The notes beneath the pieces were generated by a model that saw only the letters and a program-made list of their open reading frames with translations, was not told the DNA's origin and did no database searches. Below are positions 1 to 64,000 of a stretch of 64,000 bases of DNA, in pieces. Numbering within the stretch: position 1 is the first letter of the stretch; each line of letters opens with the position of its first letter. The stretch is taken from NCBI RefSeq assembly GCF_008710285.1, contig NZ_VYQF01000005.1, forward strand, positions 124,001 through 188,000, given 5' to 3'. Source of the stretch: Ginsengibacter hankyongi. GTDB lineage: Bacteria; Bacteroidota; Bacteroidia; Chitinophagales; Chitinophagaceae. The translations under genes and the position numbers were made by a program.

Positions 1-62
1 TCAATAATCGAACAGGAAAATAATTTTAATTTTACCTAAATTGAGCAATAAAAAAATATAGT

Positions 63-467
63 ATGATAAAATTCCACGATTTAAAAGCCGGAGACTATGT
101 ACTTGCCGAAAGTGATGGGCAGGCCTGGGAAGGCGAAGTAACCGATTTTAACCACGACGAGAAAGAAATAAGTGTATACAACGGGGTTCAGGACTTTTGG
201 TTTAAAAGTGAAGATTTGTACCCGCTGCCGCTTGATGAAAATCAATTAATGAAATTAAAATTTAAAAAACATGTGAACGACGATGGCACAGTGAAATATA
301 TGAAAGGGGCTTTTAGAATTCAAACTCCTCAACAGGATAATTTTTCAAATTTTGAAATATGGTATAGAGATGAAAAAAGAATTATGACTCAGCCAATTTC
401 TGTTCACCAGTTGCAAAACCATTATCTTGAAATGACTAAGGTGCATTTAACTGATGAGATCATTTAG
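63..467 (+). CDS. Conserved hypothetical protein, 134 aa
   Basis: I do not recognise a characterised family. The protein is soluble, acidic and lysine-rich, with no signal peptide or membrane segment. Residues 8-55 look like a small beta-barrel: an AGDYVLAESDG start, a WEGEV strand and an NGVQDFWF strand, as in SH3/Tudor-like folds, but this is only an impression. The ATG lies 62 bp from the window edge, so the upstream context is unknown. The stop codon abuts the convergent lipoprotein gene at 468. The reading frame is intact with codon use like its neighbours, so a real gene is likely. Confidence 0.6.
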   Translation: MIKFHDLKAGDYVLAESDGQAWEGEVTDFNHDEKEISVYNGVQDFWFKSEDLYPLPLDENQLMKLKFKKHVNDDGTVKYMKGAFRIQTPQQDNFSNFEIWYRDEKRIMTQPISVHQLQNHYLEMTKVHLTDEII

Positions 468-1148
468 TTATAAAAGACTGGCGCTTACAATCTTTGTTTG
501 CACGTTCACATTAGCAACAACCCCTAAGTAATTAAGGCTAACGAGCGTACTATTCTCAATTAATCCATACTTTTTTGCATAATAGCTATTTATGCTGGTA
601 GTAAGGTCGGCAGAAGGAATAAGTGTGGATGAGATAGTAGCGGTGACGTGTATAACATCTGAATAGTTTTGGCTGTTTACGGTTCTTGAAACGCCTTTTT
701 CAGCTATTTGATAGTTAAGTGTAACAGGAACAGGAATCGGTATTCCCGGTACAGTTACAGAAAGCGTTTGAGACCAACCAGTTCCCACATTCATATTATC
801 TTTCAGGTAAAGTCTTTCAAATGCCGTCGTGCCAAGCCCGGCAGGCAGCGAATCATATTGATAATAGTCATTTCCGGAGATGTTAAGATATTGGTTATTA
901 CCGTTAGATACATTGTACACATGGTATGTTTTTCCGCTTATCGAACTGTCTTTTGTAGTGGAAGTAATTGTGTAATCAGTATTAACCGGTGTATTTCCTG
1001 AAGAATCGGCCTGGTGATAATGCCATGTACTGCCTGCGTCGGCGTTTACGTAAGTGTCCTGCCTTGATGGAGTAGGTGTGTCCGTGGTTTTTTTGCAGGA
1101 AAAGAAAATCAAAATAATAGCTGGAAATAGTAAGTTTTTTAGTTTCAT
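468..1148 (-). CDS. Predicted lipoprotein, 226 aa
   Basis: This is a lipid-anchored envelope protein of unknown function. The N-terminus has a charged start, a hydrophobic run and a lipobox ending in Cys18 (FFSC), followed by KKTTDTPTPS, a flexible Thr/Pro linker typical of Bacteroidota surface lipoproteins. The mature part is rich in Thr, Ser, Asn and Tyr with alternating beta-strand character, including a GSTWHYHQADSSG segment. It is transcribed away from infA, and the two genes diverge across about 90 bp. No catalytic motif was seen. Confidence 0.7.
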   Translation of the reverse strand: MKLKNLLFPAIILIFFSCKKTTDTPTPSRQDTYVNADAGSTWHYHQADSSGNTPVNTDYTITSTTKDSSISGKTYHVYNVSNGNNQYLNISGNDYYQYDSLPAGLGTTAFERLYLKDNMNVGTGWSQTLSVTVPGIPIPVPVTLNYQIAEKGVSRTVNSQNYSDVIHVTATISSTLIPSADLTTSINSYYAKKYGLIENSTLVSLNYLGVVANVNVQTKIVSASLL

Positions 1149-1190
1149 ATAGAGGATTTTTGTAGACTTGATGTAATATTAAGCCTTTTT

Positions 1191-1222
1191 TTGTAAAATT
1201 AAAATATTTAAACTTATCTTTG
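1191..1222 (+). promoter_or_regulatory. Bacteroidota-type promoter of infA operon
   Basis: A perfect TATCTTTG (-7 consensus TAnnTTTG) at 1215-1222 is preceded by TTG at 1191-1193, giving a 21-bp spacer. It lies 16 bp before the infA ATG. This is the likely start of the infA-rplQ transcript, since the gene upstream is divergent. Confidence 0.6.
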
Positions 1223-1238
1223 CGCTCCCAAAATCAAT

Positions 1239-1457
1239 ATGGCCAAACAAGCACTCATTAAACAAGACGGTACAATCCTGGAAGCCTTATCCAATGCGAT
1301 GTTCAGGGTTAAGCTTGAAAACGGACACGAGATTTTGGCTACCATTTCGGGTAAAATGCGTATGCATTACATAAGAATTTTGCCGGGAGACAAGGTAGGA
1401 GTGGAAATGAGTCCTTACGATTTATCAAGAGGCCGCATCATATTCAGGTATAAATAA
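1239..1457 (+). CDS. infA: Translation initiation factor IF-1
   Basis: IF-1 binds the A site of the 30S subunit and works with IF-2 and IF-3 during initiation. The protein is 72 aa, the standard length, and is a single S1/OB-fold domain with the expected [11 protein letters not shown] start, the [21 protein letters not shown] core and the C-terminal [10 protein letters not shown]. It opens a ribosomal protein run with rpmJ 30 bp downstream. It has its own promoter and lies beside a divergent lipoprotein gene, so secY and map, the usual upstream neighbours in this phylum, are absent here. Confidence 0.97.
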
Positions 1458-1486
1458 GGGTATTAAAAGCAAATAACTAAATAGTC

Positions 1487-1603
1487 ATGAAAGTAAGGGC
1501 ATCAATAAAAAAAAGAAGTGTTGATTGTAAGATCGTGAGGAGAAAAGGAAGATTGTACGTAATCAACAAAAAAAATCCCCGCTTTAAGCAGAGACAGGGA
1601 TAA
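1487..1603 (+). CDS. rpmJ: 50S ribosomal protein L36
   Basis: This 38-aa gene was found by reading the sequence between infA and rpsM. It begins [19 protein letters not shown] and ends NPRFKQRQG. The length and the KVRASIKK start are those of bacterial L36. Only one of the classical zinc cysteines (Cys14) is kept, and Lys, Tyr and Lys/Arg replace the others, so this is the zinc-free (C-minus) form. It lies between infA and rpsM, the usual place. Confidence 0.95.
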
Positions 1604-1658
1604 TCTTTTAATAGGCTTGGGATGACAAATAATTCAAAATTAAAAATTACAGATTAGT

Positions 1659-2039
1659 ATGGCTCGTATTGCCGGTATTGATTTACCAAAAAACAAAAGG
1701 GGAGAAATTGGTCTTACATATATATATGGAATAGGCCGTTCTACCGCCCGTTACATTTTAGATAAGGCAAATGTTAATCACGATAAGAAAGTGAATGAAT
1801 GGAATGATGAAGAGCAGACCTCTATCCGTAATGTAATTAGTGGTGAATTTAAAACAGAAGGTGCATTAAGAAGTGAAGTTCAAACCAACATTAAGCGATT
1901 GCTTGATATTGCTTGCTATCGTGGTTTAAGGCATCGTAAAGGTTTACCATTGCGTGGGCAACGTACCCGCACCAACAGCCGTACCCGTAAAGGAAAACGC
2001 AAAACCGTGGCCGGTAAAAAGAAAGCGCCTAAGAAATAA
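1659..2039 (+). CDS. rpsM: 30S ribosomal protein S13
   Basis: S13 sits in the head of the 30S subunit and contacts the P-site tRNA and the 50S subunit. The protein is 126 aa, normal for the family. It has the [20 protein letters not shown] start, the [12 protein letters not shown] helix-hairpin-helix region, and the basic tail with [19 protein letters not shown] followed by a lysine-rich end that threads between tRNAs. The gene follows rpmJ by 55 bp and precedes rpsK by 140 bp. Confidence 0.97.
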
Positions 2040-2179
2040 TTAATATTAATTTCTGCAAAGAAATTTTTTATAAGGCTTGTTTTTTCGAACTAAACCCGGA
2101 TAACTAAAAGCCGGAAGGAGGGTGGTTCGATCCTGGTAAGATCAGGAAAATTTTTAAAGATTACCTATTTAATACAATT
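2040..2179 (+). other. 140-bp rpsM-rpsK spacer with small hairpin
   Basis: This spacer is unusually long for the operon. It holds a purine-rich GGAAGGAGGG stretch near 2114 and a short dyad TCCTG-N7-CAGGA followed by A and T runs near 2130-2155. It could be a leader or weak attenuator for the downstream genes, but no known riboswitch or r-protein leader fold was recognised. Confidence 0.25.
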
Positions 2180-2593
2180 ATGGCAAAAGCAACAAACGCA
2201 AAAGCTTCGAATGCTAAAACATCATCTAAAAAAAGAATTGTAAAAGTTGATCCATTCGGGGATGCTCACATCGTAGCAAGTTTCAACAACATTATTATTA
2301 GTTTAACCAACAAACAAGGCCAGGTAATTTCATGGTCATCTGCGGGTAAAATGGGCTTCAGGGGTTCTAAAAAGAATACCCCCTACGCAGCGCAAATGGC
2401 GGCTTCAGACGCAGCAAAAGTTGCATTGGATGCAGGTTTGAAAAGGGTTGATGTATTTGTAAAAGGACCAGGTTCAGGCCGTGAAGGTGCTATCAGGTCT
2501 CTTTCACAATCCGGCCTTGAAGTGGTTATGATTAAAGACGTGACTCCTTTACCACACAATGGTTGCAGGCCTCCTAAGAAGAGAAGAGTATAA
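2180..2593 (+). CDS. rpsK: 30S ribosomal protein S11
   Basis: S11 is on the 30S platform and helps shape the mRNA exit site. The protein is 137 aa with an Ala/Lys-rich N-terminal extension of about 20 residues. The conserved core follows: [17 protein letters not shown], the [14 protein letters not shown] segment, [16 protein letters not shown], and the diagnostic C-terminus [13 protein letters not shown]. It lies between rpsM and rpsD as expected. Confidence 0.97.
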
Positions 2594-2608
2594 CAGTATA
2601 TGATGTAC

Positions 2609-2656
2609 GATGTTTGATGTATGATGTATCACATCACCTATCAAACATCAAACGTC
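2609..2656. repeat. Imperfect inverted repeat between rpsK and rpsD
   Basis: The arms at 2609-2625 and 2640-2656 are 17 bp each with two mismatches, built from GATGTTTGATG-type words, with a 14-bp loop. No T-tract follows, so it does not look like a simple terminator. An mRNA-stability or processing hairpin is possible. Confidence 0.5.
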
Positions 2657-2740
2657 GCACATATTTTAATAACCGGGTGTATCATTAATTTTTGATTTTT
2701 AATGATGATATACCGACACTAAAAAATCAATATATAAATT

Positions 2741-3346
2741 ATGGCTCGGTACACAGGACCAAAAACAAAAATCTCCAGGATATTTGGAGAGCCCATTACA
2801 GGTAATGGAAAGTGGTTAACAAAAAACAGCAACCCTCCCGGAATGCACGGCGCAGCCCGTAAGCGTAAAAGCCTTGGAGAATATGCTTTACAGCTTCGCG
2901 AAAAGCAAAAAGCAAAATACACTTATGGTGTATTGGAAAAGCAATTCCGCAATACATTTACTGAGGCTTCACGCAGGAAGGGTGTAACGGGTGAAAATCT
3001 TATTAAACTATTGGAGGCTCGTTTGGACAACACAGTTTACCGCATGGGAATTGCTCCAAGCCGCCAGGCTGCAAGGCAGTTGGTTTCTCATAAACACATC
3101 ACTGTCAACAACCAGGTAGTGAATATTCCATCGTACTCTCTCAATCCTGGTGATATTATCGGCCTAAAAGATAAGTCTGCTGATAATACTTCTATCACCG
3201 GAAACCTCAGGCCCAAAAATCCAAAGTTTAATTGGATTGAATGGAGCGAAGGCTCGATGAAAGGAACTTTTATAACTTACCCCGAAAGAGAAAGTGTTCC
3301 AGAAAATATTAAGGAACAACTTATAGTGGAATTGTACAGCAAGTAA
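2741..3346 (+). CDS. rpsD: 30S ribosomal protein S4
   Basis: S4 is a primary 16S rRNA binder that nucleates 30S body assembly and shapes the mRNA entry channel. The protein is 201 aa. The N-terminal domain begins [19 protein letters not shown] and lacks the four zinc cysteines, so it is the zinc-independent form. The S4 RNA-binding domain lies at about residues 91-155 ([29 protein letters not shown]). It sits upstream of rpoA, the standard order, and in other bacteria S4 represses this operon. Confidence 0.97.
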
Positions 3347-3411
3347 TAAGTTGTGATAACGAGTAGGAAAAACAGATCAAATAATTAAATCAAATCAAAA
3401 CAAAATAAAAA

Positions 3412-4407
3412 ATGGCCATTTTAAATTTTGTAAAGCCAGACAAAATCGTTCTCCAAAAAAGTAATGATTTTGAAGCACAATTCGAATTTCGTCCGTTAGA
3501 ACCAGGCTATGGTGTAACCATTGGCAATGCTTTGCGCAGGGTATTGCTTAATTCATTAGAAGGTTATGCAATAGTTGGAATTAATATCGCAGGGGCAGAT
3601 CACGAATTTGCAACAATTAAAGGCGTTACCGAAGACGTTACAGAAATTATTCTTAACCTGAAACAGGTTCGCTTTAAAAAGAAAGTTGACCAGGATGCAG
3701 GTACAGAGAAAATTAGTCTTTCATTAAAAAATAAATCAGAATTTACTGCCGGTATGATTGGAGATGCTTCTCCCTCTTACCAGGTAATGAACCCCGATTT
3801 ACTTATTTGTACCATGGATACTTCTGCAAAGCTTGAAATTGAAATTACAATTGGCAAAGGCCGCGGATATGTTCCTGCAGAAGATAACAGGGAAAAAAGT
3901 TCTCATTTTGGTTATATTCCTGTTGATTCAATTTATACTCCCATTAAAAATGTAAAGTATAGCATCGAAAATACGAGGGTTGAACAAAGAACAGATTTTG
4001 AAAAATTAGTGATGGACGTTGTAACAGATGGTACAATTCATCCTGAAGAAGCGGTGAAGCAGGCATCAAGAATTTTAATTCAACATCTGATGATCATCAC
4101 CGATGAAAATATAACTTTCGACAGCAAAGAAGAGAAGAAAGAAGATCTGGTTGATGAGCAAACTTTACAACTTCGCAAAGTATTGAAAACTCCATTGGAA
4201 GATTTGGATCTTTCTGTAAGAGCATTCAATTGTTTGAAAGCTGCGAAAATTAATTCATTAAGCGAACTGGTTCAGTACGAACAGGAAGACCTGATGAAAT
4301 TCAGAAACTTTGGACAAAAATCTTTAAGTGAAATTGAGCAGGTGTTGAACGAAAGAGGACTTGGTTTTGGAATGGACCTTAGCAAGTTGAAATTAGACGA
4401 CGAGTAA
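3412..4407 (+). CDS. rpoA: DNA-directed RNA polymerase alpha subunit
   Basis: The alpha dimer nucleates RNA polymerase assembly, and its C-terminal domain contacts UP elements and activators. The protein is 331 aa. The N-terminal dimerisation domain covers about residues 10-235 (EPGYGVTIGNALRRVLLNSL, VDSIYTPIKNVKYSIE). After an acidic linker near residues 236-248 (DSKEEKKEDLVDEQ), the C-terminal domain contains LEDLDLSVRAFNCLKAA and FRNFGQKSLSEIEQVL with two helix-hairpin-helix turns. Order and spacing with rpsD and rplQ are typical. Confidence 0.98.
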   Translation: MAILNFVKPDKIVLQKSNDFEAQFEFRPLEPGYGVTIGNALRRVLLNSLEGYAIVGINIAGADHEFATIKGVTEDVTEIILNLKQVRFKKKVDQDAGTEKISLSLKNKSEFTAGMIGDASPSYQVMNPDLLICTMDTSAKLEIEITIGKGRGYVPAEDNREKSSHFGYIPVDSIYTPIKNVKYSIENTRVEQRTDFEKLVMDVVTDGTIHPEEAVKQASRILIQHLMIITDENITFDSKEEKKEDLVDEQTLQLRKVLKTPLEDLDLSVRAFNCLKAAKINSLSELVQYEQEDLMKFRNFGQKSLSEIEQVLNERGLGFGMDLSKLKLDDE

Positions 4408-4504
4408 TACATTATTTGAATGCTGAATGTCAAAGATTCAGCATTCTTCATTTATAACAAAGGTTATAATTCCTGACACGGTATAACCTATAAAACAAAC
4501 AGTC

Positions 4505-5068
4505 ATGCGTCACGGAGATAAAGGAAATAATTTAAGTAGAACAGCAAGCCATAGAAAGGCTTTGCTCAGCAACCTCGCCTGCCAGCTATTTCAGCATAAG
4601 AAAATAGTAACAACATTGGCAAAGGCAAAAGCATTGCGTCCATATGTTGAGCCTCTAATCACCAAATCAAAAGATAATACTACACACCAGCGTAGAATTG
4701 TTTTTAGTCATTTGCAGGACAAAGATGCGGTGAAAGAATTGTTCGATGTTATTAGCGCTAAGATTGCGTCCAGGCCTGGTGGTTATACCCGCGTTATTAA
4801 GTTGGGAAAAAGAGTAGGAGATAACGCAGAACTTGCTATGATTGAATTGGTAGATTACAACGAAATCTATGGTAAAGGAAAAGGCGAAACTGCGGGTACT
4901 GCAAAAAGAACAAGAAGAGCAGGTGGACGCAAAAAAGCCGGTTCAGAAAGTGCTGCGAAGGAAACAGTTGAAACCACCAAAGCTGAAGTTGTTGAAGAAC
5001 CTAAAGCAAAAAGCGAGTCGAATAAACAGGATGATACTTCAGAATCAGCGGTAGAAGACGCTCAGTAA
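4505..5068 (+). CDS. rplQ: 50S ribosomal protein L17 with charged tail
   Basis: L17 lines the peptide exit tunnel opening. Residues 1-120 are a full L17 domain ([40 protein letters not shown]). The total of 187 aa exceeds the usual 120-130 because of a low-complexity tail rich in Lys, Ala, Glu and Ser (about residues 121-187), a lineage-typical extension in Bacteroidota. A Rho-independent terminator follows, so this is the last gene of the ribosomal run. Confidence 0.97.
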
Positions 5069-5103
5069 ATTCTAATTGATTTTAGCATAAGTAATTTTTG
5101 AAG

Positions 5104-5130
5104 TGTCCCGTTTAGCGGGACATTTTTTTT
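5104..5130 (+). terminator. Rho-independent terminator after rplQ
   Basis: A 7-bp stem TGTCCCG / CGGGACA with a TTTAG loop is followed directly by eight T residues (5123-5130). It sits 36 bp after the rplQ stop and ends the ribosomal operon. Confidence 0.9.
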
Positions 5131-5180
5131 AATAATCAAATCATAATTATTTCAATTGTTAGCAAATAAAATTATTATGC

Positions 5181-5212
5181 TTGATTTTTTTGCTCACATT
5201 TTCTTTTCTTTG
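5181..5212 (+). promoter_or_regulatory. Probable carA promoter
   Basis: TTTTCTTTG at 5204-5212 gives a one-mismatch -7 box (TTTCTTTG against TAnnTTTG), with TTG at 5181-5183, 21 bp upstream. It ends 13 bp before the ATG at 5226. The promoter would lie inside any carA reading frame begun at 5181, which argues for the later start. Confidence 0.45.
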
Positions 5213-5225
5213 CAAAACCTTTTTC

Positions 5226-6332
5226 ATGTCTGAATCAAATTCCCCACAGCCCGCAGTTTTAATTTTAGAAGACGGAAATATTTTTCACGGAAAATCATTT
5301 GGAATGATTGGTAGCACCACTGGTGAAATTTGTTTTAATACAGGAATGACCGGTTACCAGGAAGTGTTTACTGATCCCAGTTATTATGGCCAGGTTATTA
5401 TCATGAATAATGTGCATATAGGCAATTACGGAGTTAAAGATGCAGATGTCGAAAGCGACTCAGTAAAAGTTAAGGGTGTTATCGGACGAAATTTAGAACA
5501 GCAATATTCCAGGTTTGCTGCCAATAATTCTTTGCAGGAATATTTCGTTAAACAAAATATTGTTGCCATTGATGGAATAGATACCCGTGCATTGGTTATA
5601 CATATACGTCAGCAGGGTGCGATGAACTGCATTATATCCAGCGATAATAATAATATTGAGGAACTAAAAAAGATGTTGACTGAAGTTCCTTCTATGAATG
5701 GACTCGACCTTGCTTCTACTGTTTCTACAAAAGAAACTTATACAGCAGGGGATGAAACAAGTAAAGTTCGTATCGCTGTCCTTGATTTTGGTATCAAAAA
5801 GAATATTTTGAATTGTATGGTGGAAAGAGGCGCTTACCTAAAAGTATTTAATGCGAATACAGAATTTAAAGAACTTGAAAAATTTTCACCGGATGGTTAT
5901 TTTATAAGCAATGGACCGGGCGATCCTGAGCCTTTACATTATGCAGTAAAGACTATTAAAGATATTCTTCAATCAAAAAAACCTTTATTTGGAATTTGCC
6001 TTGGACAACAATTGCTGGCATTGGCAAATGATATTCCAACTTTTAAAATGCATCACGGCCACAGGGGATTAAACCACCCGGTGAAAAATATAATTACCGG
6101 TAAATGTGAAATAACAACCCAGAATCACGGCTTTGGCGTAGACGCAGATGCAGTGAGAGCATCAAAAAATATTGAAATCACGCATATTAATCTTGATGAT
6201 AATTCAATTGAAGGCATTCGCTTAAAAGACAGGCCTGCTTTCTCTGTTCAGTATCACCCGGAATCTACACCTGGCCCGCATGATAGCAGGTATTTATTTG
6301 ACGAATTTTTTGGAATGATAATGGATAGGTAG
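5226..6332 (+). CDS. carA: Carbamoyl-phosphate synthase small subunit
   Basis: This glutaminase subunit hydrolyses glutamine and passes ammonia to CarB for carbamoyl phosphate, the precursor of pyrimidines and arginine. The ATG at 5226 (MSESNSPQP) is preferred over an upstream ATT/ATG-like start at 5181, because the extra 15 residues are hydrophobic and overlap the promoter. The protein is then 368 aa. The N-terminal CPSase_sm_chain domain includes LEDGNIFHGKSFG and TGMTGYQEVFTDPSY. The class I amidotransferase domain has NGPGDPEP, the nucleophile Cys258 in FGICLGQQ, and HPESTPGPHD. carB is not in this window, while pyrB, pyrR and pyrE lie about 50 kb away. Confidence 0.96.
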   Translation: MSESNSPQPAVLILEDGNIFHGKSFGMIGSTTGEICFNTGMTGYQEVFTDPSYYGQVIIMNNVHIGNYGVKDADVESDSVKVKGVIGRNLEQQYSRFAANNSLQEYFVKQNIVAIDGIDTRALVIHIRQQGAMNCIISSDNNNIEELKKMLTEVPSMNGLDLASTVSTKETYTAGDETSKVRIAVLDFGIKKNILNCMVERGAYLKVFNANTEFKELEKFSPDGYFISNGPGDPEPLHYAVKTIKDILQSKKPLFGICLGQQLLALANDIPTFKMHHGHRGLNHPVKNIITGKCEITTQNHGFGVDADAVRASKNIEITHINLDDNSIEGIRLKDRPAFSVQYHPESTPGPHDSRYLFDEFFGMIMDR

Positions 6333-6395
6333 GTAATTGGTTGACTGGTTAATTCGTTAACTCTTGTAATAAAATTCTTGTATAAAATTTGTGTT

Positions 6396-6812
6396 ATGAA
6401 AATAGCAATCATAAACGGGCCTAATCTCAATTTGATCGGTACAAGGGAGACAGATATATATGGCGGGGAAACTTTTGAACATTATTTTGAGAAGTTGAGG
6501 AAGAAATATGAGAGGATCGATTTCGATTATTTTCAAAGTAATGTAGAAGGTGAATTAATAAACGAAATACAAAGTGCCGCACAAAAAATGGATGGTATTA
6601 TTTTAAATGCAGGCGCATACACGCATACTTCAATTGCAATTGGCGATGCAGTTGCGGCGGTAAAAATACCTGTTGTTGAAGTTCATATTTCAAATATTGA
6701 AGCAAGAGAAGAATTCAGAAAATACTCTCATATTTCTGCTAAATGTGCCGGAACAATTTTTGGATTTGGATTGAAAGGGTATTTGCTGGCTGTTGAATCT
6801 TTTTTGAATTAA
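6396..6812 (+). CDS. aroQ: 3-dehydroquinate dehydratase, type II
   Basis: This enzyme converts 3-dehydroquinate to 3-dehydroshikimate in the shikimate pathway. The ATG at 6396 gives 138 aa starting MKIAIINGPNLNLIGTRE, the hallmark type II start; an earlier TTG at 6378 adds nothing conserved. Other signatures are the DIYGGETFE active-site lid with its Tyr, SNVEGELI, NAGAYTHTSIAI, and EVHISNIEAREEFR with the catalytic His. It follows carA by 63 bp, with short TTAATT-type repeats in the gap. Confidence 0.96.
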   Translation: MKIAIINGPNLNLIGTRETDIYGGETFEHYFEKLRKKYERIDFDYFQSNVEGELINEIQSAAQKMDGIILNAGAYTHTSIAIGDAVAAVKIPVVEVHISNIEAREEFRKYSHISAKCAGTIFGFGLKGYLLAVESFLN

Positions 6813-6862
6813 AGGTATCATTATCATATTTTACGTTAGTCAACTTATGGCATTAATAATGC

Positions 6863-7516
6863 TCATTCTTTGCCTGCCCACTCTTTATAGAACTGCGCCA
6901 GGAAAATTTCCATAAAATGATGTCTTTCTTCTGCTAATTTTTTTCCGGTTTCGGTATTCATCTTTTCTTTTAACAGCAATAATTTTTCATAAAAATGATT
7001 AATAGTGGGAGCCTTGCTGTTCTTATATTCATCTTTGGTCATTTGCAGATCCGGCAAAATAGCAGGGTTATAAATTTCCCTGTTTTTATATCCTCCATAA
7101 TTAAAAGCTCTTGCGATACCAATTGCTCCAATTGCGTCTAAACGGTCTGCATCCTGCACCACTGCTAATTCCGGCGAACAAAAATTATTTGTAAAGTTTC
7201 CTCCTTTAAAAGAGATGTTCCTGATTATGCTTTCAACGTGGTTAATAATTTCTGCGTCTATGGGAAAACTATTTAGAAATTCTTTTGCTTTCCTGGGACC
7301 GATAGTTTCATCTCCGGCATAAAATTTTGCATCAGCTATGTCATGTAATAATGCAGCAAGCTCTACAATAAAAATATTTACCCGTTCGGTTAGCGCAATC
7401 AATTTCGCATTTGTCCATACCCTTTCAATATGCCACCAGTCATGTCCGCCTTCGGCACCCTGCAATTCTTTCTTTACGAATGCTATTGTACAATTAATTA
7501 TTTCTTCATTGCTCAT
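6863..7516 (-). CDS. HD-domain phosphohydrolase, 217 aa
   Basis: This is a metal-dependent phosphohydrolase of the HD superfamily (YedJ/YpgQ-like, probably acting on nucleotides). Metal ligands are visible as HDWWH (His25-Asp26), ALLHDIAD (His58-Asp59) and the later VQDADRLDAIGAIG segment with its conserved Asp. The length of about 215 aa fits the small soluble group. There is no signal peptide. Its stop faces aroQ, and the flippase gene is 16 bp upstream on the same strand. The substrate is unknown. Confidence 0.85.
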   Translation of the reverse strand: MSNEEIINCTIAFVKKELQGAEGGHDWWHIERVWTNAKLIALTERVNIFIVELAALLHDIADAKFYAGDETIGPRKAKEFLNSFPIDAEIINHVESIIRNISFKGGNFTNNFCSPELAVVQDADRLDAIGAIGIARAFNYGGYKNREIYNPAILPDLQMTKDEYKNSKAPTINHFYEKLLLLKEKMNTETGKKLAEERHHFMEIFLAQFYKEWAGKE

Positions 7517-7532
7517 CTTATAAATATCGCAG

Positions 7533-9038
7533 CTATTTTATTATTCTTTTTGTTCTTTTTTTAATGCTGTCAATTATGGGTAATGCATCCGGTGTAAGAT
7601 CAAAATAGATAATGGCACCGCCATACAATACAATAAAAACGCTGCTTTTTAATACCATTGCCAGAAAGCCATGAAAACTTATAAATGTATAATAGCAGGC
7701 ATAAAAACAAACAATAGCTATAATAATTGAATAAAGAGTTTTATAACTAAAAGGATGCATCTTAAATTTTCTTTGTAAAAAAATAATCCTGATAAAATTA
7801 TAAATCGTAAACGAAATTACGTTTGAATAACCAGCCCCAATAATGCCAAAATGTTTTACCAATAAATAACTGAGTGGGGTAATGAGCATGAATAAAATAA
7901 TTCCGCTGATAAGTTCAAATCTCCAGAAAACAGATGTGCCGATAATTTGTGCATTTACGCCCGTACCTAAATCGATAATGCGGGCCATGCCCAGGAAAAA
8001 AAATATCCATTGCGATTCAAGATATTGCGGCTTAAGGCCAAAGGTTGTTACTGCGTCGGTATAATTGAGCCATACCACTACAAAAATTCCCAGCGATGCT
8101 ATAAGCAAATTGATGCCTGACCTTTGATAAATGAGGCTGATTTTATTATAATCTTTGTCCTTCCATGCTTTGGAAAGGATGGGTATGGAAGCCGCAATAG
8201 CGCCTCGTTGCGGTGCTTGTACCAGTCCGGCCACCACGCTTCCTAATGTATAAATCCCTGCTGAAGTTGTTCCCAATACAGACATGATAACCAGTGTGTC
8301 AATAAACTGTGCTATCATTAAAACTGTTCCGCCAACGTAAATAAGCGAGGCTAAAGAAATTATTTTTTTATAAAACTTTTTGGTAACGCGGCTAACCGTA
8401 AACGTTAGATATAGCTCTTTTTTAGATACCAGGTAAATTAAGAGAACTGCGGCAACAACTCCATAGGTTAAGGCATATAATTTTATAAAAAGATCAAAGC
8501 TGTTAATGAGCTTAAAACTAAGCAGGAAGATAAGAATCGTTGTAAGCAGCCTGAAAAGAAGCTCTCTTAAGAAAGTTGTAAAAATTGATTTGCGGATATT
8601 CCATGCAAAAACTTCAAATATAGAATACAATAAAAGCGACAGGCCAAATGGGAAAACCCAAAAATAATATTGAACAAATTCCGGTGAGTGGGCCCCGAAT
8701 TTTCTTATTACAAGGTCTTTAAAAATAATACCTGCGAGAATTACAAAAGCAAACCCAACTAAACTTAGTATCAGCGCCCACGTTAAAAGATCATTTTTCT
8801 TTTTAGGGAGGTTGTCATTATAATAAGGATAAAACTTATAAATAACCGAAATCATTCCCATGTTGGCAAATGCAAACATAAGATTTCCTACTGCAATAAA
8901 AATTCCGGTTAACCCATACTGCGATGGTGTAAATGGCGAGCCATGCCTTGTAAAAAGGTACGTGTTAATAAAGCCAATAAAGAAACCTGCGTAAACAAAA
9001 ACCGTTGAGATGATACTTTGCCTTCGTATCTGAGACAT
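7533..9038 (-). CDS. Polysaccharide flippase-like membrane protein (Wzx/MATE fold)
   Basis: This 501-aa integral membrane protein has about 12-14 hydrophobic segments across its length and a basic C-terminus (SIKKRTKRIIK). The pattern, with an N-terminal TRHGSPFTPSQYGLTGIF segment, matches the polysaccharide-biosynthesis flippase group (RfbX/MOP superfamily). It would move a lipid-linked glycan or a similar amphiphile across the inner membrane. No glycosyltransferases are adjacent, so its cargo cannot be named. It may be co-transcribed with the HD protein. Confidence 0.85.
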   Translation of the reverse strand: MSQIRRQSIISTVFVYAGFFIGFINTYLFTRHGSPFTPSQYGLTGIFIAVGNLMFAFANMGMISVIYKFYPYYNDNLPKKKNDLLTWALILSLVGFAFVILAGIIFKDLVIRKFGAHSPEFVQYYFWVFPFGLSLLLYSIFEVFAWNIRKSIFTTFLRELLFRLLTTILIFLLSFKLINSFDLFIKLYALTYGVVAAVLLIYLVSKKELYLTFTVSRVTKKFYKKIISLASLIYVGGTVLMIAQFIDTLVIMSVLGTTSAGIYTLGSVVAGLVQAPQRGAIAASIPILSKAWKDKDYNKISLIYQRSGINLLIASLGIFVVVWLNYTDAVTTFGLKPQYLESQWIFFFLGMARIIDLGTGVNAQIIGTSVFWRFELISGIILFMLITPLSYLLVKHFGIIGAGYSNVISFTIYNFIRIIFLQRKFKMHPFSYKTLYSIIIAIVCFYACYYTFISFHGFLAMVLKSSVFIVLYGGAIIYFDLTPDALPIIDSIKKRTKRIIK

Positions 9039-9064
9039 AGATGAATTTAAGCCGCTAAATTATT

Positions 9065-10738
9065 TTAATTAATTTGATTTGTATAGATATAAAAATTTTC
9101 ATCCACTTTTAATTGTGTAATGTTCATTTTTAGTTGTTGCATTTTCTCTTTTGGATAAATAAATTTCAGCTTTCCCTTTGCATCATAAATTTTCAATGGC
9201 ATATTAAAACCGGGAACAACATTCGTCCAGCGGTAAGAAAGTAGGCCATTGTTTATTTTATATGTCAATGTTGGAATTTTTATAGTTCTCAAATATTGAT
9301 CAAATACTTTCGAAAAATTTATTTTAAATTTTTTGCTGATATACGCTTCAATTTGCCTGCTGGTAACCGTTTGATGATAAAATGTTTTATTTAGTCCCCT
9401 TAAAATATTTCTGAAAAGTGTATCATCATTAATTACCTGCCTTATCGTATGAAGCATATTGGCAGCCTTGTAATAAATGTCTATTGGCCCATCTGCGTTT
9501 ACACCATACGGTGAGATAATAGGTTTTTTGTTTTCAATATTTTTTCTAATGCCAATTACATACTTATCCGCAGCTTCTTTCCCGAACCAATATTCAGTAA
9601 AAAGGGTTTCGCTATAGTTGGTAAATCCTTCGTGTATCCAGCTATCAGCAATATCTTTTGATGTGATGTTATTTCCGAACCATTCGTGCCCGCTTTCATG
9701 TACAATTATAAAATCCCATTTCATTCCAACGCCTGTTCCTGAAAGATCCATTCCATGATAGCCATTTAAATATCCGTTTCCATATGCAACAGCGCTTTGG
9801 TGCTCCATACCGAGATAAGGAGCATCAATTAGCTTATAACCATCTTCATAAAAAGGGTAGGGGCCAAACCAATATTCAAATGCCTTCATCATGCGGTGCA
9901 CTTCTTTAAATTGTTTTTTTGCTTTGGTAAGGTTTGAATCAAGCACCCAATAATCCAATGTAAGATTTCCTTTTTCACCTTTATAAATTTCTCCGAAGTG
10001 TGTGTATTTTCCCAAGTAAGGAATAAGATCATAATTGTTGATGGGGTTCACTACCGCCCAAGTTGTTGTAGTTGTGCCGTCATTATTATTGATCTCGCCT
10101 CTCATTCTTCCATTGCTTATGGCAACTAAATCAGAAGGAGCAGTAATGTGCATTTCAGCGCTGTCGGGTTCATCGCCCTGGTAATCTTTGCAGGGATACC
10201 AAACACTTGCTCCCAATCCCTGGCAGGCAATACTTATCCATGGATTACCCTGTTTATCTCTTGCCCACACTATGCCTCCATCCCATGGAGCTTTTTTAGA
10301 GATGCGAGGTTTGCCATGATAGTAAATAAACAGGGTTCCAATATTATAAATATTTAGTGTGTCGTTTAATGAAATAAAATAAACATTCCCTTCCTTTATA
10401 ATATTGTTGAGGAGTTTTGGATACCGCATACCGACCGTTCTTTTTGATCCCGGCTTTCGATACTCCTCCTTGATTTTAATACTATCAATTATCATTGCCT
10501 CTTGCAAGTCTATTTGCATAATCGAGCCCGGTTTTAAAACCTTAAATGAAATTTCATTATATCCACTTATCGAACTATCCTCCAAATTAAATTTTACATG
10601 CAAATCATATTTTGTAGCATCCCACCATACTCTTCCAGGGCCATTGCTGCCCCGCGATGTATCAGCGTGTGTATAGGGCTGGGCAGAAGAGTTAAAAAAA
10701 AGGTGTACTAAACAAAATAGTGCTACTGTCTTTTTCAT
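9065..10738 (-). CDS. M1 family zinc metallopeptidase, secreted, 557 aa
   Basis: This is an aminopeptidase-fold gluzincin, likely periplasmic. A Sec signal peptide covers residues 1-19 (ends NSSAQ). The catalytic domain has HESGHEWFG with zinc ligands His347 and His351 and base Glu348; the third ligand is Glu370 in SWIHEGFTNY. The usual GAMEN exopeptidase motif reads GMEHQS (310-315). The protein ends soon after the catalytic and linker domains, so the large C-terminal helical domain of PepN/ERAP-type enzymes is missing, as in many Bacteroidota M1 proteins. It starts about 30 bp from the divergent lipoprotein gene. Confidence 0.92.
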   Translation of the reverse strand: MKKTVALFCLVHLFFNSSAQPYTHADTSRGSNGPGRVWWDATKYDLHVKFNLEDSSISGYNEISFKVLKPGSIMQIDLQEAMIIDSIKIKEEYRKPGSKRTVGMRYPKLLNNIIKEGNVYFISLNDTLNIYNIGTLFIYYHGKPRISKKAPWDGGIVWARDKQGNPWISIACQGLGASVWYPCKDYQGDEPDSAEMHITAPSDLVAISNGRMRGEINNNDGTTTTTWAVVNPINNYDLIPYLGKYTHFGEIYKGEKGNLTLDYWVLDSNLTKAKKQFKEVHRMMKAFEYWFGPYPFYEDGYKLIDAPYLGMEHQSAVAYGNGYLNGYHGMDLSGTGVGMKWDFIIVHESGHEWFGNNITSKDIADSWIHEGFTNYSETLFTEYWFGKEAADKYVIGIRKNIENKKPIISPYGVNADGPIDIYYKAANMLHTIRQVINDDTLFRNILRGLNKTFYHQTVTSRQIEAYISKKFKINFSKVFDQYLRTIKIPTLTYKINNGLLSYRWTNVVPGFNMPLKIYDAKGKLKFIYPKEKMQQLKMNITQLKVDENFYIYTNQIN

Positions 10739-10767
10739 TTACTAAATTTATTTTTTCTAAAACAAAG

Positions 10768-12435
10768 ATGACGTTAAAAAATCAAATGCCTCCGCCTCTT
10801 ATAAAATTTGTAAACAGGAATTTGCGGTTTATTTTACCGGTAATTTTTTTATTTGCGTTTACCTCCTGCCAACATCATAAAAAAAATAAAAATATTTTTC
10901 ATTATAATGAACAATCCGGTATTGCCACACTCGATCCTGCCTTTGCAAAAAACCAATCGATCATGTGGGCAGTACATCAAATTTATAATACCTTAATTCA
11001 AACAGATGACAGCCTTAATTTAATTCCATCTCTTGCAAAAAGCTGGGACATATCTAACGACAATCTCACATTTATTTTTCATTTACGTAACGATGTATTT
11101 TTTCATGACAATGATGCCTTTCCCAATGGCAAAGGAAGAAAGATGACGGCACAGGATGTGGTCTATAGTTTCAGCCGCATTATCGATGTAAATACTGCCA
11201 GCAGCGGCGCATGGATTTTTAACAGCCGGGTAGATTCATTACATCCTTTTAAAGCTCTTGATGATACTACGTTTCAATTAAAATTAGCTGCCCCTTTCCA
11301 TCCCATTCTTGGTATTTTAAGCATGCAATATTGTTCCATTGTTCCTAAGGAAGTTGTTGAAAAGTATGGAAAAGATTTTCGGAGGCATCCCTGTGGAACC
11401 GGGCCTTTTCAATTTGTTGCATGGGAAGAAGGCCAGGCTTTGATCCTTAAAAAAAATCCCAACTACTTTGAAAAAGATAGCACCGGAAACCGCTTACCTT
11501 ATCTTGATGGAATTAAAGTTTCTTTTTTTGAAAATAAAGCAACCGAGTTCTTGGAATTTCAACAAGGCAGGCTCGATTTTATTAATGATATTGATGCATC
11601 ATTTAAGGATGAAGTTATAACCAAAGAAGGAGCCTTGCGTAAAGAATGGGTTGGTAAGATAATACTTGTTACACATCCATATCTTAATATCGAATACCTC
11701 GGAATATTAAATGATACTTCTCTTGACATTGTAAAAAACTCACCGCTTAAAAATGTGAAAGTGAGGCAGGCGATTAATTATGGATTTAACCGCCGGAAGA
11801 TGATGTTGTATATTCGTAATTCTATAGGCATTCCCGCAGAAAGCGGGTTTATTCCTGCGGGCCTCCCTTCTTTTGATTCTACTGCGGTTATCGGCTACCG
11901 TTATAACCCGGCTAAAGCCCTTCAATTGTTGAAAGAAGCTGGTTATCCAAATGGCGTTGGGTTGCCTGTTATAAAGCTCCTTACCATACCGGTGTACGCG
12001 GAGTTTGCAACTTATATAGCCAGCGAACTACAACAAATAGGAATTAGAATCCAGGTGGAAACAATACAAAAGGGTCTGTTGCTGGAAGAAACTGCTAAAT
12101 CTGATGCATTATTTTTCAGAGGTAGCTGGATTGCCGACTACCCGGATGCAGAAAATTACCTTAGTGTTTTTTATGGAAAAAATCCCGCGCCGCCAAATTA
12201 TACCCGTTATAAAAATTCGGCTTTTGATAAATTATATGAGCAGTCACTGGCAGAAAAAAACGATTCCATAAGAATAAAAATTAATCAACGTGCTGATCAA
12301 CTGATGATAAAAGATGCACCTGTAGTTCCTCTGTGGTACGATATGGTGATTCGGCTGGTACAGCCTTATGTTAAAAATTTCACACCTAATAGTCTTAACC
12401 TGTTAGAACTTAGGAAAGTAAGATTAGCGAATTAA
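10768..12435 (+). CDS. Oligopeptide ABC transporter substrate-binding lipoprotein
   Basis: This is a family 5 extracellular solute-binding protein (OppA/DppA type). The start at 10768 (MTLKNQMPPP) places a hydrophobic segment just before the lipobox FTSC (Cys34); the frame is open from 10720, but that start would overlap the divergent M1 gene. Family features are the ATLDPAFAKNQ start of the mature lobe, LAKSWDISNDNLTFIFHLR, and the late SWIADYPDAENYLSVFYG. No permease or ATPase genes are next to it, so it works with components encoded elsewhere or has another role. Its divergent neighbour is a peptidase, which fits peptide use. Confidence 0.92.
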   Translation: MTLKNQMPPPLIKFVNRNLRFILPVIFLFAFTSCQHHKKNKNIFHYNEQSGIATLDPAFAKNQSIMWAVHQIYNTLIQTDDSLNLIPSLAKSWDISNDNLTFIFHLRNDVFFHDNDAFPNGKGRKMTAQDVVYSFSRIIDVNTASSGAWIFNSRVDSLHPFKALDDTTFQLKLAAPFHPILGILSMQYCSIVPKEVVEKYGKDFRRHPCGTGPFQFVAWEEGQALILKKNPNYFEKDSTGNRLPYLDGIKVSFFENKATEFLEFQQGRLDFINDIDASFKDEVITKEGALRKEWVGKIILVTHPYLNIEYLGILNDTSLDIVKNSPLKNVKVRQAINYGFNRRKMMLYIRNSIGIPAESGFIPAGLPSFDSTAVIGYRYNPAKALQLLKEAGYPNGVGLPVIKLLTIPVYAEFATYIASELQQIGIRIQVETIQKGLLLEETAKSDALFFRGSWIADYPDAENYLSVFYGKNPAPPNYTRYKNSAFDKLYEQSLAEKNDSIRIKINQRADQLMIKDAPVVPLWYDMVIRLVQPYVKNFTPNSLNLLELRKVRLAN

Positions 12436-12525
12436 TTTGTTTATAAGTTAAAAGTGCGGATAATCCCGCCGTTACCGATAATTAAGCTTAGATTACAGCA
12501 TTCTTCTACTATTTAATTTTCTCAA

Positions 12526-13266
12526 ATGTTTTTTGTTTTGTGCTTCTTTTTTATTCATTGGTTCCTTTCATTATTTTTTCATTCATTTTTTCTGCACAGG
12601 TATGCTTCTCATCAAATGTACACCACCACAAAAAGATGGGAGAAGATCTTTTATTTTATGACGTTTGTTACGCAGGGATCGTCTTTTCTTGTACCACGGG
12701 CTTACGCGATAATGCACAGGATGCATCATAAATACAGCGATACGAAAAAGGATCCGCATTCACCACATTTCTTTCGGGATATCTGGCAAATGATGTGGCA
12801 TACGTATAAGCTTTTCGAACAGTTTCACTCAGGCAAAAAGGTGCCCGATGCCCAGTTCACACAAGAATATATTCCCAGTTGGGATCGCCTGGATAAGTTA
12901 GGAAACCATATGATTACAAGAATTTTGTTCGCTTTGTCCTACACTGCATTTTATATAATCTTTGCCCCAAGTCTCTGGTGGTTTCTTTTGCTCCCGGTTC
13001 ATTTTTTTATGGGGCCTGTTCAGGGCGCTATTGTAAATTGGTTTGGCCACAAGCTGGGTTATGCGAATTACAGTAATGGTGATCACTCCAGAAATACCAC
13101 ACCGTGGGGCTTGATTATGATGGGAGAATTATTTCAAAATAATCATCATTATAAAAAGTACGATCCAAATTTTGCAAGAAAGTGGTATGAGTTTGATGGA
13201 ACTTTTATCATTATGACAGGTCTCCAGCATTATGGAATAATTAAATTAAAACCCTTACCTGCTTGA
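12526..13266 (+). CDS. Acyl-lipid/acyl-CoA fatty acid desaturase
   Basis: This is a membrane di-iron desaturase of about 246 aa with four hydrophobic stretches. Three histidine boxes are visible: HRYASH (24-29), HRMHHKYSD (64-72) and NNHHYKKYDPN near residue 205. The compact size resembles delta-9-type desaturases (stearoyl-CoA group). It lies 60 bp before a second, different desaturase on the same strand, so the two probably form a lipid-modification unit. Regiospecificity cannot be read from sequence. Confidence 0.88.
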   Translation: MFFVLCFFFIHWFLSLFFHSFFLHRYASHQMYTTTKRWEKIFYFMTFVTQGSSFLVPRAYAIMHRMHHKYSDTKKDPHSPHFFRDIWQMMWHTYKLFEQFHSGKKVPDAQFTQEYIPSWDRLDKLGNHMITRILFALSYTAFYIIFAPSLWWFLLLPVHFFMGPVQGAIVNWFGHKLGYANYSNGDHSRNTTPWGLIMMGELFQNNHHYKKYDPNFARKWYEFDGTFIIMTGLQHYGIIKLKPLPA

Positions 13267-13326
13267 GGAAGCTTTCCTTCAAACACAATAAATAAATAAT
13301 ACAACAACACAAACCAATACATTCCA

Positions 13327-14427
13327 ATGTCCTCAAAAATACGATTTGCTAAAACAGGTGATCCTGATTTTTACTCAACGCTCAATAAAAGAGTAGATGA
13401 ATATTTTACCGATAATAAATTATCTAAAAACGCCAACTGGGTTATGGTGTTTAAAACATTTTTTTATTTAGGAATTTTTACCGCCGCATACCTGCTACTT
13501 ATTTTAGGAACAAACAGTATTGCGATGCAATTTATTTTGTGGATTGTAATTGGCTTTTTCACTGCGTTTATAGGCCTTAATATTTCGCATGATGCAATAC
13601 ATGGTTCATTATCTCGGCATAAAAGAATTAATAAAATTTTAAGCTATACTTTTAATATTATTGGAGCAAATGCTTACCTGTGGGGCATCATGCACAATAT
13701 TGTTCATCATACCTATACTAACATTGAAGGCCATGATGAAGATATTGAATCAGTTCCTTTGTTAAGAATATGCCCTCACCAAAAATTAATGAAAATACAT
13801 CGCCATCAATATTGGTATGCATTTTTATTCTATGGTTTTGGTTCTCTTACCTGGGTTTTTATTAAAGACTATGTAAAGTTCTTTAAAAAGAAAATCGGTA
13901 ATTATGAAAACAAGAAACACCCGCCGATAGAATATTTTAATTTATTCTTTTTTAAAGCCGTTTACTACACCATCTTTCTTGTGTTGCCGCTTATATTTAT
14001 CCAGGCCGCATGGTGGCAAATACTGCTCGGGTTTTTTGCTTTGCATTTTTTCGAAGGAATTACAATGGCAGTTATTTTTATGTTGGCACACGTGGTGGAG
14101 GAAACTAATTTTCCATTGCCAAACGAAAAAGGAAATATCGAAAATAGCTGGGCAGTTCACCAATTATATACAACGGCCGATTTTGGAAGAGAAAATAATG
14201 TTTTAAGCTTCTTCTGTGGTGGATTAAACTTTCAGGTAGAGCATCATTTATATCCGCGTATTTGCCATGTGCATTATAAGCCCATTTCAAATATTGTCAA
14301 ACGAACAGCAGAAGAATATAACCTTCGTTATAATTCGAATCATTCATTCAGGGGTGCAATAAGATCTCACATCCGCTTATTAAAAAGATTAGGGAGAAAA
14401 GAATTGGTTACTGTGCCGGCGGCATAA
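13327..14427 (+). CDS. Fatty acid desaturase, linoleoyl-CoA/DesA-like
   Basis: This 366-aa membrane di-iron desaturase is of the front-end/DesA3 group. Its boxes are HDAIH (88-92), HNIVHH (123-128) and QVEHH (303-307); the Gln-Val-Glu-His-His form is characteristic of front-end and linoleoyl-type enzymes. There is no fused cytochrome b5, so electrons must come from a separate ferredoxin or similar donor. It is downstream of the first desaturase and converges with a CFA-like methyltransferase gene 9 bp away. Confidence 0.92.
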   Translation: MSSKIRFAKTGDPDFYSTLNKRVDEYFTDNKLSKNANWVMVFKTFFYLGIFTAAYLLLILGTNSIAMQFILWIVIGFFTAFIGLNISHDAIHGSLSRHKRINKILSYTFNIIGANAYLWGIMHNIVHHTYTNIEGHDEDIESVPLLRICPHQKLMKIHRHQYWYAFLFYGFGSLTWVFIKDYVKFFKKKIGNYENKKHPPIEYFNLFFFKAVYYTIFLVLPLIFIQAAWWQILLGFFALHFFEGITMAVIFMLAHVVEETNFPLPNEKGNIENSWAVHQLYTTADFGRENNVLSFFCGGLNFQVEHHLYPRICHVHYKPISNIVKRTAEEYNLRYNSNHSFRGAIRSHIRLLKRLGRKELVTVPAA

Positions 14428-14436
14428 TAACGCAGT

Positions 14437-15339
14437 TTATATTTTTTCAAACACCAGCCTGAAGTGATCCATCGTTTCGTTTTCGAAACATATTTTATTA
14501 GGACTTATTTTAAACACTTCTACCTGGTGGCGAAATTCCTTATCAAATAAAAATTTAGGAATAAGCGAAGCATACAGTGCATATTTTTTCAAATTAAATT
14601 TCCTGAATTTAATGCGCCACCTTTTAATAGTTTCAATATAATCGAGCCTGCCACTGCTTTTAGAAATTAGCTTGAAATAAGGCGCCGCATTTTTTACTAC
14701 CTGGTTTTCTCCATAAGGCAGCCACGACCCGGGAAATTGTTTTACCATTAAAGCCATTGCATAAGAAGGAGAATCTTTTGGAGCATCTACACTTACTTCT
14801 TCGAGCGGCATCATATTCTTACTAAATACCATTGTTTGCATATAGAATCTCCCACCCGGTGGTAACAGGTCATTTAATTCTTTAAAAAAATTGTGATATA
14901 CTTCATCTTGTTTTCCATCTTTATATTCTTCAATAGAACAGAAATGCTCTAATCCGCCGATACAGGTTATCGCGTCAAAGGTTCCAAAATTTTCAGGGGT
15001 TATTCTCCTGCAGTCCATCACCTGTACATCCAGTCCGTTCTTAACGCATGCTGCTGCCTGTCCTGACGATAATGTAACACCCATTGCATTTGCCCCACGC
15101 CCTTTTATGTACGTCAGGAACGGGCCCCAGCCACAGGCCATATCTAAAACTTTTGTCTTATCTTTTATGCCAAGGCTGTCGGCAATGAATTTGTGTTTAT
15201 TTTTTTGAGCTTCTTCAATAGTCATGGAAAAATCGCCATTAAACATTGCACCGCTGTAGTCAGCACTTTCACCCATGCTTAAACGAAATATTTCATCAAT
15301 AGTCGTGTATGTAAAATCAAGATCATTTTTAGTTGCCAT
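14437..15339 (-). CDS. CFA-synthase-like SAM-dependent methyltransferase
   Basis: This class I methyltransferase is related to cyclopropane-fatty-acyl-phospholipid synthase. The SAM-binding motif I is LDMACGWGP (65-73), followed by GVTLSSGQAAAC, typical of the CFA synthase/Mma group (GxTLSxxQ), and GGLEHF. At 300 aa it lacks the N-terminal extension of CfaA. The convergent desaturase pair suggests action on unsaturated acyl chains, but a non-lipid substrate is possible. Confidence 0.8.
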   Translation of the reverse strand: MATKNDLDFTYTTIDEIFRLSMGESADYSGAMFNGDFSMTIEEAQKNKHKFIADSLGIKDKTKVLDMACGWGPFLTYIKGRGANAMGVTLSSGQAAACVKNGLDVQVMDCRRITPENFGTFDAITCIGGLEHFCSIEEYKDGKQDEVYHNFFKELNDLLPPGGRFYMQTMVFSKNMMPLEEVSVDAPKDSPSYAMALMVKQFPGSWLPYGENQVVKNAAPYFKLISKSSGRLDYIETIKRWRIKFRKFNLKKYALYASLIPKFLFDKEFRHQVEVFKISPNKICFENETMDHFRLVFEKI

Positions 15340-15421
15340 TAAGAAATATTTTTATTTGAGATTAAAGAGTGGGGATACCGATCCAATATAGGCAGAATTT
15401 TTGCATTTGAAATCACAAAAA

Positions 15422-16102
15422 TTATTCAATAGTAATTCTCACGCCCGCCTGCTGTATCAACATGTTTGTTCTGGAGCTGTTTTGTTGAAACGAAACGTTT
15501 CCATTTCCATCAATATTAGGATCTGTAAGATAATCGGTATAAGATCCTACAAGGTAAGCTACTTTCAATTCCAGGCCTATACCATCGCGTTTATTTAAAG
15601 GTATGTCTACGCCGCCGGCAGCGCCATAAGCAAACGCCCAATGCGCTTTTGAGGAGTTGGAATAAGATGGGCTATAATTGCTATAATAGCTAACCTCTTC
15701 AACGTTTACTGTGGAGTAGAAGACATTCCATCCGGCGGTAATATCTATAAAAGGTTTTAATTTATGCGGTATGGAAGATTGTATTCTTGTTACAAACATC
15801 AGGGAAAATATATTGCTGCTGGCACTCACCTGAAATTCATCATAGTAGCCAAATACATATCCTGAAAAGTATTGAGTGGCTCTTGCTTTCTCCTGCATGC
15901 CCAATTCAATTCCAAATTTTATGGGTTTGGTATAACTCGGTTTAAAAAAAACAGCGGCACGCAAACCATAACCTGCATCGTTATTCACTTCTTTATAATC
16001 GCTTTGAGGTATAGCTAACTGTGCATCTATAGACGTAGAAAATTTTTGTGCAAAACAAATGGTGTTTACAAAAACAATTATAAGAGTAAATAAATATTTC
16101 AT
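15422..16102 (-). CDS. Outer membrane beta-barrel protein, porin-like
   Basis: A signal peptide (cleavage after CFAQ, residue 19) precedes 226 aa of alternating amphipathic strands ending in VRITIE. The strands carry aromatic girdles such as YGLRAAVFFKPSY, FGIELGMQEK and YGAAGGVDIP, which fit an eight-stranded OmpW/OmpA-like barrel (PF13568-type). It has no enzymatic motif. It is downstream of msrA on the same strand with an 8-bp gap, so the two are possibly co-transcribed. Confidence 0.75.
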   Translation of the reverse strand: MKYLFTLIIVFVNTICFAQKFSTSIDAQLAIPQSDYKEVNNDAGYGLRAAVFFKPSYTKPIKFGIELGMQEKARATQYFSGYVFGYYDEFQVSASSNIFSLMFVTRIQSSIPHKLKPFIDITAGWNVFYSTVNVEEVSYYSNYSPSYSNSSKAHWAFAYGAAGGVDIPLNKRDGIGLELKVAYLVGSYTDYLTDPNIDGNGNVSFQQNSSRTNMLIQQAGVRITIE

Positions 16103-16110
16103 TAATAATT

Positions 16111-16659
16111 TTATTGTTTCAGTTTATCAGCAAAAACTTTTTTTATTTTATCCATCTTAGGTTTTATTACAAAATAACAATAAGGTTGCGAGCTGTGATT
16201 TTTATAATAATCCCGGTGATAATTTTCCGCCGCGAAAAAATTGGTTAAAGGTTCAATGGCTGTTACAATTGGCTTGTCAAATGCGCCGCTTTTATCAAGT
16301 TGCTGTTTATACTTTTCAGCCTTTTCTTTTTGTTCTTCATTATGATAAAAAATTACGCTCCGGTATTGCGGCCCTATATCGTTTCCCTGCTGGTTAAGTG
16401 TAGTTGGATCATGGGTTGCCCAAAAAACTTCTAACAATTCATCAAAGCCTATAATGGACGGGTCATAGTCAATTCGCAATACCTCGGCATGGCCGGTTTG
16501 TTTGCTGCAGACCTGCTCGTAGGTTGGGTTTTCTACATGCCCGCCACTATAACCACTCGTTACTTTTTCCACGCCTTTTAATTGCTGAAAAACTGCCTCT
16601 GTACACCAAAAACAACCATTACCGAAAGTGGCTGATTCAATATTTTTATTATCTCCCAT
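16111..16659 (-). CDS. msrA: Peptide methionine sulfoxide reductase MsrA
   Basis: MsrA reduces methionine-S-sulfoxide in proteins. The catalytic motif is GNGCFWCTE, with the nucleophile Cys16 and Cys19 counted from the ATG at 16659. That start is preferred over 16668, which only adds MIF. The body carries VTSGYSGGHVENPTYEQVC, GHAEVLRIDYDP, FWATHDPTTLNQQGNDIGPQ (19-20 residue window of the core) and NYHRDYYKNH. About 182 aa is the usual length and there is no fused MsrB. No signal peptide, so it is cytoplasmic. Confidence 0.96.
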   Translation of the reverse strand: MGDNKNIESATFGNGCFWCTEAVFQQLKGVEKVTSGYSGGHVENPTYEQVCSKQTGHAEVLRIDYDPSIIGFDELLEVFWATHDPTTLNQQGNDIGPQYRSVIFYHNEEQKEKAEKYKQQLDKSGAFDKPIVTAIEPLTNFFAAENYHRDYYKNHSSQPYCYFVIKPKMDKIKKVFADKLKQ

Positions 16660-16703
16660 AAAAATCATTTAATTTATGCAGTCATTAAAATTAATTGTAC
16701 TAA

Positions 16704-16711
16704 CAAAGATA
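16704..16711 (-). promoter_or_regulatory. -7 box of msrA promoter
   Basis: The minus strand reads TATCTTTG, a perfect TAnnTTTG, about 45 bp before the msrA start in the 90-bp msrA/DUF296 intergenic region. No clear -33 element was seen. Confidence 0.45.
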
Positions 16712-16750
16712 AGTTGCGCTTATTACAAATAAACTTTGTAAACCGAAACG

Positions 16751-17161
16751 ATGAAAAATACAAACGATATTTCCTATGTACTTAGATTGCTGCCAGATAG
16801 TGATTTGCGCTTATCAATAGAAAATTTTGTTAAGGAACATAAAATTGCAGCGGGATGGATTGCTACTTGTGTGGGAAGCTTGTCAGCGTGGTCGATTCGT
16901 TTCGCTAACCAAAAGAACTCTGCAGCCGCTGTTGGCCACTTTGAAATTATAAGTCCTACCGGCACTCTTTCTTTAAATTGTTGTCACCTGCATATTAGTA
17001 TTGCCGATAGGGCAGGAAACGTGATTGGTGGCCACCTGGTGCATGGTTGTAAAATATATACAACTGCCGAAATAATTTTAGTTCAATCTGCCAGGTATGT
17101 TTCCACCAGGGAACAGGATGATAGTACTGGCTGGAAAGAATTAATTGTCCGCAAGAAGTAA
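16751..17161 (+). CDS. PPC (DUF296) domain protein, 136 aa
   Basis: This is a single PPC domain, known from plant AT-hook proteins and from stand-alone bacterial proteins that form trimers. Diagnostic parts are LRLLPDSDLRLSIENFV, GSLSAWSIRFANQ, FEIISPTGTLS and the HLHISIADRAGNVIGGHL box with GCKIYTTAEIIL. There is no AT-hook. The bacterial role is unknown, with DNA or ligand binding suggested. It precedes the MutS2-like gene by 83 bp. Confidence 0.9.
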   Translation: MKNTNDISYVLRLLPDSDLRLSIENFVKEHKIAAGWIATCVGSLSAWSIRFANQKNSAAAVGHFEIISPTGTLSLNCCHLHISIADRAGNVIGGHLVHGCKIYTTAEIILVQSARYVSTREQDDSTGWKELIVRKK

Positions 17162-17204
17162 ATTGACGTCGCTTTTTTATTAAATTACTTGATATCGGTA
17201 TGCT

Positions 17205-17212
17205 TATTTTTG
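17205..17212 (+). promoter_or_regulatory. -7 box upstream of mutS2-like gene
   Basis: TATTTTTG matches TAnnTTTG and lies 32 bp before the ATG at 17245, inside the 83-bp gap after the PPC gene. It suggests separate transcription of the MutS2-like gene. Confidence 0.4.
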
Positions 17213-17244
17213 CCTGACATCTAAAGCGCTTGTTTAATTAATAC

Positions 17245-19353
17245 ATGAAATTATTTCCTTCTTCCGCTATACAACAACTTGAGTTTGATAAAATAAAAAC
17301 TTTGCTGGCTGGCCATTGCCGTACAGAATATGCAAGGTATAAAGCTGACAATTTACGCATCCATACACGAAAAGAATTTATAGAACCTGAGCTCAGGCAG
17401 GCTTATGAATACAAATTATTTTTTCAAAACCACCTTCATTTTCCTGATGATGCCGTTATCAATCTTAATAAGGAATTAAAGCTGCTAAGTATTGATGGCG
17501 CTGTTCTTGCCGGCAATCAATTTTTATTAATAAAAAAATTAACCGCATCCATACAGCAAATATTTCGCTGGTTTGATAATGACCGCAGGATTGCATTTCC
17601 TTTTCTTGCATTGGTAATTAATGAAACTTATTTTGAAAAAGCTATCGTGCAAATGATAGACGAAGTTTTGGATGAAGATGGAAACGTAAAGGATAACGCT
17701 TCGGAAGAACTTGCAGAAATAAGAATGCGGTTGTTTAAAAAAAGAAATGAATTGCGAAGGCTTTTTGACCGGATCGTTAGCCGGTTGAATAAGCAGGGAT
17801 ACCTCGCCGAGATAGAAGAAAGCTTTATGAATGGAAGGCGCGTACTCGCTGTATTTGCAGAACAGAAGCGCATGATAAAAGGAATTTTGCACGGAGAAAG
17901 CGATAGCCGCAGGACGGCATTTATTGAGCCGGAGGAAACAACGGGATTAAACAATGAAATATTTTCCCTCGAGAATGCAGAGCGTAAAGAAGTGTATAGG
18001 ATCTTGCAAAGGCTTACTGCTAATATGTGTTCGTACCATTCGCTATTAACTGTTTACCATACTGTTCTTGGTGAATATGATTTTATTAGAGCCAAAGCAA
18101 AGCTTGCAATGGAATACAATGGCAACATGCCTGCCGTGCACGACAAGGCATTTTTGAAATTGGTAAATGCATGTCATCCGTTGTTATTTATTTATAATGA
18201 AAAGCAACAAAAGCCTACCATTCCGGTAAACCTTGCTCTTGATGATATGAACAGGATATTGGTTATTAGCGGACCGAACGCCGGCGGTAAAACCGTAACC
18301 TTAAAAACCGCGGGGCTTTTACAAATGATGTTACAAAGTGGCTTGTTAATTTCGTGTAGCCCAGAGAGTGAGTTTGGTATTTTTAAGCAATTGATGATAC
18401 ATATTGGCGATACCCAAAGCCTCGAATTTGAGCTGAGCACTTATTCATCGCACCTGATGAACATGAAATATTTTATGGAAAATGCCAATGGCAAAAGTTT
18501 GTTTTTTATTGATGAACTCGGGAGTGGAAGTGATCCGAACCTGGGTGGCGCTTTTGCTGAAGTTATTATGGAAGAACTCGCTAAGAAGCATGCAATAGGC
18601 ATTGTTACTACGCATTATCTTAATTTAAAAGTAATGGCTAATAAGGTGCAGGGCATCATGAATGGCGCAATGGCCTTTGATGAAAAAAATTTGAAACCTT
18701 TATATAAATTAATTGTTGGAAAGCCCGGTAGTTCCTATACTTTCTCCATTGCCGAACGAATTGGCTTGCATCCCTCGCTTATTAATAAAGCAAGAAAACT
18801 GGTTGATGAAAATCATTTTAGTCTTGATAAATTATTGAATAGAACTGAGCAGGATTTGCAGCAGGTGCAGGCCGAAAGAAAAAACCTTGATAAGCTTTTA
18901 AAAGAAAATGAAAAACTGAAAGAAGAACTGGAACAGGTGATGAACCGCGAAAGACACAGCCAGCAAATTGAATTATTAAAACATCAGAATAAAATAAGCG
19001 AAGAAAAATTATTGTATTTAAAAGATATGGAGCGGAGGCTTAAATCAATTGTAATTGAGTGGAAAAAGACAGAAGATAAAAATGCATTGATTAAAATGAT
19101 TCAGTCACTTTTATTTAAGCAAAGGGAGAAACAGGTGGTAGAAAAACAACAAAAGAAACTTGATAAAAAATTTATAGAATCATCAGAGCCTGTTAAAGAA
19201 GGCGATAAAGTAAAAATGATTGCCAACAGGCAGGTAGGCGTTGTTACAAAAATCCGCGGTAAGAAAGCAATTGTGCAGGTTGGTTCTGTGCCTATAACGG
19301 TTGATGTTACAGAGTTGATTGTTGTGAAAGATAAGGTTGCAGAGAGCCCGTAG
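17245..19353 (+). CDS. MutS2-like DNA-binding ATPase without Smr domain
   Basis: This is a MutS-family ATPase of the MutS2 branch, which acts on recombination intermediates or stalled ribosomes rather than mismatches. The lever/clamp region is at about residues 130-300, and the ATPase has Walker A GPNAGGKT (343-350), Walker B FFIDELGSGSDP near 425-440 and the TTHYLNLK switch. A long coiled coil follows (about 520-640) and then a KOW-like beta segment at the end (GDKVKMIANRQVGVVTKIRG). At 702 aa it is shorter than usual MutS2 because the C-terminal Smr endonuclease domain is absent; the stop at 19351 follows a natural domain boundary. Confidence 0.9.
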   Translation: MKLFPSSAIQQLEFDKIKTLLAGHCRTEYARYKADNLRIHTRKEFIEPELRQAYEYKLFFQNHLHFPDDAVINLNKELKLLSIDGAVLAGNQFLLIKKLTASIQQIFRWFDNDRRIAFPFLALVINETYFEKAIVQMIDEVLDEDGNVKDNASEELAEIRMRLFKKRNELRRLFDRIVSRLNKQGYLAEIEESFMNGRRVLAVFAEQKRMIKGILHGESDSRRTAFIEPEETTGLNNEIFSLENAERKEVYRILQRLTANMCSYHSLLTVYHTVLGEYDFIRAKAKLAMEYNGNMPAVHDKAFLKLVNACHPLLFIYNEKQQKPTIPVNLALDDMNRILVISGPNAGGKTVTLKTAGLLQMMLQSGLLISCSPESEFGIFKQLMIHIGDTQSLEFELSTYSSHLMNMKYFMENANGKSLFFIDELGSGSDPNLGGAFAEVIMEELAKKHAIGIVTTHYLNLKVMANKVQGIMNGAMAFDEKNLKPLYKLIVGKPGSSYTFSIAERIGLHPSLINKARKLVDENHFSLDKLLNRTEQDLQQVQAERKNLDKLLKENEKLKEELEQVMNRERHSQQIELLKHQNKISEEKLLYLKDMERRLKSIVIEWKKTEDKNALIKMIQSLLFKQREKQVVEKQQKKLDKKFIESSEPVKEGDKVKMIANRQVGVVTKIRGKKAIVQVGSVPITVDVTELIVVKDKVAESP

Positions 19354-19599
19354 CTCCACATTTTTCAGGTTTTTGCAGGCACGCAACGTTCCTAACGGAA
19401 CATGTACTAATACCTATTTTGTAAAATCAGGCTTTATATGTTTCTCCTGCTTACTAAAAGAGAGAACGCGTAAGGGTTTTCCGGCTGTTTCCTTATTGAA
19501 TGCTGGCGGACTTCTTGCAGAATTGTTGCGGGCATGTTGCAGCGGCCAGTAATATTCTAGCGAGGGGAGTGCAACATTTCCCGAAGAAGAGAGCAACAA

Positions 19600-19833
19600 A
19601 TGCGGTTACTTATAATCCAGCAAAAAGTACGGAAATTATCAGTACGCTTTTTTACCAGCCGTTATATCGCGATTTTAGCGATTGCAGGTATTACATGAGA
19701 TCAGCCTGAATTTCAAATTCGTGAAGCATTTTCATTTAATTTAAGTTGGTATTACCTTTACGATAGCAAGCCTGCTGCAACGATTCTTAAATTAAATTAC
19801 AGCATCAATAACGGTATTACGTATGTATTTTAA
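19600..19833 (+). pseudogene. Degraded C-terminal remnant of an outer membrane protein
   Basis: The 540-bp stretch after the MutS2-like gene has no intact gene. One frame reads TNAVTYNPAKSTEIISTLFY and stops in frame. A second frame then reads EAFSFNLSWYYLYDSKPA and KLNYSINNGITYVF before a stop at 19831. The final Phe and strand pattern resemble the end of a beta-barrel (DUF481-like) protein, broken by at least one frameshift. The 5' part is unrecognisable. Confidence 0.35.
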
Positions 19834-19893
19834 ATTAGACGATATCAAAACCATCGGCGGTCCGATTATGCGACTCTAACGCCTGCGATTCTT

Positions 19894-21636
19894 TTATAAA
19901 ATAATATACACTTTCTTTATTTTATTATTTTCTATTTGATAGATCGATATGCCATCTATTTTACTTGGGCCCATGCCGGTTATAACTTCTTTATCGATAA
20001 TGGTATTGCCAAGGATAATTCTGTCTTTTACTTCGCAATGCAAACCGGGCGCACTATTGAAGATGGCAGTATATGCTTTCCGCATGGCGTCTTTTCCTTT
20101 TCCTATCAGCTTACCCGGGAACTGGTATAGTTCTGCATCATCTGCATAAGGCGCTACAAATGCGTCTATGCTCCTGGCGTTATATGCATTTAATTGTTGC
20201 TCCACTAACGATAAAGGCGTTACTTTGATAAGCGTATCCGGGCTCATCACATGTCCGTTTTTAACCACTAAATCTATTTTGGTAATATTTGATAAACTAT
20301 CGATTGGGTTTGCGCTTAATAAAACTAAATCGGCTTTTTTACCAACCGTTATACTTCCACATTCGCTTTCTTTGTTGAGTATCTTTTGTCCGTTTATGGT
20401 GGCGGATTGAATAATCTGCCAGTTTGTTAGTCCACTTGCCTTCATAGCCTGCAGTTCATCATAAAGCGATGTCGCATGTTGCGTGCCTATGTTTCCCGCA
20501 TCCGTTCCTGCAGCAATGGTTATTCCACCATCAATCATCTTTTTAAGGTTCACCATTCTCACTGAATCATCATGATGCCATTTATTAATAACTGCAGGCA
20601 TACGAAATCGCATTTTATAAAAGCCGATCATGGTTGTATCGGGCAAATGTTTGAGGTCTTTGATCGATCCTATCTGCAAAGGATTTGAATTCATTAAATC
20701 ATAAGTTGAGTAATCCGTTGTTTGCCCAAACGTTTTAAAGTAATCGTCTTCAACAATTAACGTCGGGCAATCGATAACCTTTTTTGATTTTAATAGTTTA
20801 ATAAAATCATCGTTCACAATTTCATCTTCCACTCCATGTACCAGGTAATCGCAATCGTTTTCTACAGCAAGCTGCGCAGTAATTCTTTCTGTAGCATGCA
20901 CGGCTACTTTTAAACCATGCTTATGCGCTTCATCAATAATTACTTTTGCAATTGGCGCAAACCTTTTTGCACTTGCTTCAACGCTGTCTTTATTCTGACT
21001 AACAATGTACCATATCTTAATAAAATCGGGGTGGTAGGGAAGTTCCGCCTGTACACCTTTTATTCCATCTTCCGGCGTTTTCACTAAAATAAATGGTTCA
21101 TTGGTTTTTAAATTTTTGAAAACATCCGGCTCATAAGATGTGAGCAAAGGGCCCGTCATATATATCGACGGCGCATAATTTTTATTTTCAAAAGAATCTC
21201 TTTGCTGCAAAAAACTATAGGTGTCTCCTACATCAATTACAGAGGTTATACCGCATTGTAAATACCGGCGCAAAAAATCTTCCATATTATCATGAACCCA
21301 TGCTATCTCGTGTTCGTACGGTTGATCTTTGGTGAGATTAATTGCATCCGGTCTTGTATACAAACCGCCACTTTGAAAAAAATGCACATGCGCATCGGTA
21401 AGACCGGGCATGAGAAATTTACCTGTACCATCGATGGTTACTGCATCTGCGGGGAGCTTTATTTTTTTTGAAGATTGAATATTGGCAATGATGCCATCCT
21501 TTATTATTACGGTTTGCGCCGGAACTAATTTTTGTTTTATAACATCGAGTACCGTTACGTTAGTAATATAGGTTTGAGAGAATGTTGAAAGTGAAATGAA
21601 AATTATAAAAGTTAGAAACGCAACCCTGTATCTCAT
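19894..21636 (-). CDS. Secreted amidohydrolase fused to SnoaL-like domain
   Basis: This is a metal-dependent hydrolase of the imidazolonepropionase/prolidase-like group with a signal peptide (residues 1-20). Metal ligands appear in DAHVHFF near residue 82, VHATERITAQLA, VHGVEDE and AGTDAGNIGTQH. From about residue 480 a second domain starts (LNAYNARSIDAFVAPYAD, KGKDAMRKAYTAIF, near the stop KKVYIIL), which has the pattern of the SnoaL/NTF2-like fold. The fusion is unusual. The substrate is unknown. It is followed by small unrelated genes on the same strand. Confidence 0.85.
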   Translation of the reverse strand: MRYRVAFLTFIIFISLSTFSQTYITNVTVLDVIKQKLVPAQTVIIKDGIIANIQSSKKIKLPADAVTIDGTGKFLMPGLTDAHVHFFQSGGLYTRPDAINLTKDQPYEHEIAWVHDNMEDFLRRYLQCGITSVIDVGDTYSFLQQRDSFENKNYAPSIYMTGPLLTSYEPDVFKNLKTNEPFILVKTPEDGIKGVQAELPYHPDFIKIWYIVSQNKDSVEASAKRFAPIAKVIIDEAHKHGLKVAVHATERITAQLAVENDCDYLVHGVEDEIVNDDFIKLLKSKKVIDCPTLIVEDDYFKTFGQTTDYSTYDLMNSNPLQIGSIKDLKHLPDTTMIGFYKMRFRMPAVINKWHHDDSVRMVNLKKMIDGGITIAAGTDAGNIGTQHATSLYDELQAMKASGLTNWQIIQSATINGQKILNKESECGSITVGKKADLVLLSANPIDSLSNITKIDLVVKNGHVMSPDTLIKVTPLSLVEQQLNAYNARSIDAFVAPYADDAELYQFPGKLIGKGKDAMRKAYTAIFNSAPGLHCEVKDRIILGNTIIDKEVITGMGPSKIDGISIYQIENNKIKKVYIIL

Positions 21637-21684
21637 AATGCAAATATTTTTACACTAAATATAAGCTGAAATAGACTAAAATGG

Positions 21685-22080
21685 TTACCTGGCGGCGTTA
21701 TCCAAACTTACTGCTTCCTTCAATAATTTTACAATTGCTTTTTCGTCAATTTCTTCCGGTGTATAAAATATTTTATAAAAGATTTGTTTATTGGTACCGT
21801 GAGTGAGATGATGATCAACATCTTTTAATTTGTTGCCATACCAGAATCCTAACAAAACTTCTTTTTTAATTCCACCACGTGGAACGGTAGATGGCCATAT
21901 AATGCAAAGTCCCTTCCTGCCATAAAAGAGGGGAACATTGTAAGATATCTTTTCTTTAAAAGTATTCGGAATATTTCCTGCAATGATCTGTCTTAACACA
22001 TCTACCATTATACGTTCTTCTACGCGAAGCATTTCATACAATTGAAGAATGGATGCGATCTTTAATGGCGAATGTTTCAC
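21685..22080 (-). CDS. DUF1801 domain protein, 131 aa
   Basis: This small cytoplasmic protein has the DUF1801/YdhG pattern: the EERIMVDVLRQII N-terminal helix, KISYNVPLFYGRKGLCIIWP and LGFWYGNKL. The fold is related to iron-chaperone frataxin-like proteins, but the function is not established. It stops 48 bp before the amidohydrolase start and is 6 bp downstream of the VOC gene, so the three may share a transcript. Confidence 0.75.
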   Translation of the reverse strand: MKHSPLKIASILQLYEMLRVEERIMVDVLRQIIAGNIPNTFKEKISYNVPLFYGRKGLCIIWPSTVPRGGIKKEVLLGFWYGNKLKDVDHHLTHGTNKQIFYKIFYTPEEIDEKAIVKLLKEAVSLDNAAR

Positions 22081-22086
22081 TTGTAA

Positions 22087-22503
22087 TTATGGCTTTGGCA
22101 TTTTACTCATATCCATATGCAATACATTCCACCGGTGTCCGTCCAAATCAATAAAGGCACAGCCATACATCCATCCCTGCACACTGGCTGGTTTGCTGAA
22201 CAGTGTGCCGCCTGCATCTACCACCTTCCCGGCTATTTCATTTACTTCATCTTCATTTTCTGCATCGAATGAAAACAATACTTCTGTTCCTTTTTGAGGA
22301 TCGGCAATTTCATGTTGAATGAAATTTTTGAATGATGCTTCTTTGAAAAGCATTACTGCAATGTTTTTACTCCCAACAGTTATGCAGGCAGATTCGTTGC
22401 CATTACTGTATTGTTCATTAAGTGAAAATCCAATACTGGTAAAAAATGCTTTTGATTTATTAACGTCTTTTACCGGCAGGTTGATCCAGATTTCTTTTGT
22501 CAT
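22087..22503 (-). CDS. VOC family protein (glyoxalase/bleomycin-resistance fold)
   Basis: This 138-aa vicinal-oxygen-chelate protein has two beta-alpha-beta-beta-beta modules. It has WINLPVKDVNKSKAFFTSIG at the start, CITVGSKNIAVMLF mid-domain, and FIDLDGHRWNVLHMD at the end. The metal-binding His/Glu pattern is partial, so it may bind a ligand without catalysing isomerisation. It belongs to the PhnB/AHYR-like group of small environmental VOC proteins, and no substrate can be assigned. Confidence 0.85.
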   Translation of the reverse strand: MTKEIWINLPVKDVNKSKAFFTSIGFSLNEQYSNGNESACITVGSKNIAVMLFKEASFKNFIQHEIADPQKGTEVLFSFDAENEDEVNEIAGKVVDAGGTLFSKPASVQGWMYGCAFIDLDGHRWNVLHMDMSKMPKP

Positions 22504-22654
22504 GATTGTTTTTTTTTTAAGTTTTTAATGCAGCAAACATACCGATAGAATATTTTTGAACGCAGGGGCAAGCACGTCATCTTGGGGTGTAATTGCGACA
22601 GCAACGAAATTAAAATTAGTATCGATAATTGCGGATATGCCAGCCAGTTAGTAC

Positions 22655-23176
22655 TTAATTTTTTACGCTCTTTTTATTTGATAGCACTTTTGCTTTCTTC
22701 TTTTCGGTATGTTTTTTAAGCTCTCTTTTTTTGCCCGATATAGATTTTGTAATGGTAGCGCCTTCCATAATTTGATTTCTATTTTTTACTTTGGCGAGTG
22801 AGTTTACAAAAGCTTCATGCATTAACTTCGTTATATATTCTTTTGGAAAATCATTTTTACCTTTTACTAGGATGTACCTGTATTGCTTTCCATTCCCAAT
22901 CAGTAATTTTTCGGGGTCTGAAAGTTCAGAGCCCCAATAGAAGCCGAAGTGTATATTTTTACTTGTTCTGCCTACAGCTATTGAGCAAAATGTATGACCA
23001 ACTTTATCAGTAGGAGACCAACCGAAGGCTACCGCATTGTAGTTATCATAAATTAATTCATTGCTTGTTGGATACAGGTCCCAAACAAATTCCCGTAGCC
23101 AGAATACGAGTTCGTTTATTTCTTTATCAAATGGTTTTATAAATTTGATAAGGTCCTTAGTTTGATCTTTACTCAT
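22655..23176 (-). CDS. DUF1801-like protein with basic tail, 173 aa
   Basis: Residues 1-125 resemble the DUF1801 group (ELIYDNYNAVAFGWSPTD, CSIAVGRTSKNIHFGFYWG). The C-terminus from about residue 135 is strongly basic (ITKSISGKKRELKKHTEKKK), perhaps disordered and nucleic-acid binding. It is only distantly like the gene at 21685. No signal peptide. Function unknown. Confidence 0.7.
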   Translation of the reverse strand: MSKDQTKDLIKFIKPFDKEINELVFWLREFVWDLYPTSNELIYDNYNAVAFGWSPTDKVGHTFCSIAVGRTSKNIHFGFYWGSELSDPEKLLIGNGKQYRYILVKGKNDFPKEYITKLMHEAFVNSLAKVKNRNQIMEGATITKSISGKKRELKKHTEKKKAKVLSNKKSVKN

Positions 23177-23274
23177 TTGTATAGTTATTCATTTACCATG
23201 AGGACACGAAGGCTGAAGAATATTTCCTGATGTTCTTTGAGGCTTAGTGAAAGTACTTACTTCGGTTGGCTAAG

Positions 23275-23961
23275 CTAATAGGCAAGTTTTGGATACCAAT
23301 TTGTTCCACGGCCTTCCGGCGTATAATCAAACAAATTCCATAACGGCCATATCGAATCAACGTGTCGTCCATTTTGCCCTTTTTCTTCCGGAGCGAATAA
23401 TAGTTCTGTTCCATATACATGAAAGATACCTTTGTCATTTTTGTGAAACACATTAAGAATGGGTAATTGGTTTCCCTTGTCATCTTCGCCAAAATAGTCC
23501 TGGTTATAAGTATTGGCAAATGAAGACAGCAAACGCAGGTTTTTCCATCCGCGGGTTTCGGTAAAATTTGTGAGCTTGTCAATTGAAGTTTTTGCGACCA
23601 CAGCAACGTTCACTCTTTGCTCAACATGGAATACCATGCCATTTAATCCGTCCAAAATTGAAGTGCACATAGGACATGGCTTTTGATTTTTTGGCCCAAA
23701 CATGTAGCTGTAAATAATAAGTGAATCTTTTTCTTCTTCAAAAAGTTCGCTAAGTTTTGTATTCTTTACTTTGCCTGACTTATCTTTTCCTTCGAAAACA
23801 TAATCTTCTTTTACCTCAGCGCTGTAAGGCAGCTGCCGCCTAAGTTCCGCAACTTCTTCCGTTTGCCGGCGTAAATTTATTTCTGCTTCCAGCAATTTAT
23901 TGCGGGCTTCCCGGTAAGCATCACTTTCACCGGGAAATTGTTTATCGTGAAATGTTTTCAT
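23275..23961 (-). CDS. DUF899 (thioredoxin-like) protein, 228 aa
   Basis: The protein has the DUF899 pattern: an N-terminal helix with NKLLEAEINLRRQTEEVAEL, the DYVFEGKDKSGK beta segment, LIIYSYMFGP, and a CPMCT motif (Cys96, Cys99) in thioredoxin-fold position, ending in EGRGTNWYPKLAY. This suggests a redox-active or degenerate thioredoxin-like protein in the cytoplasm. Its partners are unknown. It is upstream of the DUF1801-like gene on the same strand, about 100 bp apart. Confidence 0.85.
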   Translation of the reverse strand: MKTFHDKQFPGESDAYREARNKLLEAEINLRRQTEEVAELRRQLPYSAEVKEDYVFEGKDKSGKVKNTKLSELFEEEKDSLIIYSYMFGPKNQKPCPMCTSILDGLNGMVFHVEQRVNVAVVAKTSIDKLTNFTETRGWKNLRLLSSFANTYNQDYFGEDDKGNQLPILNVFHKNDKGIFHVYGTELLFAPEEKGQNGRHVDSIWPLWNLFDYTPEGRGTNWYPKLAY

Positions 23962-24041
23962 GGTGATAATATTGATGGTTAGATAAAATGTATCTATTAT
24001 AACGGAGAAGACTACACGTTTTCTGGAAAAAATTTAATCGT

Positions 24042-25982
24042 CTATTTCAATATAACTGCGCCTATATCCCTGGTTATTTTGGTTTCCAAATCTTTTAAGC
24101 GAACATGTGTTTGTATTAAAAGAATTTGCCTTTCAGGAGAGGAGGTTACTTCCAGCTCTTTTTGATTTTGTTCGATTAATTTTTTTAGCTTCTTTAATTC
24201 AAGGTAACTAAGCGTTGAAATAATCTCTTCTTTAAAATTATCTTCTCTTGTAGGAACAGGTACTTCGTAAGTATTTAGCCAGTTCGGGCTTATTTCATAT
24301 GGAAATTCGATTAATGAAACTACCATTCGGCTCATTTCCAGGTTTTCACTATATAAGAAATTTTTTGCGGTAGGTTCCAGCTTTTGTTCGTACCAGCTTT
24401 TATAAGTATCTATAATTTTTAAGAGCCCTTTATTCGTAATCAAATCATCATCTATGCATTCATATAAGAGATAATCCGCAACAGTTTTGCCGGGCTCCCA
24501 TTCTTTCAATCCGAATTCGATAAGACAACGCACAACGGCCCTTTCATTATATTCATCTTTATTAAATAATTCCAATGCGTCAATATCGGCTTCGGGAAAA
24601 TCGTTTATTTCCCTGCCTGGCTCCTGGAATATTTTTTCATTGTTAAGCAGGCGTTTTTCATCTTTGGTAAGCTTTTCTCTTATATATTTATTTACCAGGT
24701 TGTGTAGTCCCGATTCATCTATATTTAAAAGTTGCGCAGTCTTGTGTATATAATCCTGCTGCTTTGTAAACTCTTCGGCCTTATTAATTTTTGAAATGGT
24801 TTCTGCCACCTGGTTTACGGCATGCGAGCGTTTGTTGGTATCATCACCCGCATCTTTTAATGCATGTTCTAACTGAAAGAGAATAAAATCTTTTTTATTT
24901 TCTTTAATAAATGCGTTGAAAGCAGCAACACCATTTTTATTTATATAACTATCAGGATCTTCCTGGTTGGGCAATAAAACAAGCTGCACATTAAGCCCTT
25001 CTTCCAACGCAAGATCGAGACCTCGCAACGCAGCTTTTATTCCTGCATTATCCCCGTCATATAAAATGGTAAGGTTCTGTGTGTATTTTTTTATAAGCCT
25101 TAGCTGGTCGGGTGTTAATGAAGTGCCACCACTCGCCACTGCATTCTCAATGCCGGCCTGGTGCAATGCAAGCACATCAGTGTAGCCTTCAACTAAAAGA
25201 CATTCGTCTGCTTTATCAATTGCCTGTCTTGCAAAATAAGAACCATATAAAATTTTGCTCTTTACATAGATTTCATTTTCCGGCGTGTTGATATATTTTG
25301 GAGCTTTATCGTTATTGCGTATAAGCCTTGCGCCGAAACCTGCAATCTTTCCGGTCTGGTTATGAATTGGAAAAATAATACGGCCGCGATAATTATCCTG
25401 CAATCCATTTTCTCTTGCAACAACAAGTCCTGATTTTTGTAAAAGACTTTCGTTGAATTGCGCATTGGTAGCAACTTTGGCGAAAGTGTCTCTTGCCTCA
25501 GGGTTATAACCTAATTCAAACTTTTTTATAATTTCTTCTCTGAAGCCTCTTTCTTTTAAGTAGCTTAACCCGGCATTATTGCCCTCATCGGTATTAAATA
25601 AAACTTCCGTAAAAAATTGCTGCGCAAATTTATTGATGATATATAAACTGTCTGAAACTTGCTGCTGTTCTTTAAACTCAGGAGAGGTTTCAGTTTCTTC
25701 AATTTCAACATTGTACTTTGCAGCAAGCCATCTTAAAGCTTCAACATAACTATACTTCTCGTGCTCCATTAAAAAACTAATGGTATTACCACTGCGGCCG
25801 CATCCAAAACATTTATATATTTCTTTGGATGGCGATACCGTAAAGGATGGAGATTTTTCGTTATGAAACGGGCAAAGGCCTATATAGTTGGTGCCTCTTT
25901 TTTTAAGCTTCATAAATGAACTTATGATCTCAATAATATCAATCCTGCTTACAATTTGCTGTATGGTCTCCTGTGATATCAT
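24042..25982 (-). CDS. dnaG: DNA primase
   Basis: DnaG makes RNA primers at the replication fork. The N-terminal zinc finger has Cys37, His40, Cys58 and Cys61 (CPFHNEKSPSF, CFGCGRSG). The catalytic core includes the GFGARLI segment, then the TOPRIM domain with LLVEGYTDVLAL and ILYDGDNAG. The C-terminal about 150 residues are divergent and would bind DnaB helicase. The length of 646 aa is normal. The gene stands alone rather than next to rpoD or rpsU. Confidence 0.97.
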   Translation of the reverse strand: MISQETIQQIVSRIDIIEIISSFMKLKKRGTNYIGLCPFHNEKSPSFTVSPSKEIYKCFGCGRSGNTISFLMEHEKYSYVEALRWLAAKYNVEIEETETSPEFKEQQQVSDSLYIINKFAQQFFTEVLFNTDEGNNAGLSYLKERGFREEIIKKFELGYNPEARDTFAKVATNAQFNESLLQKSGLVVARENGLQDNYRGRIIFPIHNQTGKIAGFGARLIRNNDKAPKYINTPENEIYVKSKILYGSYFARQAIDKADECLLVEGYTDVLALHQAGIENAVASGGTSLTPDQLRLIKKYTQNLTILYDGDNAGIKAALRGLDLALEEGLNVQLVLLPNQEDPDSYINKNGVAAFNAFIKENKKDFILFQLEHALKDAGDDTNKRSHAVNQVAETISKINKAEEFTKQQDYIHKTAQLLNIDESGLHNLVNKYIREKLTKDEKRLLNNEKIFQEPGREINDFPEADIDALELFNKDEYNERAVVRCLIEFGLKEWEPGKTVADYLLYECIDDDLITNKGLLKIIDTYKSWYEQKLEPTAKNFLYSENLEMSRMVVSLIEFPYEISPNWLNTYEVPVPTREDNFKEEIISTLSYLELKKLKKLIEQNQKELEVTSSPERQILLIQTHVRLKDLETKITRDIGAVILK

Positions 25983-26052
25983 TGTTTGTTTAAATCAATA
26001 AAAAATGAACCCTGCGCTCGTTTGTATTATTTATGGCAAGGCGTAATGTTGA

Positions 26053-26151
26053 TTAGCGACCTACATACAAAGAAAATATTGCCAGAAGTACAAGTAGCAC
26101 AGCCGTTATTATAATAATATTTGTAAATTTTTTTGTGGAAATAGTAGCCAT
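26053..26151 (-). CDS. Predicted 32-aa single-pass membrane microprotein
   Basis: A 33-codon frame starts MATISTKKFTNIIIITAV and ends AIFSLYVGR. It has a short basic N-terminus, one hydrophobic helix of about 18-20 residues and an Arg end, as in small membrane-modulator proteins. It fills the gap between dnaG and the DUF1569 gene. Low coding evidence: only length, composition and position support it. Confidence 0.4.
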   Translation of the reverse strand: MATISTKKFTNIIIITAVLLVLLAIFSLYVGR

Positions 26152-26258
26152 AATATATGTTTTTAATTAAATAATTTTAGGTAAAATAAATTAAATTCAC
26201 CCACTTTTAAAAAAATAAAAAGATAAAATCCTTAACCATTTAAACCTAAATAATTTAT

Positions 26259-26705
26259 ATGGGTAATTTATTCAATGCCGAAGATAACAATTCCATCCAG
26301 GAGCGAATTAACAAACTCACTGCGGATTCAAAACCATTGTGGGGTAAAATGAATGTTGCTCAAATGCTGGCTCATCTTCAGCCTACCATGCTCGTTAGTT
26401 TTGGCGAGCTGGAGCTGAAAGGAGGATTGATGGGATTTCTTTTTGGAAAGATGGCAAAAAAGAAAATTGTAACTGAAGAACCCTTTAAACGAAACATTCC
26501 GACATTAAAACAATTTAAGGTTGTTCCGGGAGATTTCGAAACAGAAAAAAGTAAACTACTCTCTTACGTTAATCGTTTCAAAACAGAAGGGCCAAAAATT
26601 TTTACAACAAAGCCTCATCCATTTTTTGGCAAGCTAACTGTTGAAGAATGGAATATGCTGCAATGGAAACACCTGGACCATCATTTACGGCAGTTCGGTG
26701 TTTAA
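26259..26705 (+). CDS. DUF1569 protein, DinB/YfiT-like fold
   Basis: This 148-aa cytoplasmic protein is of the DinB-like superfamily. Residues near 30-46 (LWGKMNVAQMLAHLQPTM) provide the first conserved His, and HPFFGKLTVEEWNMLQWKHLDHHLRQFGV-type residues at the end (key parts: HPFFGKL, KHLDHHLRQFG) give the others, the usual three-histidine metal site. The function is unknown; related enzymes use thiols such as bacillithiol. It is followed by a 113-bp gap before the thiolase. Confidence 0.85.
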   Translation: MGNLFNAEDNNSIQERINKLTADSKPLWGKMNVAQMLAHLQPTMLVSFGELELKGGLMGFLFGKMAKKKIVTEEPFKRNIPTLKQFKVVPGDFETEKSKLLSYVNRFKTEGPKIFTTKPHPFFGKLTVEEWNMLQWKHLDHHLRQFGV

Positions 26706-26794
26706 ATAAATGTTTTTTGGTTAAATGGTAAATTGGTTGGCATTCATTGTTAATTATCAATTTTCAATTCTCCCTGCTTCAATAATCTCTTCGT

Positions 26795-26802
26795 TATCTT
26801 TG
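26795..26802 (+). promoter_or_regulatory. -7 box of thiolase promoter
   Basis: TATCTTTG, a perfect TAnnTTTG, lies 16 bp before the thiolase ATG. It is preceded by an AT-rich stretch with ATTATCAATTTTCAATTC, similar to the stretch before pdhB at 51,734-51,767. Confidence 0.5.
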
Positions 26803-26818
26803 CTTCTAAATATTTTTT

Positions 26819-28003
26819 ATGATTGCAAAAGAAGTTTACATCATGTCCGCAGTACGAACACCGATAGGAAGTTTTGGCGGGAGATTAAAAGATATACCCG
26901 CAACAAAATTGGGTGCAACAGTTATAAAAGCAGCGGTTGAAAAAGCAGGAATAAAACCAACAGATGTGCAGGAAATTTATATGGGTTGTGTGTTACAAGC
27001 CAATCTTGGCCAGGCTCCCGCACGGCAGGCAGCCATTTTTGCCGGCCTCCCGGAAAATGTTTGTTGTACTACCGTAAATAAAGTTTGTGCCAGCGGAATG
27101 AAAGCAATCATAAACGGGGCGCAAAGTATTTTATTAGGAGATGTCGATATAGTTGTTGCCGGCGGAATGGAGAACATGAGCAGTGTTCCGTTTTATGCTC
27201 CCGCGATGCGCTGGGGAAATAAGTATGGTAATACCAATATGATTGATGGTATGGCAAAAGATGGCCTTACCGATGTGTATAAAGATTATGCAATGGGTAA
27301 TGCTGCAGAGTTATGTGCGAGGGAATGTAATATAAGCCGTGAAGAACAGGATGCGTTTGCAATTGAAAGTTATAAACGTAGCCAGGCTGCAGTAAATGAA
27401 GGAAAGTTTGCGGATGAAATTGCAGGAGTTGAAATTCCACAGCGCAAGGGCGATCCTGTTACAATGCTTAAAGATGAGGAACCTTTCAATGTGAAATTTG
27501 ATAAGATAACGGAATTGAAATCTCCTTTTGAAAAAGGTGGAAGTGTTACGGCCGCAAATGCCAGCACCATTAATGATGGAGCTGCAGCGGTTGTTTTAAT
27601 GAGTAAAGAAAAAGCGGATGAGTTGGGACTAAAGCCCCTCGCAAAAATACTAAGCTATGCGGATGCAGAACAGGCTCCTGAGTGGTTTACAACAACACCT
27701 TCGCTTGTAGTTCCCAAAGCTGTAAAGAAAGCGGGCCTTACTTTAGAACAAGTTGATTACTTTGAATTAAATGAAGCATTTAGCGTTGTTGGAATCGTGA
27801 ATACACAAAACATGAAACTCGATCCGGCTAAGGTAAATGTAAATGGGGGAGCCGTTTCACTGGGCCATCCGCTCGGCTGTAGCGGTGCAAGAATCATCGT
27901 TACATTGATAAATGTTCTTAAGCAAAATAACGGTAAGATAGGCGCAGCGGGAATATGCAACGGTGGGGGAGGCGCAAGTGCAATGGTTATAGAATTGTGT
28001 TGA
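26819..28003 (+). CDS. Acetyl-CoA C-acetyltransferase (thiolase)
   Basis: The enzyme condenses two acetyl-CoA or cleaves acetoacetyl-CoA/3-ketoacyl-CoA. The protein is 394 aa with the full thiolase set: nucleophile Cys90 in NKVCASGMKAI, His350 in NGGAVSLGHPLGCSGAR and Cys380 in ICNGGGGAS. The ANLGQAPARQAA and GGMENMSSVPFY segments fit the biosynthetic type (AtoB/PhaA-like). It is convergent with the RraA-like gene and marks the left end of the minus-strand island. Confidence 0.93.
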   Translation: MIAKEVYIMSAVRTPIGSFGGRLKDIPATKLGATVIKAAVEKAGIKPTDVQEIYMGCVLQANLGQAPARQAAIFAGLPENVCCTTVNKVCASGMKAIINGAQSILLGDVDIVVAGGMENMSSVPFYAPAMRWGNKYGNTNMIDGMAKDGLTDVYKDYAMGNAAELCARECNISREEQDAFAIESYKRSQAAVNEGKFADEIAGVEIPQRKGDPVTMLKDEEPFNVKFDKITELKSPFEKGGSVTAANASTINDGAAAVVLMSKEKADELGLKPLAKILSYADAEQAPEWFTTTPSLVVPKAVKKAGLTLEQVDYFELNEAFSVVGIVNTQNMKLDPAKVNVNGGAVSLGHPLGCSGARIIVTLINVLKQNNGKIGAAGICNGGGGASAMVIELC

Positions 28004-28071
28004 TTATTTTGCTTGTTTGCTGGTCGAGCAAAAGAAGATTTTTTATGACGCGGTAAATTTTCCAAAAGGAA

Positions 28072-29004
28072 TTACCAGGTCCTTTTACTCATGATCTCAT
28101 CGAGCTTTGCTTTGGTCATCTTTCCCAATTCGGGATGTTGACCTAACCATTTAAGAAAATTTTCTTTGATGTCATCGGTCCATTGGCTATCGATTTGTCC
28201 TGTTGTATATTTTGCCGACTTCACCATTTCAAAACCAAACTTATCTTTCAATGTAACAAACTCGGAAGTGCTTACAACTTGTTCTGCAAGATGTGCAGGA
28301 ATAAATAACACGCCTTCTCTGTTTGCAATAACCAAATCACCCGGCAACACTATTGCATGCCCAATACGGATTGGAGTGTTAAGTCCCATTAACACCATTC
28401 CTTCAAGAAACGAAGGATCAAAATCACGCACAAAAGCATTAAATCCTTTAATTTCAGATAAGCCATCGAGGTCACGAGCGGAGCCGTTAAAAATAACTCC
28501 GTTACCTGACTTTGCATAGATCGAATTCCCGAGGGTGCTACCTATGAGTGTTCCACCATTAATTTTGCCAAAGCCATCAGCTACGTATACATCACCTTTC
28601 AAAAGAATATCTATTGGCCAGGAGTTAGTATTGCCTTTTCTGCCTTGTTGCAAGCCACGTTCCTTAATGCTTTTTTCAACATCAGGCCTCGAAGGCAGAA
28701 ACATTGCGGTGACTGCCCGGCCTATAACAGGAACGGTATCATTTACCATCTTCCAGCCAGCTTCAAATTGGTTGGTGTAACCTAAATTTTTTAATACTGT
28801 CCATGCATCATCTATACCAATATTAGCTGCCCGTACTAACAAATCATCCGGCACTTTCGGGCGGCCGTCGGTAAATCTTTCACCTTTCCATTCTGATGTA
28901 AGCAAAATTAATTCATCGCGTGGGATCATTTGCGCATAAACGTTAGCTTTTTGGAAAAAGCATAAAATAAGCAGTGCGGTAACAATTCTTTTAATTTTCA
29001 TCAT
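28072..29004 (-). CDS. RraA-like aldolase family protein with signal peptide
   Basis: The fold is that of RraA and the class II HMG/CHA aldolases, which cleave 4-hydroxy-2-oxo acids to pyruvate or decarboxylate oxaloacetate. The metal/substrate motif is visible as LIGSTLGNSIYAKSG followed by VIFNGSARDLDG, including Arg177 and Asp178. Unlike cytoplasmic relatives it has a Sec signal peptide (residues 1-25, ending VYAQ), so it is periplasmic. About 310 aa, longer than RraA (about 160) because of N- and C-terminal additions. It is the last gene of the island. Aldolase activity on a 2-keto-3-deoxy acid is my inference. Confidence 0.85.
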   Translation of the reverse strand: MMKIKRIVTALLILCFFQKANVYAQMIPRDELILLTSEWKGERFTDGRPKVPDDLLVRAANIGIDDAWTVLKNLGYTNQFEAGWKMVNDTVPVIGRAVTAMFLPSRPDVEKSIKERGLQQGRKGNTNSWPIDILLKGDVYVADGFGKINGGTLIGSTLGNSIYAKSGNGVIFNGSARDLDGLSEIKGFNAFVRDFDPSFLEGMVLMGLNTPIRIGHAIVLPGDLVIANREGVLFIPAHLAEQVVSTSEFVTLKDKFGFEMVKSAKYTTGQIDSQWTDDIKENFLKWLGQHPELGKMTKAKLDEIMSKRTW

Positions 29005-29026
29005 GCTGATTTTGATACATATTTTT

Positions 29027-29048
29027 AATAGCGATGATCATCGCTATT
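29027..29048. repeat. Perfect 22-bp palindrome before rraA-like gene
   Basis: AATAGCGATGA followed by its exact reverse complement lies 23 bp before the RraA-like start and 30 bp after the amidohydrolase stop. With a minimal loop it would form a 9-bp hairpin. No T-tract follows on the minus strand, so an operator or an intercistronic RNA hairpin is more likely than a terminator. Confidence 0.6.
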
Positions 29049-29077
29049 CGGAAATTTAAGTGCCCGTCATTTCAAAC

Positions 29078-30877
29078 CTAGGGCACTCTTACTTTAATCA
29101 CAATCTTTTTTATTACATCATAGCCATTAACCTTAATGGCGGGACGATGCATTTCCTGTGGAGAAAATATAAAGAAGGTGTTGGGATCTGCATCATAATA
29201 GTCGCCTCCTTCATTGGTGAAATTTTCGTTATCGGTTGTATTGGAATAAGGAACAACTAGCACTCCCCGAATATCTGCACTTGGAGCAACGCCCATTTGC
29301 GCTTTACCTTTTATTACATATTGCAGGTCATTGAAATTTCTATGGGCTTCCCATTTAACATCTTCAATATTTTTTGTTGGTCCTTCTGAAACGGTCGCCG
29401 TAACATTTCCGGAATCAATCACATAAACTCCCGGTGCAAGATTGGCGAGATCCTTTGTTTTCAAAAATGTAAACGCCTCAATCCACCAGGTACTGTCTTT
29501 TCGATATTGCCTGAAAAATTCCTGTTGATTAATACTCTTACTTGGTGTAAGTTTTAAACCGTTCTTTGATTGGATGGTGTTGTACCAGTCGGAAAAATTT
29601 TCAGCGGGATTTGGTTTAAGCGGAATAAGACGAATGGGAGGATTTATTGGGTTGGCAATGCCGTTTAAATCGTAAACAATTCTGCCATCCCGGATGGTCA
29701 TTTCACATTCCAGTTTCTTATCAGTTTCGACTTTGTAGCCGGTGTAATCAAAAAGGCCGAATTTACCTTTCCTGATGTTCAGGATCGCAACATCTGCTCC
29801 TGAGCCAACCGATAGATTACCCAATTCTTCATGATTAATTTCTTTAGCAGGATTCCAGGTGCTTGCGGTGATGACACTTTTAAGATCCATACCTATTGCT
29901 AAAAATTTAGACATGGTAGTAAGCATATCTTTCATCGCCGCATTCATACTACCTACGTGTAAATCTGTGCTGATAGAATTAGGATAAAATCCTTCTTTAA
30001 TGGCAGGAATTGCTTGTGAGTAAGAGAAACTTATTCCACCATATCCCACATCGAAAACAATTCCCTTATTCCGGGCCTCGAGAACAAATGGTTTAATTTT
30101 GCTAGTTAAAGTATCCAGGATAAATTCCCTACCGGGTATTTGAGCAAAGCAATGGGTAAAGATATCTCCGGGGCGAAGGTGATTCAAAAATAATTCTTCT
30201 ATTGAAAGCGGTGGTCTGCTTCCGCCAAAATCTACCATCACCGGAATGCCGCCAGCAAGGTTACCCGCTTCTACAGCCCTGTCTGCAGGAGCCCAATCCC
30301 AGCCTTCGTAATGAGCGAGTTTAAATCCCACAATGATATTTTTATATTGTCTCGCAACCATTGCAGACATTTTTGGATCCATATCATTCTCATTTTGTTC
30401 ATAACCGCCACGCATACCTTCACCCACAATGTTTAAAAATGCGAGTACACGGGTTTGGGATTGATCAATGGTTTGTGCCTTAAAAATGGGGAATGTTCTC
30501 CAACCCGAACTGCCGGCATCAACAATGGTTGTAACCCCATTACGAAAGGTAAATCCATCTGGTTGTATGGCAGCGTTTCCATTTTCATATTGTTGATTTG
30601 GTTCCGTACCCCAAAAATCGTGGGTGTGAATGTCTATCAATCCCGGAGTTACATACATGCCCTTTGCATCTACCACCTGGGCAGCATTATTTGTATTGAT
30701 ATTTTTTGCTACTTTAACGATTTTGCCACTATCAATAGCAATATCCATTACCTGATCGATATTGTTTTTTGGATCCATAACATGGCCTCCCTTAATAACG
30801 ATACTATATGTTTGTGAAAGAGCCGGGCTTGATGCAAGGCATAGAGAACCTATTAGAATCAGGAATATTTTTTTCAT
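29078..30877 (-). CDS. Amidohydrolase (EF_0837-like) fused to YhcH/NanQ-like domain
   Basis: The signal peptide covers residues 1-21 (ends ALSQ). The amidohydrolase/dihydroorotase-like domain covers about residues 22-410 with metal ligands His84 and His86 (DIHTHDF), the FKLAHYEGWDW lysine segment, FTHCFAQ and the DLHVGS loop. A separate domain (about 426-599) matches YhcH/YjgK/YiaL (NanQ anomerase) proteins: WEAHRNFNDLQYVIKG with His512, YYDADPNTFFIFSP, and MHRPAIKV with His577. I know of no common fusion of these two; YhcH-type proteins act on sugars such as sialic acid. The gene lies between the RraA-like gene and SelA-like enzyme 1. Confidence 0.88.
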   Translation of the reverse strand: MKKIFLILIGSLCLASSPALSQTYSIVIKGGHVMDPKNNIDQVMDIAIDSGKIVKVAKNINTNNAAQVVDAKGMYVTPGLIDIHTHDFWGTEPNQQYENGNAAIQPDGFTFRNGVTTIVDAGSSGWRTFPIFKAQTIDQSQTRVLAFLNIVGEGMRGGYEQNENDMDPKMSAMVARQYKNIIVGFKLAHYEGWDWAPADRAVEAGNLAGGIPVMVDFGGSRPPLSIEELFLNHLRPGDIFTHCFAQIPGREFILDTLTSKIKPFVLEARNKGIVFDVGYGGISFSYSQAIPAIKEGFYPNSISTDLHVGSMNAAMKDMLTTMSKFLAIGMDLKSVITASTWNPAKEINHEELGNLSVGSGADVAILNIRKGKFGLFDYTGYKVETDKKLECEMTIRDGRIVYDLNGIANPINPPIRLIPLKPNPAENFSDWYNTIQSKNGLKLTPSKSINQQEFFRQYRKDSTWWIEAFTFLKTKDLANLAPGVYVIDSGNVTATVSEGPTKNIEDVKWEAHRNFNDLQYVIKGKAQMGVAPSADIRGVLVVPYSNTTDNENFTNEGGDYYDADPNTFFIFSPQEMHRPAIKVNGYDVIKKIVIKVRVP

Positions 30878-30939
30878 CTAAATTTTTTTATGTTTTACAG
30901 TTAAGACAATCATTTGTCTTTTTCCTTTTTTATAGAAAT

Positions 30940-32148
30940 CTAAACAGCCTTACTTAAGATTTCTTTCACCCGCCTGGCCACAATATTTACCTGGTCGGGT
31001 CTTAACAATACTACTCCGATACTTAATACTTTATCGTCGCCGTTAGCAACAATACTGGGCGTGCCATTTTTGAGTTGATCAAGAACATCTTTAGGCGTAG
31101 TCTTTACTTTCTGCTGGTCCCAGGTGAGATGCAGGCTGGGAAAAGCATTTGCCGGCCCAGGATCCACGTGAGTTTCACCTTTTACCGTGGCAATGGTTTC
31201 CACTTGTGATTTTATACGGCTAATACGGTCCAGCCAACCCTGCCATTCTTTTTTATGGTCGCGTTCCAGGTACGATTTTAATGCGGCATACATGCCAAAT
31301 ATTTCTTCTTTATTTACTTTCATAGGCCGGCCAATGGGGGCTTCGTGCGGACTGTGATTTAGTTTAGCTGCTTCGATCAGATCTTTTCTGCCAAATAATA
31401 AACCGGCACTCTGAGGGCCACGAATCATTTTACCTCCTGAAAATGTAACAAGATCAAATCCCATTTTTTGATATTTAAAGAGATTTTCAACAGGTGGTAC
31501 ATCAGCTGCAGCATCAATAAAACTGGGTATTTGATGTTTTTTACAAATTGCGATAAAATCTTCGCGAGTGACACTCGAACTCCCGGCTGCGTTGAAGAAT
31601 AAAGCTAATACGGTATTACTATTAAAGGCTTTTTCCATTTCGTCATTTCCTTCAACCTCGATAATCCTGGCGCCGGTAGTGGTAATCGCCTGGTCGAACA
31701 GATAGCGGTGGGTTTTTTGCATGATAACTTCTGGCCGCGGCCCTGGAAGATTGGGCAGCAGTTTTATTTTTTCCTGGTCTGTTCCTGTTATAGCAGCTGC
31801 AGTTCCAAGAAGCAATGCACATGCGGCTCCCGAAGTAACCATTGCTGCTTCGCATTGCAGCATTTCCGCCATTTTTGCCCCAACCTTATCCTGTAATTCA
31901 TACATGTTGGCAAAATCATGTGATGTGGAATTAATGGCTTCTAGTACCTCGGGCATCATTAGAGAACCAGACAAAAAAGTCATGGTTACTCCGGCATTAA
32001 TTACCCGGGTAACTCCCAACTCTTTAAATAAATCCCTTGTGGGAGCAGGTGGTTCTGCGAAAACTGATTCCGAAGCCAGTACGCCTCCCATTACTCCGCC
32101 GGAAAGGGGCAGTAAACTTAATCCTTTAAGAATATCTCTGCGTTTCAT
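30940..32148 (-). CDS. Tat-exported SelA-like PLP enzyme, copy 1
   Basis: A fold-type I PLP enzyme of the SelA-related/DgaE family (known members: D-glucosaminate-6-phosphate ammonia-lyase). Twin arginines in the leader (MKRRDILKGL) precede a hydrophobic region and a cut site after VFA (about residue 31). The PLP lysine is Lys240 in SGGKMIRGPQSAG. The ring-nitrogen Asp is in FIDAAADVPP. It lacks the N-terminal SelA domain, so it is not a selenocysteine synthase. Its mature domain is the most divergent of the three copies although its leader nearly equals copy 2. Confidence 0.88.
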   Translation of the reverse strand: MKRRDILKGLSLLPLSGGVMGGVLASESVFAEPPAPTRDLFKELGVTRVINAGVTMTFLSGSLMMPEVLEAINSTSHDFANMYELQDKVGAKMAEMLQCEAAMVTSGAACALLLGTAAAITGTDQEKIKLLPNLPGPRPEVIMQKTHRYLFDQAITTTGARIIEVEGNDEMEKAFNSNTVLALFFNAAGSSSVTREDFIAICKKHQIPSFIDAAADVPPVENLFKYQKMGFDLVTFSGGKMIRGPQSAGLLFGRKDLIEAAKLNHSPHEAPIGRPMKVNKEEIFGMYAALKSYLERDHKKEWQGWLDRISRIKSQVETIATVKGETHVDPGPANAFPSLHLTWDQQKVKTTPKDVLDQLKNGTPSIVANGDDKVLSIGVVLLRPDQVNIVARRVKEILSKAV

Positions 32149-32215
32149 AATTTCTTTTTAATTAATATTGATTTTTTATTGTTTTAAACTTGGCAACGTT
32201 AAATAGTTCAACTCT

Positions 32216-33436
32216 CTAAGCAGAAGCTTTCAGGAGCTCCTCTTTAATTCTGGCTGCGACGATTTTCACCTGTTCGGGTCTCATCATCCAGGGCGAAACA
32301 GTAATAGAATTTTTACCGCCGCCATATGCTTCGATGGATGGGTTACCCTTTCTTAATTTCATTAATAGATCATCTCCGGAAAATTTGACTTTACCGGTGT
32401 CCCAGCTGATATTGAGCGTAGGAGTGTGGTCAGCAATCGGTGGAACATAAGTTTCAGTTTTAACACCGCTTACAGATTCGGCTGCTTTTGCAATCCGTGC
32501 AACACGATCTTCCCAATCTTTCCATTCTTTATCATGATCCTGGCTAATATATCTTTCCAATGCTACATACATACCAAGAATTTCTTCTTTATTTACTTTC
32601 ATGCCCCTTCCTATGGTACCAGAGTGTGGCGACGAATTTAAACAAGCTGCTGCAATGATGTCTTTTTTGCCCATCAAAACCCCGGCACTTTGTGGTCCCC
32701 GGATTGCTTTACCGCCCGACAGAGCAACAAAACTAAAACCCATCTCATTAAATTTCCAGAGATTTGATACCGGAGGAATATTCGCCGCAATATCAATGGA
32801 GGTTGGCAAATTATGTTTATTGGCTAATGCTATCCATTCTTCATGCATAATTTTCCCATTGGGTGCGCCGCTACCTAAGAAATGCATAGACGCAGTTTTT
32901 TCATTCACAGCTTTATCAACATCTTCCGGCGTTTCTACATAAACTAGTTTTGCTCCGCAATTAAGAAATGCATGATTATAATCAATTTGATGGCCTCTTT
33001 GAATGATAACTTCAGATTTCATTCCGGTGCCTTCGAGTTGAGGAAGTTGTGCCACTTTCTTTAAATCAGAGCCAGTGAGGATTCCAGCCATACCGAGCAT
33101 TAAAGCGGAAAATGCACCTGCTGATACCAGGGCTGCTTCAGAATGAACCATAGCGGCAATTTTTTCTCCCACTTTGTCTTGTAGTTCTTCCATCATGCAG
33201 AAATCTTTTGAACTATCATTAATAGCGTCCAGTACGTAATCGTGCATTAGTGAGCCGGACATAGCTGTTATCGTTCCTCGCGCATTTATAAAAGTGCGGA
33301 CCCCAAGTTCTTTAAACAAATCCCTATTTGGTGCAGGTGGTTCAGCGAAAACTGATTCCGAAGCGAGTATTCCGCCCATTACCCCACCTGAAAGGGGTAG
33401 TAAGCTTAATCCCTTAATAATATCTCTACGTTTCAT
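32216..33436 (-). CDS. Tat-exported SelA-like PLP enzyme, copy 2
   Basis: The second member of the family is 406 aa. The Tat leader MKRRDIIKGLSLLPLSGGVM is nearly identical to copy 1 (43 of 46 residues over the first 46), but the catalytic part resembles copy 3 (MHFL, VALSGGKAIRGPQS, IGRGMKVNKEE). The PLP lysine is Lys243, and Asp in SIDIAANIPP is the ring-nitrogen partner. The predicted product is a periplasmic lyase acting on an amino acid or amino sugar acid. It follows the PIG-L gene on the minus strand. Confidence 0.88.
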   Translation of the reverse strand: MKRRDIIKGLSLLPLSGGVMGGILASESVFAEPPAPNRDLFKELGVRTFINARGTITAMSGSLMHDYVLDAINDSSKDFCMMEELQDKVGEKIAAMVHSEAALVSAGAFSALMLGMAGILTGSDLKKVAQLPQLEGTGMKSEVIIQRGHQIDYNHAFLNCGAKLVYVETPEDVDKAVNEKTASMHFLGSGAPNGKIMHEEWIALANKHNLPTSIDIAANIPPVSNLWKFNEMGFSFVALSGGKAIRGPQSAGVLMGKKDIIAAACLNSSPHSGTIGRGMKVNKEEILGMYVALERYISQDHDKEWKDWEDRVARIAKAAESVSGVKTETYVPPIADHTPTLNISWDTGKVKFSGDDLLMKLRKGNPSIEAYGGGKNSITVSPWMMRPEQVKIVAARIKEELLKASA

Positions 33437-33583
33437 TACAATCTGTTTATGTCTAATTATATTAATCTAACTCTTTCAATAAGTATTTTTAACAATGATC
33501 GCCCTCTTTTGCAACCTAAGCCTGTAACTGTATGTAACCTGCTTTGTATTTAAAAAAGATTGTACTTATTAAGCAAGTTGTTT

Positions 33584-34618
33584 TTATATGGAAACCGCAT
33601 TTTTTTGTACATATCTATCAACTGAAGAAATAGTAGGCCCAATATAATGAAAGCGTTCTGCCCAGCCCAATCCATATTTTTCTCCAATTTTCCTGTCAGA
33701 TGGAATACCCCTCAGGTTCTCAGAATCTATATCCAATGCAAATTCCTTAATGTAATTAAAGTTGGCAGTCTGGTCATCATTACCGAGGATAGATAATTTC
33801 TTTCCATTAGCTGCCAGGGTTCGTCTCAGTTGGGCACCGGCACCACCTGCTAAACCCTGGTTTGTACAAGCAACATTAACCTCTACCTTTTTATCTATGA
33901 ATTTACTGATATCAACTACCCGGTTTACAAGTTGAGGTCCCCTGGCAAAATAATACATTTCTTTTACGGTATGAGGTTTTACAACCTCTAATTGTTCTGT
34001 ATAATCGGTACCCATGCCTGACATCCAGCGGGCAGCTTCAACGGCCTTAGCTGTTATATAATGATCGGGATTTTCTTCATATTGTCCCCAAGGATCATAA
34101 CAGATCAACGTATCTACCTGAAGTAGCCTGAACAAAAAAATAAGGCGACATTTAATATCCTGTATATTATATTCGTCCATCCTATGGTTGTTATAATTTA
34201 AACTGTATGCTTTTTTAAGTCCTAAAGCTTTTGCCACTGCATCATTTTCCTTTTCATTATTAAAAACCCGCTCCCCCATGGTCGCACCACCGCCTGCGGC
34301 GTCATCATTAGAGGTTCTGATCAAATACCCGGTATATCCTTCATAAATAAGTTTTGCCACCGTACCCGCAGCATAATATGCAATATCATCACAATGAGGT
34401 TGTATTACCGCTAGTACTTTGCCGTTGTGAGGCCGGCCTTCCGACAATCTTTCTATTACAACATCATCATCACCATCGGGAGAACTTTCCAGTTTATGGA
34501 TCTTTTGATCTGATAAGCTCAAATTGACTTTCTGATTTGAAAATCCCATTGCTGCGTAAGCGGCAGGTACAAGAGCCCCTGCAACTATATTCTTCGAAAT
34601 AAAATTTCGCCTTTTCAT
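33584..34618 (-). CDS. Tat-exported PIG-L family deacetylase
   Basis: A LmbE/PIG-L zinc hydrolase that removes acyl groups from N-acetylglucosamine-type sugars. The Tat leader is strong: MKRRNFISKNIVAGALVPAA (RRxFIxK), with cut site near AYA. The zinc motif VIQPHCDDIAYY (His75, Asp77, Asp78) is near residue 72. It has YDPWGQYEENPDHYITAKAV with the third ligand. At 344 aa it has a C-terminal extension beyond the core. In this operon it could free an amino group for the PLP enzymes. That role is inferred from context. Confidence 0.9.
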   Translation of the reverse strand: MKRRNFISKNIVAGALVPAAYAAMGFSNQKVNLSLSDQKIHKLESSPDGDDDVVIERLSEGRPHNGKVLAVIQPHCDDIAYYAAGTVAKLIYEGYTGYLIRTSNDDAAGGGATMGERVFNNEKENDAVAKALGLKKAYSLNYNNHRMDEYNIQDIKCRLIFLFRLLQVDTLICYDPWGQYEENPDHYITAKAVEAARWMSGMGTDYTEQLEVVKPHTVKEMYYFARGPQLVNRVVDISKFIDKKVEVNVACTNQGLAGGAGAQLRRTLAANGKKLSILGNDDQTANFNYIKEFALDIDSENLRGIPSDRKIGEKYGLGWAERFHYIGPTISSVDRYVQKNAVSI

Positions 34619-34660
34619 GTTTAAACTATTTTTACGTTTATGTATAATTTAAAAGTAGAT

Positions 34661-34753
34661 TTATACGTTTACCCCCCGTGCAAGCACATCCCCTAACGCC
34701 CCACCCGTAATGGGCAAAATGATTAATCCTTTAATTACGTCCAGGCGTTTCAT
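34661..34753 (-). pseudogene. Isolated remnant of a SelA-like Tat leader
   Basis: A 30-codon frame reads MKRLDVIKGLIILPITGGAL and continues GDVLARGVNV before a stop. It aligns with the leaders of the SelA-like proteins (MKRRDIIKGLSLLPLSGGVM), but the second arginine is Leu and no catalytic part follows. It lies between RidA and PIG-L. It is best explained as the start of a deleted fourth paralogue, less likely as a translated small peptide. Confidence 0.6.
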
Positions 34754-34792
34754 TCCCCTTTAATTAGAATAAGAAATATTAGCTGGTAATAG

Positions 34793-35257
34793 TTAAACAT
34801 ACGCAATGCAATCCATCTCTACCAATGAATTGCCGGGCACACCACCCTTGGCAACGGCAACGGTTGTACGAACCGGGGGGTTCTTTCCGAAACGGCCTTT
34901 ATAAACTTCATTCATTCCCTGGTAGTCTGCTATATCATTGAGGAACACACTTACTTTTAAGACTTTTTCCATTGACGAGCCGGCTTTAATTAACTCCTTT
35001 TCTAATTCTTTTAAAACTATTTCGGTGTGTGCTTTAATTTCAAAGGGTTCAACATGTGCACCTTTGCCAGCAATATATACGATATCCCCATGTCTTGTAG
35101 AACCTGAGAATAAAGGTACATCCTGGAAATCTGTTACATTATTAACTTGTTTCTGTTCACCGGTAATGCCCTTCGCTTTTGCCGCAAAGCCAAGACCTAC
35201 CACTGCAGTTACTGAAGCCAATAACTTCTTAATTAATGATCTTCTTTCTGTTTGCAT
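34793..35257 (-). CDS. Tat-exported RidA/YjgF family protein
   Basis: RidA proteins hydrolyse 2-aminoacrylate and related enamines/imines to the keto acid and ammonia. The leader has twin arginines (MQTERRSLIKKLLASVTAVV) and a cleavage near AKA, so it is predicted periplasmic, unlike typical RidA. Conserved residues are the Arg of VRTTVAVAKG (Arg130) and the Glu of SLVEMDCIAYV (Glu147). At 154 aa it is one RidA domain plus leader. Its position beside PLP enzymes that would make imine intermediates suggests it acts on their products. Confidence 0.92.
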   Translation of the reverse strand: MQTERRSLIKKLLASVTAVVGLGFAAKAKGITGEQKQVNNVTDFQDVPLFSGSTRHGDIVYIAGKGAHVEPFEIKAHTEIVLKELEKELIKAGSSMEKVLKVSVFLNDIADYQGMNEVYKGRFGKNPPVRTTVAVAKGGVPGNSLVEMDCIAYV

Positions 35258-35441
35258 AATTCATGTTTTAAAGGTTATATAATTGGTTGTTGAAAACTTT
35301 GCTAAAATAGTTCCCTGTATTTCTTTATTCCTTTGTTACCACGACGAAAAATATTTCTAATTTACTTATTAAAAATTATATCCCATCAACAATCAGTCAC
35401 GGCTTCTGCTGAAATCTTTATTAAACCCACTTCTTTAATTT

Positions 35442-36566
35442 TTATTTAGAAAGATTGTCAATATTTAATTCTCCTTCTTCATCTACAGACAACAAATGAT
35501 CCACTCCCGGGTAAGAGCCCTTAATCAAAAACTGGTATTCGTCGGCATAAAGCTTAATCTCAAAATCTTTTTCGTTTAATGAAGGACCATCCTTATACAT
35601 CTTTTTTAACTGCTTTAAGTTATTCGAATATTTGCCGTTTACTCTTTTAAATTCCTGTTGTAAATAATAATATTTCCACAGAATTAATTTCAATTTCTCT
35701 GTTTTCTCAGAAAGAAATCCTTTCGGAGATAATTGATCAGAAAATTGAACATATCCCCATCTTTCCGGGCAATGTAAATTCACGATTCCCTGGGGAGACC
35801 ATACGTTATAATGTTCGGGCAGTGGTTTGCCCGTATTAATATCTTTTCGCCGATGATATGACCCATTTAGGGTATCAATGTCCCACTTTACTCTTGAAAA
35901 ATTCATACGCCAGGTTGTTCCTATACCTGGCGGCTGATCACCACTCAGGTTAAGAGATTTAAATGGTACTGCCAATTCTATACTCCAGCCTTGATCCGTA
36001 TCATTAGGATTGTTAATTGTACCATTTAGTTGTACGGCCTTCTTCAAACCCTTTAAATCCCAACTGGTTAAATTTTTGCCGCCATTACGATAAGGCTTTG
36101 GCATAAATAAATCCCATACCGTTCCGTAGGCATTTATTTGAAATTCAAAATAGTTAAAGTTAGTTCCGGATGGATCGATAAACATTTCGAATGCATTGTC
36201 CTGGAAAACCGGGCTGTCATGCTCGGTTAATGAAGCCCATAAGTTGGTTTCATCCAAGCTAACAAATAAATATAAATAATCATCGTCCCATAACATTTTG
36301 CAATGCGACTTTATTAAAGGGTTGCTGTCGGCGCCACTTTTAATATCCGTAAAAAATTCCGTCCAGGGGGCTTTGCTCCAATCCGGCTCATCATCTTTCC
36401 CGTCTATTGTCATTTGCCCGGTCGTTCTCAATACAGTGTATTGCAATGGCACTTGTAATAGCCTCTCAAAATCTACCTTGCTTATTTGCGCATCGACCCT
36501 TTTAAAAAAAAGAGATGCGAATAGAGCTGAAAAAATAAGTACACCTGTTTTTATTCTCAAGTACAT
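35442..36566 (-). CDS. Secreted CBM9-like carbohydrate-binding protein
   Basis: Signal peptide (residues 1-26, ends VDAQ). The body matches carbohydrate-binding family 9-like domains common in Bacteroidota: TIDGKDDEPDWSKAPWTEF, the CKMLWDDDYLYLFVSLDE strand pair, FQDNAFEMFIDPSG, and GWSIELAVPF. No catalytic residues were recognised. The C-terminal 90 residues (after HCPERWGYVQF) are helical and charged. It sits between RidA and the sugar dehydrogenase gene and points to a carbohydrate ligand. Confidence 0.85.
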   Translation of the reverse strand: MYLRIKTGVLIFSALFASLFFKRVDAQISKVDFERLLQVPLQYTVLRTTGQMTIDGKDDEPDWSKAPWTEFFTDIKSGADSNPLIKSHCKMLWDDDYLYLFVSLDETNLWASLTEHDSPVFQDNAFEMFIDPSGTNFNYFEFQINAYGTVWDLFMPKPYRNGGKNLTSWDLKGLKKAVQLNGTINNPNDTDQGWSIELAVPFKSLNLSGDQPPGIGTTWRMNFSRVKWDIDTLNGSYHRRKDINTGKPLPEHYNVWSPQGIVNLHCPERWGYVQFSDQLSPKGFLSEKTEKLKLILWKYYYLQQEFKRVNGKYSNNLKQLKKMYKDGPSLNEKDFEIKLYADEYQFLIKGSYPGVDHLLSVDEEGELNIDNLSK

Positions 36567-36571
36567 TAAGG

Positions 36572-38320
36572 TTATTGTTTTCCTGGTTTATTAACTTTCC
36601 CGCCCAGGGCCTTTCTTGTATTGTTAACATCCTCCAATGTAACAGCGCTGGCGTTGTTATTAAAATTTTGCCTGATGTAAGTCAATATCTGGGCTATATT
36701 TTCATCTGACAAAAGATTCAGCCGAGGCATTTTATTATTATAAGATTTTCCTTTAACCGTAATGTTTCCATCGAGTCCACTCAATACGATAGCAATTAAT
36801 GAATTTTTATCGCCCTTTACCCATTCGGAACCACTCAAAGGCGGAAAGCGATCATTTCCCAATCCATCCCGCTGGTGGCAAATAGCACAATAGGTATTAA
36901 AAGTTTTTCCTGCTATACTCACGTTCCCTTTATCTAAATTATCCCTTATGGAATCAGGTGTTTTTATGTTCAGCGCTTCTTTTTTTCGTCTAATCATATC
37001 CGATAGGTCTGCCTGACCAAACTTGCTGGTGTCCCCTTTATACATAATCCGCCATATTTTTCCCTTTTCTGAATCGCAAACATAAAGGGAACCGTCGGGG
37101 CCCATGGATAAACCCATTGGTCGATATTTAGCATCACTTGTGTTAACAACCGTATCTACTCCTGCAAATCCATCGGCAAAAACTTCCCACTGGCCTGAAG
37201 GAGAGCCATTTTTGAACGGAACAAAAGCTACAAAATAACCGGACTGCGGATAAGGTGCGCTGCTTGTTGATCCATGAAATGCTATGAAGGCTCCGTTCTT
37301 ATAGTGTGCAGGAAATTGATTACCCGTATAAAATAAAAGATCGTTCGGTGCAAAGTGTCCAGGGAACCCTATTAAAGGTTGCGTATAGTCGGAACCGTTA
37401 CCTTCCTTTTTCCCGTCTCCACCGTATTCTGGATTAAGTAATAATTTCCCTTTCAGCTGATCATAATAATAATAAGGCCAGCCAACATTAGATCCCTCTT
37501 TTAATTTCAGGAATTCTTCGGCAGGAAGCAAAGCCCCGTCCCATTCAGTGTAATAATTTGGCCATTGTGCATGCAGGTAGTCTCTTCCATGCATCATCGT
37601 AAAGAGGTTATGGTCCTGGTCATTCCATTCTAAAGCCACAATGCTTCTGACGCCGGTAGCGAACTTTTGACCGTCTTTTTGAAACTGCCCCGGTTTATTA
37701 GCATCAAATTTCCAGATGCCACCTCTTGTTAAAAGCATCGGGCAAGAATCCATTCCTGGTGAAAAGGGAGTTCTGTCTTCCATCTGGCAACAATCGGATG
37801 GGGCTCCAAACGGTACATACATGTTTCCTTTATCGTCAAAAGCTATTGGTTTTGTATCATGCTGACTTGGCGGCTGCGTATCGGTCAACATTAATTCTAT
37901 TTTGGTATCCGGCACCAATTGTCCCGGCGTTAGCTTCTGCCTGAAAACTCTTGTAACTGAACTGAAATAAAGGTAGCCATTGTGTATTCTCATCCCGGTT
38001 CCATAACTACTCTTATCCTGATATTCATCGAAGTCTTTAACAATTTCTGCCTTACCATCATTGTCCTCATCTCTTAATGCTGCATTTCCTCCGCTGGAAA
38101 GGGGAAACCTTAATTTCACATATATATCTCCGTTGGAATTTACTGCAATATGTCTGGCTGCTCCGTCTAAGCTATCGACAACCACCACTGCTTCGAACCC
38201 TTTCGGCAAGAACAGCCCACCATTATCAGGATCGCCCGGAGGTAAGCCATGTCGCCTGCACTGAGTAAAATATACGATAATAAAAAAAGAGAGTAATACT
38301 GAAAGACGACTTAGCCTCAT
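36572..38320 (-). CDS. PQQ-type sugar dehydrogenase fused to cytochrome c, lipoprotein
   Basis: The lipobox is FTQC (Cys20). Residues about 40-440 form a six-bladed beta-propeller of the soluble glucose dehydrogenase/sorbosone dehydrogenase group (GLSMGPDGSLYVCDSEKGKI blade motif near the end; HGRDYLHAQWPNYYTEWD core). The C-terminal class I cytochrome c domain has heme motif CAICH (Cys478, Cys481, His482) and an axial Met531 in NNKMPRL. It would oxidise an aldose and pass electrons to the respiratory chain at the membrane. PQQ synthesis genes are not in the window. Confidence 0.9.
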   Translation of the reverse strand: MRLSRLSVLLSFFIIVYFTQCRRHGLPPGDPDNGGLFLPKGFEAVVVVDSLDGAARHIAVNSNGDIYVKLRFPLSSGGNAALRDEDNDGKAEIVKDFDEYQDKSSYGTGMRIHNGYLYFSSVTRVFRQKLTPGQLVPDTKIELMLTDTQPPSQHDTKPIAFDDKGNMYVPFGAPSDCCQMEDRTPFSPGMDSCPMLLTRGGIWKFDANKPGQFQKDGQKFATGVRSIVALEWNDQDHNLFTMMHGRDYLHAQWPNYYTEWDGALLPAEEFLKLKEGSNVGWPYYYYDQLKGKLLLNPEYGGDGKKEGNGSDYTQPLIGFPGHFAPNDLLFYTGNQFPAHYKNGAFIAFHGSTSSAPYPQSGYFVAFVPFKNGSPSGQWEVFADGFAGVDTVVNTSDAKYRPMGLSMGPDGSLYVCDSEKGKIWRIMYKGDTSKFGQADLSDMIRRKKEALNIKTPDSIRDNLDKGNVSIAGKTFNTYCAICHQRDGLGNDRFPPLSGSEWVKGDKNSLIAIVLSGLDGNITVKGKSYNNKMPRLNLLSDENIAQILTYIRQNFNNNASAVTLEDVNNTRKALGGKVNKPGKQ

Positions 38321-38358
38321 ACTGGTTTGTAATTTTTTTTAATGATTTAATTTTGATG

Positions 38359-39618
38359 CTATTGAATATTGCCCGTAACCTCGGGATTTGTGATGCCGTT
38401 TAAATCGTAAACAATTTTTCCTGCGCGAATAGTCATATCACACTCAAGCCGCTGTTTACCTTTTATTTTATATCCAAGCCTATCCCAATATCCAAAGTCT
38501 CCTTTTCGCACGTTTAATATGGCGATGTCGGCAACTGAACCGACCGATAAATTTCCTAATTCTGTATGTTGAATTTCCTTCGCAGGATTCCAGGTGCTTG
38601 CCTGAATAACGTTTGGTAAATCCATACCCATGGCTAAAAACATAGACATAATGTTGAGCATATTTTTCATTGCCGCATTCATACTTCCTGTGTGCAGATC
38701 GGTACTGATTGAATTAGGATAAAAGCCACTCTTAAGAGCAGGAATGGCTTGCCGAAAATCGAAGCTTGCGCCGCCAAACCCAACATCGAATACAATTCCC
38801 TTTTGTTGAGCGGCCAATACAAACGGTTTAAGCGTTCTGGTAGTTGTGTCTACAATTGGATCTCTTCTTTTTAATTCTGTAAACGTGTGCGTATAGATAT
38901 CACCGGCACGAAGGTGGTTAAAAAATAGTTCTTGAATAGATAAAGGGGGATGGGTGTCGTCGCCACCAAAGTCAACCATTACCGGCATGTTAGTTAATTT
39001 ACCGGCCTCCACGGCACTATCCACCGGGATCCATTTTGCGGCTTCGAAATGTGCAACCTTAAATCCCACAATATAATTCTTGTACTCTTTGGCTACATAG
39101 GCAGCCATTTGGGGATCCATGTCGTTTGTATTCTGCTCATAGGCACCTCCTCTCATACCCGCTCCAACAATATTCAGAAATGCGAGGACCCTCGTTTGTG
39201 ACCTGTCAATTGTTTGCTCTTTGAAAAGCGGAAAAGTACGCCATCCCGAGCTTCCCGCATCTACCACTGTGGTAACGCCAACACGAAATGTAAAGCCGTC
39301 CGGAACTATCGCAGCGGTAGCATCCATCAAGTATTGATCTGGATTATTGCCATAAAAATCATGCGTATGAATATCTATGAGGCCTGGTGTAATATACAAG
39401 CCATGCGCATCTACTACCTGCGTTGCGTCTTTACTGTCGATGTTTTTTGCCACCCTGATTATTGTGTCACCTTTGATGGCAATATCCATCATACCATCAA
39501 TTTTGTTCTTGGGATCAATAACGTGTCCTCCCTTAATAACTATACTATAAAGTTGCGCCTGCACAAAATTATCTGCAATACAAAACAAAGAGAACAGCAA
39601 AAAATATTTTTTTAGCAT
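38359..39618 (-). CDS. Periplasmic amidohydrolase, EF_0837-like, 419 aa
   Basis: This is a second amidohydrolase closely related to residues 1-410 of the fusion protein at 29078, but without the YhcH-like domain. The signal peptide is about residues 1-21 (ends VQAQ), with metal ligands in DIHTHDFYG (His84, His86), FKVAHFEAAKW, YTHTFTE and DLHTGSMNAAMK. The gene follows SelA-like enzyme 3 by 57 bp, repeating the enzyme-amidohydrolase pairing known for cytoplasmic homologues. Confidence 0.9.
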   Translation of the reverse strand: MLKKYFLLFSLFCIADNFVQAQLYSIVIKGGHVIDPKNKIDGMMDIAIKGDTIIRVAKNIDSKDATQVVDAHGLYITPGLIDIHTHDFYGNNPDQYLMDATAAIVPDGFTFRVGVTTVVDAGSSGWRTFPLFKEQTIDRSQTRVLAFLNIVGAGMRGGAYEQNTNDMDPQMAAYVAKEYKNYIVGFKVAHFEAAKWIPVDSAVEAGKLTNMPVMVDFGGDDTHPPLSIQELFFNHLRAGDIYTHTFTELKRRDPIVDTTTRTLKPFVLAAQQKGIVFDVGFGGASFDFRQAIPALKSGFYPNSISTDLHTGSMNAAMKNMLNIMSMFLAMGMDLPNVIQASTWNPAKEIQHTELGNLSVGSVADIAILNVRKGDFGYWDRLGYKIKGKQRLECDMTIRAGKIVYDLNGITNPEVTGNIQ

Positions 39619-39675
39619 ATGGGTTACTTAGATTTTAATAAACTGAATAATTACCCCTAATAGAAATTTGAATTA

Positions 39676-40908
39676 TTAGGAGGATGCAACAGAAAGTTCC
39701 TCTTTGATTCTCCGCGCAACAATCTTTTCCTCCCCCTTTTTCAACATGAAAACTGTGAGGCTAATGCTGTTATCTTCATCACCCCAGGAAATGACCTCGA
39801 TAGAAGGATTTCCTGTGCGCAATTTATCTCCTAAATTTTCGCGTGTTGTCCTTATTATATTCTTATCCCAAGCAATTCTTAACTTAGGGGTGTGGTTTGC
39901 AATGGGTGGAACGCTTATTTCAGTTGTAACACCTTTGATATTTTTCACGGCATCATTAATATAGCCTATGTTATCTTCCCACATCTTCCATTCTTTATCA
40001 TGATCCTGATTGATATAGCTATCTAATGCCGCATACATGCCCAGCATTTCTTCTTTATTCACTTTCATACCACGACCTATGGTAACTCCATTGGGAGAAT
40101 CATTCAGGCGGGCTGCTTCAATGATATTTTTCTTGCCCATTAGTACACCAGTACTTTGCGGGCCACGGATGGCTTTCCCGCCGGACAAAGCAACAAAACT
40201 AAAACCCATATCATTGTACTTCCATAGATTCGATACTGGTGGCACATCAGCGGCGATATCAATGGTAGCGGGCAGGTTATGTTTCTTTGCAAGTTGCAAC
40301 CATTGTTCATGCATAATTTTTCCTTCCATTGCGTTGCAATTCAAGAAATGCATTGACGCAGTTTTTTCATTTACAGCTCTTTCAACATCATCAGCCGTTT
40401 CAACGGAAATTATAGTGACCCCGGTATTATATAGAGCTTGTTCGTAACCATCAAAATGGCCTTTCTGTAATAACACTTCTGATTTAATACCAGCTTCTTC
40501 CAGGCGATGGGGCAGCCGCTTTATTTTCTGCTGATCCGTTCCAGTTAGAATGCCTGCCATTCCCAATGTCAGGGCGGAGAAAGCGCCAGCCGTTACCATG
40601 GCACCTTCCGCATGGACCATTTGAGCAATTTTTTCACCTACTTTATCCTGAACTTCGTTCAGCATGCAAAATTCTTTGGAGCTATATTCTATTGCATCCA
40701 CTACCTCGTCATGCATCAGGGATGCAGTCATTGTGGTGTAAGTTCCTGCAGCATTAATGAAAGAGCGGATGCCAAGTTCTTTCAAGAGGTTTCTTTTAGG
40801 TACCCTCGAAGGAGCAGCCAGCAACGACTGGCCAGGAAGAATGCTTCCTAAAAACGTGCCGCCTAAAGGAAGGAGACCTAATCCTTTAATAATTTCTCTA
40901 CGCTTCAT
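39676..40908 (-). CDS. Tat-exported SelA-like PLP enzyme, copy 3
   Basis: The third intact SelA-like/DgaE-family enzyme, 410 aa. Its leader MKRREIIKGLGLLPLGGTFL has twin arginines, with a cut near LLAAPS. The PLP lysine is Lys245 in LSGGKAIRGPQS, and TIDIAADVPPV holds the pyridine-pairing Asp. The catalytic part is closest to copy 2 and to the broken copy at 48762. It sits directly downstream of SusD, first of the enzyme genes in transcription order. Confidence 0.88.
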   Translation of the reverse strand: MKRREIIKGLGLLPLGGTFLGSILPGQSLLAAPSRVPKRNLLKELGIRSFINAAGTYTTMTASLMHDEVVDAIEYSSKEFCMLNEVQDKVGEKIAQMVHAEGAMVTAGAFSALTLGMAGILTGTDQQKIKRLPHRLEEAGIKSEVLLQKGHFDGYEQALYNTGVTIISVETADDVERAVNEKTASMHFLNCNAMEGKIMHEQWLQLAKKHNLPATIDIAADVPPVSNLWKYNDMGFSFVALSGGKAIRGPQSTGVLMGKKNIIEAARLNDSPNGVTIGRGMKVNKEEMLGMYAALDSYINQDHDKEWKMWEDNIGYINDAVKNIKGVTTEISVPPIANHTPKLRIAWDKNIIRTTRENLGDKLRTGNPSIEVISWGDEDNSISLTVFMLKKGEEKIVARRIKEELSVASS

Positions 40909-40974
40909 TTTAATTTTTTTTAAATATTTGCTAAAAAATGATTTTACTTAGTCAAGCCGCACCCAGTGCGTCAT

Positions 40975-42525
40975 TTATTTATCCCACCAAACCCTGGTTA
41001 GTAAATTATCACCGTCTAATTCGGCAAAACCCTGCCTTTGCAGTGCATCCAGGTAATTAGTTTTGTTCGTGAGATTTTCCGAATTGGGCAAGGAGAAGCG
41101 CCTAAACATTTTACCTCCTGTTACATTGCCGGGATAATTTACCGGGGTTAGAACCGGATACCCTGTTCGCCTCCAATTTGCATAAATCTCGTAATCGTTA
41201 CCAAATAAAGTTAACCATTTTTGAACTGATATTTGCTCCAGTTGTCGATCAAAACTTCCGCCAGAAGGGTAAGGATTAAGCTGCAGATAAGCGTTGATCT
41301 GTGCATTGCTAATAATGTTGGGACTTGGAGCCACTGCGGGATAAAACGCCCATTGAGTCATGCCATATTTCACGCCATTGTTATATGCCTCTTCTGCGGT
41401 GGAACCGGAGTACCAACCCCTTAAAGCAGCCTCTGCCATAAGCAGGTAGCTTTCCGAGGGTCCCATCAGTATTATGGGCGCAGCTACATTTAATACGAGT
41501 AATGAGGGTTCAGAATAGGTACCGAAATCGGTTGGCTTTGTATTTAAGCTTGCACTTATCATCCCTCGTTGCGAAGTAAACGAAGTGTCAGCATAATAAC
41601 TGGTTGCGCCGGGCGAAGTAGGAACCCATACAACTGAGATTACCGGCAGCCGCGGATCTTGAGTGCTTTTAAGATAATCTATAAAAGTAGCCGCGTATTT
41701 ACCGCCTTCAACATTATCACCACCCGGGCTAATATAATTACCGTTACGCATAGATACCGTTTGCGGATTCATGCCACCAGCAGCGTCTGCATAATTAATT
41801 TTGGCTATGTCAGCATCCGATGTCATAACGCCACCGCTTATAGCTTTTTGAACCCATGTTTTTGCAATTGTAGCATCCACTTTCGTTAGGCGCATACCTA
41901 AACGCAACATTAACGTATAAGCGAACTTTTTCCATTTGGTTACGTCGCCTTTGTAAAGCAAATCCGCATTGCCAAAAGTTGGTTTGGACGGGTCTAGGGC
42001 TGCCGCTGCTTCGTCCAGTTCTTTAAACATGTCGAGATATATGTCTTTCTGGGTATCATATTTTGGCTTCAAATTTCCCTGGCCCGATAATGCATCAAAG
42101 TAAGGGATATCTCCTGCAACGTCAGTTAACTGATCAAATTCATACACTTTAAGAATACGAACCAGTGATAGTTTATTTACGTCATTAGGATCTTGCACAG
42201 CAGCCTGCAATTGAATCAGCCTGTTTAGTTTATCGGTATAATATCCAGCAAAATCTGCTTCTGTTCCATTAAAGCTATAGAATTTGTCGCCTATGGCAGG
42301 GACTTCTTTATAAGTTGAAAAATATTGCATACCCTCAGCGATAACGGAATAGTTGGAAGCTTGCATCGCCAATATTGCTCCCGTAAACAAATAATCTGGT
42401 TCAGCGGTTTGTGTCGTGTTTGGATTCTTGTTAAGATCTGTAAGGCTTTTCTTGTTACAGGAAATCAATACAAGAACCGATACAAGAGTTAGAAAATATA
42501 TTGCTTTTGAAAATTGAATTTTCAT
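40975..42525 (-). CDS. SusD/RagB family surface lipoprotein
   Basis: SusD-like proteins bind glycans or other ligands outside the cell and lid the SusC channel. The lipobox is ISC (Cys23), then KKSLTDLNKNPNTTQ, typical SusD_like-2 family start. TPR-like segments include EFDQLTDVAGDIPYFDALSG (residues about 130-150) and WKKFAYTLMLRLGMRL. C-terminal region contains NDYEIYANWRRTGYPVL. Its gene follows susC by 26 bp. Being first after SusC, it likely determines the imported ligand. Confidence 0.95.
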   Translation of the reverse strand: MKIQFSKAIYFLTLVSVLVLISCNKKSLTDLNKNPNTTQTAEPDYLFTGAILAMQASNYSVIAEGMQYFSTYKEVPAIGDKFYSFNGTEADFAGYYTDKLNRLIQLQAAVQDPNDVNKLSLVRILKVYEFDQLTDVAGDIPYFDALSGQGNLKPKYDTQKDIYLDMFKELDEAAAALDPSKPTFGNADLLYKGDVTKWKKFAYTLMLRLGMRLTKVDATIAKTWVQKAISGGVMTSDADIAKINYADAAGGMNPQTVSMRNGNYISPGGDNVEGGKYAATFIDYLKSTQDPRLPVISVVWVPTSPGATSYYADTSFTSQRGMISASLNTKPTDFGTYSEPSLLVLNVAAPIILMGPSESYLLMAEAALRGWYSGSTAEEAYNNGVKYGMTQWAFYPAVAPSPNIISNAQINAYLQLNPYPSGGSFDRQLEQISVQKWLTLFGNDYEIYANWRRTGYPVLTPVNYPGNVTGGKMFRRFSLPNSENLTNKTNYLDALQRQGFAELDGDNLLTRVWWDK

Positions 42526-42551
42526 AATTTCTTTATTTATGAGTTAAAGAT

Positions 42552-45500
42552 TTAAAATTTAATATTCAGATTTAGTCCTATGTCCCGGGTCCTTGGTTCA
42601 CCGGTACCTGATGTACCAGTTGTGTTACTAACAGTTTGCCCGAATTCAGGATCTAAACCTGCCTCTTTTACCCTCTTATCGCTGTATAAAATGGCAAGAT
42701 TGCGGGCCACGAGTGCTATAGATGCAGATTGAATTTTAACCAGCCTCATTTTATTTACAGGGAGATTATAACTTAAGATAAGACTACGAAGTTTTACAAA
42801 ATCTGTTTTAAAAACATTCACACTTCCTGCATAATTATTACCACGGTTATTATAATAAGTATCTAAGAGCGTAACGTCCCATAACTTACTAAAAGAATTT
42901 CCATTTTGATCGACCCCTGTTACTTGTAAACCATTTTCTCTACCGGGCAAAGTTTCCTTCGTTAAACCAAATCTTGAAGCATATTGCCATAGATTGCTAT
43001 ATCCGACAGATCCAAATTTTCCATCAAGTAGTATATTCAGAGAAAGTCTTTTATACCTGAACTCATTGGTAAGTCCCATTATGTAAGGAGGATTGGCAAC
43101 GCCCAAATTTTGTCGTACGCTTTGCTCATAACCGCTTACGCTATTATAAACCTGTATGCCCTTTGCATTCTTTAAAAACACAGGCGCCTGGAGTGTTGCG
43201 TAAGGCAATCCTACCTGCGATATAACATTTACGCCACCTGCGATGCCAGATCCTATAGTAAGTGTAGTTAATCCGGGAGCAAGACTTAGAATCTGGTTCT
43301 TATTCCAGGCCATGTTGTAACTCACATTCCACCTGAAATTGGGAGTTATTAACGGGGTGCCCGTCAAGAGCAATTCAATTCCCCTGTTTCTCAGTGTGCC
43401 TACGTTTTGATTCCCCGCGAGGTACCCCGATGCGTTCGAAATATCAGGTTGAAGGATGTTATTTGTCGTCATACGATCATAATAAGTCGCATCGATTCCC
43501 AGCCGGTTATTGAAAAATTGTATTTCAAAACCTCCTTCGGAAGTAGTTACCGTCAATGGCCGCAAGCCTGGATTAGGTAACCTGTTCGATGCATTCAGAA
43601 CTGGTAATCCGTTAAAGCCTCCTGGTGTCAGGTTATAAGTTTGATTGATAGCATAAGGATCAACCGTTGCATTACCTACCTGGGCCCATGAGCCACGTAG
43701 TTTAAGGAAGCTAATTGCTTCGGGAAGCCTTAATGCATCAGATAATATTACGCTTCCGCCAATTGAAGGATAGAAGATAGCGTTGTTCCCGGGATTTAAG
43801 GTCGAAAACCAATCCTTTCTTCCGGTAAATGAAAGGTAGATTATTCTTTTAAAATCAAGGTCTGCAGAACCGAACAGTGAGTTTGTACCAAAATGACTTT
43901 CTGATTTATTTGGAACGTCCAGTGTCCCCAGGTTGGTATAGCTGATAAAATCCGGGATAATAAAATCTCTACCCGTTATACTACTAGAAAGCGAGTTGTG
44001 TCTTTCGCGGTTTACACCTACAAAGGCATAGACACTAAAGTCCTTTAAGAATTTTGTAGAATAATTTATGGTTGCACGAGCATTGCTTATGTCAAATTGA
44101 TCTTCATAGGAATTATAGTATCCTTTAGGAGTAAATGCTGTTCCAATGGGTGTGTAATTAGAACGGTTAGAAAATAAGAAGTCTTTAGAAATTATTCCTT
44201 TTACAAAAAGATTAGGAAAGAAATTTACCTGTACACTTCCTGAACCAATGAAGCGGTTTCTTATATCATCGTTTCCAGTTCTATTAACGACAAACCATGG
44301 ATTGGGAGCCGCCGGTACCGGGTTCCACTGTATTTCATCTCCGTTATCATTATAACCAGGGGCTAATGATCTTATATCTACAGTATTTCCCAGCAGGTAG
44401 GTGGCCCAGCTCGGATTCAATTCGGCGTAACCAACATTTGGACGATTATGACCTTTTTCGTAATTATATTGGGCATTGCCTTCAATAGTTATAAAATCAT
44501 TTTTGCCAAGGTGCGATGAAACACTTAAGTTAGAAGTTTTCCGGTCGAATGTTGAATTCGGTGTTTGTGCCTTTGCATCCAAATCGGACATTGACAAGCG
44601 GAAATTCAGTGCACTGCTTCCCCCGTAAAATGCGATCGTATTGGTGAAGTTAGTGCTGGGGCGATAGAAGTTGTTAACATTGTCCTTTACTTTAACGGGT
44701 GAATACGGACGTTCAACTCCGTCGAACTGAACCACCATGGAACCATCTACTTTGGCTCCGTAAGATAAACGGCCTGCACTGAGGGCAGCGGCCTGCGTAG
44801 CTGGTTTTACACCGTCATTACCTGACCCATATTCATACTGATAATTTGGGTAAGAAGAAGGTGTTCCGGTTACATAATTTGTATTGAAGTCAACACCAAT
44901 GCCTTTTTGTGCTCTTCCAGATTTTGTTGTAATTAATATTACGCCATTAGCTGCCTGGCTTCCGTATAGTGCAGCCGCAGCACCACTTTTAAGGACAGTA
45001 ATTGTTTCAATATCGTCAGGATTTATACTGGATATCCCATCCCCAGTGTCATAGTTAAATCCAGTGCTACTGGCAGATGCGCCGCCGTTTCCGTTGTAGA
45101 TTGGAGAACCATTTACAACATACAGTGGCTGGTTATTAGCGGAACCGTTGATAGCCCCAACTCCACGAATAACTATTCTGCTTGATCCTCCCGGACCTGA
45201 TGCAATTTGTGTAGCATCAACCCCTGCAATCTTTCCGGTAAGGGCACTTGCAACATTATTTTCGCGGGCCTCGGTAAACTCGGAGCCCTTCACTTCAGCG
45301 GATGAGTACACCAAACCTCTCTTGCTCTTCTTAATTCCCAAAGCAGTAACAACTACTTCATTTAATTCCCGTGATTCTTCCTTGAGAGTTGCATTTATGA
45401 TCGTTTGATTATTCACAGCAATCTCCTGAGTGATAAACCCAATAAACGAAAATATCAGTGTGCCATTTTCCGGTGCATCAATGGCATAATTGCCGGATTT

Positions 45501-46088
45501 ATCAGTGGAGGTTCCAATCGTGCTTCCTTTTATGGTGATACTTACTCCTGCTAAAGGATTGCCTCTATCGTCGGTAACCTTTCCGGTAACGATATTAGCT
45601 GTGGTAAAGCTAGTACTAATGCCATAAGGAATCTTATAATCATTTAACTTCGAATACGAAATCAATTTATTCGAATGCATTATCAAAATCTGGTCCTTCA
45701 CCTGCCTGTAAGTCAGGGCGGTATTTGCCAGTGCAATCTTTAGGAAGGTCTCAACAGTTAATTTGGTGACGGGTAAATTCAAATTACGAATGCTTTCAAC
45801 CTCATCTTTCCGATACATGAAATGATACCCCGTGACCGCTTCAATTTTCTGAAATGCCTGTACAAGGGTTTCATTTTTAAGCCCAAGTGTTACTTCAACT
45901 TCATTAATCGGCTGGCTTTTAAGTGGAGTCGCAAAAAGTAATTGGGCAGATGTAGTAATCAATATGGTAGCAGTTACTATTCCAATGCGCATAATGTCTT
46001 TGATGATTGATTTTTCGCGGAAAAATTTTTTCTTAACGTTTGATTTGAAAAAATTATGGAATTCTTCAGTTAATGATGAAAGATTCAT
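42552..46088 (-). CDS. SusC/RagA TonB-linked receptor with STN domain
   Basis: The ATG at 46088 (MNLSSLTEEF) gives 1178 aa; the frame opens at 46175, but the extra 29 residues are not signal-like. After the signal/leader region, an STN domain (about 65-135) receives a FecR-type interaction (LGLKNETLVQAFQKIEAVTG). A CarboxypepD_reg domain (GKVTDDRGNPLAGVSITIKG), then VVVTALGIKKSKRGL and the plug follow, then the long 22-strand barrel. STN domains mark transducing receptors that signal through FecR to an ECF sigma; the fecR and sigma genes are just upstream. Confidence 0.95.
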   Translation of the reverse strand: MNLSSLTEEFHNFFKSNVKKKFFREKSIIKDIMRIGIVTATILITTSAQLLFATPLKSQPINEVEVTLGLKNETLVQAFQKIEAVTGYHFMYRKDEVESIRNLNLPVTKLTVETFLKIALANTALTYRQVKDQILIMHSNKLISYSKLNDYKIPYGISTSFTTANIVTGKVTDDRGNPLAGVSITIKGSTIGTSTDKSGNYAIDAPENGTLIFSFIGFITQEIAVNNQTIINATLKEESRELNEVVVTALGIKKSKRGLVYSSAEVKGSEFTEARENNVASALTGKIAGVDATQIASGPGGSSRIVIRGVGAINGSANNQPLYVVNGSPIYNGNGGASASSTGFNYDTGDGISSINPDDIETITVLKSGAAAALYGSQAANGVILITTKSGRAQKGIGVDFNTNYVTGTPSSYPNYQYEYGSGNDGVKPATQAAALSAGRLSYGAKVDGSMVVQFDGVERPYSPVKVKDNVNNFYRPSTNFTNTIAFYGGSSALNFRLSMSDLDAKAQTPNSTFDRKTSNLSVSSHLGKNDFITIEGNAQYNYEKGHNRPNVGYAELNPSWATYLLGNTVDIRSLAPGYNDNGDEIQWNPVPAAPNPWFVVNRTGNDDIRNRFIGSGSVQVNFFPNLFVKGIISKDFLFSNRSNYTPIGTAFTPKGYYNSYEDQFDISNARATINYSTKFLKDFSVYAFVGVNRERHNSLSSSITGRDFIIPDFISYTNLGTLDVPNKSESHFGTNSLFGSADLDFKRIIYLSFTGRKDWFSTLNPGNNAIFYPSIGGSVILSDALRLPEAISFLKLRGSWAQVGNATVDPYAINQTYNLTPGGFNGLPVLNASNRLPNPGLRPLTVTTSEGGFEIQFFNNRLGIDATYYDRMTTNNILQPDISNASGYLAGNQNVGTLRNRGIELLLTGTPLITPNFRWNVSYNMAWNKNQILSLAPGLTTLTIGSGIAGGVNVISQVGLPYATLQAPVFLKNAKGIQVYNSVSGYEQSVRQNLGVANPPYIMGLTNEFRYKRLSLNILLDGKFGSVGYSNLWQYASRFGLTKETLPGRENGLQVTGVDQNGNSFSKLWDVTLLDTYYNNRGNNYAGSVNVFKTDFVKLRSLILSYNLPVNKMRLVKIQSASIALVARNLAILYSDKRVKEAGLDPEFGQTVSNTTGTSGTGEPRTRDIGLNLNIKF

Positions 46089-46295
46089 AAATTTGGTATG
46101 TTTTAAGTTAATAAGGAACTCGTTTCGAGTGTATTTAAAACAGTGCATAGTCCCGATTGCAGTCGGTACTGGCAATATTGCCTCTGAAATAATTTTCAGA
46201 GGTTTTTTTTAAGTTTCATTCTAGTTTTATTGACCAGGAATTACTTTTTTTAAAGTAAAGTCGTTTTGTCATATTTAAGGTTTTTAGTAAATTAA

Positions 46296-47285
46296 TTATT
46301 TTTTAAGATTAATATTGATGGTAGATTTTTCCATATCATTTGTATAGGCAAGGCCATTAAAAAGGCAAATGCTGTTTAATATCTCTTCAAGTGTTTCTTT
46401 TTTTGAAAACGTGGTGGTAAATCGCAATGATTCAATTTCAGGGTCATTGATTATTATTTTAACGTCATAGCGATCCTCGATTATTTTTGCAGCCTCAGAC
46501 ATGGTAAGATTATCGATGAGTAAATCTTCTTTTTTCCAATTCAAATAGGTTTCATTTTTAACCGTCTGGATTACAGACTTTACTTTGGATTTCGCATAAG
46601 TTATTTGTTGGTTGGGGGTAATTATCCCGATTAATTTACTTTTATTGTTGACACTAACTCTTCCCCTCTTTACGGTTACGGTAATATTATCTTCTCCCGG
46701 CAACGCTTTAATATTAAAAGCAGTTCCTAATACTTTAGTTTCTAACTCGCCCGTATGCACTATAAACGGCCTCGATTTATTATGCATAATGTCAAAAAAT
46801 GCCTGGCCTTCAAGATATACCTCCCTTTTATCCTTACCGTCGAAAGTTGATGGGTAATTTAACTTGCTTCCCTGGCTCAAAATAACCCTGCTACCGTCAG
46901 GAAGGAAAATGACGCGATTCTTTATATGTTCTATAGTTGCTACTTTTTCAGGTGCGCCCATATTTTTTTCAACAGAATGGTTGTTTAAAAAATATAAGCC
47001 TGAAATAAACACGAGTGTAGTAATCACGGCTGCAGCAAGTTTCACATACCTGTGGTTAATGAAACGTACATTCTTGCCCACCTGCCCTCCACTGTAAATA
47101 TTATTCCAGATGCCATTCCTTAAATTGTTTCTAATTGCAGTTCTTTCATCACGTCCTAAGTCATCCATTACGTCAGGCTCATTTTGAAACAAGTTGTAAT
47201 ATTTTTCTACAAATACCTGCTCCTCTTTTGTTGTTTTGCCTTTTTGGTATTTATGCAACAATTTTAAAAAATAATGTTTGTCCAT
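46296..47285 (-). CDS. FecR-type anti-sigma factor
   Basis: This 329-aa regulator has an N-terminal cytoplasmic domain (anti-sigma), one membrane span (about 81-100, VKLAAAVITTLVFISGLYFL), a FecR domain (GSRVILSQGSKLNYP, YLEGQAFFDI, HTGELETKVLGTAF) and a C-terminal DUF4974 domain that would touch the STN of SusC. It is between the sigma factor and susC on the minus strand. Confidence 0.92.
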   Translation of the reverse strand: MDKHYFLKLLHKYQKGKTTKEEQVFVEKYYNLFQNEPDVMDDLGRDERTAIRNNLRNGIWNNIYSGGQVGKNVRFINHRYVKLAAAVITTLVFISGLYFLNNHSVEKNMGAPEKVATIEHIKNRVIFLPDGSRVILSQGSKLNYPSTFDGKDKREVYLEGQAFFDIMHNKSRPFIVHTGELETKVLGTAFNIKALPGEDNITVTVKRGRVSVNNKSKLIGIITPNQQITYAKSKVKSVIQTVKNETYLNWKKEDLLIDNLTMSEAAKIIEDRYDVKIIINDPEIESLRFTTTFSKKETLEEILNSICLFNGLAYTNDMEKSTININLKK

Positions 47286-47684
47286 TTAAATATTTGAAAC
47301 TATATGCTTGTATGGATGACCTCAAAAGATAAGAAAGTCCTACTCTCAAGAAATATATTTTGAATAAAAGTTATGCGCATTCGTAAGGATGTTGCAAAAA
47401 AAACTTAAATGTTACGGTACCACTAGTTCTAAAGGAATTACCTTAAATAATAAAATAAAAATATTGCTACTTCATAGTTTTGTTTTAAAAAATGATGGGC
47501 TTGAACCTGGTTGTTGCAGAACATAAACCAGCATTAGCATGGTATATATAATCAGTAAATTAATTATTTAATATTTGTATCAAATAATCTTCGTTATAAA
47601 TCACGAACCTTATTGTTTAAAAAAAATAAGTTGGTAAAATTAATTTATAAGAATGGAGTTGCAGGTTTTAGAACAAAGATTGCC
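47286..47684 (-). other. 399-bp spacer between tatA and fecR
   Basis: No gene was seen. Its fecR-proximal end carries the first copy of a GGACTT-N14-GTCATC element (47315-47340). The rest is AT-rich with no clear repeat or hairpin. Confidence 0.5.
47315..47340 (-). promoter_or_regulatory. Candidate ECF-sigma promoter, copy 1
   Basis: On the minus strand it reads GGACTT, a 14-bp spacer and GTCATC, 30 bp before the fecR ATG. A second copy with the same spacing is at 48010-48035. The -35-like GGACTT and -10-like GTC resemble ECF sigma promoters. The downstream flank of both copies also matches (about 56 bp, imperfect). Inference from repetition and position only. Confidence 0.45.
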
Positions 47685-47894
47685 CTAACTTTTTTTTCCT
47701 TCACGCCCTTCATTTATCTCATTTTTTGCATGAGCTTTCGCATCATTAAATTCTCTGACTCCCTTACCAATACCCCTCATAAGATCAGGTATTTTTTTTC
47801 CTCCAAAAAATAACAGAATAACAATAAGAATAAAAATCCATTCTGTTCCGCCAGGCATGGATAAAAGTAAGACTGATTTTACAATGCTTAACAT
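47685..47894 (-). CDS. tatA: Sec-independent translocase subunit TatA/E
   Basis: TatA oligomers form the pore for folded twin-arginine substrates. The 69-aa protein has an N-terminal hydrophobic helix ([17 protein letters not shown]), the [19 protein letters not shown] amphipathic helix and an acidic-basic tail (NEGREGKKS), the whole TatA pattern. The ATG could be the MPGGTEW start 12 codons later. It lies between the ECF sigma and fecR genes, with no tatC nearby, so it is an orphan tatA tied to a gene cluster with five Tat-leader products or remnants. Confidence 0.93.
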
Positions 47895-48009
47895 TAGTTA
47901 TCTTTTAGCTAATTTGGATACTAAAAATTGCTGATCTTTATTTTTCCAAATTATTATTTAGGGTATTAAATTTCGTTCAAATTAATATCTGAGACTGTTT
48001 GCTTATAGA

Positions 48010-48035
48010 GATGACCCAAAAAAATAAAAAAGTCC
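48010..48035 (-). promoter_or_regulatory. Candidate ECF-sigma promoter, copy 2
   Basis: The minus-strand GGACTT-N14-GTCATC lies 29 bp after the sigma gene stop and about 115 bp before tatA. The same spacing and similar flanks as copy 1 suggest that tatA and fecR each have a promoter read by the upstream sigma factor. Inference. Confidence 0.45.
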
Positions 48036-48063
48036 CACTCCGGGTAAATATTTTTTGAAAAAA

Positions 48064-48657
48064 TTACGATGTGGTTATTAGGATTATTGCTATTGTGAGA
48101 ATTCGTAATAAAGAAACTCTTAAAGTTTCTATTGCTTTACCAAGTTGGTTTTGAACTGTTTTTCTAGTAATTCCCAATTTCATGGAAATAACTTTTGTAG
48201 ACAAATCTTCCTGGTAACGAAGACGAAAAATAATTTGCCTTTTGGGAGGCAAGGATTCCATGAGTTCTTCATAAGACTTGAAAAATTCTTTCCAAAGCAA
48301 ATTCGCATCAGCTTGGGAATTTTTTTCAGGAATATTTTCTAAAATATCAAAAAAGGGATGGAAGTGCTTTTGTTTGGAAAGTGATTTAATCACATTATTT
48401 CGGATTGCCACATGTAAATAAGCTGGAAAATTTTCAATCATATGCGTTTGCCTGTTCAACCATATTTTAGTAAATATTTCCTGCACGATATCTTTTGCGT
48501 CTTCACCATTTTTTAAGCGCTTATAGGCAGCCGAATAAGCCTTTTCCCAGTATTTTTCGAATAAGAGATTAAAAGCATGTGTACTTCCGTCTTTAACTTT
48601 TTCGAGCAATAAAGAATCATCAATCGTGAGTGGTTCAGGTTGTCTCATTGCAAGCAT
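48064..48657 (-). CDS. ECF RNA polymerase sigma factor, FecI-like
   Basis: A sigma-70 family ECF factor of 197 aa. Region 2 is residues about 27-70 (FNLLFEKYWEKAYSAAYKRL, DAKDIVQEIFTKIW), region 4 is about 130-182 (LPPKRQIIFRLRYQEDLSTK, ITRKTVQNQLGKAI). The C-terminus ends in an unusual hydrophobic run (VSLLRILTIAIILITTS). It would be held by FecR and freed by SusC signalling to switch on the island. The usual sigma-fecR-susC-susD order is interrupted by tatA. Confidence 0.92.
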   Translation of the reverse strand: MLAMRQPEPLTIDDSLLLEKVKDGSTHAFNLLFEKYWEKAYSAAYKRLKNGEDAKDIVQEIFTKIWLNRQTHMIENFPAYLHVAIRNNVIKSLSKQKHFHPFFDILENIPEKNSQADANLLWKEFFKSYEELMESLPPKRQIIFRLRYQEDLSTKVISMKLGITRKTVQNQLGKAIETLRVSLLRILTIAIILITTS

Positions 48658-48761
48658 TTATTAACGCAATGTAAAAAAAGTTTCGCTAAACATGCATTTA
48701 ATTTAAAATCCCTTTTGGAAAAGATGCCCGACTGGGCTTTGCCGATGTCAAAAAAATCATG

Positions 48762-49160
48762 TTATATTTCCATCAAAGAAGATTTGCTTAATACCTCCGA
48801 TTTAATACTGGCTTTTTCCGGGCGATGGGCAGGGCAGCTGTTTAACTTTCTGCTGATCCTTAACAGTAAGAATAACTGCCATTGTCAATATTAAACCGGA
48901 GAAAGCGCCAGCCGTCACCATGGCTCCCTCCGCGTGAACCATTTGTCCAATCTTTTCTCCAACCTTATCCTGCACTTCATTTAACATAAAAAATTCTTTA
49001 GCGCTATAATCTATCGCGTCCATTACCTCTTCGTTCATAAGAGAGGCTGTCATAGTGGTGTATGTTCCTGCGGCATTAATGAAAGCGCGATGCCAAGTTC
49101 TTCGAGAAGGTTCCTCCTGGGTTTTGATTTGGAAGGTTTGCGGGCCGTTGTTTCTATCGG
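48762..49160 (-). pseudogene. Truncated, frameshifted SelA-like gene
   Basis: The segment RRNLLEELGI (near 49100) is separated by a one-base deletion near 49085-49091 from the frame MTASLMNEEVMDAIDYSAKE that runs to a stop at 48802. A second shift then restores ASIKSEVLSKSS and stops at 48762. It aligns with copy 3 (same MTASLM, NEVQDKVGEKI, MVHAEGAMVTAGAFS), but the leader and all downstream parts, including the PLP lysine, are missing. It is a decayed fourth or fifth copy between the sigma and SMP-30 genes. Confidence 0.85.
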
Positions 49161-49244
49161 GATGGTGATGGAAATTAATATCAGTTCTTTATTAAAAGCG
49201 ATTATGCCTGACCGTTATAAACATTTTCAATAACGCGATTTCTT

Positions 49245-50180
49245 TTATTTTTTTCTTTGCATCCTCCATTCTCTGCCCGGCGTATCTACACGAAAAGTTT
49301 CAAGATTACCCATGTCCATTAATGTCACATAAACTCTACAACCATCCTCTCCCCCAAATGCCACATTCGTGGGGTTTTTCCCAAATAATTTTATTTCCTT
49401 TAATATATCTCCATTGGGGGAAACTTTTGCCACAACACCTTTTCCGATGCGGGCAATATATAAATTCCCTGCAGTATCGCAACGCATACCATCGCAACCA
49501 AAATCAGCGAATTCAAGTAATAAACTTTTATTGTTTAATTCGCCTTTAGGCGACAGATTATAAGACCAAACTTTTCGTCCTGCATTTACATATAGTTTTT
49601 TTTCATCAGGACTTACCTCTATTCCATTTGCAGGACCGTTTAGTGTATCTAATAAAGTGACACTTCCATGCCCGTCAATCCGCCAAATTCGGCCGGTGTT
49701 TAATTTAAAGTTTGGATCACTGGCATAAACACGGTTTTTGCTGTCAATGGCTATATCATTGGGCTGCGTCATCTTCGGTTCATGGGCAAAAACACTGATC
49801 TTTTTGGTTTTCATGTTAACCTTGAGCACATTGTGCTTTGTATAATCAGCAATCAACATATTACCATGGGTGTCAAACCTGATTCCATTTCCAACACTGC
49901 TATCCGGAAGATCAATAAATAATCCTGGATTTCCTGCGGTGTGTACAATTCCGATTGTACCCTCACGGGAAAAGTTTACCGCATAAACATTTCCGTGCTT
50001 GTCTACTGCAGGGCCTTCCACGCCATGAGTAAAACTGTTTGGGGGTGTAAATTCAGCTGATTTAAACAACGTATCTGACAAAACAAACTGCGCATTTGCA
50101 GACAGGCAAAATTGAACCTGGGATGAAAGTTGAATGACAGCCAACGCCAAAATATAAAACGCAATTCGTTTTTGTTTCAC
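49245..50180 (-). CDS. SMP-30/gluconolactonase-like secreted protein
   Basis: A six-bladed beta-propeller of the SMP-30/gluconolactonase/LRE family, which hydrolyses sugar lactones with a metal ion. Signal peptide residues 1-31 (ends ANAQ). Blades show GVEGPAVDKHGNVYAVNF, RFDTHGNMLIADYTKHNVL, MTQPNDIAIDSKNRVYASDP, and ANGIEVSPDEKKLYVNAG with the metal-ligand residues. It would open the lactone made by a PQQ sugar dehydrogenase. It is the first gene of the island in transcription order, 50 bp upstream of the broken SelA-like copy. Confidence 0.88.
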   Translation of the reverse strand: MKQKRIAFYILALAVIQLSSQVQFCLSANAQFVLSDTLFKSAEFTPPNSFTHGVEGPAVDKHGNVYAVNFSREGTIGIVHTAGNPGLFIDLPDSSVGNGIRFDTHGNMLIADYTKHNVLKVNMKTKKISVFAHEPKMTQPNDIAIDSKNRVYASDPNFKLNTGRIWRIDGHGSVTLLDTLNGPANGIEVSPDEKKLYVNAGRKVWSYNLSPKGELNNKSLLLEFADFGCDGMRCDTAGNLYIARIGKGVVAKVSPNGDILKEIKLFGKNPTNVAFGGEDGCRVYVTLMDMGNLETFRVDTPGREWRMQRKK

Positions 50181-50580
50181 ATAAATTTTTTTGAAAGATG
50201 TTTGAATATATCACCGGCTTCGTAATATGTTTTGGAACATAGTTAAACCAAATAATATTCAGACAACTAATAATAAAAAAAAAACTTTAGTTAGTTTTCA
50301 AAAGGGAGGGTAATAAGTACCTGTCAATTTCAAAAACTTTAATTCATCTTGTGTTAAGATTCTTTTGTTAAAAATAAGGAAAGCTTTTAGATAATTGAAC
50401 AATAAGGTTTGTATAACTAAAATTCTAAAATTAAAAGCATTGTTTATTATTTCAACGTTCCTTTAGAATGTTTGTAGCGAAGCACATTAATAGGTGAGTT
50501 TCACTTATTATGCAATGGAAATTATAAGCGGTGAAATGCTTTTTTAAATAATCTTATTTTTGCGGCCAAAATAAATATTC
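50181..50580. other. 400-bp divergent spacer
   Basis: No gene was seen between the island and the TlpA-like gene. It contains a poly-A run, a GGTGA-GTT-TCACT dyad near 50490 and the promoter at 50555-50562. It marks the right edge of the minus-strand island. Confidence 0.5.
50555..50562 (+). promoter_or_regulatory. -7 box of TlpA-like gene
   Basis: TATTTTTG is a perfect TAnnTTTG, 18 bp before the ATG at 50581. No convincing -33 TTTG was seen. Confidence 0.5.
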
Positions 50581-51681
50581 ATGAAAAAACTAGTATTCTT
50601 AATAGGTATTTTATTCCTGGGTTACATCTCCCACGCACAGGATTCTTCCTTTACAATTAATGGCCAGCTAGATAAAATAAAAAATGGAACGATCTTTTTA
50701 AATATTTATGAAACTGACAAGACCATTAAGGATTCCGCTCTAATCAGCGATGGCAATTTTAAATTTACAGGCTACGTAACGGCGCCTTATTTTGCAACGC
50801 TAACCATGCCGGTTAAACCCAATGATTATTATACGTTTTATATAGAACCTGTGTCCATGAATATTTCAGGCAGGGGAGACTCTCTTAAACTTCTAACCGT
50901 AAAAGGATCGCCAATAAATGATGACGATAAACTTTTGCAGGAAAGAATGAAATATGTAACCAAATGGGAAGATGTTAACAGCAAAGTTTTTGAAAAAGCC
51001 TATAAAGAAAAAAACAAGAGGGTGATGGACAGTCTTGATGAGGTTGATAATAATGTTTTAGCAGAAAAGAGGAAAGTAGTTACCGAGTTTGTGAAAGCAT
51101 ATCCTAATTCTATGCGTGCCGCAATGGCTATCTATGAAAATTATGCCTACTATGCTGAAGCTAGTGACGTTCAGCCTTTATATGATATGCTATTGCCTCA
51201 AATTAAAAACTCACCAAAAGGAATTGAGGTTAAAAAATTACTCGATACCTATAGTAATGTGGCTATCGGCAAAGAAGCCCTTGAAATTTCACAAAGCACA
51301 CCCGATGGTAAAACACTTAATTTATCTTCTTTGCATGGAAAATATGTATTAATTGATTTTTGGGCAAGCTGGTGTGGCCCTTGCAGACGGGCAAACCCGG
51401 GAATAGTTGATGCCTACAACCAGTATAAAGATAAAGGGTTTACTATTTATGGCGTTTCTTATGATACTAAAAAAGACCGGTGGGAAAAAGCCATTAAGGA
51501 TGATAAATTAAAATGGAACCAGGTTTCTGATTTGCAGGGCTGGAAGAACAGTACTTCCAATCAATATGGAATTAAGGCAATTCCCTCTAATCTCTTATTG
51601 GATAAAGACGGAAAAATTATTGCAAAAAATCTTTTCGGAAAACAATTAACTGATAAGCTTTCAGAATTAATGAAAGACTGA
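50581..51681 (+). CDS. TlpA-family thiol-disulfide oxidoreductase with DUF4369
   Basis: A Sec signal peptide (1-20, ends SHAQ), an N-terminal DUF4369 domain (about 24-120, TINGQLDKIKNGTIFLNIYE), a helical linker and a C-terminal TlpA/AhpC-like domain with CGPC in WASWCGPCRRANPG (Cys265, Cys268). It is a periplasmic or outer-face reductant for cytochrome or other envelope proteins. The architecture is typical for Bacteroidota. It stands alone. Confidence 0.92.
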   Translation: MKKLVFLIGILFLGYISHAQDSSFTINGQLDKIKNGTIFLNIYETDKTIKDSALISDGNFKFTGYVTAPYFATLTMPVKPNDYYTFYIEPVSMNISGRGDSLKLLTVKGSPINDDDKLLQERMKYVTKWEDVNSKVFEKAYKEKNKRVMDSLDEVDNNVLAEKRKVVTEFVKAYPNSMRAAMAIYENYAYYAEASDVQPLYDMLLPQIKNSPKGIEVKKLLDTYSNVAIGKEALEISQSTPDGKTLNLSSLHGKYVLIDFWASWCGPCRRANPGIVDAYNQYKDKGFTIYGVSYDTKKDRWEKAIKDDKLKWNQVSDLQGWKNSTSNQYGIKAIPSNLLLDKDGKIIAKNLFGKQLTDKLSELMKD

Positions 51682-51767
51682 TGATTGTATAAATTTCGAT
51701 TATTAAAAAAATGGCAATTGCGATTTTCACCTTTTCAATTCTCTCTTTTCAATTATCAATTATCAAT

Positions 51768-51775
51768 TATATTTG
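51768..51775 (+). promoter_or_regulatory. -7 box of pdhB promoter
   Basis: TATATTTG at 51768-51775 precedes the ATG by 19 bp and follows tandem AATTATC words (51,749-51,767), with a TTTTC near 51745-51750 as possible -33. Confidence 0.5.
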
Positions 51776-51794
51776 CAATCAATTTTTAAAATAG

Positions 51795-52778
51795 ATGAAA
51801 GAAATAGCATTTAGAGAAGCTTTACGTGAAGCAATGAGTGAAGAAATGAGACGTGATGAAAGCGTTTTTTTAATGGGTGAAGAAGTTGCTGAATACAATG
51901 GCGCTTATAAAGTGAGCCAGGGAATGTTGGAAGAGTTTGGCGAAAAAAGGGTGATTGATACGCCAATTACCGAACTTGGATTTACTGCAATAGCGGTTGG
52001 CGCTGCGCAAAACGGCCTCCGTCCTATTGTAGAATTCATGACCTGGAATTTTGCTACCCTCGCAATTGACCAAATTTTGAACACTGCTTCAAAAATGCTT
52101 GCCATGAGCGGCGGACAAGTAGGTTGTCCAATAGTATTTCGTGGCCCTAACGGAAGTGCAGGACAATTGGGAGCGCAGCATTCAACCGCTTTTGAATCAA
52201 TGTACGCGAATATTCCGGGCTTAAAAGTAATATCAGTAAGTAATCCTTACGATGCAAAAGGTTTATTAAAAAGCGCCATACGCGATAATGATCCTGTAGT
52301 TTTTATGGAAAGTGAAGTGATGTATGGAGAAAAAGGACAAATACCTGAGGAAGAATATTTAATCCCGATTGGTAAAGCAAAAATTGTGCGTGAAGGAACG
52401 GATGTTACTATAGTTTCTTTCAACAAAATGATGAAAGTTGCATTAGGCGCCGCTGTTGAACTTGAGAAAGAAAATATAAGCGCTGAAGTAATTGATTTAA
52501 GAACCATACGTCCTCTGGATTGGCAAACTATTCTTAAATCGGTTAAAAAGACGAACCGGCTGGTAATTGTGGAAGAGCAATGGCCGTTTGCTTCTGTATC
52601 TTCTGAAATAGCATACCGTATACAAAAAGAAGGATTTGATTATTTGGATGCTCCTGTAAGAAGAATTACTTCAGCAGATGCTCCAATGCATTATGCGCCA
52701 AACCTGGTAGCAATGTATTTACCAGATGTTCCCCGTACCGTTAAGTTGGTGAAGGAAGTTATGTACCTGAAAAAATAA
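51795..52778 (+). CDS. pdhB: Pyruvate dehydrogenase E1 beta subunit
   Basis: Together with E1 alpha (not in the window), this thiamine-diphosphate enzyme decarboxylates pyruvate for acetyl-CoA. The 327-aa protein has MGEEVAEYNGAYKVSQGM, VIDTPITELGFTAIAVGAA (with the TDP-contacting Glu), GPNGSAGQLGAQHS and ITSADAPMHYAPNL. No signal peptide. A branched-chain 2-oxoacid dehydrogenase E1 beta is a less likely alternative. Confidence 0.92.
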   Translation: MKEIAFREALREAMSEEMRRDESVFLMGEEVAEYNGAYKVSQGMLEEFGEKRVIDTPITELGFTAIAVGAAQNGLRPIVEFMTWNFATLAIDQILNTASKMLAMSGGQVGCPIVFRGPNGSAGQLGAQHSTAFESMYANIPGLKVISVSNPYDAKGLLKSAIRDNDPVVFMESEVMYGEKGQIPEEEYLIPIGKAKIVREGTDVTIVSFNKMMKVALGAAVELEKENISAEVIDLRTIRPLDWQTILKSVKKTNRLVIVEEQWPFASVSSEIAYRIQKEGFDYLDAPVRRITSADAPMHYAPNLVAMYLPDVPRTVKLVKEVMYLKK

Positions 52779-52854
52779 TCAGGTCAATTATTTGATCTTC
52801 GCTTTATATCTTTTAATGCCAGCCAGCTTCGGCATTGATTCTAAATAATAAATT

Positions 52855-54498
52855 ATGAATACCGGTAATTTTTATTATCCGCTTCCTTCCAATGAACCTG
52901 TACTCAATTTTGCCCCCGGAAGTGCAGAAAGAGAACTGGTAAAAAATGCTTTAAAAGAATTAAAAAGTAAAAAGCTTGATGTTCCGATGTACATCGGTGC
53001 TGAAGAAGTACGTACAGGAAATAAAATCGATATAAATCCCCCTCACGAAATAAATCATGTATTAGGCAGCTTTCATTTCGGCGACGCATCTCATGTTAAA
53101 AAAGCAATTAATGCCGCATTAAAAGCAAAAGATAAGTGGAACAACACAAGTTGGGAAAACAGGGCTAATATTTTTTTAAAAGCGGCAGAGCTTCTCGCCA
53201 CGAAATACCGGCCTTATATTTTAGCAACAACCATGCTTGGCCAGAGTAAAAATGTTTACCAGGCTGAAATTGACGGAGCTTGCGAACTCATAGATTTTTT
53301 AAGGTTTAATGTTCATTTTCTAAGTGATATTTATAAGCAACAACCTTCGAGTAGCCCTGGTGTTTATAACAGGATGGAGTATCGGCCGCTGGAGGGATTT
53401 GTTCTTGCCATAACGCCATTTAATTTTACTGCAATAGGAGGTAACCTTCCAACTTCCGCTGCCATGTGTGGAAACACAGTTGTATGGAAATGTGCACATA
53501 CGCAGGTTTACAGCGCTCAAATGTTTATGCGCATTTTAAAAGAAGCAGGTTTGCCGGGTGGAGTTATTAATTTAATTTATGTTGATGGCCCTACGTTAGG
53601 AGAAGTTTGTTTTAATCATCCTGATTTCGGCGGTATACATTTTACAGGAAGTACAGGTGTGTTTAACAGCATGTGGCAAATTATTGGCGAGAATACTAAA
53701 ATATATAAATCGTATCCACGAATAGTTGGTGAAACCGGTGGTAAAGATTTTGTATTAGCGCATAAAAGTGCCGAAGTCGATGTAGTTGTTACAGCCTTAT
53801 GTCGCGGTGCATTTGAATACCAGGGGCAAAAATGTTCTGCAGCTTCACGTGCATATATTCCGTCTAATCTTGCGGCGCAGATTAAGAAAAAATTAGTTGC
53901 AGAAATAAAAACAATGAAGATCGGAAGCGTTGAAGACTTCACGTGTTTTATAAATGCAGTGATTGATGAAAAGAGTTTTGATAAATTAGAAGGATATATC
54001 AAACAGGTAAAAAAAGACAAGGATGCAAAGATATTAGTGGGCGGAAAATGTGATAAAACCAATGGCTATTTTATTGAGCCAACCGTAATAGAAGTTACCG
54101 ATCCGCGTTATGTAACAATGTGTGAAGAATTATTTGGTCCTGTACTAACGTTATACGTATACGATGAAAACAAATTCGATGAGGCGATTAAATTAGTTGA
54201 TTCAACTTCGCCTTATGCACTCACAGGATCTGTAATTGCCCAGGATCGTTATGCAGTTGAACTTGCGACAAAAAAACTTGCAAACAGCGCTGGAAATTTT
54301 TATATAAATGACAAACCTACCGGCGCAGTAGTTGGTCAGCAGCCTTTTGGCGGCGCCCGCGGAAGTGGAACCAATGATAAAGCAGGAAGTATCCTTAATT
54401 TGTATCGCTGGTTAAGTGCCAGAACTATAAAGGAAACTTTTAATCCCGCAGTTAATTACCGATATCCATTCATGAATGAGGATACCAAAGTTTCATGA
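52855..54498 (+). CDS. pruA: L-glutamate gamma-semialdehyde dehydrogenase
   Basis: It oxidises 1-pyrroline-5-carboxylate/glutamate semialdehyde to glutamate in proline breakdown. The 547-aa aldehyde dehydrogenase has catalytic Cys327 in YQGQKCSAASRAY and Glu293 in VGETGGKDFV. It also has the PruA-typical LEGFVLAITPFNFTAIGGNL and QQPFGGARGSGTNDKAGS. No fused proline dehydrogenase, so PutA is not involved. The stop overlaps the pyrR start by four bases (ATGA). Confidence 0.95.
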   Translation: MNTGNFYYPLPSNEPVLNFAPGSAERELVKNALKELKSKKLDVPMYIGAEEVRTGNKIDINPPHEINHVLGSFHFGDASHVKKAINAALKAKDKWNNTSWENRANIFLKAAELLATKYRPYILATTMLGQSKNVYQAEIDGACELIDFLRFNVHFLSDIYKQQPSSSPGVYNRMEYRPLEGFVLAITPFNFTAIGGNLPTSAAMCGNTVVWKCAHTQVYSAQMFMRILKEAGLPGGVINLIYVDGPTLGEVCFNHPDFGGIHFTGSTGVFNSMWQIIGENTKIYKSYPRIVGETGGKDFVLAHKSAEVDVVVTALCRGAFEYQGQKCSAASRAYIPSNLAAQIKKKLVAEIKTMKIGSVEDFTCFINAVIDEKSFDKLEGYIKQVKKDKDAKILVGGKCDKTNGYFIEPTVIEVTDPRYVTMCEELFGPVLTLYVYDENKFDEAIKLVDSTSPYALTGSVIAQDRYAVELATKKLANSAGNFYINDKPTGAVVGQQPFGGARGSGTNDKAGSILNLYRWLSARTIKETFNPAVNYRYPFMNEDTKVS

Positions 54499-55004
54499 AA
54501 ACAATTCTCGATAAATATCAGCTTCAAATAACTATCGAACGACTGGCTTACCAGTTGATAGAAAATTATTCTGATCTTTCTTCTGTAGTAATTATAGGCA
54601 TTCAGCCAAGGGGAATTTTTTTATCGGATAAGATTTTTGCACAGCTGAAAAAAATTATTCCGGGTAATACAATTGAGTATGGGAAAATGGATATTACTTT
54701 TTACAGGGATGATATCCGGAAAGAATTGCATAGTCCCAATCAGACCAATATTTCATTCTCAATAGAAGATAAAAATGTAGTTCTAATTGATGATGTATTG
54801 TACACCGGAAGAACCATACGGGCAGCCTTAGACGCATTACTTGCTTTCGGAAGGCCAAAAAAAGTAGAGTTGTGTGTTTTGATAAATAGACGGTATAGCC
54901 GCCAATTACCCATTCAGCCGGATTATTGCGGTAAAGCAATTGATTCACTTATTTCACAAAAAGTGAAAGTTGAATGGGATAAAGAAGAGGTTGTTTTGTA
55001 CTAG
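54495..55004 (+). CDS. pyrR: PyrR-type phosphoribosyltransferase/uracil regulator
   Basis: PyrR couples pyrimidine nucleotide levels to pyr gene expression and can act as uracil phosphoribosyltransferase. The 169-aa protein has PRPP-binding VVLIDDVLYTGRTIRAALD (97-107 core), VIIGIQPRGIFLSDKI and VLINRRYSRQLPI. It overlaps pruA by 4 bp and lies 86 bp before pyrB. No PyrR RNA-binding leader was identified before pyrB, so the regulatory role is uncertain in this phylum. Confidence 0.88.
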   Translation: MKTILDKYQLQITIERLAYQLIENYSDLSSVVIIGIQPRGIFLSDKIFAQLKKIIPGNTIEYGKMDITFYRDDIRKELHSPNQTNISFSIEDKNVVLIDDVLYTGRTIRAALDALLAFGRPKKVELCVLINRRYSRQLPIQPDYCGKAIDSLISQKVKVEWDKEEVVLY

Positions 55005-55075
55005 TTATGAACAGTCAGTCGGCAATAAGCAGTAAACAATTTATGTTTCAGAAATCACCTTTCACAATTTTTATT

Positions 55076-55083
55076 TAGCTTTG
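55076..55083 (+). promoter_or_regulatory. -7 box of pyrB promoter
   Basis: TAGCTTTG at 55076-55083 matches TAnnTTTG, 7 bp before the pyrB ATG. A leaderless or short leader transcript is implied; no antiterminator hairpin was recognised. Confidence 0.45.
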
Positions 55084-55090
55084 ACCTTTA

Positions 55091-56023
55091 ATGCAACTTT
55101 CTACCAAACATCTCCTGGGCATTAAAGATCTACAACTCAGCGATATTGAACTTATTCTTTCTACTGCCACACAATTTAAAGAAGTGTTACAACGGCCGAT
55201 TAAAAAAGTGCCATCGCTTCGTGATACTACGATCGTGAATTTATTTTACGAAAATTCTACACGTACAAGAATTTCGTTTGAACTGGCAGAAAAAAGATTG
55301 AGCGCTGATACTTTGAATTTTTCTGCATCGGGATCCTCAGTTTCAAAGGGTGAAACTTTATTGGATACCGTAAATAATATCCTGTCAATGAAAGTTGATA
55401 TGGTTGTAATGAGGCACAGCGCCAGTGGCGCCCCACACTTCCTGGCAAAACACATACCTGCCGCAATAATTAATGCAGGCGATGGAATTAATGAACATCC
55501 AACGCAGGCTTTGCTGGATGCATTTTCAATAAAGGAAAAATGTGGAACGCTCAAGGGAAAAAAAGTTGTATTGGTGGGAGATATAATGCACTCAAGAGTA
55601 GCGCTCAGTAATATTTATTTATTAAAAAAAGCAGGCGCGGAAGTTATGGTAGCCGGGCCGCCAACTTTAATCCCAAAATACATCAGCGCAGCATTTGATA
55701 TTCGCGTTGAATACAATCTTAAAAAGGCATTGAAATGGTGCGATGTAGCTAACGTTCTTCGCATACAATTAGAGCGGCAAAACCAGGTTTTATTTTCTTC
55801 ACTAAGGGAATATAATCTTGCGTACGGAGTAAGCAAAAAGTTATTGGAAAGCATTAATAAAGAAATTGTAATCCTTCATCCCGGGCCGGTTAACAGGGGA
55901 GTAGAAATAGACAGTGATGTTGCAGATTCAAAACAATCAATTATTTTACAGCAGGTAGAAAATGGCGTTGCTGTAAGAATGGCTGTACTTTATTTACTTA
56001 GTAATAAACAGAATTTTAATTAA
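55091..56023 (+). CDS. pyrB: Aspartate carbamoyltransferase catalytic subunit
   Basis: It condenses carbamoyl phosphate and aspartate in the second step of pyrimidine synthesis. The 310-aa protein has carbamoyl-phosphate motif STRTR (56-60), GSSVSKGETLLDT, HPTQALLD (136-143), VGDIMHSRVA and HPGPVNRGVE. It lacks a regulatory pyrI neighbour. It is part of a run with pyrR before it and coaD 26 bp after it. Confidence 0.96.
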   Translation: MQLSTKHLLGIKDLQLSDIELILSTATQFKEVLQRPIKKVPSLRDTTIVNLFYENSTRTRISFELAEKRLSADTLNFSASGSSVSKGETLLDTVNNILSMKVDMVVMRHSASGAPHFLAKHIPAAIINAGDGINEHPTQALLDAFSIKEKCGTLKGKKVVLVGDIMHSRVALSNIYLLKKAGAEVMVAGPPTLIPKYISAAFDIRVEYNLKKALKWCDVANVLRIQLERQNQVLFSSLREYNLAYGVSKKLLESINKEIVILHPGPVNRGVEIDSDVADSKQSIILQQVENGVAVRMAVLYLLSNKQNFN

Positions 56024-56049
56024 CTGATCTCAAAAATTAAAATAGTAAC

Positions 56050-56517
56050 ATGGAAAGAATTTGTTTATTCCCCGGAACTTTTGATCCTGTTACGTTAGGC
56101 CATACAGATATTATTAACAGGGCTCTCCCTTTGTTTGATGAACTGGTTATTGGGATCGGTAGAAACAGCAATAAAACAGCCATGTTTTCTGAAGAGCAAA
56201 GACTGCAATGGCTGCGGGAGATTTATAAAGATGAACCAAAGATTAAAGTATTGGCCTACGATGGCCTGACAGTTAATTGTTGCAAATCAATTGGCGCTAA
56301 TTTTATTTTAAGAGGCATTCGTTACGTAAATGATTTTGAATATGAAAAAGCCATTGCAGATATGAACCGTAGTTTAGCTCATAATGTTGAAACCATTTTT
56401 TTAACCTGCCTTCCTGAATTTACTTCTGTTGCGAGTACGCTTGTACGTGATGTTATACGCAATGGAGGACACGTTTCCCAGTTTCTTCCCGATGCCGTGA
56501 AAAATAATATAAAATAA
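56050..56517 (+). CDS. coaD: Phosphopantetheine adenylyltransferase
   Basis: It transfers AMP from ATP to 4-phosphopantetheine in CoA synthesis. The 155-aa protein is typical, with the nucleotidyltransferase motif FPGTFDPVTLGHTDII, GANFILRGIRYVNDFEYE and EFTSVASTLVRDVI. It lies 1 bp before the hotdog protein start, probably co-transcribed. Confidence 0.96.
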   Translation: MERICLFPGTFDPVTLGHTDIINRALPLFDELVIGIGRNSNKTAMFSEEQRLQWLREIYKDEPKIKVLAYDGLTVNCCKSIGANFILRGIRYVNDFEYEKAIADMNRSLAHNVETIFLTCLPEFTSVASTLVRDVIRNGGHVSQFLPDAVKNNIK

Positions 56518-56518
56518 T

Positions 56519-56971
56519 ATGTCTATCTGGTTTGATAAAACGATAAGCCTTGAAAAGATCAAAGATTTTGGAAGAGATTCTATGGCCGGATTTTTAGGCA
56601 TGGAGTGGACTGCAATCGGAGATGACTATTTGCAAATATCTATGCCCGTAAATGAAAGAACGAAACAACCTTATGGAATTATGCACGGCGGCGCTTCCTG
56701 CTCCCTCGCTGAAACGCTAGGAAGTGTTGCTTCAGCACTTGTAATCGATTTGGATAAATTTTATTGTGTAGGTATGGAAATCAATGCTAACCATTTAAGA
56801 AGCGTAACTCATGGACTCGTCACGGGTAAATCCACGCCGTTACATTTGGGGAAAACAACACACGTTTGGGACATAAAGATTTATGACGAGAGCCAAAATC
56901 TTGTTTGCGTAAGCAGGTTGACAGTTGCCATTATTCCCAATAATAGATTCGTTCAGCATACTAAAATGTAA
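56519..56971 (+). CDS. Hotdog-fold acyl-CoA thioesterase (PaaI-like)
   Basis: The 150-aa hotdog protein carries MHGGASCSLAETLGSVAS, the HGG loop that hosts the active-site region in PaaI/YdiI proteins, and VGMEINANHLRSVTHGLVTG. It probably hydrolyses aryl- or hydroxyaryl-CoA such as DHNA-CoA. It starts 1 bp after coaD. The exact substrate is unknown. Confidence 0.88.
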   Translation: MSIWFDKTISLEKIKDFGRDSMAGFLGMEWTAIGDDYLQISMPVNERTKQPYGIMHGGASCSLAETLGSVASALVIDLDKFYCVGMEINANHLRSVTHGLVTGKSTPLHLGKTTHVWDIKIYDESQNLVCVSRLTVAIIPNNRFVQHTKM

Positions 56972-56987
56972 TTTGTAAGAAATAGCC

Positions 56988-57608
56988 TTAGAAATTTTTT
57001 AAAACAGAAATGATAGTTGGAAATGTATTATCCAGGTAGTTTTTTAAGTCGTTTTTTTTAACCCAGCGTATTTCTGTGATATCTTCTTCAAACTGTGGTT
57101 TAAAGTCTTCATTTCCTTTTGAAAGCATCTTATACCAATGTGATTCCTTTAGTATGTGTTTGCCAAATTCAACATAAGTGTGATAGGTTGTATTAATTTC
57201 ATTTTCCAGTTCGATTTTCATGAGGCCCGTTTCTTCCTGCACTTCTCTCAAAGCACATTCCTGCAGTGTTTCACCATTATCAAGCTTTCCTTTTGGCAGA
57301 TCCCATTTTCCCCTGCGGAAAATTAGTAATATTTCTCCTGCTTTATTTTTTACAAGGCCCCCTGCTGCTTTTACCAATTTGAAATGCTTAAAAAATTCTT
57401 TTTTTAATTTATTAAAGTTTTCGTGGATAATAATTCCAGCATGAAATTCTTTTTTTTCTATTTCATGAAGTAAGGAATTAATCGCGGCGCTAGAAAGCTC
57501 ATCAATAAATACTGCATCAGGATGGTGTCTCACTGCCTCAATCTCTTTGGTTAATGCATCACATAAATAAACTGGTTTTTCTCCAAAGTAAATTGTTATA
57601 TAGCTCAT
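56988..57608 (-). CDS. Nudix hydrolase
   Basis: The 206-aa protein has an N-terminal half (about 1-80) of no recognised fold and a C-terminal Nudix domain. The box GKLDNGETLQECALREVQEE ends TGL and is complete (GX5EX7REUXEEXGU), at about residues 106-128. It converges with the hotdog gene and diverges from pyrE by 22 bp. The substrate is unknown. Confidence 0.93.
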   Translation of the reverse strand: MSYITIYFGEKPVYLCDALTKEIEAVRHHPDAVFIDELSSAAINSLLHEIEKKEFHAGIIIHENFNKLKKEFFKHFKLVKAAGGLVKNKAGEILLIFRRGKWDLPKGKLDNGETLQECALREVQEETGLMKIELENEINTTYHTYVEFGKHILKESHWYKMLSKGNEDFKPQFEEDITEIRWVKKNDLKNYLDNTFPTIISVLKNF

Positions 57609-57630
57609 AGCTGTATATTATCTTCGTTGT

Positions 57631-58266
57631 ATGAATAATAAAAAAGCAGTTGCCGAAAAGTTGTTACAAATTAATGCAATTAAATTAAGTGTAAACAAAC
57701 CTTTTACATGGGCTAGTGGTTGGAAGAGCCCGATATATTGTGATAATCGTAAAATACTTTCTTATCCTTACATCAGGGATTTTATTAAATCTGAGTTATG
57801 TAATACAGTGTTTCAATCTTATGAGGATGCCGAAATGCTTGCCGGAGTGGCAACGGCAGGAATACCATGGGGAGCTATGGTGGCTGACCAGCTTAAACTT
57901 CCTTATATATATGTGAGACCAAAACCAAAAGAGCATGGGCTCGGTAACCAGATCGAAGGGTTTTATGAGCCGGGAAAAAAAGTTGTTATAATAGAAGATC
58001 TTATTTCTACCGGGAAGAGCAGTCTGCAGGTAGCAGAAGTTTTGAAAAAAGAGGGACTTCAAGTGGAAGGCATGGTTTCGATTTTTAATTATGGATTTGA
58101 TGTAGCTAAAAAAGCATTTGAAAATGCAAAAGTCAATTACCATTCTCTTACTGATTATGACACCGTTATTACACTGGCTATTGAAAAAAATTATGTGTCA
58201 GAAAAGGATCAAAATACCTTGTTAAACTGGCGGGCAGACCCTGCAAATTGGGATGCAAAATCCTAA
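57631..58266 (+). CDS. pyrE: Orotate phosphoribosyltransferase
   Basis: It makes OMP from orotate and PRPP. The 211-aa protein has the PRPP loop VVIIEDLISTGKSSLQVAEV (118 onward), FTWASGWKSPIYCDNR and GVATAGIPWGAMVADQL. Upstream at 57619-57626 is TATCTTCG, a one-mismatch -7 box 5 bp before the ATG. It is close to, but not in one operon with, pyrR-pyrB. Confidence 0.96.
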   Translation: MNNKKAVAEKLLQINAIKLSVNKPFTWASGWKSPIYCDNRKILSYPYIRDFIKSELCNTVFQSYEDAEMLAGVATAGIPWGAMVADQLKLPYIYVRPKPKEHGLGNQIEGFYEPGKKVVIIEDLISTGKSSLQVAEVLKKEGLQVEGMVSIFNYGFDVAKKAFENAKVNYHSLTDYDTVITLAIEKNYVSEKDQNTLLNWRADPANWDAKS

Positions 58267-58287
58267 ATTCGTTTAAAATATTCGTAT

Positions 58288-58647
58288 ATGAACAGTGTTA
58301 TACTTAGTTTAATTATGTTGGCCGGATTTACCACTCCAAGCTATGCGCAACAAAAAGCGATTCAAAAGGCAGTAATCAAAACACCGAATGTTCAATGCGA
58401 AGCCTGCAAAACCAGGATTGAAAATCATTTAGCTCATGAAGATGGGATTTCATCAGTTAAGGCAGATTGGAGAAGGCACACCGTGACCGTTACCTGGTAT
58501 ACAGATAGAACCAATATTGAAAATATAAAAACGGAATTAGCCAACCTGGGATATGATGCGGACGATGTGACTGCTGACCCTTATGCTTATAAAAGGCTTC
58601 CCATTACCTGCCAGCATGTAACGCATCCTGCTGGTCCTAAAAAATAA
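58288..58647 (+). CDS. Periplasmic heavy-metal-associated domain protein
   Basis: Signal peptide (1-20, ends SYAQ) and a single HMA-like ferredoxin fold. The metal motif is CEAC (Cys37, Cys40) in NVQCEACKTRIENHL, followed by ISSVKADWRRHTVTVTWY. A C-terminal cysteine and histidines (ITCQHVTHPAG) may add ligands. It would bind copper or zinc in the envelope. It follows pyrE by 21 bp but is unrelated. Confidence 0.88.
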   Translation: MNSVILSLIMLAGFTTPSYAQQKAIQKAVIKTPNVQCEACKTRIENHLAHEDGISSVKADWRRHTVTVTWYTDRTNIENIKTELANLGYDADDVTADPYAYKRLPITCQHVTHPAGPKK

Positions 58648-58671
58648 AAAATTTTAGTCGATAAGTGCTTT

Positions 58672-59121
58672 TCAGAATAGAGAAAAGGTTTCCTTGGTCT
58701 CGTAGTTTACCGGGAAGTTCATGAATACATTTGCTTTACCAACTTTTATTTTCCCCGTTAACTTCACCATCACTTCCTTCCCGGTTAATGTATTCCATGC
58801 GTTCTTATAAATATTCTGCATATTCACATCAAACTTTACAGGAAGCGTGAACGTATCTCGTCTTGGAATTCTTATTAGAGTGTCAAATGTGCTATGACCC
58901 AATAAACTTCCATCAATAAAAATATCCAGGTCACTATTCCTTAATTGCATCCCAAAATTATTGGGATTATAATATTGAATATCCAAACCAACCGTCGAAT
59001 TATTAAACCCCAGTTTCTGGACAGTGAAATTATTAAAGTTTATATACTCCAGTTCTTTAGGGGAGGAGCAGGAAAAATTTGTCAAAATCAGGACAATATA
59101 TCCCAGTTTGTTTCGAGTCAT
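58672..59121 (-). CDS. LEA type 2-like lipoprotein
   Basis: The ATG at 59121 (MTRNKLGYIVLILTNFSC) gives a lipobox ending FSC (Cys18); the frame opens at 59283, but its first 54 residues are not signal-like. The mature 132 residues have the water-stress/LEA-14 pattern: VGLDIQYYNPNNFGMQLRNS, DIFIDGSLLGHSTFD, RDTFTLPVKFDVN. Such proteins help envelope stability or lipid transport; the role here is unknown. Confidence 0.8.
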   Translation of the reverse strand: MTRNKLGYIVLILTNFSCSSPKELEYINFNNFTVQKLGFNNSTVGLDIQYYNPNNFGMQLRNSDLDIFIDGSLLGHSTFDTLIRIPRRDTFTLPVKFDVNMQNIYKNAWNTLTGKEVMVKLTGKIKVGKANVFMNFPVNYETKETFSLF

Positions 59122-59472
59122 TTGTTTTAAATATTTCTTCACTTCAAAGATGGCGGCTATATCTCTTCCCGCAAAATAATCCACACTGTTTATTTTTAAA
59201 TGTTCACCACACCGCTTTCTGAAAACATTATCTTTTTCAAAAGTATGGGCCTCCAGCTTTAGTCTCCTGCTGCTGATTTTCATTCATGACCTATTTGTTC
59301 CGATCTATTTCTCAAATTTAAATTCCGGTGAAATTAAAGCCGACACCCAAGCCTTTAAACACTTCAGTTTCGAAAGGCAAACTGTCTCTTATTCCATTCA
59401 TGCGAAGCTTTCCACATATTATAATTCCTCAGAAAGGTCAATTGCGTTTTAATAAGAAAAAATAACCAACTA

Positions 59473-59652
59473 AAGACCTTAGAAGAAGATATTTATGTAG
59501 CCATTAGGGCAGGGGATCTTTTTGCGCCTTTATGGCATATAAGCTCAAAATTTTTGTTTGACTTTGTGGTAAGTTGTATATATAGGACCCCAGCAAATAA
59601 ACTTTTGGATACTAAAAATATTGGTAGAGGAAATAAATTTTACCAACCGTAA
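59473..59652 (+). pseudogene. Possible ECF sigma N-terminal remnant
   Basis: A frame reads KTLEEDIYVAIRAGDLFAPL and SSKFLFDFVVS, similar to the first helix of an ECF sigma factor, then loses the pattern (YRTPANKLLDTKN) and stops at 59650. No start codon and no regions 2 or 4 follow. The resemblance is weak. Confidence 0.2.
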
Positions 59653-60602
59653 GTAAGCTTATTTATTTAGTTTGATTATTTTATTTTAAAATAATAATTA
59701 TCAATTATTTATAATATTTATATGATTATTTATATTATAATTGCAAGGGGTTTTTTTCGCAAAAAATCACTAAATTAACTGACTTTGACTATTTGACGAC
59801 AAAAAGTCATTATTTTATTTATAATTATTTGAATTACATAAAATTTATAGCTATAATTGACAATAAAATTCAATTAATTGTCTTAGGTTAAAAAATTATA
59901 ATGTGAATAGGTTGGCATCTGAAGTTTTTAGAAATTGACCGGCTGGAAGTTGATCTTTGGCAGAAATAATGTCAGTTTGTTGTTTAAATAGTTCAATTTT
60001 TTGAATCTTGCTGTCGTAATTAGATAAAATCTAAAATTGTTAGAAACATTACGCTATAATCAAACTATATCTTTTACAAAAGATAATTTTTTTAAAAAAT
60101 AATCAAGTGAGACGAATATGGAGTAGATAATTTCTAATTTCATAAAAGCAGTAATTTTACGGTCTTGCAAAAATGGAATATGTACTCTATGTTTGCATCT
60201 GTAAGTGAAAATGTTTACCTCAACATAATTGCTTTATATCAAATTTCTTTGCTGAATTACCTAACTGTTCCAATCCTCCTTGAATTCCCATCGACAAAAA
60301 AGATTGTTTAATATAGTATAACCTCAAACACAAGAAATGAATAGAAACTCTACATTAAAAAGTAAGATTGTATCGATACTTACTAATCCAACTTTCTTCT
60401 CTTATTCTTTTAAGCTTTTTTCCTTTTTGTATAAACACCAGTTTATACAGCCTGCTTTAGTGGTTGAAAGGGGGAACGCAAAAAACCGCGTTATTAATTC
60501 CGCGCTTTGTTCGTCGAGTTAATACTTTCCCCATTCTGGAAAGAAACTGCCTGGAATTTTTAAATAGAAAGTGAGCTATAGTTTCTATTAACTTTTAAAT
60601 CG

Positions 60603-60647
60603 TCCAATATTTATTGTAACATAATCGTCATCCAATATTCATTGCAA
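60603..60647. repeat. 17-bp direct repeat upstream of secreted-protein gene
   Basis: TCCAATATTTATTGTAA (60603-60619) and TCCAATATTCATTGCAA (60631-60647) differ at two positions, 28 bp apart start to start. They precede the gene at 60673 by 26 bp and could be regulator half-sites. Confidence 0.45.
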
Positions 60648-60672
60648 TTCAGAAATTTTAAAAATTTAAGCA

Positions 60673-61080
60673 ATGAATACAAAAATTTTATATAAAAGCT
60701 TAGTAGTTATATTGGCCCTAATGATGACCCATTCGGATGCCATGTGCCAAACTCAAATGAAAACTGAAAACGCTCAACAGGCGAAAGTTAATTATACCAG
60801 TTTCACTGTGAATGAGGAAAAGCAAAAAATAATGATTGACTGGTCGACAGATAATAAAGTTGCTACTAACTATTTTGAAATACAAAGAAGTATTGATGGC
60901 ACTAATTTTAAAACAATTGCATTGGTAATGGGACCTGATCCAAAACAAGCAAACTGCGATTGTTACGAAGGCTTTGACAAACTATCAAACATTAAACATA
61001 AATATTTTTATCGACTTAAGCATGTAGGAACTGATGGCGAAGTGGTGTTGAGTGAGACAAAAATGCTGGCAATAAAATAA
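60673..61080 (+). CDS. Small secreted protein, 135 aa
   Basis: A signal peptide (about 1-25, ends AMCQ) and a compact beta domain resembling a fibronectin-III-like or type IX secretion-associated fold: FTVNEEKQKIMIDWSTDN, NYFEIQRSIDGTNFKTIAL, HKYFYRLKHVGTDGEVVLSE. The YFEIQRSxDG..F pattern is common in surface proteins of this phylum. No catalytic residue. A terminator follows. Confidence 0.7.
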   Translation: MNTKILYKSLVVILALMMTHSDAMCQTQMKTENAQQAKVNYTSFTVNEEKQKIMIDWSTDNKVATNYFEIQRSIDGTNFKTIALVMGPDPKQANCDCYEGFDKLSNIKHKYFYRLKHVGTDGEVVLSETKMLAIK

Positions 61081-61118
61081 ATTATAAACTTATAAAACTT
61101 GTTTTCTTTGGGGGTTAC

Positions 61119-61168
61119 AGAACCTTATTGGTTCTTAACAAACGCCGCATTTCTATGCGGCTTTTTTT
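61119..61168 (+). terminator. Rho-independent terminator with second hairpin
   Basis: The main hairpin is GCCGCAT / ATGCGGC (61144-61161) with a TTCT loop, followed by seven T residues. An extra hairpin AGAACC / GGTTCT (61119-61135) sits just before it. It ends the transcript of the secreted-protein gene. Confidence 0.88.
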
Positions 61169-61397
61169 ATTTCAGTCATTACAAACGGTTCAGAATTAAG
61201 TTTAGTTGTTTTGCCAAACAATACTGAAATATTAGGTGTGAGGAATGGAAAATTTAATTTTTAACTATAGACATTACCGACGCATTTTAGCATCTGATTA
61301 CTATGTTTTATTTCTTGAAATAATGACCCGTATGTTGCCAAAAAGATTCATCGGGCAAAATAGGACAAAAGCAACTTGACAAGGAGAAAGAAGTACT
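61169..61397. other. Spacer after terminator
   Basis: No gene or repeat was seen between the terminator and the convergent blaR1-like gene. The sequence is AT-rich with scattered stops in all frames. Confidence 0.5.
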
Positions 61398-63413
61398 TTA
61401 AGGTAAATCCGTTACCTCAACATTGACAACATTTTGATGGCCTGGTTTTTTAGTATTAGTATCAAAAGAAAATTGTAAAATTTTTCTTTGATGCACGCCA
61501 GCATTTGATTTTTCGGAAGGTTTAAGGATTATTTTTGTTTTTTTACTCTCACCTGTTGAGAATGAATTATTACTCGCATTAACGCTTACCAGCTCATTGC
61601 CGTCTGTTTCAGTTTCATCTTCGGGTGAAGGAGAAGTGTTTATCCTGTATTTATAATAAGGATTACTCAAAGCCTTTTCTTTCGGGTGATCCGGAACCCT
61701 CTGGTATTCCCGCTGAACCCTCTCATTTTTGCTATAAATCATTCTCATAATGGTTGAACTCAAAGAATCATGGAGTCGGATCTCTTTGTTTAAATTGTCG
61801 AGCAGATATAATTTACCAAATTTCCCTTTGTCACCTTTTAACTTTGAAAGTTCTTGTTTAGCATTTTCCATAAAAGTCTGTGTTTCTATTTTGCCCGGGA
61901 AATCGGTAGATTTTATTTTTGAAAGACTTTCACGGATATTGTTTTGAACTTCGTTCCAGTTAATATTATTTATTTCTTTATAAGCTTGTTTTAAACCCTC
62001 ATTTAATTCATTGATATCAATATTACTTAAATCAATTTTGAAGTCGCCGTTTTGAAATGGTAAATTTCGGATGTTTATAGATTGAGGTAATTTTAATTTG
62101 CTTCCATCGAAGAAATATTGTTGGCCGTTGAAATTCATCGGTAATGGGGCACGTCCATTCGTTCCATTTATTTCTGTATTAAAAGTAAAATTGTTATTTT
62201 CTTCAACCGGAAAACCGTTATTATCTTTTTCGTCGAAAGTCTTTAATTCCTTAGTAAGTGAAATATGTTTTAAGGTTTTTGCTGGCGAATTTTCTTTTAC
62301 AGCATTATGTAAAACCAATACTTTGGCAGAATCATTTGCGTGCAGGATTTTTTTAACTTCAATATCTTTCTTTATAATTCGAACGGGCACCTGTCTTTTT
62401 TCGCCGGGAGACAGCCACGCCAGCGAGCAAAGGATACCCGTAACTAATAGCAGCGCAAGTAATTTCTGACCATAATTAAATTGTCTGGAAACTGACTGGC
62501 CCTTTGTAATTCTTTTGATACGGGATAAGAGTTGCTTTTTGCCTGAAACCGCTCCTATAGCAAGTTTTAGGTTAGTGGCACGTGATTGTTCCAATCGTAG
62601 TAACGCAGATGCATAGGAGTGGGGGTCGTACCGGTATTGAAGCACAAAATCATCGCAACAATTTTCCCTTTCTCTCTTAATAACTTTTGAAAGTAAGACC
62701 ACAAATGGATTGAAAAATAATATCGTTTCAATAACAGAAACCATAATGTTTATTATATAATCGTTGCGTTTTATGTGTGATAATTCGTGTAAAATAATAG
62801 CCTCCAATTGATCAGTTGATAAATTATTTAAGGAGGCAAAAGGAATGAGGATAACGGGTTTGATAAATCCTATTGTTGCCGGAACATCGATATGGTGAGA
62901 AACCCATACACATATTTTCCTGGTAATTTTCATTTGCCCTGCAACTCTTTGTGCAAAAGCCTGTAATTCTGCCGGTGGATTTATTAACCGCCTGTTCGAT
63001 ATTTTATACACATACCTGTAGGCGGTAAAAAGCTTCGCCATCAGGAAAAATAAAAGAAAAATGTATGCAACTGATAAATAAGGCAGCGATGAGCCTGCAT
63101 ATAATAAAAACTTCTCGAATGCTGATGTATGCTCAGCGGCGGCAACTTTTGCAGTGTTAGTAATTGCATAGGTTATCGACAATGCTGACTGGTGATTAAT
63201 TATTTTTGAAACAAAACCCGCCAGAAACAAAATAAAAGAAAAGAACACAAGTACTGTAGAAAGATTATTCTTGAATTTCGCGGATGCATTTTTATAAGAA
63301 GCAGAAATGGTTTCGTACAAAAGCCAAAGTATAAATGCCTGCCATAAGCTGTTAAGTATAGCGCTACCGAGTGCCTGGAGGAAAACTGAATGTTGTAATG
63401 CAGCAAAATCCAT
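61398..63413 (-). CDS. BlaR1/MecR1-type M56 membrane metalloprotease
   Basis: The N-terminal half has four membrane spans and the M56 peptidase site HELSH (His209, Glu210, His213) in LEAIILHELSHIKRNDYI. The remaining residues (about 330-671) are a periplasmic or cytoplasmic tail of low complexity with no penicillin-binding (class D-like) sensor motif such as SxxK. So the ligand may not be a beta-lactam. It is co-transcribed with the blaI-type gene directly upstream (stop/start touching). Confidence 0.9.
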   Translation of the reverse strand: MDFAALQHSVFLQALGSAILNSLWQAFILWLLYETISASYKNASAKFKNNLSTVLVFFSFILFLAGFVSKIINHQSALSITYAITNTAKVAAAEHTSAFEKFLLYAGSSLPYLSVAYIFLLFFLMAKLFTAYRYVYKISNRRLINPPAELQAFAQRVAGQMKITRKICVWVSHHIDVPATIGFIKPVILIPFASLNNLSTDQLEAIILHELSHIKRNDYIINIMVSVIETILFFNPFVVLLSKVIKRERENCCDDFVLQYRYDPHSYASALLRLEQSRATNLKLAIGAVSGKKQLLSRIKRITKGQSVSRQFNYGQKLLALLLVTGILCSLAWLSPGEKRQVPVRIIKKDIEVKKILHANDSAKVLVLHNAVKENSPAKTLKHISLTKELKTFDEKDNNGFPVEENNNFTFNTEINGTNGRAPLPMNFNGQQYFFDGSKLKLPQSINIRNLPFQNGDFKIDLSNIDINELNEGLKQAYKEINNINWNEVQNNIRESLSKIKSTDFPGKIETQTFMENAKQELSKLKGDKGKFGKLYLLDNLNKEIRLHDSLSSTIMRMIYSKNERVQREYQRVPDHPKEKALSNPYYKYRINTSPSPEDETETDGNELVSVNASNNSFSTGESKKTKIILKPSEKSNAGVHQRKILQFSFDTNTKKPGHQNVVNVEVTDLP

Positions 63414-63797
63414 TTATTCTTTTTTTAAATTGTCAAGATATTTTTGAATTTCTTCTAATTCATTTTTAGATGCTTTCTGGTTGCCAAGCGCTTGTAATAC
63501 CAATTGTGTAGATGAACCATAAAATAATCCCTTAATCATTTTATCCAGGAACTGTTTCTGCGTTTTTTGCCTGCTTATAGCTGGTGTATAAATATGTGTT
63601 TTTGCGCTATCGTCCCTGGTTACCAATTTTTTTTCAAACATTATTTGCATCAATTTGAGAGTGGTTGTATAACCCGATGCTTTGGTTTTGGAAAGTTCTT
63701 CATGCACTTCACGAACAGTTGCGGATTCACGCTGCCAGAGGATTTGTAAAATCTCTAATTCACTTTCTGTTGGATTCAGGTTTTTATTTATTGACAT
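63414..63797 (-). CDS. BlaI/MecI/CopY-family repressor
   Basis: A 127-aa winged-helix repressor: LNPTESELEILQILWQRESA, VREVHEELSKTKASGYTTTL and KLMQIMFEKKLVTRD form the DNA-binding domain; the C-terminal helix is for dimerisation and has the cleavage region. In the classic system it is cut by the M56 protease. Two dyads directly upstream are its likely operators. No beta-lactamase gene is in view. Confidence 0.93.
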   Translation of the reverse strand: MSINKNLNPTESELEILQILWQRESATVREVHEELSKTKASGYTTTLKLMQIMFEKKLVTRDDSAKTHIYTPAISRQKTQKQFLDKMIKGLFYGSSTQLVLQALGNQKASKNELEEIQKYLDNLKKE

Positions 63798-63800
63798 TAT

Positions 63801-63838
63801 TACGACTTTATTCGTAGCAATATACGATTTTGTTCGTA
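63801..63838 (-). promoter_or_regulatory. Two tandem dyad operators of the BlaI-type repressor
   Basis: Two 16-bp dyads TACGA-N6-TCGTA lie at 63801-63816 (TACGACTTTATTCGTA) and 63823-63838 (TACGATTTTGTTCGTA). Their centres are 22 bp apart, two helical turns, so dimers would bind on one face. They begin 4 bp upstream of the repressor start, which fits autoregulation of the pair. Confidence 0.75.
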
Positions 63839-63978
63839 ACCGAAAATAATTTTTTTGATGAACGGTATCTAATTAACGATTTATAAACTTTGAAAATGAT
63901 TTTTTTGGTTTGATATAGATATATTATTGATTTTTTTTTCATAATTATACTGTTTAAGTTCGTATCAAATATTAAAGA

Positions 63979-64000
63979 ATGAAAACAGCAGAAGTTAAGT
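63979..64000 (+). CDS. Start of a gene cut by the window edge
   Basis: An ATG at 63979 opens MKTAEVK and is cut by the end of the window. Nothing can be said about the product. It is divergent from the blaI-type gene, about 140 bp from the operators. Confidence 0.3.

Follow-up and report, generated by a model that had tools for sequence, protein, structure and literature searches.

The window, by which we mean the whole stretch of 64,000 nucleotides from Ginsengibacter hankyongi that was analysed, carries 15 predicted genes between positions 28072 and 50180, all of them on the minus strand as the first-pass annotation had stated, and the few plus-strand open reading frames of the ORF list that overlap this interval are shadows of minus-strand genes. 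Followed in the direction of the genes, the interval begins with an SMP-30/gluconolactonase-type protein carrying a Sec-like leader (49245..50180), the remnant of a fourth SelA-like gene (approximately 48789..49115, 79% DNA identity to 40471-40794), an ECF sigma factor (48064..48657) and a FecR anti-sigma factor (46296..47285). It continues with a SusC/RagA TonB-dependent receptor whose start codon is uncertain (42552..46175) and a SusD-like lipoprotein (40975..42525), which agrees with the earlier reading of a SusC/SusD pair under sigma/FecR control. Since gaps of 587 and 778 bp separate the SMP-30 and sigma genes from the rest, the interval is probably more than one transcript. Scans of positions 28000-47999 stayed at the level of shuffled sequence for both promoters (57 vs 55.9) and terminators (14 vs 17.7), and a tRNA scan found none.

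The remaining genes start with SelA-like PLP enzyme 1 (39676..40908), amidohydrolase 1 of the PRK09237 type (38359..39618), a protein joining a GSDH-type, PQQ sugar dehydrogenase-like domain to a C-terminal cytochrome c (36572..38320), a CBM9-like protein (35442..36566) and a RidA-type enamine/imine deaminase (34793..35257). The site immediately following RidA, which in many relatives is occupied by a SelA gene, holds a short stretch with 60% identity to the N-terminal 25 residues of a SelA-like protein (34679..34753), and beyond it are a PIG-L deacetylase (33584..34618), SelA-like enzymes 2 (32216..33436) and 3 (30940..32148), a second PRK09237-type amidohydrolase with a C-terminal DUF386/YhcH fusion (29078..30877) and an RraA-like protein (28072..29004). 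Export signals had been claimed for nearly every enzyme, and a simple leader rule indeed flags 11 of the 11 enzymes and binding proteins (28072-40908 and 49245), five as Tat-like (the three SelA-like enzymes, RidA and PIG-L) and the others as Sec-like; the rule is based on hydrophobicity and is not SignalP, so that integral membrane proteins (SBF, MFS) are flagged too, and its background is 425 of 804 unclassified ORFs. The window thus holds three SelA-like enzymes and two amidohydrolases, a number for which one substrate does not account.

A search of other genomes for the same exported set, which the first-pass annotation had suggested, recovered 101 non-redundant loci around the same SelA-like enzyme in Bacteroidota and one Balneolota, with members in Chitinophagaceae, Dyadobacter, Spirosoma, Larkinella, Cyclobacterium, Daejeonella and others. 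Because much of the gene set recurs in these loci, its assembly in the window is not chance. The loci represent 101 of 114 non-redundant groups, formed at 97% SelA identity and each represented by its longest unit, of 12 kb or more. In one search 44 genomes gave a match, and loci were analysed for 39 of them (all but G662, G665, G712, G784 and G795), with the second locus of G431 left aside; L040 and L169 are apparently the same contig. Genes were called with an ORF script, so that start codons are predicted. An amidohydrolase is found in 90 of the loci, any RidA in 78, any GSDH/quinoprotein in 69 and any lactonase in 37, and since the loci end at about 10 kb, absences are soft. By the same leader rule, leaders occur on 168 of 170 SelA-like proteins, 162 of 163 amidohydrolases, 93 of 93 RidA1 proteins and 39 of 40 RraA proteins, and on 0/7 DgoK, 1/6 KDPG aldolase and 0/36 sigma proteins. 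Gene order differs among relatives. A genome of the same genus (G005) has a compact single-copy run, SGL-PQQ-CBM9-RidA-SelA-amidohydrolase/DUF386-RraA-MFS, in which the SelA gene is of the SelA3 type.

The SelA-like proteins had been likened to DgaE, which by the curated cut-offs they are not. The three window proteins score 129-141 and 167-188 bits, far below the DgaE cut-offs (385 for TIGR01437), and on the profile results both a true selenocysteine synthase and DgaE were rejected. The AF2 model of SelA1 matches the folds of DGL, Cap15 and SelA, with DGL the best solved structure (7lc0, TM 0.78/0.87) and Cap15, an O2-dependent PLP enzyme, the next closest as well as the second-best profile match. 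In an alignment of 166 SelA-like proteins (102, 166, 170 or 171 are counted depending on length and truncation filters), the PLP lysine is kept in 166/166, and the phosphate-site residues of DGL are found in none (Arg301) or in six (Arg332), position 346 falling in a gap where the alignment is not reliable. No protein has His at the position of DGL His163 and five of the 166 have it at 162; in 31 a His stands elsewhere in the adjacent alignment columns and could serve as proton donor. According to the available part of a study of DGL, the enzyme without His163 remains active and releases an enamine (PMC9529869).

RidA, which had been put forward as a helper of the SelA-like enzymes, is a frequent partner in keeping with that role, being present in the window and in 78 of the 101 loci, as expected of a partner of the kind found in the Ong pathway. 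RidA1 lies directly before SelA in 60 of 171 cases, and an amidohydrolase directly follows SelA in 101 of 171. The presence of RidA is nevertheless not strictly tied to the loss of His163, because RidA is absent from all seven units with DgoK, though the SelA proteins there also are without this residue. The GSDH match of 36572..38320 is weak (30.7 bits against a cut-off of 25), and PqqC was not found in a search run without a positive control. Dehydrogenase and lactonase co-occur across the 101 loci (p=4e-7), this and the other p-values given here overstating the independence of loci that are related.

The earlier suggestion of EF_0837-type amidohydrolases needs refining, as both window copies fall below the EF_0837 cut-off and exceed that of PRK09237 (451 and 440 bits against 371). 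HxH is present in 160/160 aligned amidohydrolases, and all five metal ligands are present in 157/160, both window copies included. Structure matches of near full length to a window amidohydrolase are 8je0, 2ogj, 2ics and 8wzy, of which we take 2ogj and 2ics to be Atu3266 and EF0837; the substrates of amidohydrolases in that group are acyl esters of D-hydroxy acids. The match to PpOngB (9kb1) is limited to residues 28-89 (E=1.5e-6), so that the enzyme does not classify as an OngB-type D-aminoacylase. Deacylation had been ascribed to PIG-L or the amidohydrolase; PIG-L occurs in only three of the 101 loci and was dropped as main deacylase, and because of this rarity the amidohydrolase, with its 90 loci, is the likelier general deacylase, PIG-L being a rare accessory. 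The DUF386 tail of the 29078 gene, absent from the first-pass annotation, exceeds the Pfam cut-off (101.7 against 26.5) and reaches 58.8 bits with the N-acetylneuraminate anomerase YhcH model NF040884, below its curated 160. Within clusters this fusion is confined to the window, G005, L040 and L173, the last three of which carry an MFS carrier of the type found on contig C28 of the window genome.

From the observed gene content, rule-based leaders, conserved sites and co-occurrence we infer activities, substrate, order of steps and import, and we regard it as probable, with some reserve, that an N-acetylhexosamine (GlcNAc, GalNAc or a related sugar) is converted in the periplasm to a 2-keto-3-deoxyhexonate that then enters the cytoplasm. 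SusCD would take up the sugar or an oligosaccharide, the GSDH/cytochrome c protein would oxidise C1 to give a lactone, SMP-30 would open the lactone to the N-acetyl aldonic acid and the amidohydrolase would remove acetate. The Tat-exported SelA-like enzyme would then act on the 2-amino aldonate, eliminating its C3 hydroxyl to yield an enamine or imine, the hydrolysis of which to ammonia and the 2-keto-3-deoxy acid would be aided by the Tat-exported RidA, and DUF386 may set the anomer of the keto acid. The order of oxidation, lactone opening, deacylation and ammonia loss proposed at the outset fits the gene content. The substrate may be an amino sugar other than GlcNAc, since the window genome also encodes NagB and GH20 and therefore probably has a standard GlcNAc route. 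Pointers to a sugar substrate come from other clusters, such as G076 and G081, where a GH20 gene lies inside the gene run itself.

The first-pass annotation had ended the chain with aldol cleavage of the keto acid by RraA outside the cytoplasm, a step that is weak in the window genome. RraA-type class II pyruvate aldolases carry the motif D-x20-R-D. The window RraA keeps the R-D and has Ser156 in place of the Asp 21 residues upstream (S-x20-R-D), so that such cleavage is doubtful in this genome, and genes suited to an imported keto acid (a carrier, a KDG-kinase-like gene and a KDPG aldolase) lie on contig C28. The C28 MFS is 78% identical to the carrier of the sister cluster L040 and adjoins a stand-alone DUF386 gene, an exported RraA, a Tat-like UxuA, a PfkB kinase and the KDPG aldolase. 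Most likely, then, the window genome would import the keto acid through this MFS and process it with the C28 KDG-kinase-like protein and KDPG aldolase. A general route in which RraA cleaves the keto acid in the periplasm to pyruvate and an aldehyde, with import of pyruvate alone by SBF, strikes us as rather unlikely, although several observations speak for it: RraA and SBF share a locus in 27 of the 38 RraA loci (p=1.8e-8), the motif Asp is present in 21 of 41 RraA proteins (R-D in 41/41) and in a C30 copy of the window genome that lies beside SBF, and in the window genome exported RraA is found together with exported genes of the acid-sugar dehydratase type. Against it, besides the Ser of the window RraA, MFS carriers occur in 0/20 Asp-type and 4/18 other RraA loci (p=0.041, near-identical loci removed), a split by carrier that is, contrary to expectation, not clean, as 12 of the 18 non-Asp loci carry SBF. 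Where relatives combine SBF with an RraA that keeps D-x20-R-D intact, they may instead cleave the keto acid outside and import pyruvate.

SBF and MFS are never found in the same locus (0/101, with 36 and 9 loci, respectively; p=0.025). The SBF carriers fall below the cut-offs of their NCBIfam models, and the best match of the MFS carriers is to the D-galactonate transporter model, at 251-267 bits against a cut-off of 395. DgoK and KDPG aldolase occur together in 6 of 78 named loci, four of which have a complete MFS. In D-galactonate use, DgoK and the KDPGal aldolase form a cytoplasmic branch fed with keto acid by galactonate dehydratase. Some clusters resemble it in their DgoK, KDPG-family aldolase and galactonate-like MFS, and they would differ in the source of the keto acid; DgoK was rejected as the kinase in the window genome, where a family search that matched 2 of 14 controls found none.

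Two other readings fare worse. It is improbable that the SelA-like proteins are O2-dependent PLP oxidases or decarboxylases similar to Cap15, or racemases, with other amino acids as their substrates, and that the compound broken down by the cluster is not an N-acetylhexosamine but an acylated D-amino acid or a modified glycan; the rank of Cap15 in fold and profile searches, the acyl-ester substrates of the amidohydrolase group and scores below the DGL-family cut-offs are consistent with such a role, which however leaves the sugar dehydrogenase, lactonase, GH20, DgoK, KDPG aldolase and hexonate-like carriers of the clusters unexplained. That the locus is a loose polysaccharide-utilisation island, whose exported enzymes are useful independently and form no single pathway, would agree with its two long gaps, gene remnants, extra paralogues and the variable gene order, and is made very improbable by the compact run of G005 and the strong co-occurrence across the 101 loci.

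In its logic, the favoured periplasmic route to a keto acid matches the Ong and Dga pathways, both cytoplasmic, as well as a route predicted for haloarchaea. As far as the available part of the report goes, Pseudoalteromonas prydzensis uses oxidised chitin through the Ong pathway, in which the D-aminoacylase-like OngB deacetylates N-acetylglucosaminate, the PLP enzyme OngC deaminates the product to KDG and KdgK phosphorylates it, and growth requires the RidA gene ongD, the role of which the authors call unknown (PMC9537276). Deacetylation and PLP-dependent deamination to a 2-keto-3-deoxy acid would be shared steps, and a RidA gene is a shared partner; in contrast, OngB and OngC are predicted to be cytoplasmic, OngC is of fold-type III, and the Ong pathway begins with LPMO-made acids, whereas the window proteins carry export leaders, the SelA-like model has DGL, Cap15 and SelA as its structural matches, and the proposed route begins with a sugar dehydrogenase. 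DGL is a PLP enzyme of the same fold that releases ammonia from a 2-amino aldonate and leaves a 2-keto-3-deoxy acid. Its substrate is a 6-phosphate formed during PTS uptake; the SelA-like enzymes differ in being without Arg301 and His163, in their Tat-like leader and in usually having a RidA partner. For Natrarchaeobius haloarchaea, the accessible part of one report predicts a GlcNAc route that includes a deacetylation, in which a glucose dehydrogenase oxidises glucosamine to glucosaminate and a homologue of DGL yields a 2-keto-3-deoxy acid, in clusters that include a Rid-related gene of the RutC family (PMC12343721). There a kinase step precedes the ammonia-lyase, the deacetylases are CE4/CE14 and, in that part of the text, no export is described. 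The available part of a study of haloarchaeal glycosaminoglycan use contains nothing on the deamination of amino-sugar acids (PMC13260240).

The first-pass annotation knew of no described pathway of this kind. Two cytoplasmic routes of related logic have been published, the second as a prediction (PMC9537276, PMC12343721), and for the periplasmic version no report with these genes appeared among the matches listed from CC-licensed PMC literature, weak evidence of absence though this is. More tentatively, as a suggestion that is less likely than not, Bacteroidota may possess a complete periplasmic amino-sugar route with a PLP ammonia-lyase and enamine hydrolysis by a dedicated Tat-exported RidA, leaving ammonia and acetate outside and importing the keto acid only, or pyruvate only where RraA is catalytically intact; protonation would have passed to RidA when the proton donor of DGL was lost, and RidA would thereby have gained a defined catabolic substrate. 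If true, many soil and water bacteria would carry out in their periplasm a nitrogen-removing PLP chemistry that is usually cytoplasmic, and widespread exported families with generic names would gain predicted functions. It would also offer a sharp test of the role of RidA in amino-sugar acid pathways, a question left open by the Ong paper in its available part (PMC9537276). In the window genome, genes for exported UxuA or enolase-superfamily proteins also have exported RraA, an SBF or MFS carrier and DUF386 as neighbours, which hints at a wider periplasmic acid-sugar metabolism; in the C28 set the leader rule leaves the quinoprotein and the enolase-superfamily protein (the start of which may be wrong) unflagged and flags RraA and UxuA.

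The cluster at 28072-50180 of the window comprises 15 predicted genes, every one on the - strand, transcribed in the order SMP-30 lactonase, ECF sigma factor, FecR, SusC, SusD, SelA-like 1, amidohydrolase 1, GSDH-cytochrome c, CBM9-like protein, RidA, PIG-L, SelA-like 2, SelA-like 3, amidohydrolase-DUF386 fusion and RraA. A simple leader rule predicts an export signal on 11/11 of its enzymes or binding proteins, with leaders of the twin-arginine type on SelA-like 1-3, PIG-L and RidA. Remnants of further SelA-like genes, one in the gap at ~48789-49115 and one a short leader-like stretch at 34679-34753, suggest duplication and loss within the cluster. In a genome of the same genus (G005), one compact run holds SMP-30, GSDH-cytochrome c, CBM9, RidA, a gene of SelA3 type, amidohydrolase-DUF386, RraA and an MFS carrier; PIG-L, SelA1, SelA2 and amidohydrolase 1, which this run lacks, are thereby marked as probable additions in the window.

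To describe recurrence, the SelA-like alignment was scanned over genome contigs, giving at least 595 pattern matches (567 relatives among the 595 matches listed), from which 78 loci were retained. Their titles name Bacteroidota (e.g., Dyadobacter, Spirosoma, Larkinella, Cyclobacterium, Daejeonella, and Chitinophagaceae) and one member of the Balneolota, Fodinibius. With the window's own genome included in both sets, a SelA-like enzyme was found at E<=1e-60 in 44/394 whole genomes of the same family and in 8/395 drawn from the class; at E<=1e-3 it was present in 13/149 relatives. The 128 annotated stretches include the window and contig C28 of its genome, and 126 carry a SelA-like gene. Dropping near-identical copies and units <12 kb left 101 loci for co-occurrence statistics, which are drawn from related genomes and in which gene absences are bounded by locus length. 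Partners in these loci are the amidohydrolase (90), RidA (78), and a GSDH or quinoprotein dehydrogenase (69), followed by SusC (44), RraA (38), lactonase (37), an SBF carrier (36) and SusD (30), and more rarely by GH20 (5), DgoK with KDPG aldolase (5) and PIG-L (3). The amidohydrolase comes immediately after SelA in 101/171 cases, and RidA1 immediately before SelA in 60/171.

The PLP lysine aligns in 166/166 SelA-like proteins. In manual docking of DGL, the PLP ammonia-lyase of the Dga pathway, Arg301, Arg332 and Arg346 lie beside the substrate phosphate (PMC9529869); the SelA-like proteins have Arg at the Arg301 position in 0/166 and at Arg332 in 6/166. Judged from this pattern and the DGL data, the exported enzymes look built for an unphosphorylated 2-amino aldonate. 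DGL His163 is described as the proton donor to C3, and the H163A variant as retaining full activity and releasing the enamine (PMC9529869). His163 occurs in 0/166 SelA-like proteins and His162 in 5/166, with a His in neighbouring alignment columns in 31/166. The SelA-like enzymes may release the enamine, which would then be a job for the co-exported RidA, whose Arg is kept in 93/93 proteins by motif. RidA is absent from 7/7 units with DgoK, so the SelA-RidA link is not strict. These units (L058, L064, L065, L075, L078, L092, and L098) are also without RraA and SBF; L064 is just 3.2 kb, and its absences mean little. A separate observation concerns a long SelA-like subfamily of 517-555 aa with ~130 extra C-terminal residues (L024:734-2368 and 13 other proteins); Pfam found no domain in the extra part of the L024 protein.

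Both window amidohydrolases pass the PRK09237 cut-off and are among the 157/160 proteins that keep the metal ligands. GSDH or quinoprotein dehydrogenase genes co-occur with lactonase (p=4e-7, 101 loci of related genomes), a pairing that fits C1 oxidation followed by lactone opening, with the window protein a weak GSDH match. In one SelA-type locus (L038:1446-3002), a 7-bladed lactonase is fused to a YjgF/RidA domain, physically joining two of the proposed steps. A GH20 hexosaminidase lies within the gene run of two other genomes (G076 and G081), pointing to N-acetylhexosamines; candidate substrates include GlcNAc, GalNAc and further amino sugars. Sulfatase genes in clusters L086, L092, L098 and L101, with an SGSH-type C-terminal domain in the L098 copy (the sole one checked), hint at sulfated amino sugars. 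NagB and GH20 genes are likewise present in the window's genome, so the cluster would be an extra route, or a route for another sugar.

2-Keto-3-deoxy acids, or the phosphates of these, are the substrates of DgoK and the KDPG aldolase family. Both genes are added in 6/78 named loci; 4 of the 6 also hold a full-length MFS, which among NCBIfam models scores best, though below cut-off, with the D-galactonate transporter. Leaders were assigned by rule to SelA-like proteins (168/170), amidohydrolases (162/163), RidA1 (93/93), RraA (39/40), and GSDH-cytochrome c (68/73), as against DgoK (0/7), KDPG aldolase (1/6) and sigma factors (0/36); the same rule flags 425/804 unclassified ORFs, so that the contrast between families outweighs single figures. 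From this distribution, the change of compartment seems to fall at the carrier.

The window cluster shares a common logic with the Ong, Dga and haloarchaeal routes. As described, the Ong pathway deacetylates its substrate, uses a PLP enzyme for deamination to KDG and phosphorylates the product; a RidA is essential to it, in a role that its authors call unknown, and OngB and OngC are predicted to be cytoplasmic (PMC9537276). In the Dga pathway, the DGL fold acts on a phosphorylated acid (PMC9529869), and a route predicted in haloarchaea combines a glucose dehydrogenase with a DGL homologue, its gene clusters also containing a RutC-family gene (PMC12343721). Tested for membership, the window cluster qualifies neither as a DgaE nor as an Ong system. 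No report of a periplasmic route of this kind appeared among the matches listed from the openly licensed (CC) PMC literature, which is weak evidence of absence.

RraA and the carriers bear on the fate of the keto acid. Ser replaces the aldolase Asp in the RraA proteins of the window and C28. Among loci of related genomes, with near-identical ones removed, an MFS carrier was present in 0/20 Asp-type RraA loci versus 4/18 others (p=0.041), and SBF in 12 of the 18 non-Asp loci. SBF and MFS occur together in 0/101 loci from related genomes (36 and 9 singly, p=0.025). Among SelA-type stretches, the DUF386 tail is confined to the window, G005, L173 and L040 (whose contig is that of L169); the last three have an L040-type MFS inside the cluster. 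In the window's genome, a DUF386 gene standing alone, which matches the window's tail at E=1.2e-12, adjoins an MFS on C28 that is 78% identical to the carrier of sister cluster L040. The YhcH member of DUF386 is named N-acetylneuraminate anomerase in NCBIfam, and sialic acid is a 3-deoxy-2-keto acid, which suggests that DUF386 readies the keto acid for import; the role is an inference, as the window's DUF386 falls below the YhcH cut-off.

The neighbours of the C28 MFS are RraA (Sec-like leader) and the mannonate dehydratase family member UxuA (Tat-like), together with an enolase-superfamily protein and a quinoprotein dehydrogenase; a KDG-kinase-like gene of the PfkB family and a KDPG aldolase lie there too. 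A third RraA on contig C30 (L186 7297-12392), with a Sec-like leader and D-x20-R-D intact, accompanies an SBF carrier, a Tat-like enolase-superfamily protein, and an FGGY kinase. Within one genome, exported RraA is thus found with three distinct gene sets, each a predicted source of acid-sugar products. At ~112-132 kb of C28 (L141, L142), a locus of uronate type, comprising UxaC-family and mannitol-dehydrogenase-family genes, a PfkB kinase, a KDPG aldolase and an MFS, adjoins the second set of DUF386, MFS, quinoprotein dehydrogenase, Sec-like RraA, Tat-like UxuA and enolase-superfamily protein, and the opposite strand of L186 carries SusCD-like genes and an IlvD/Edd dehydratase.
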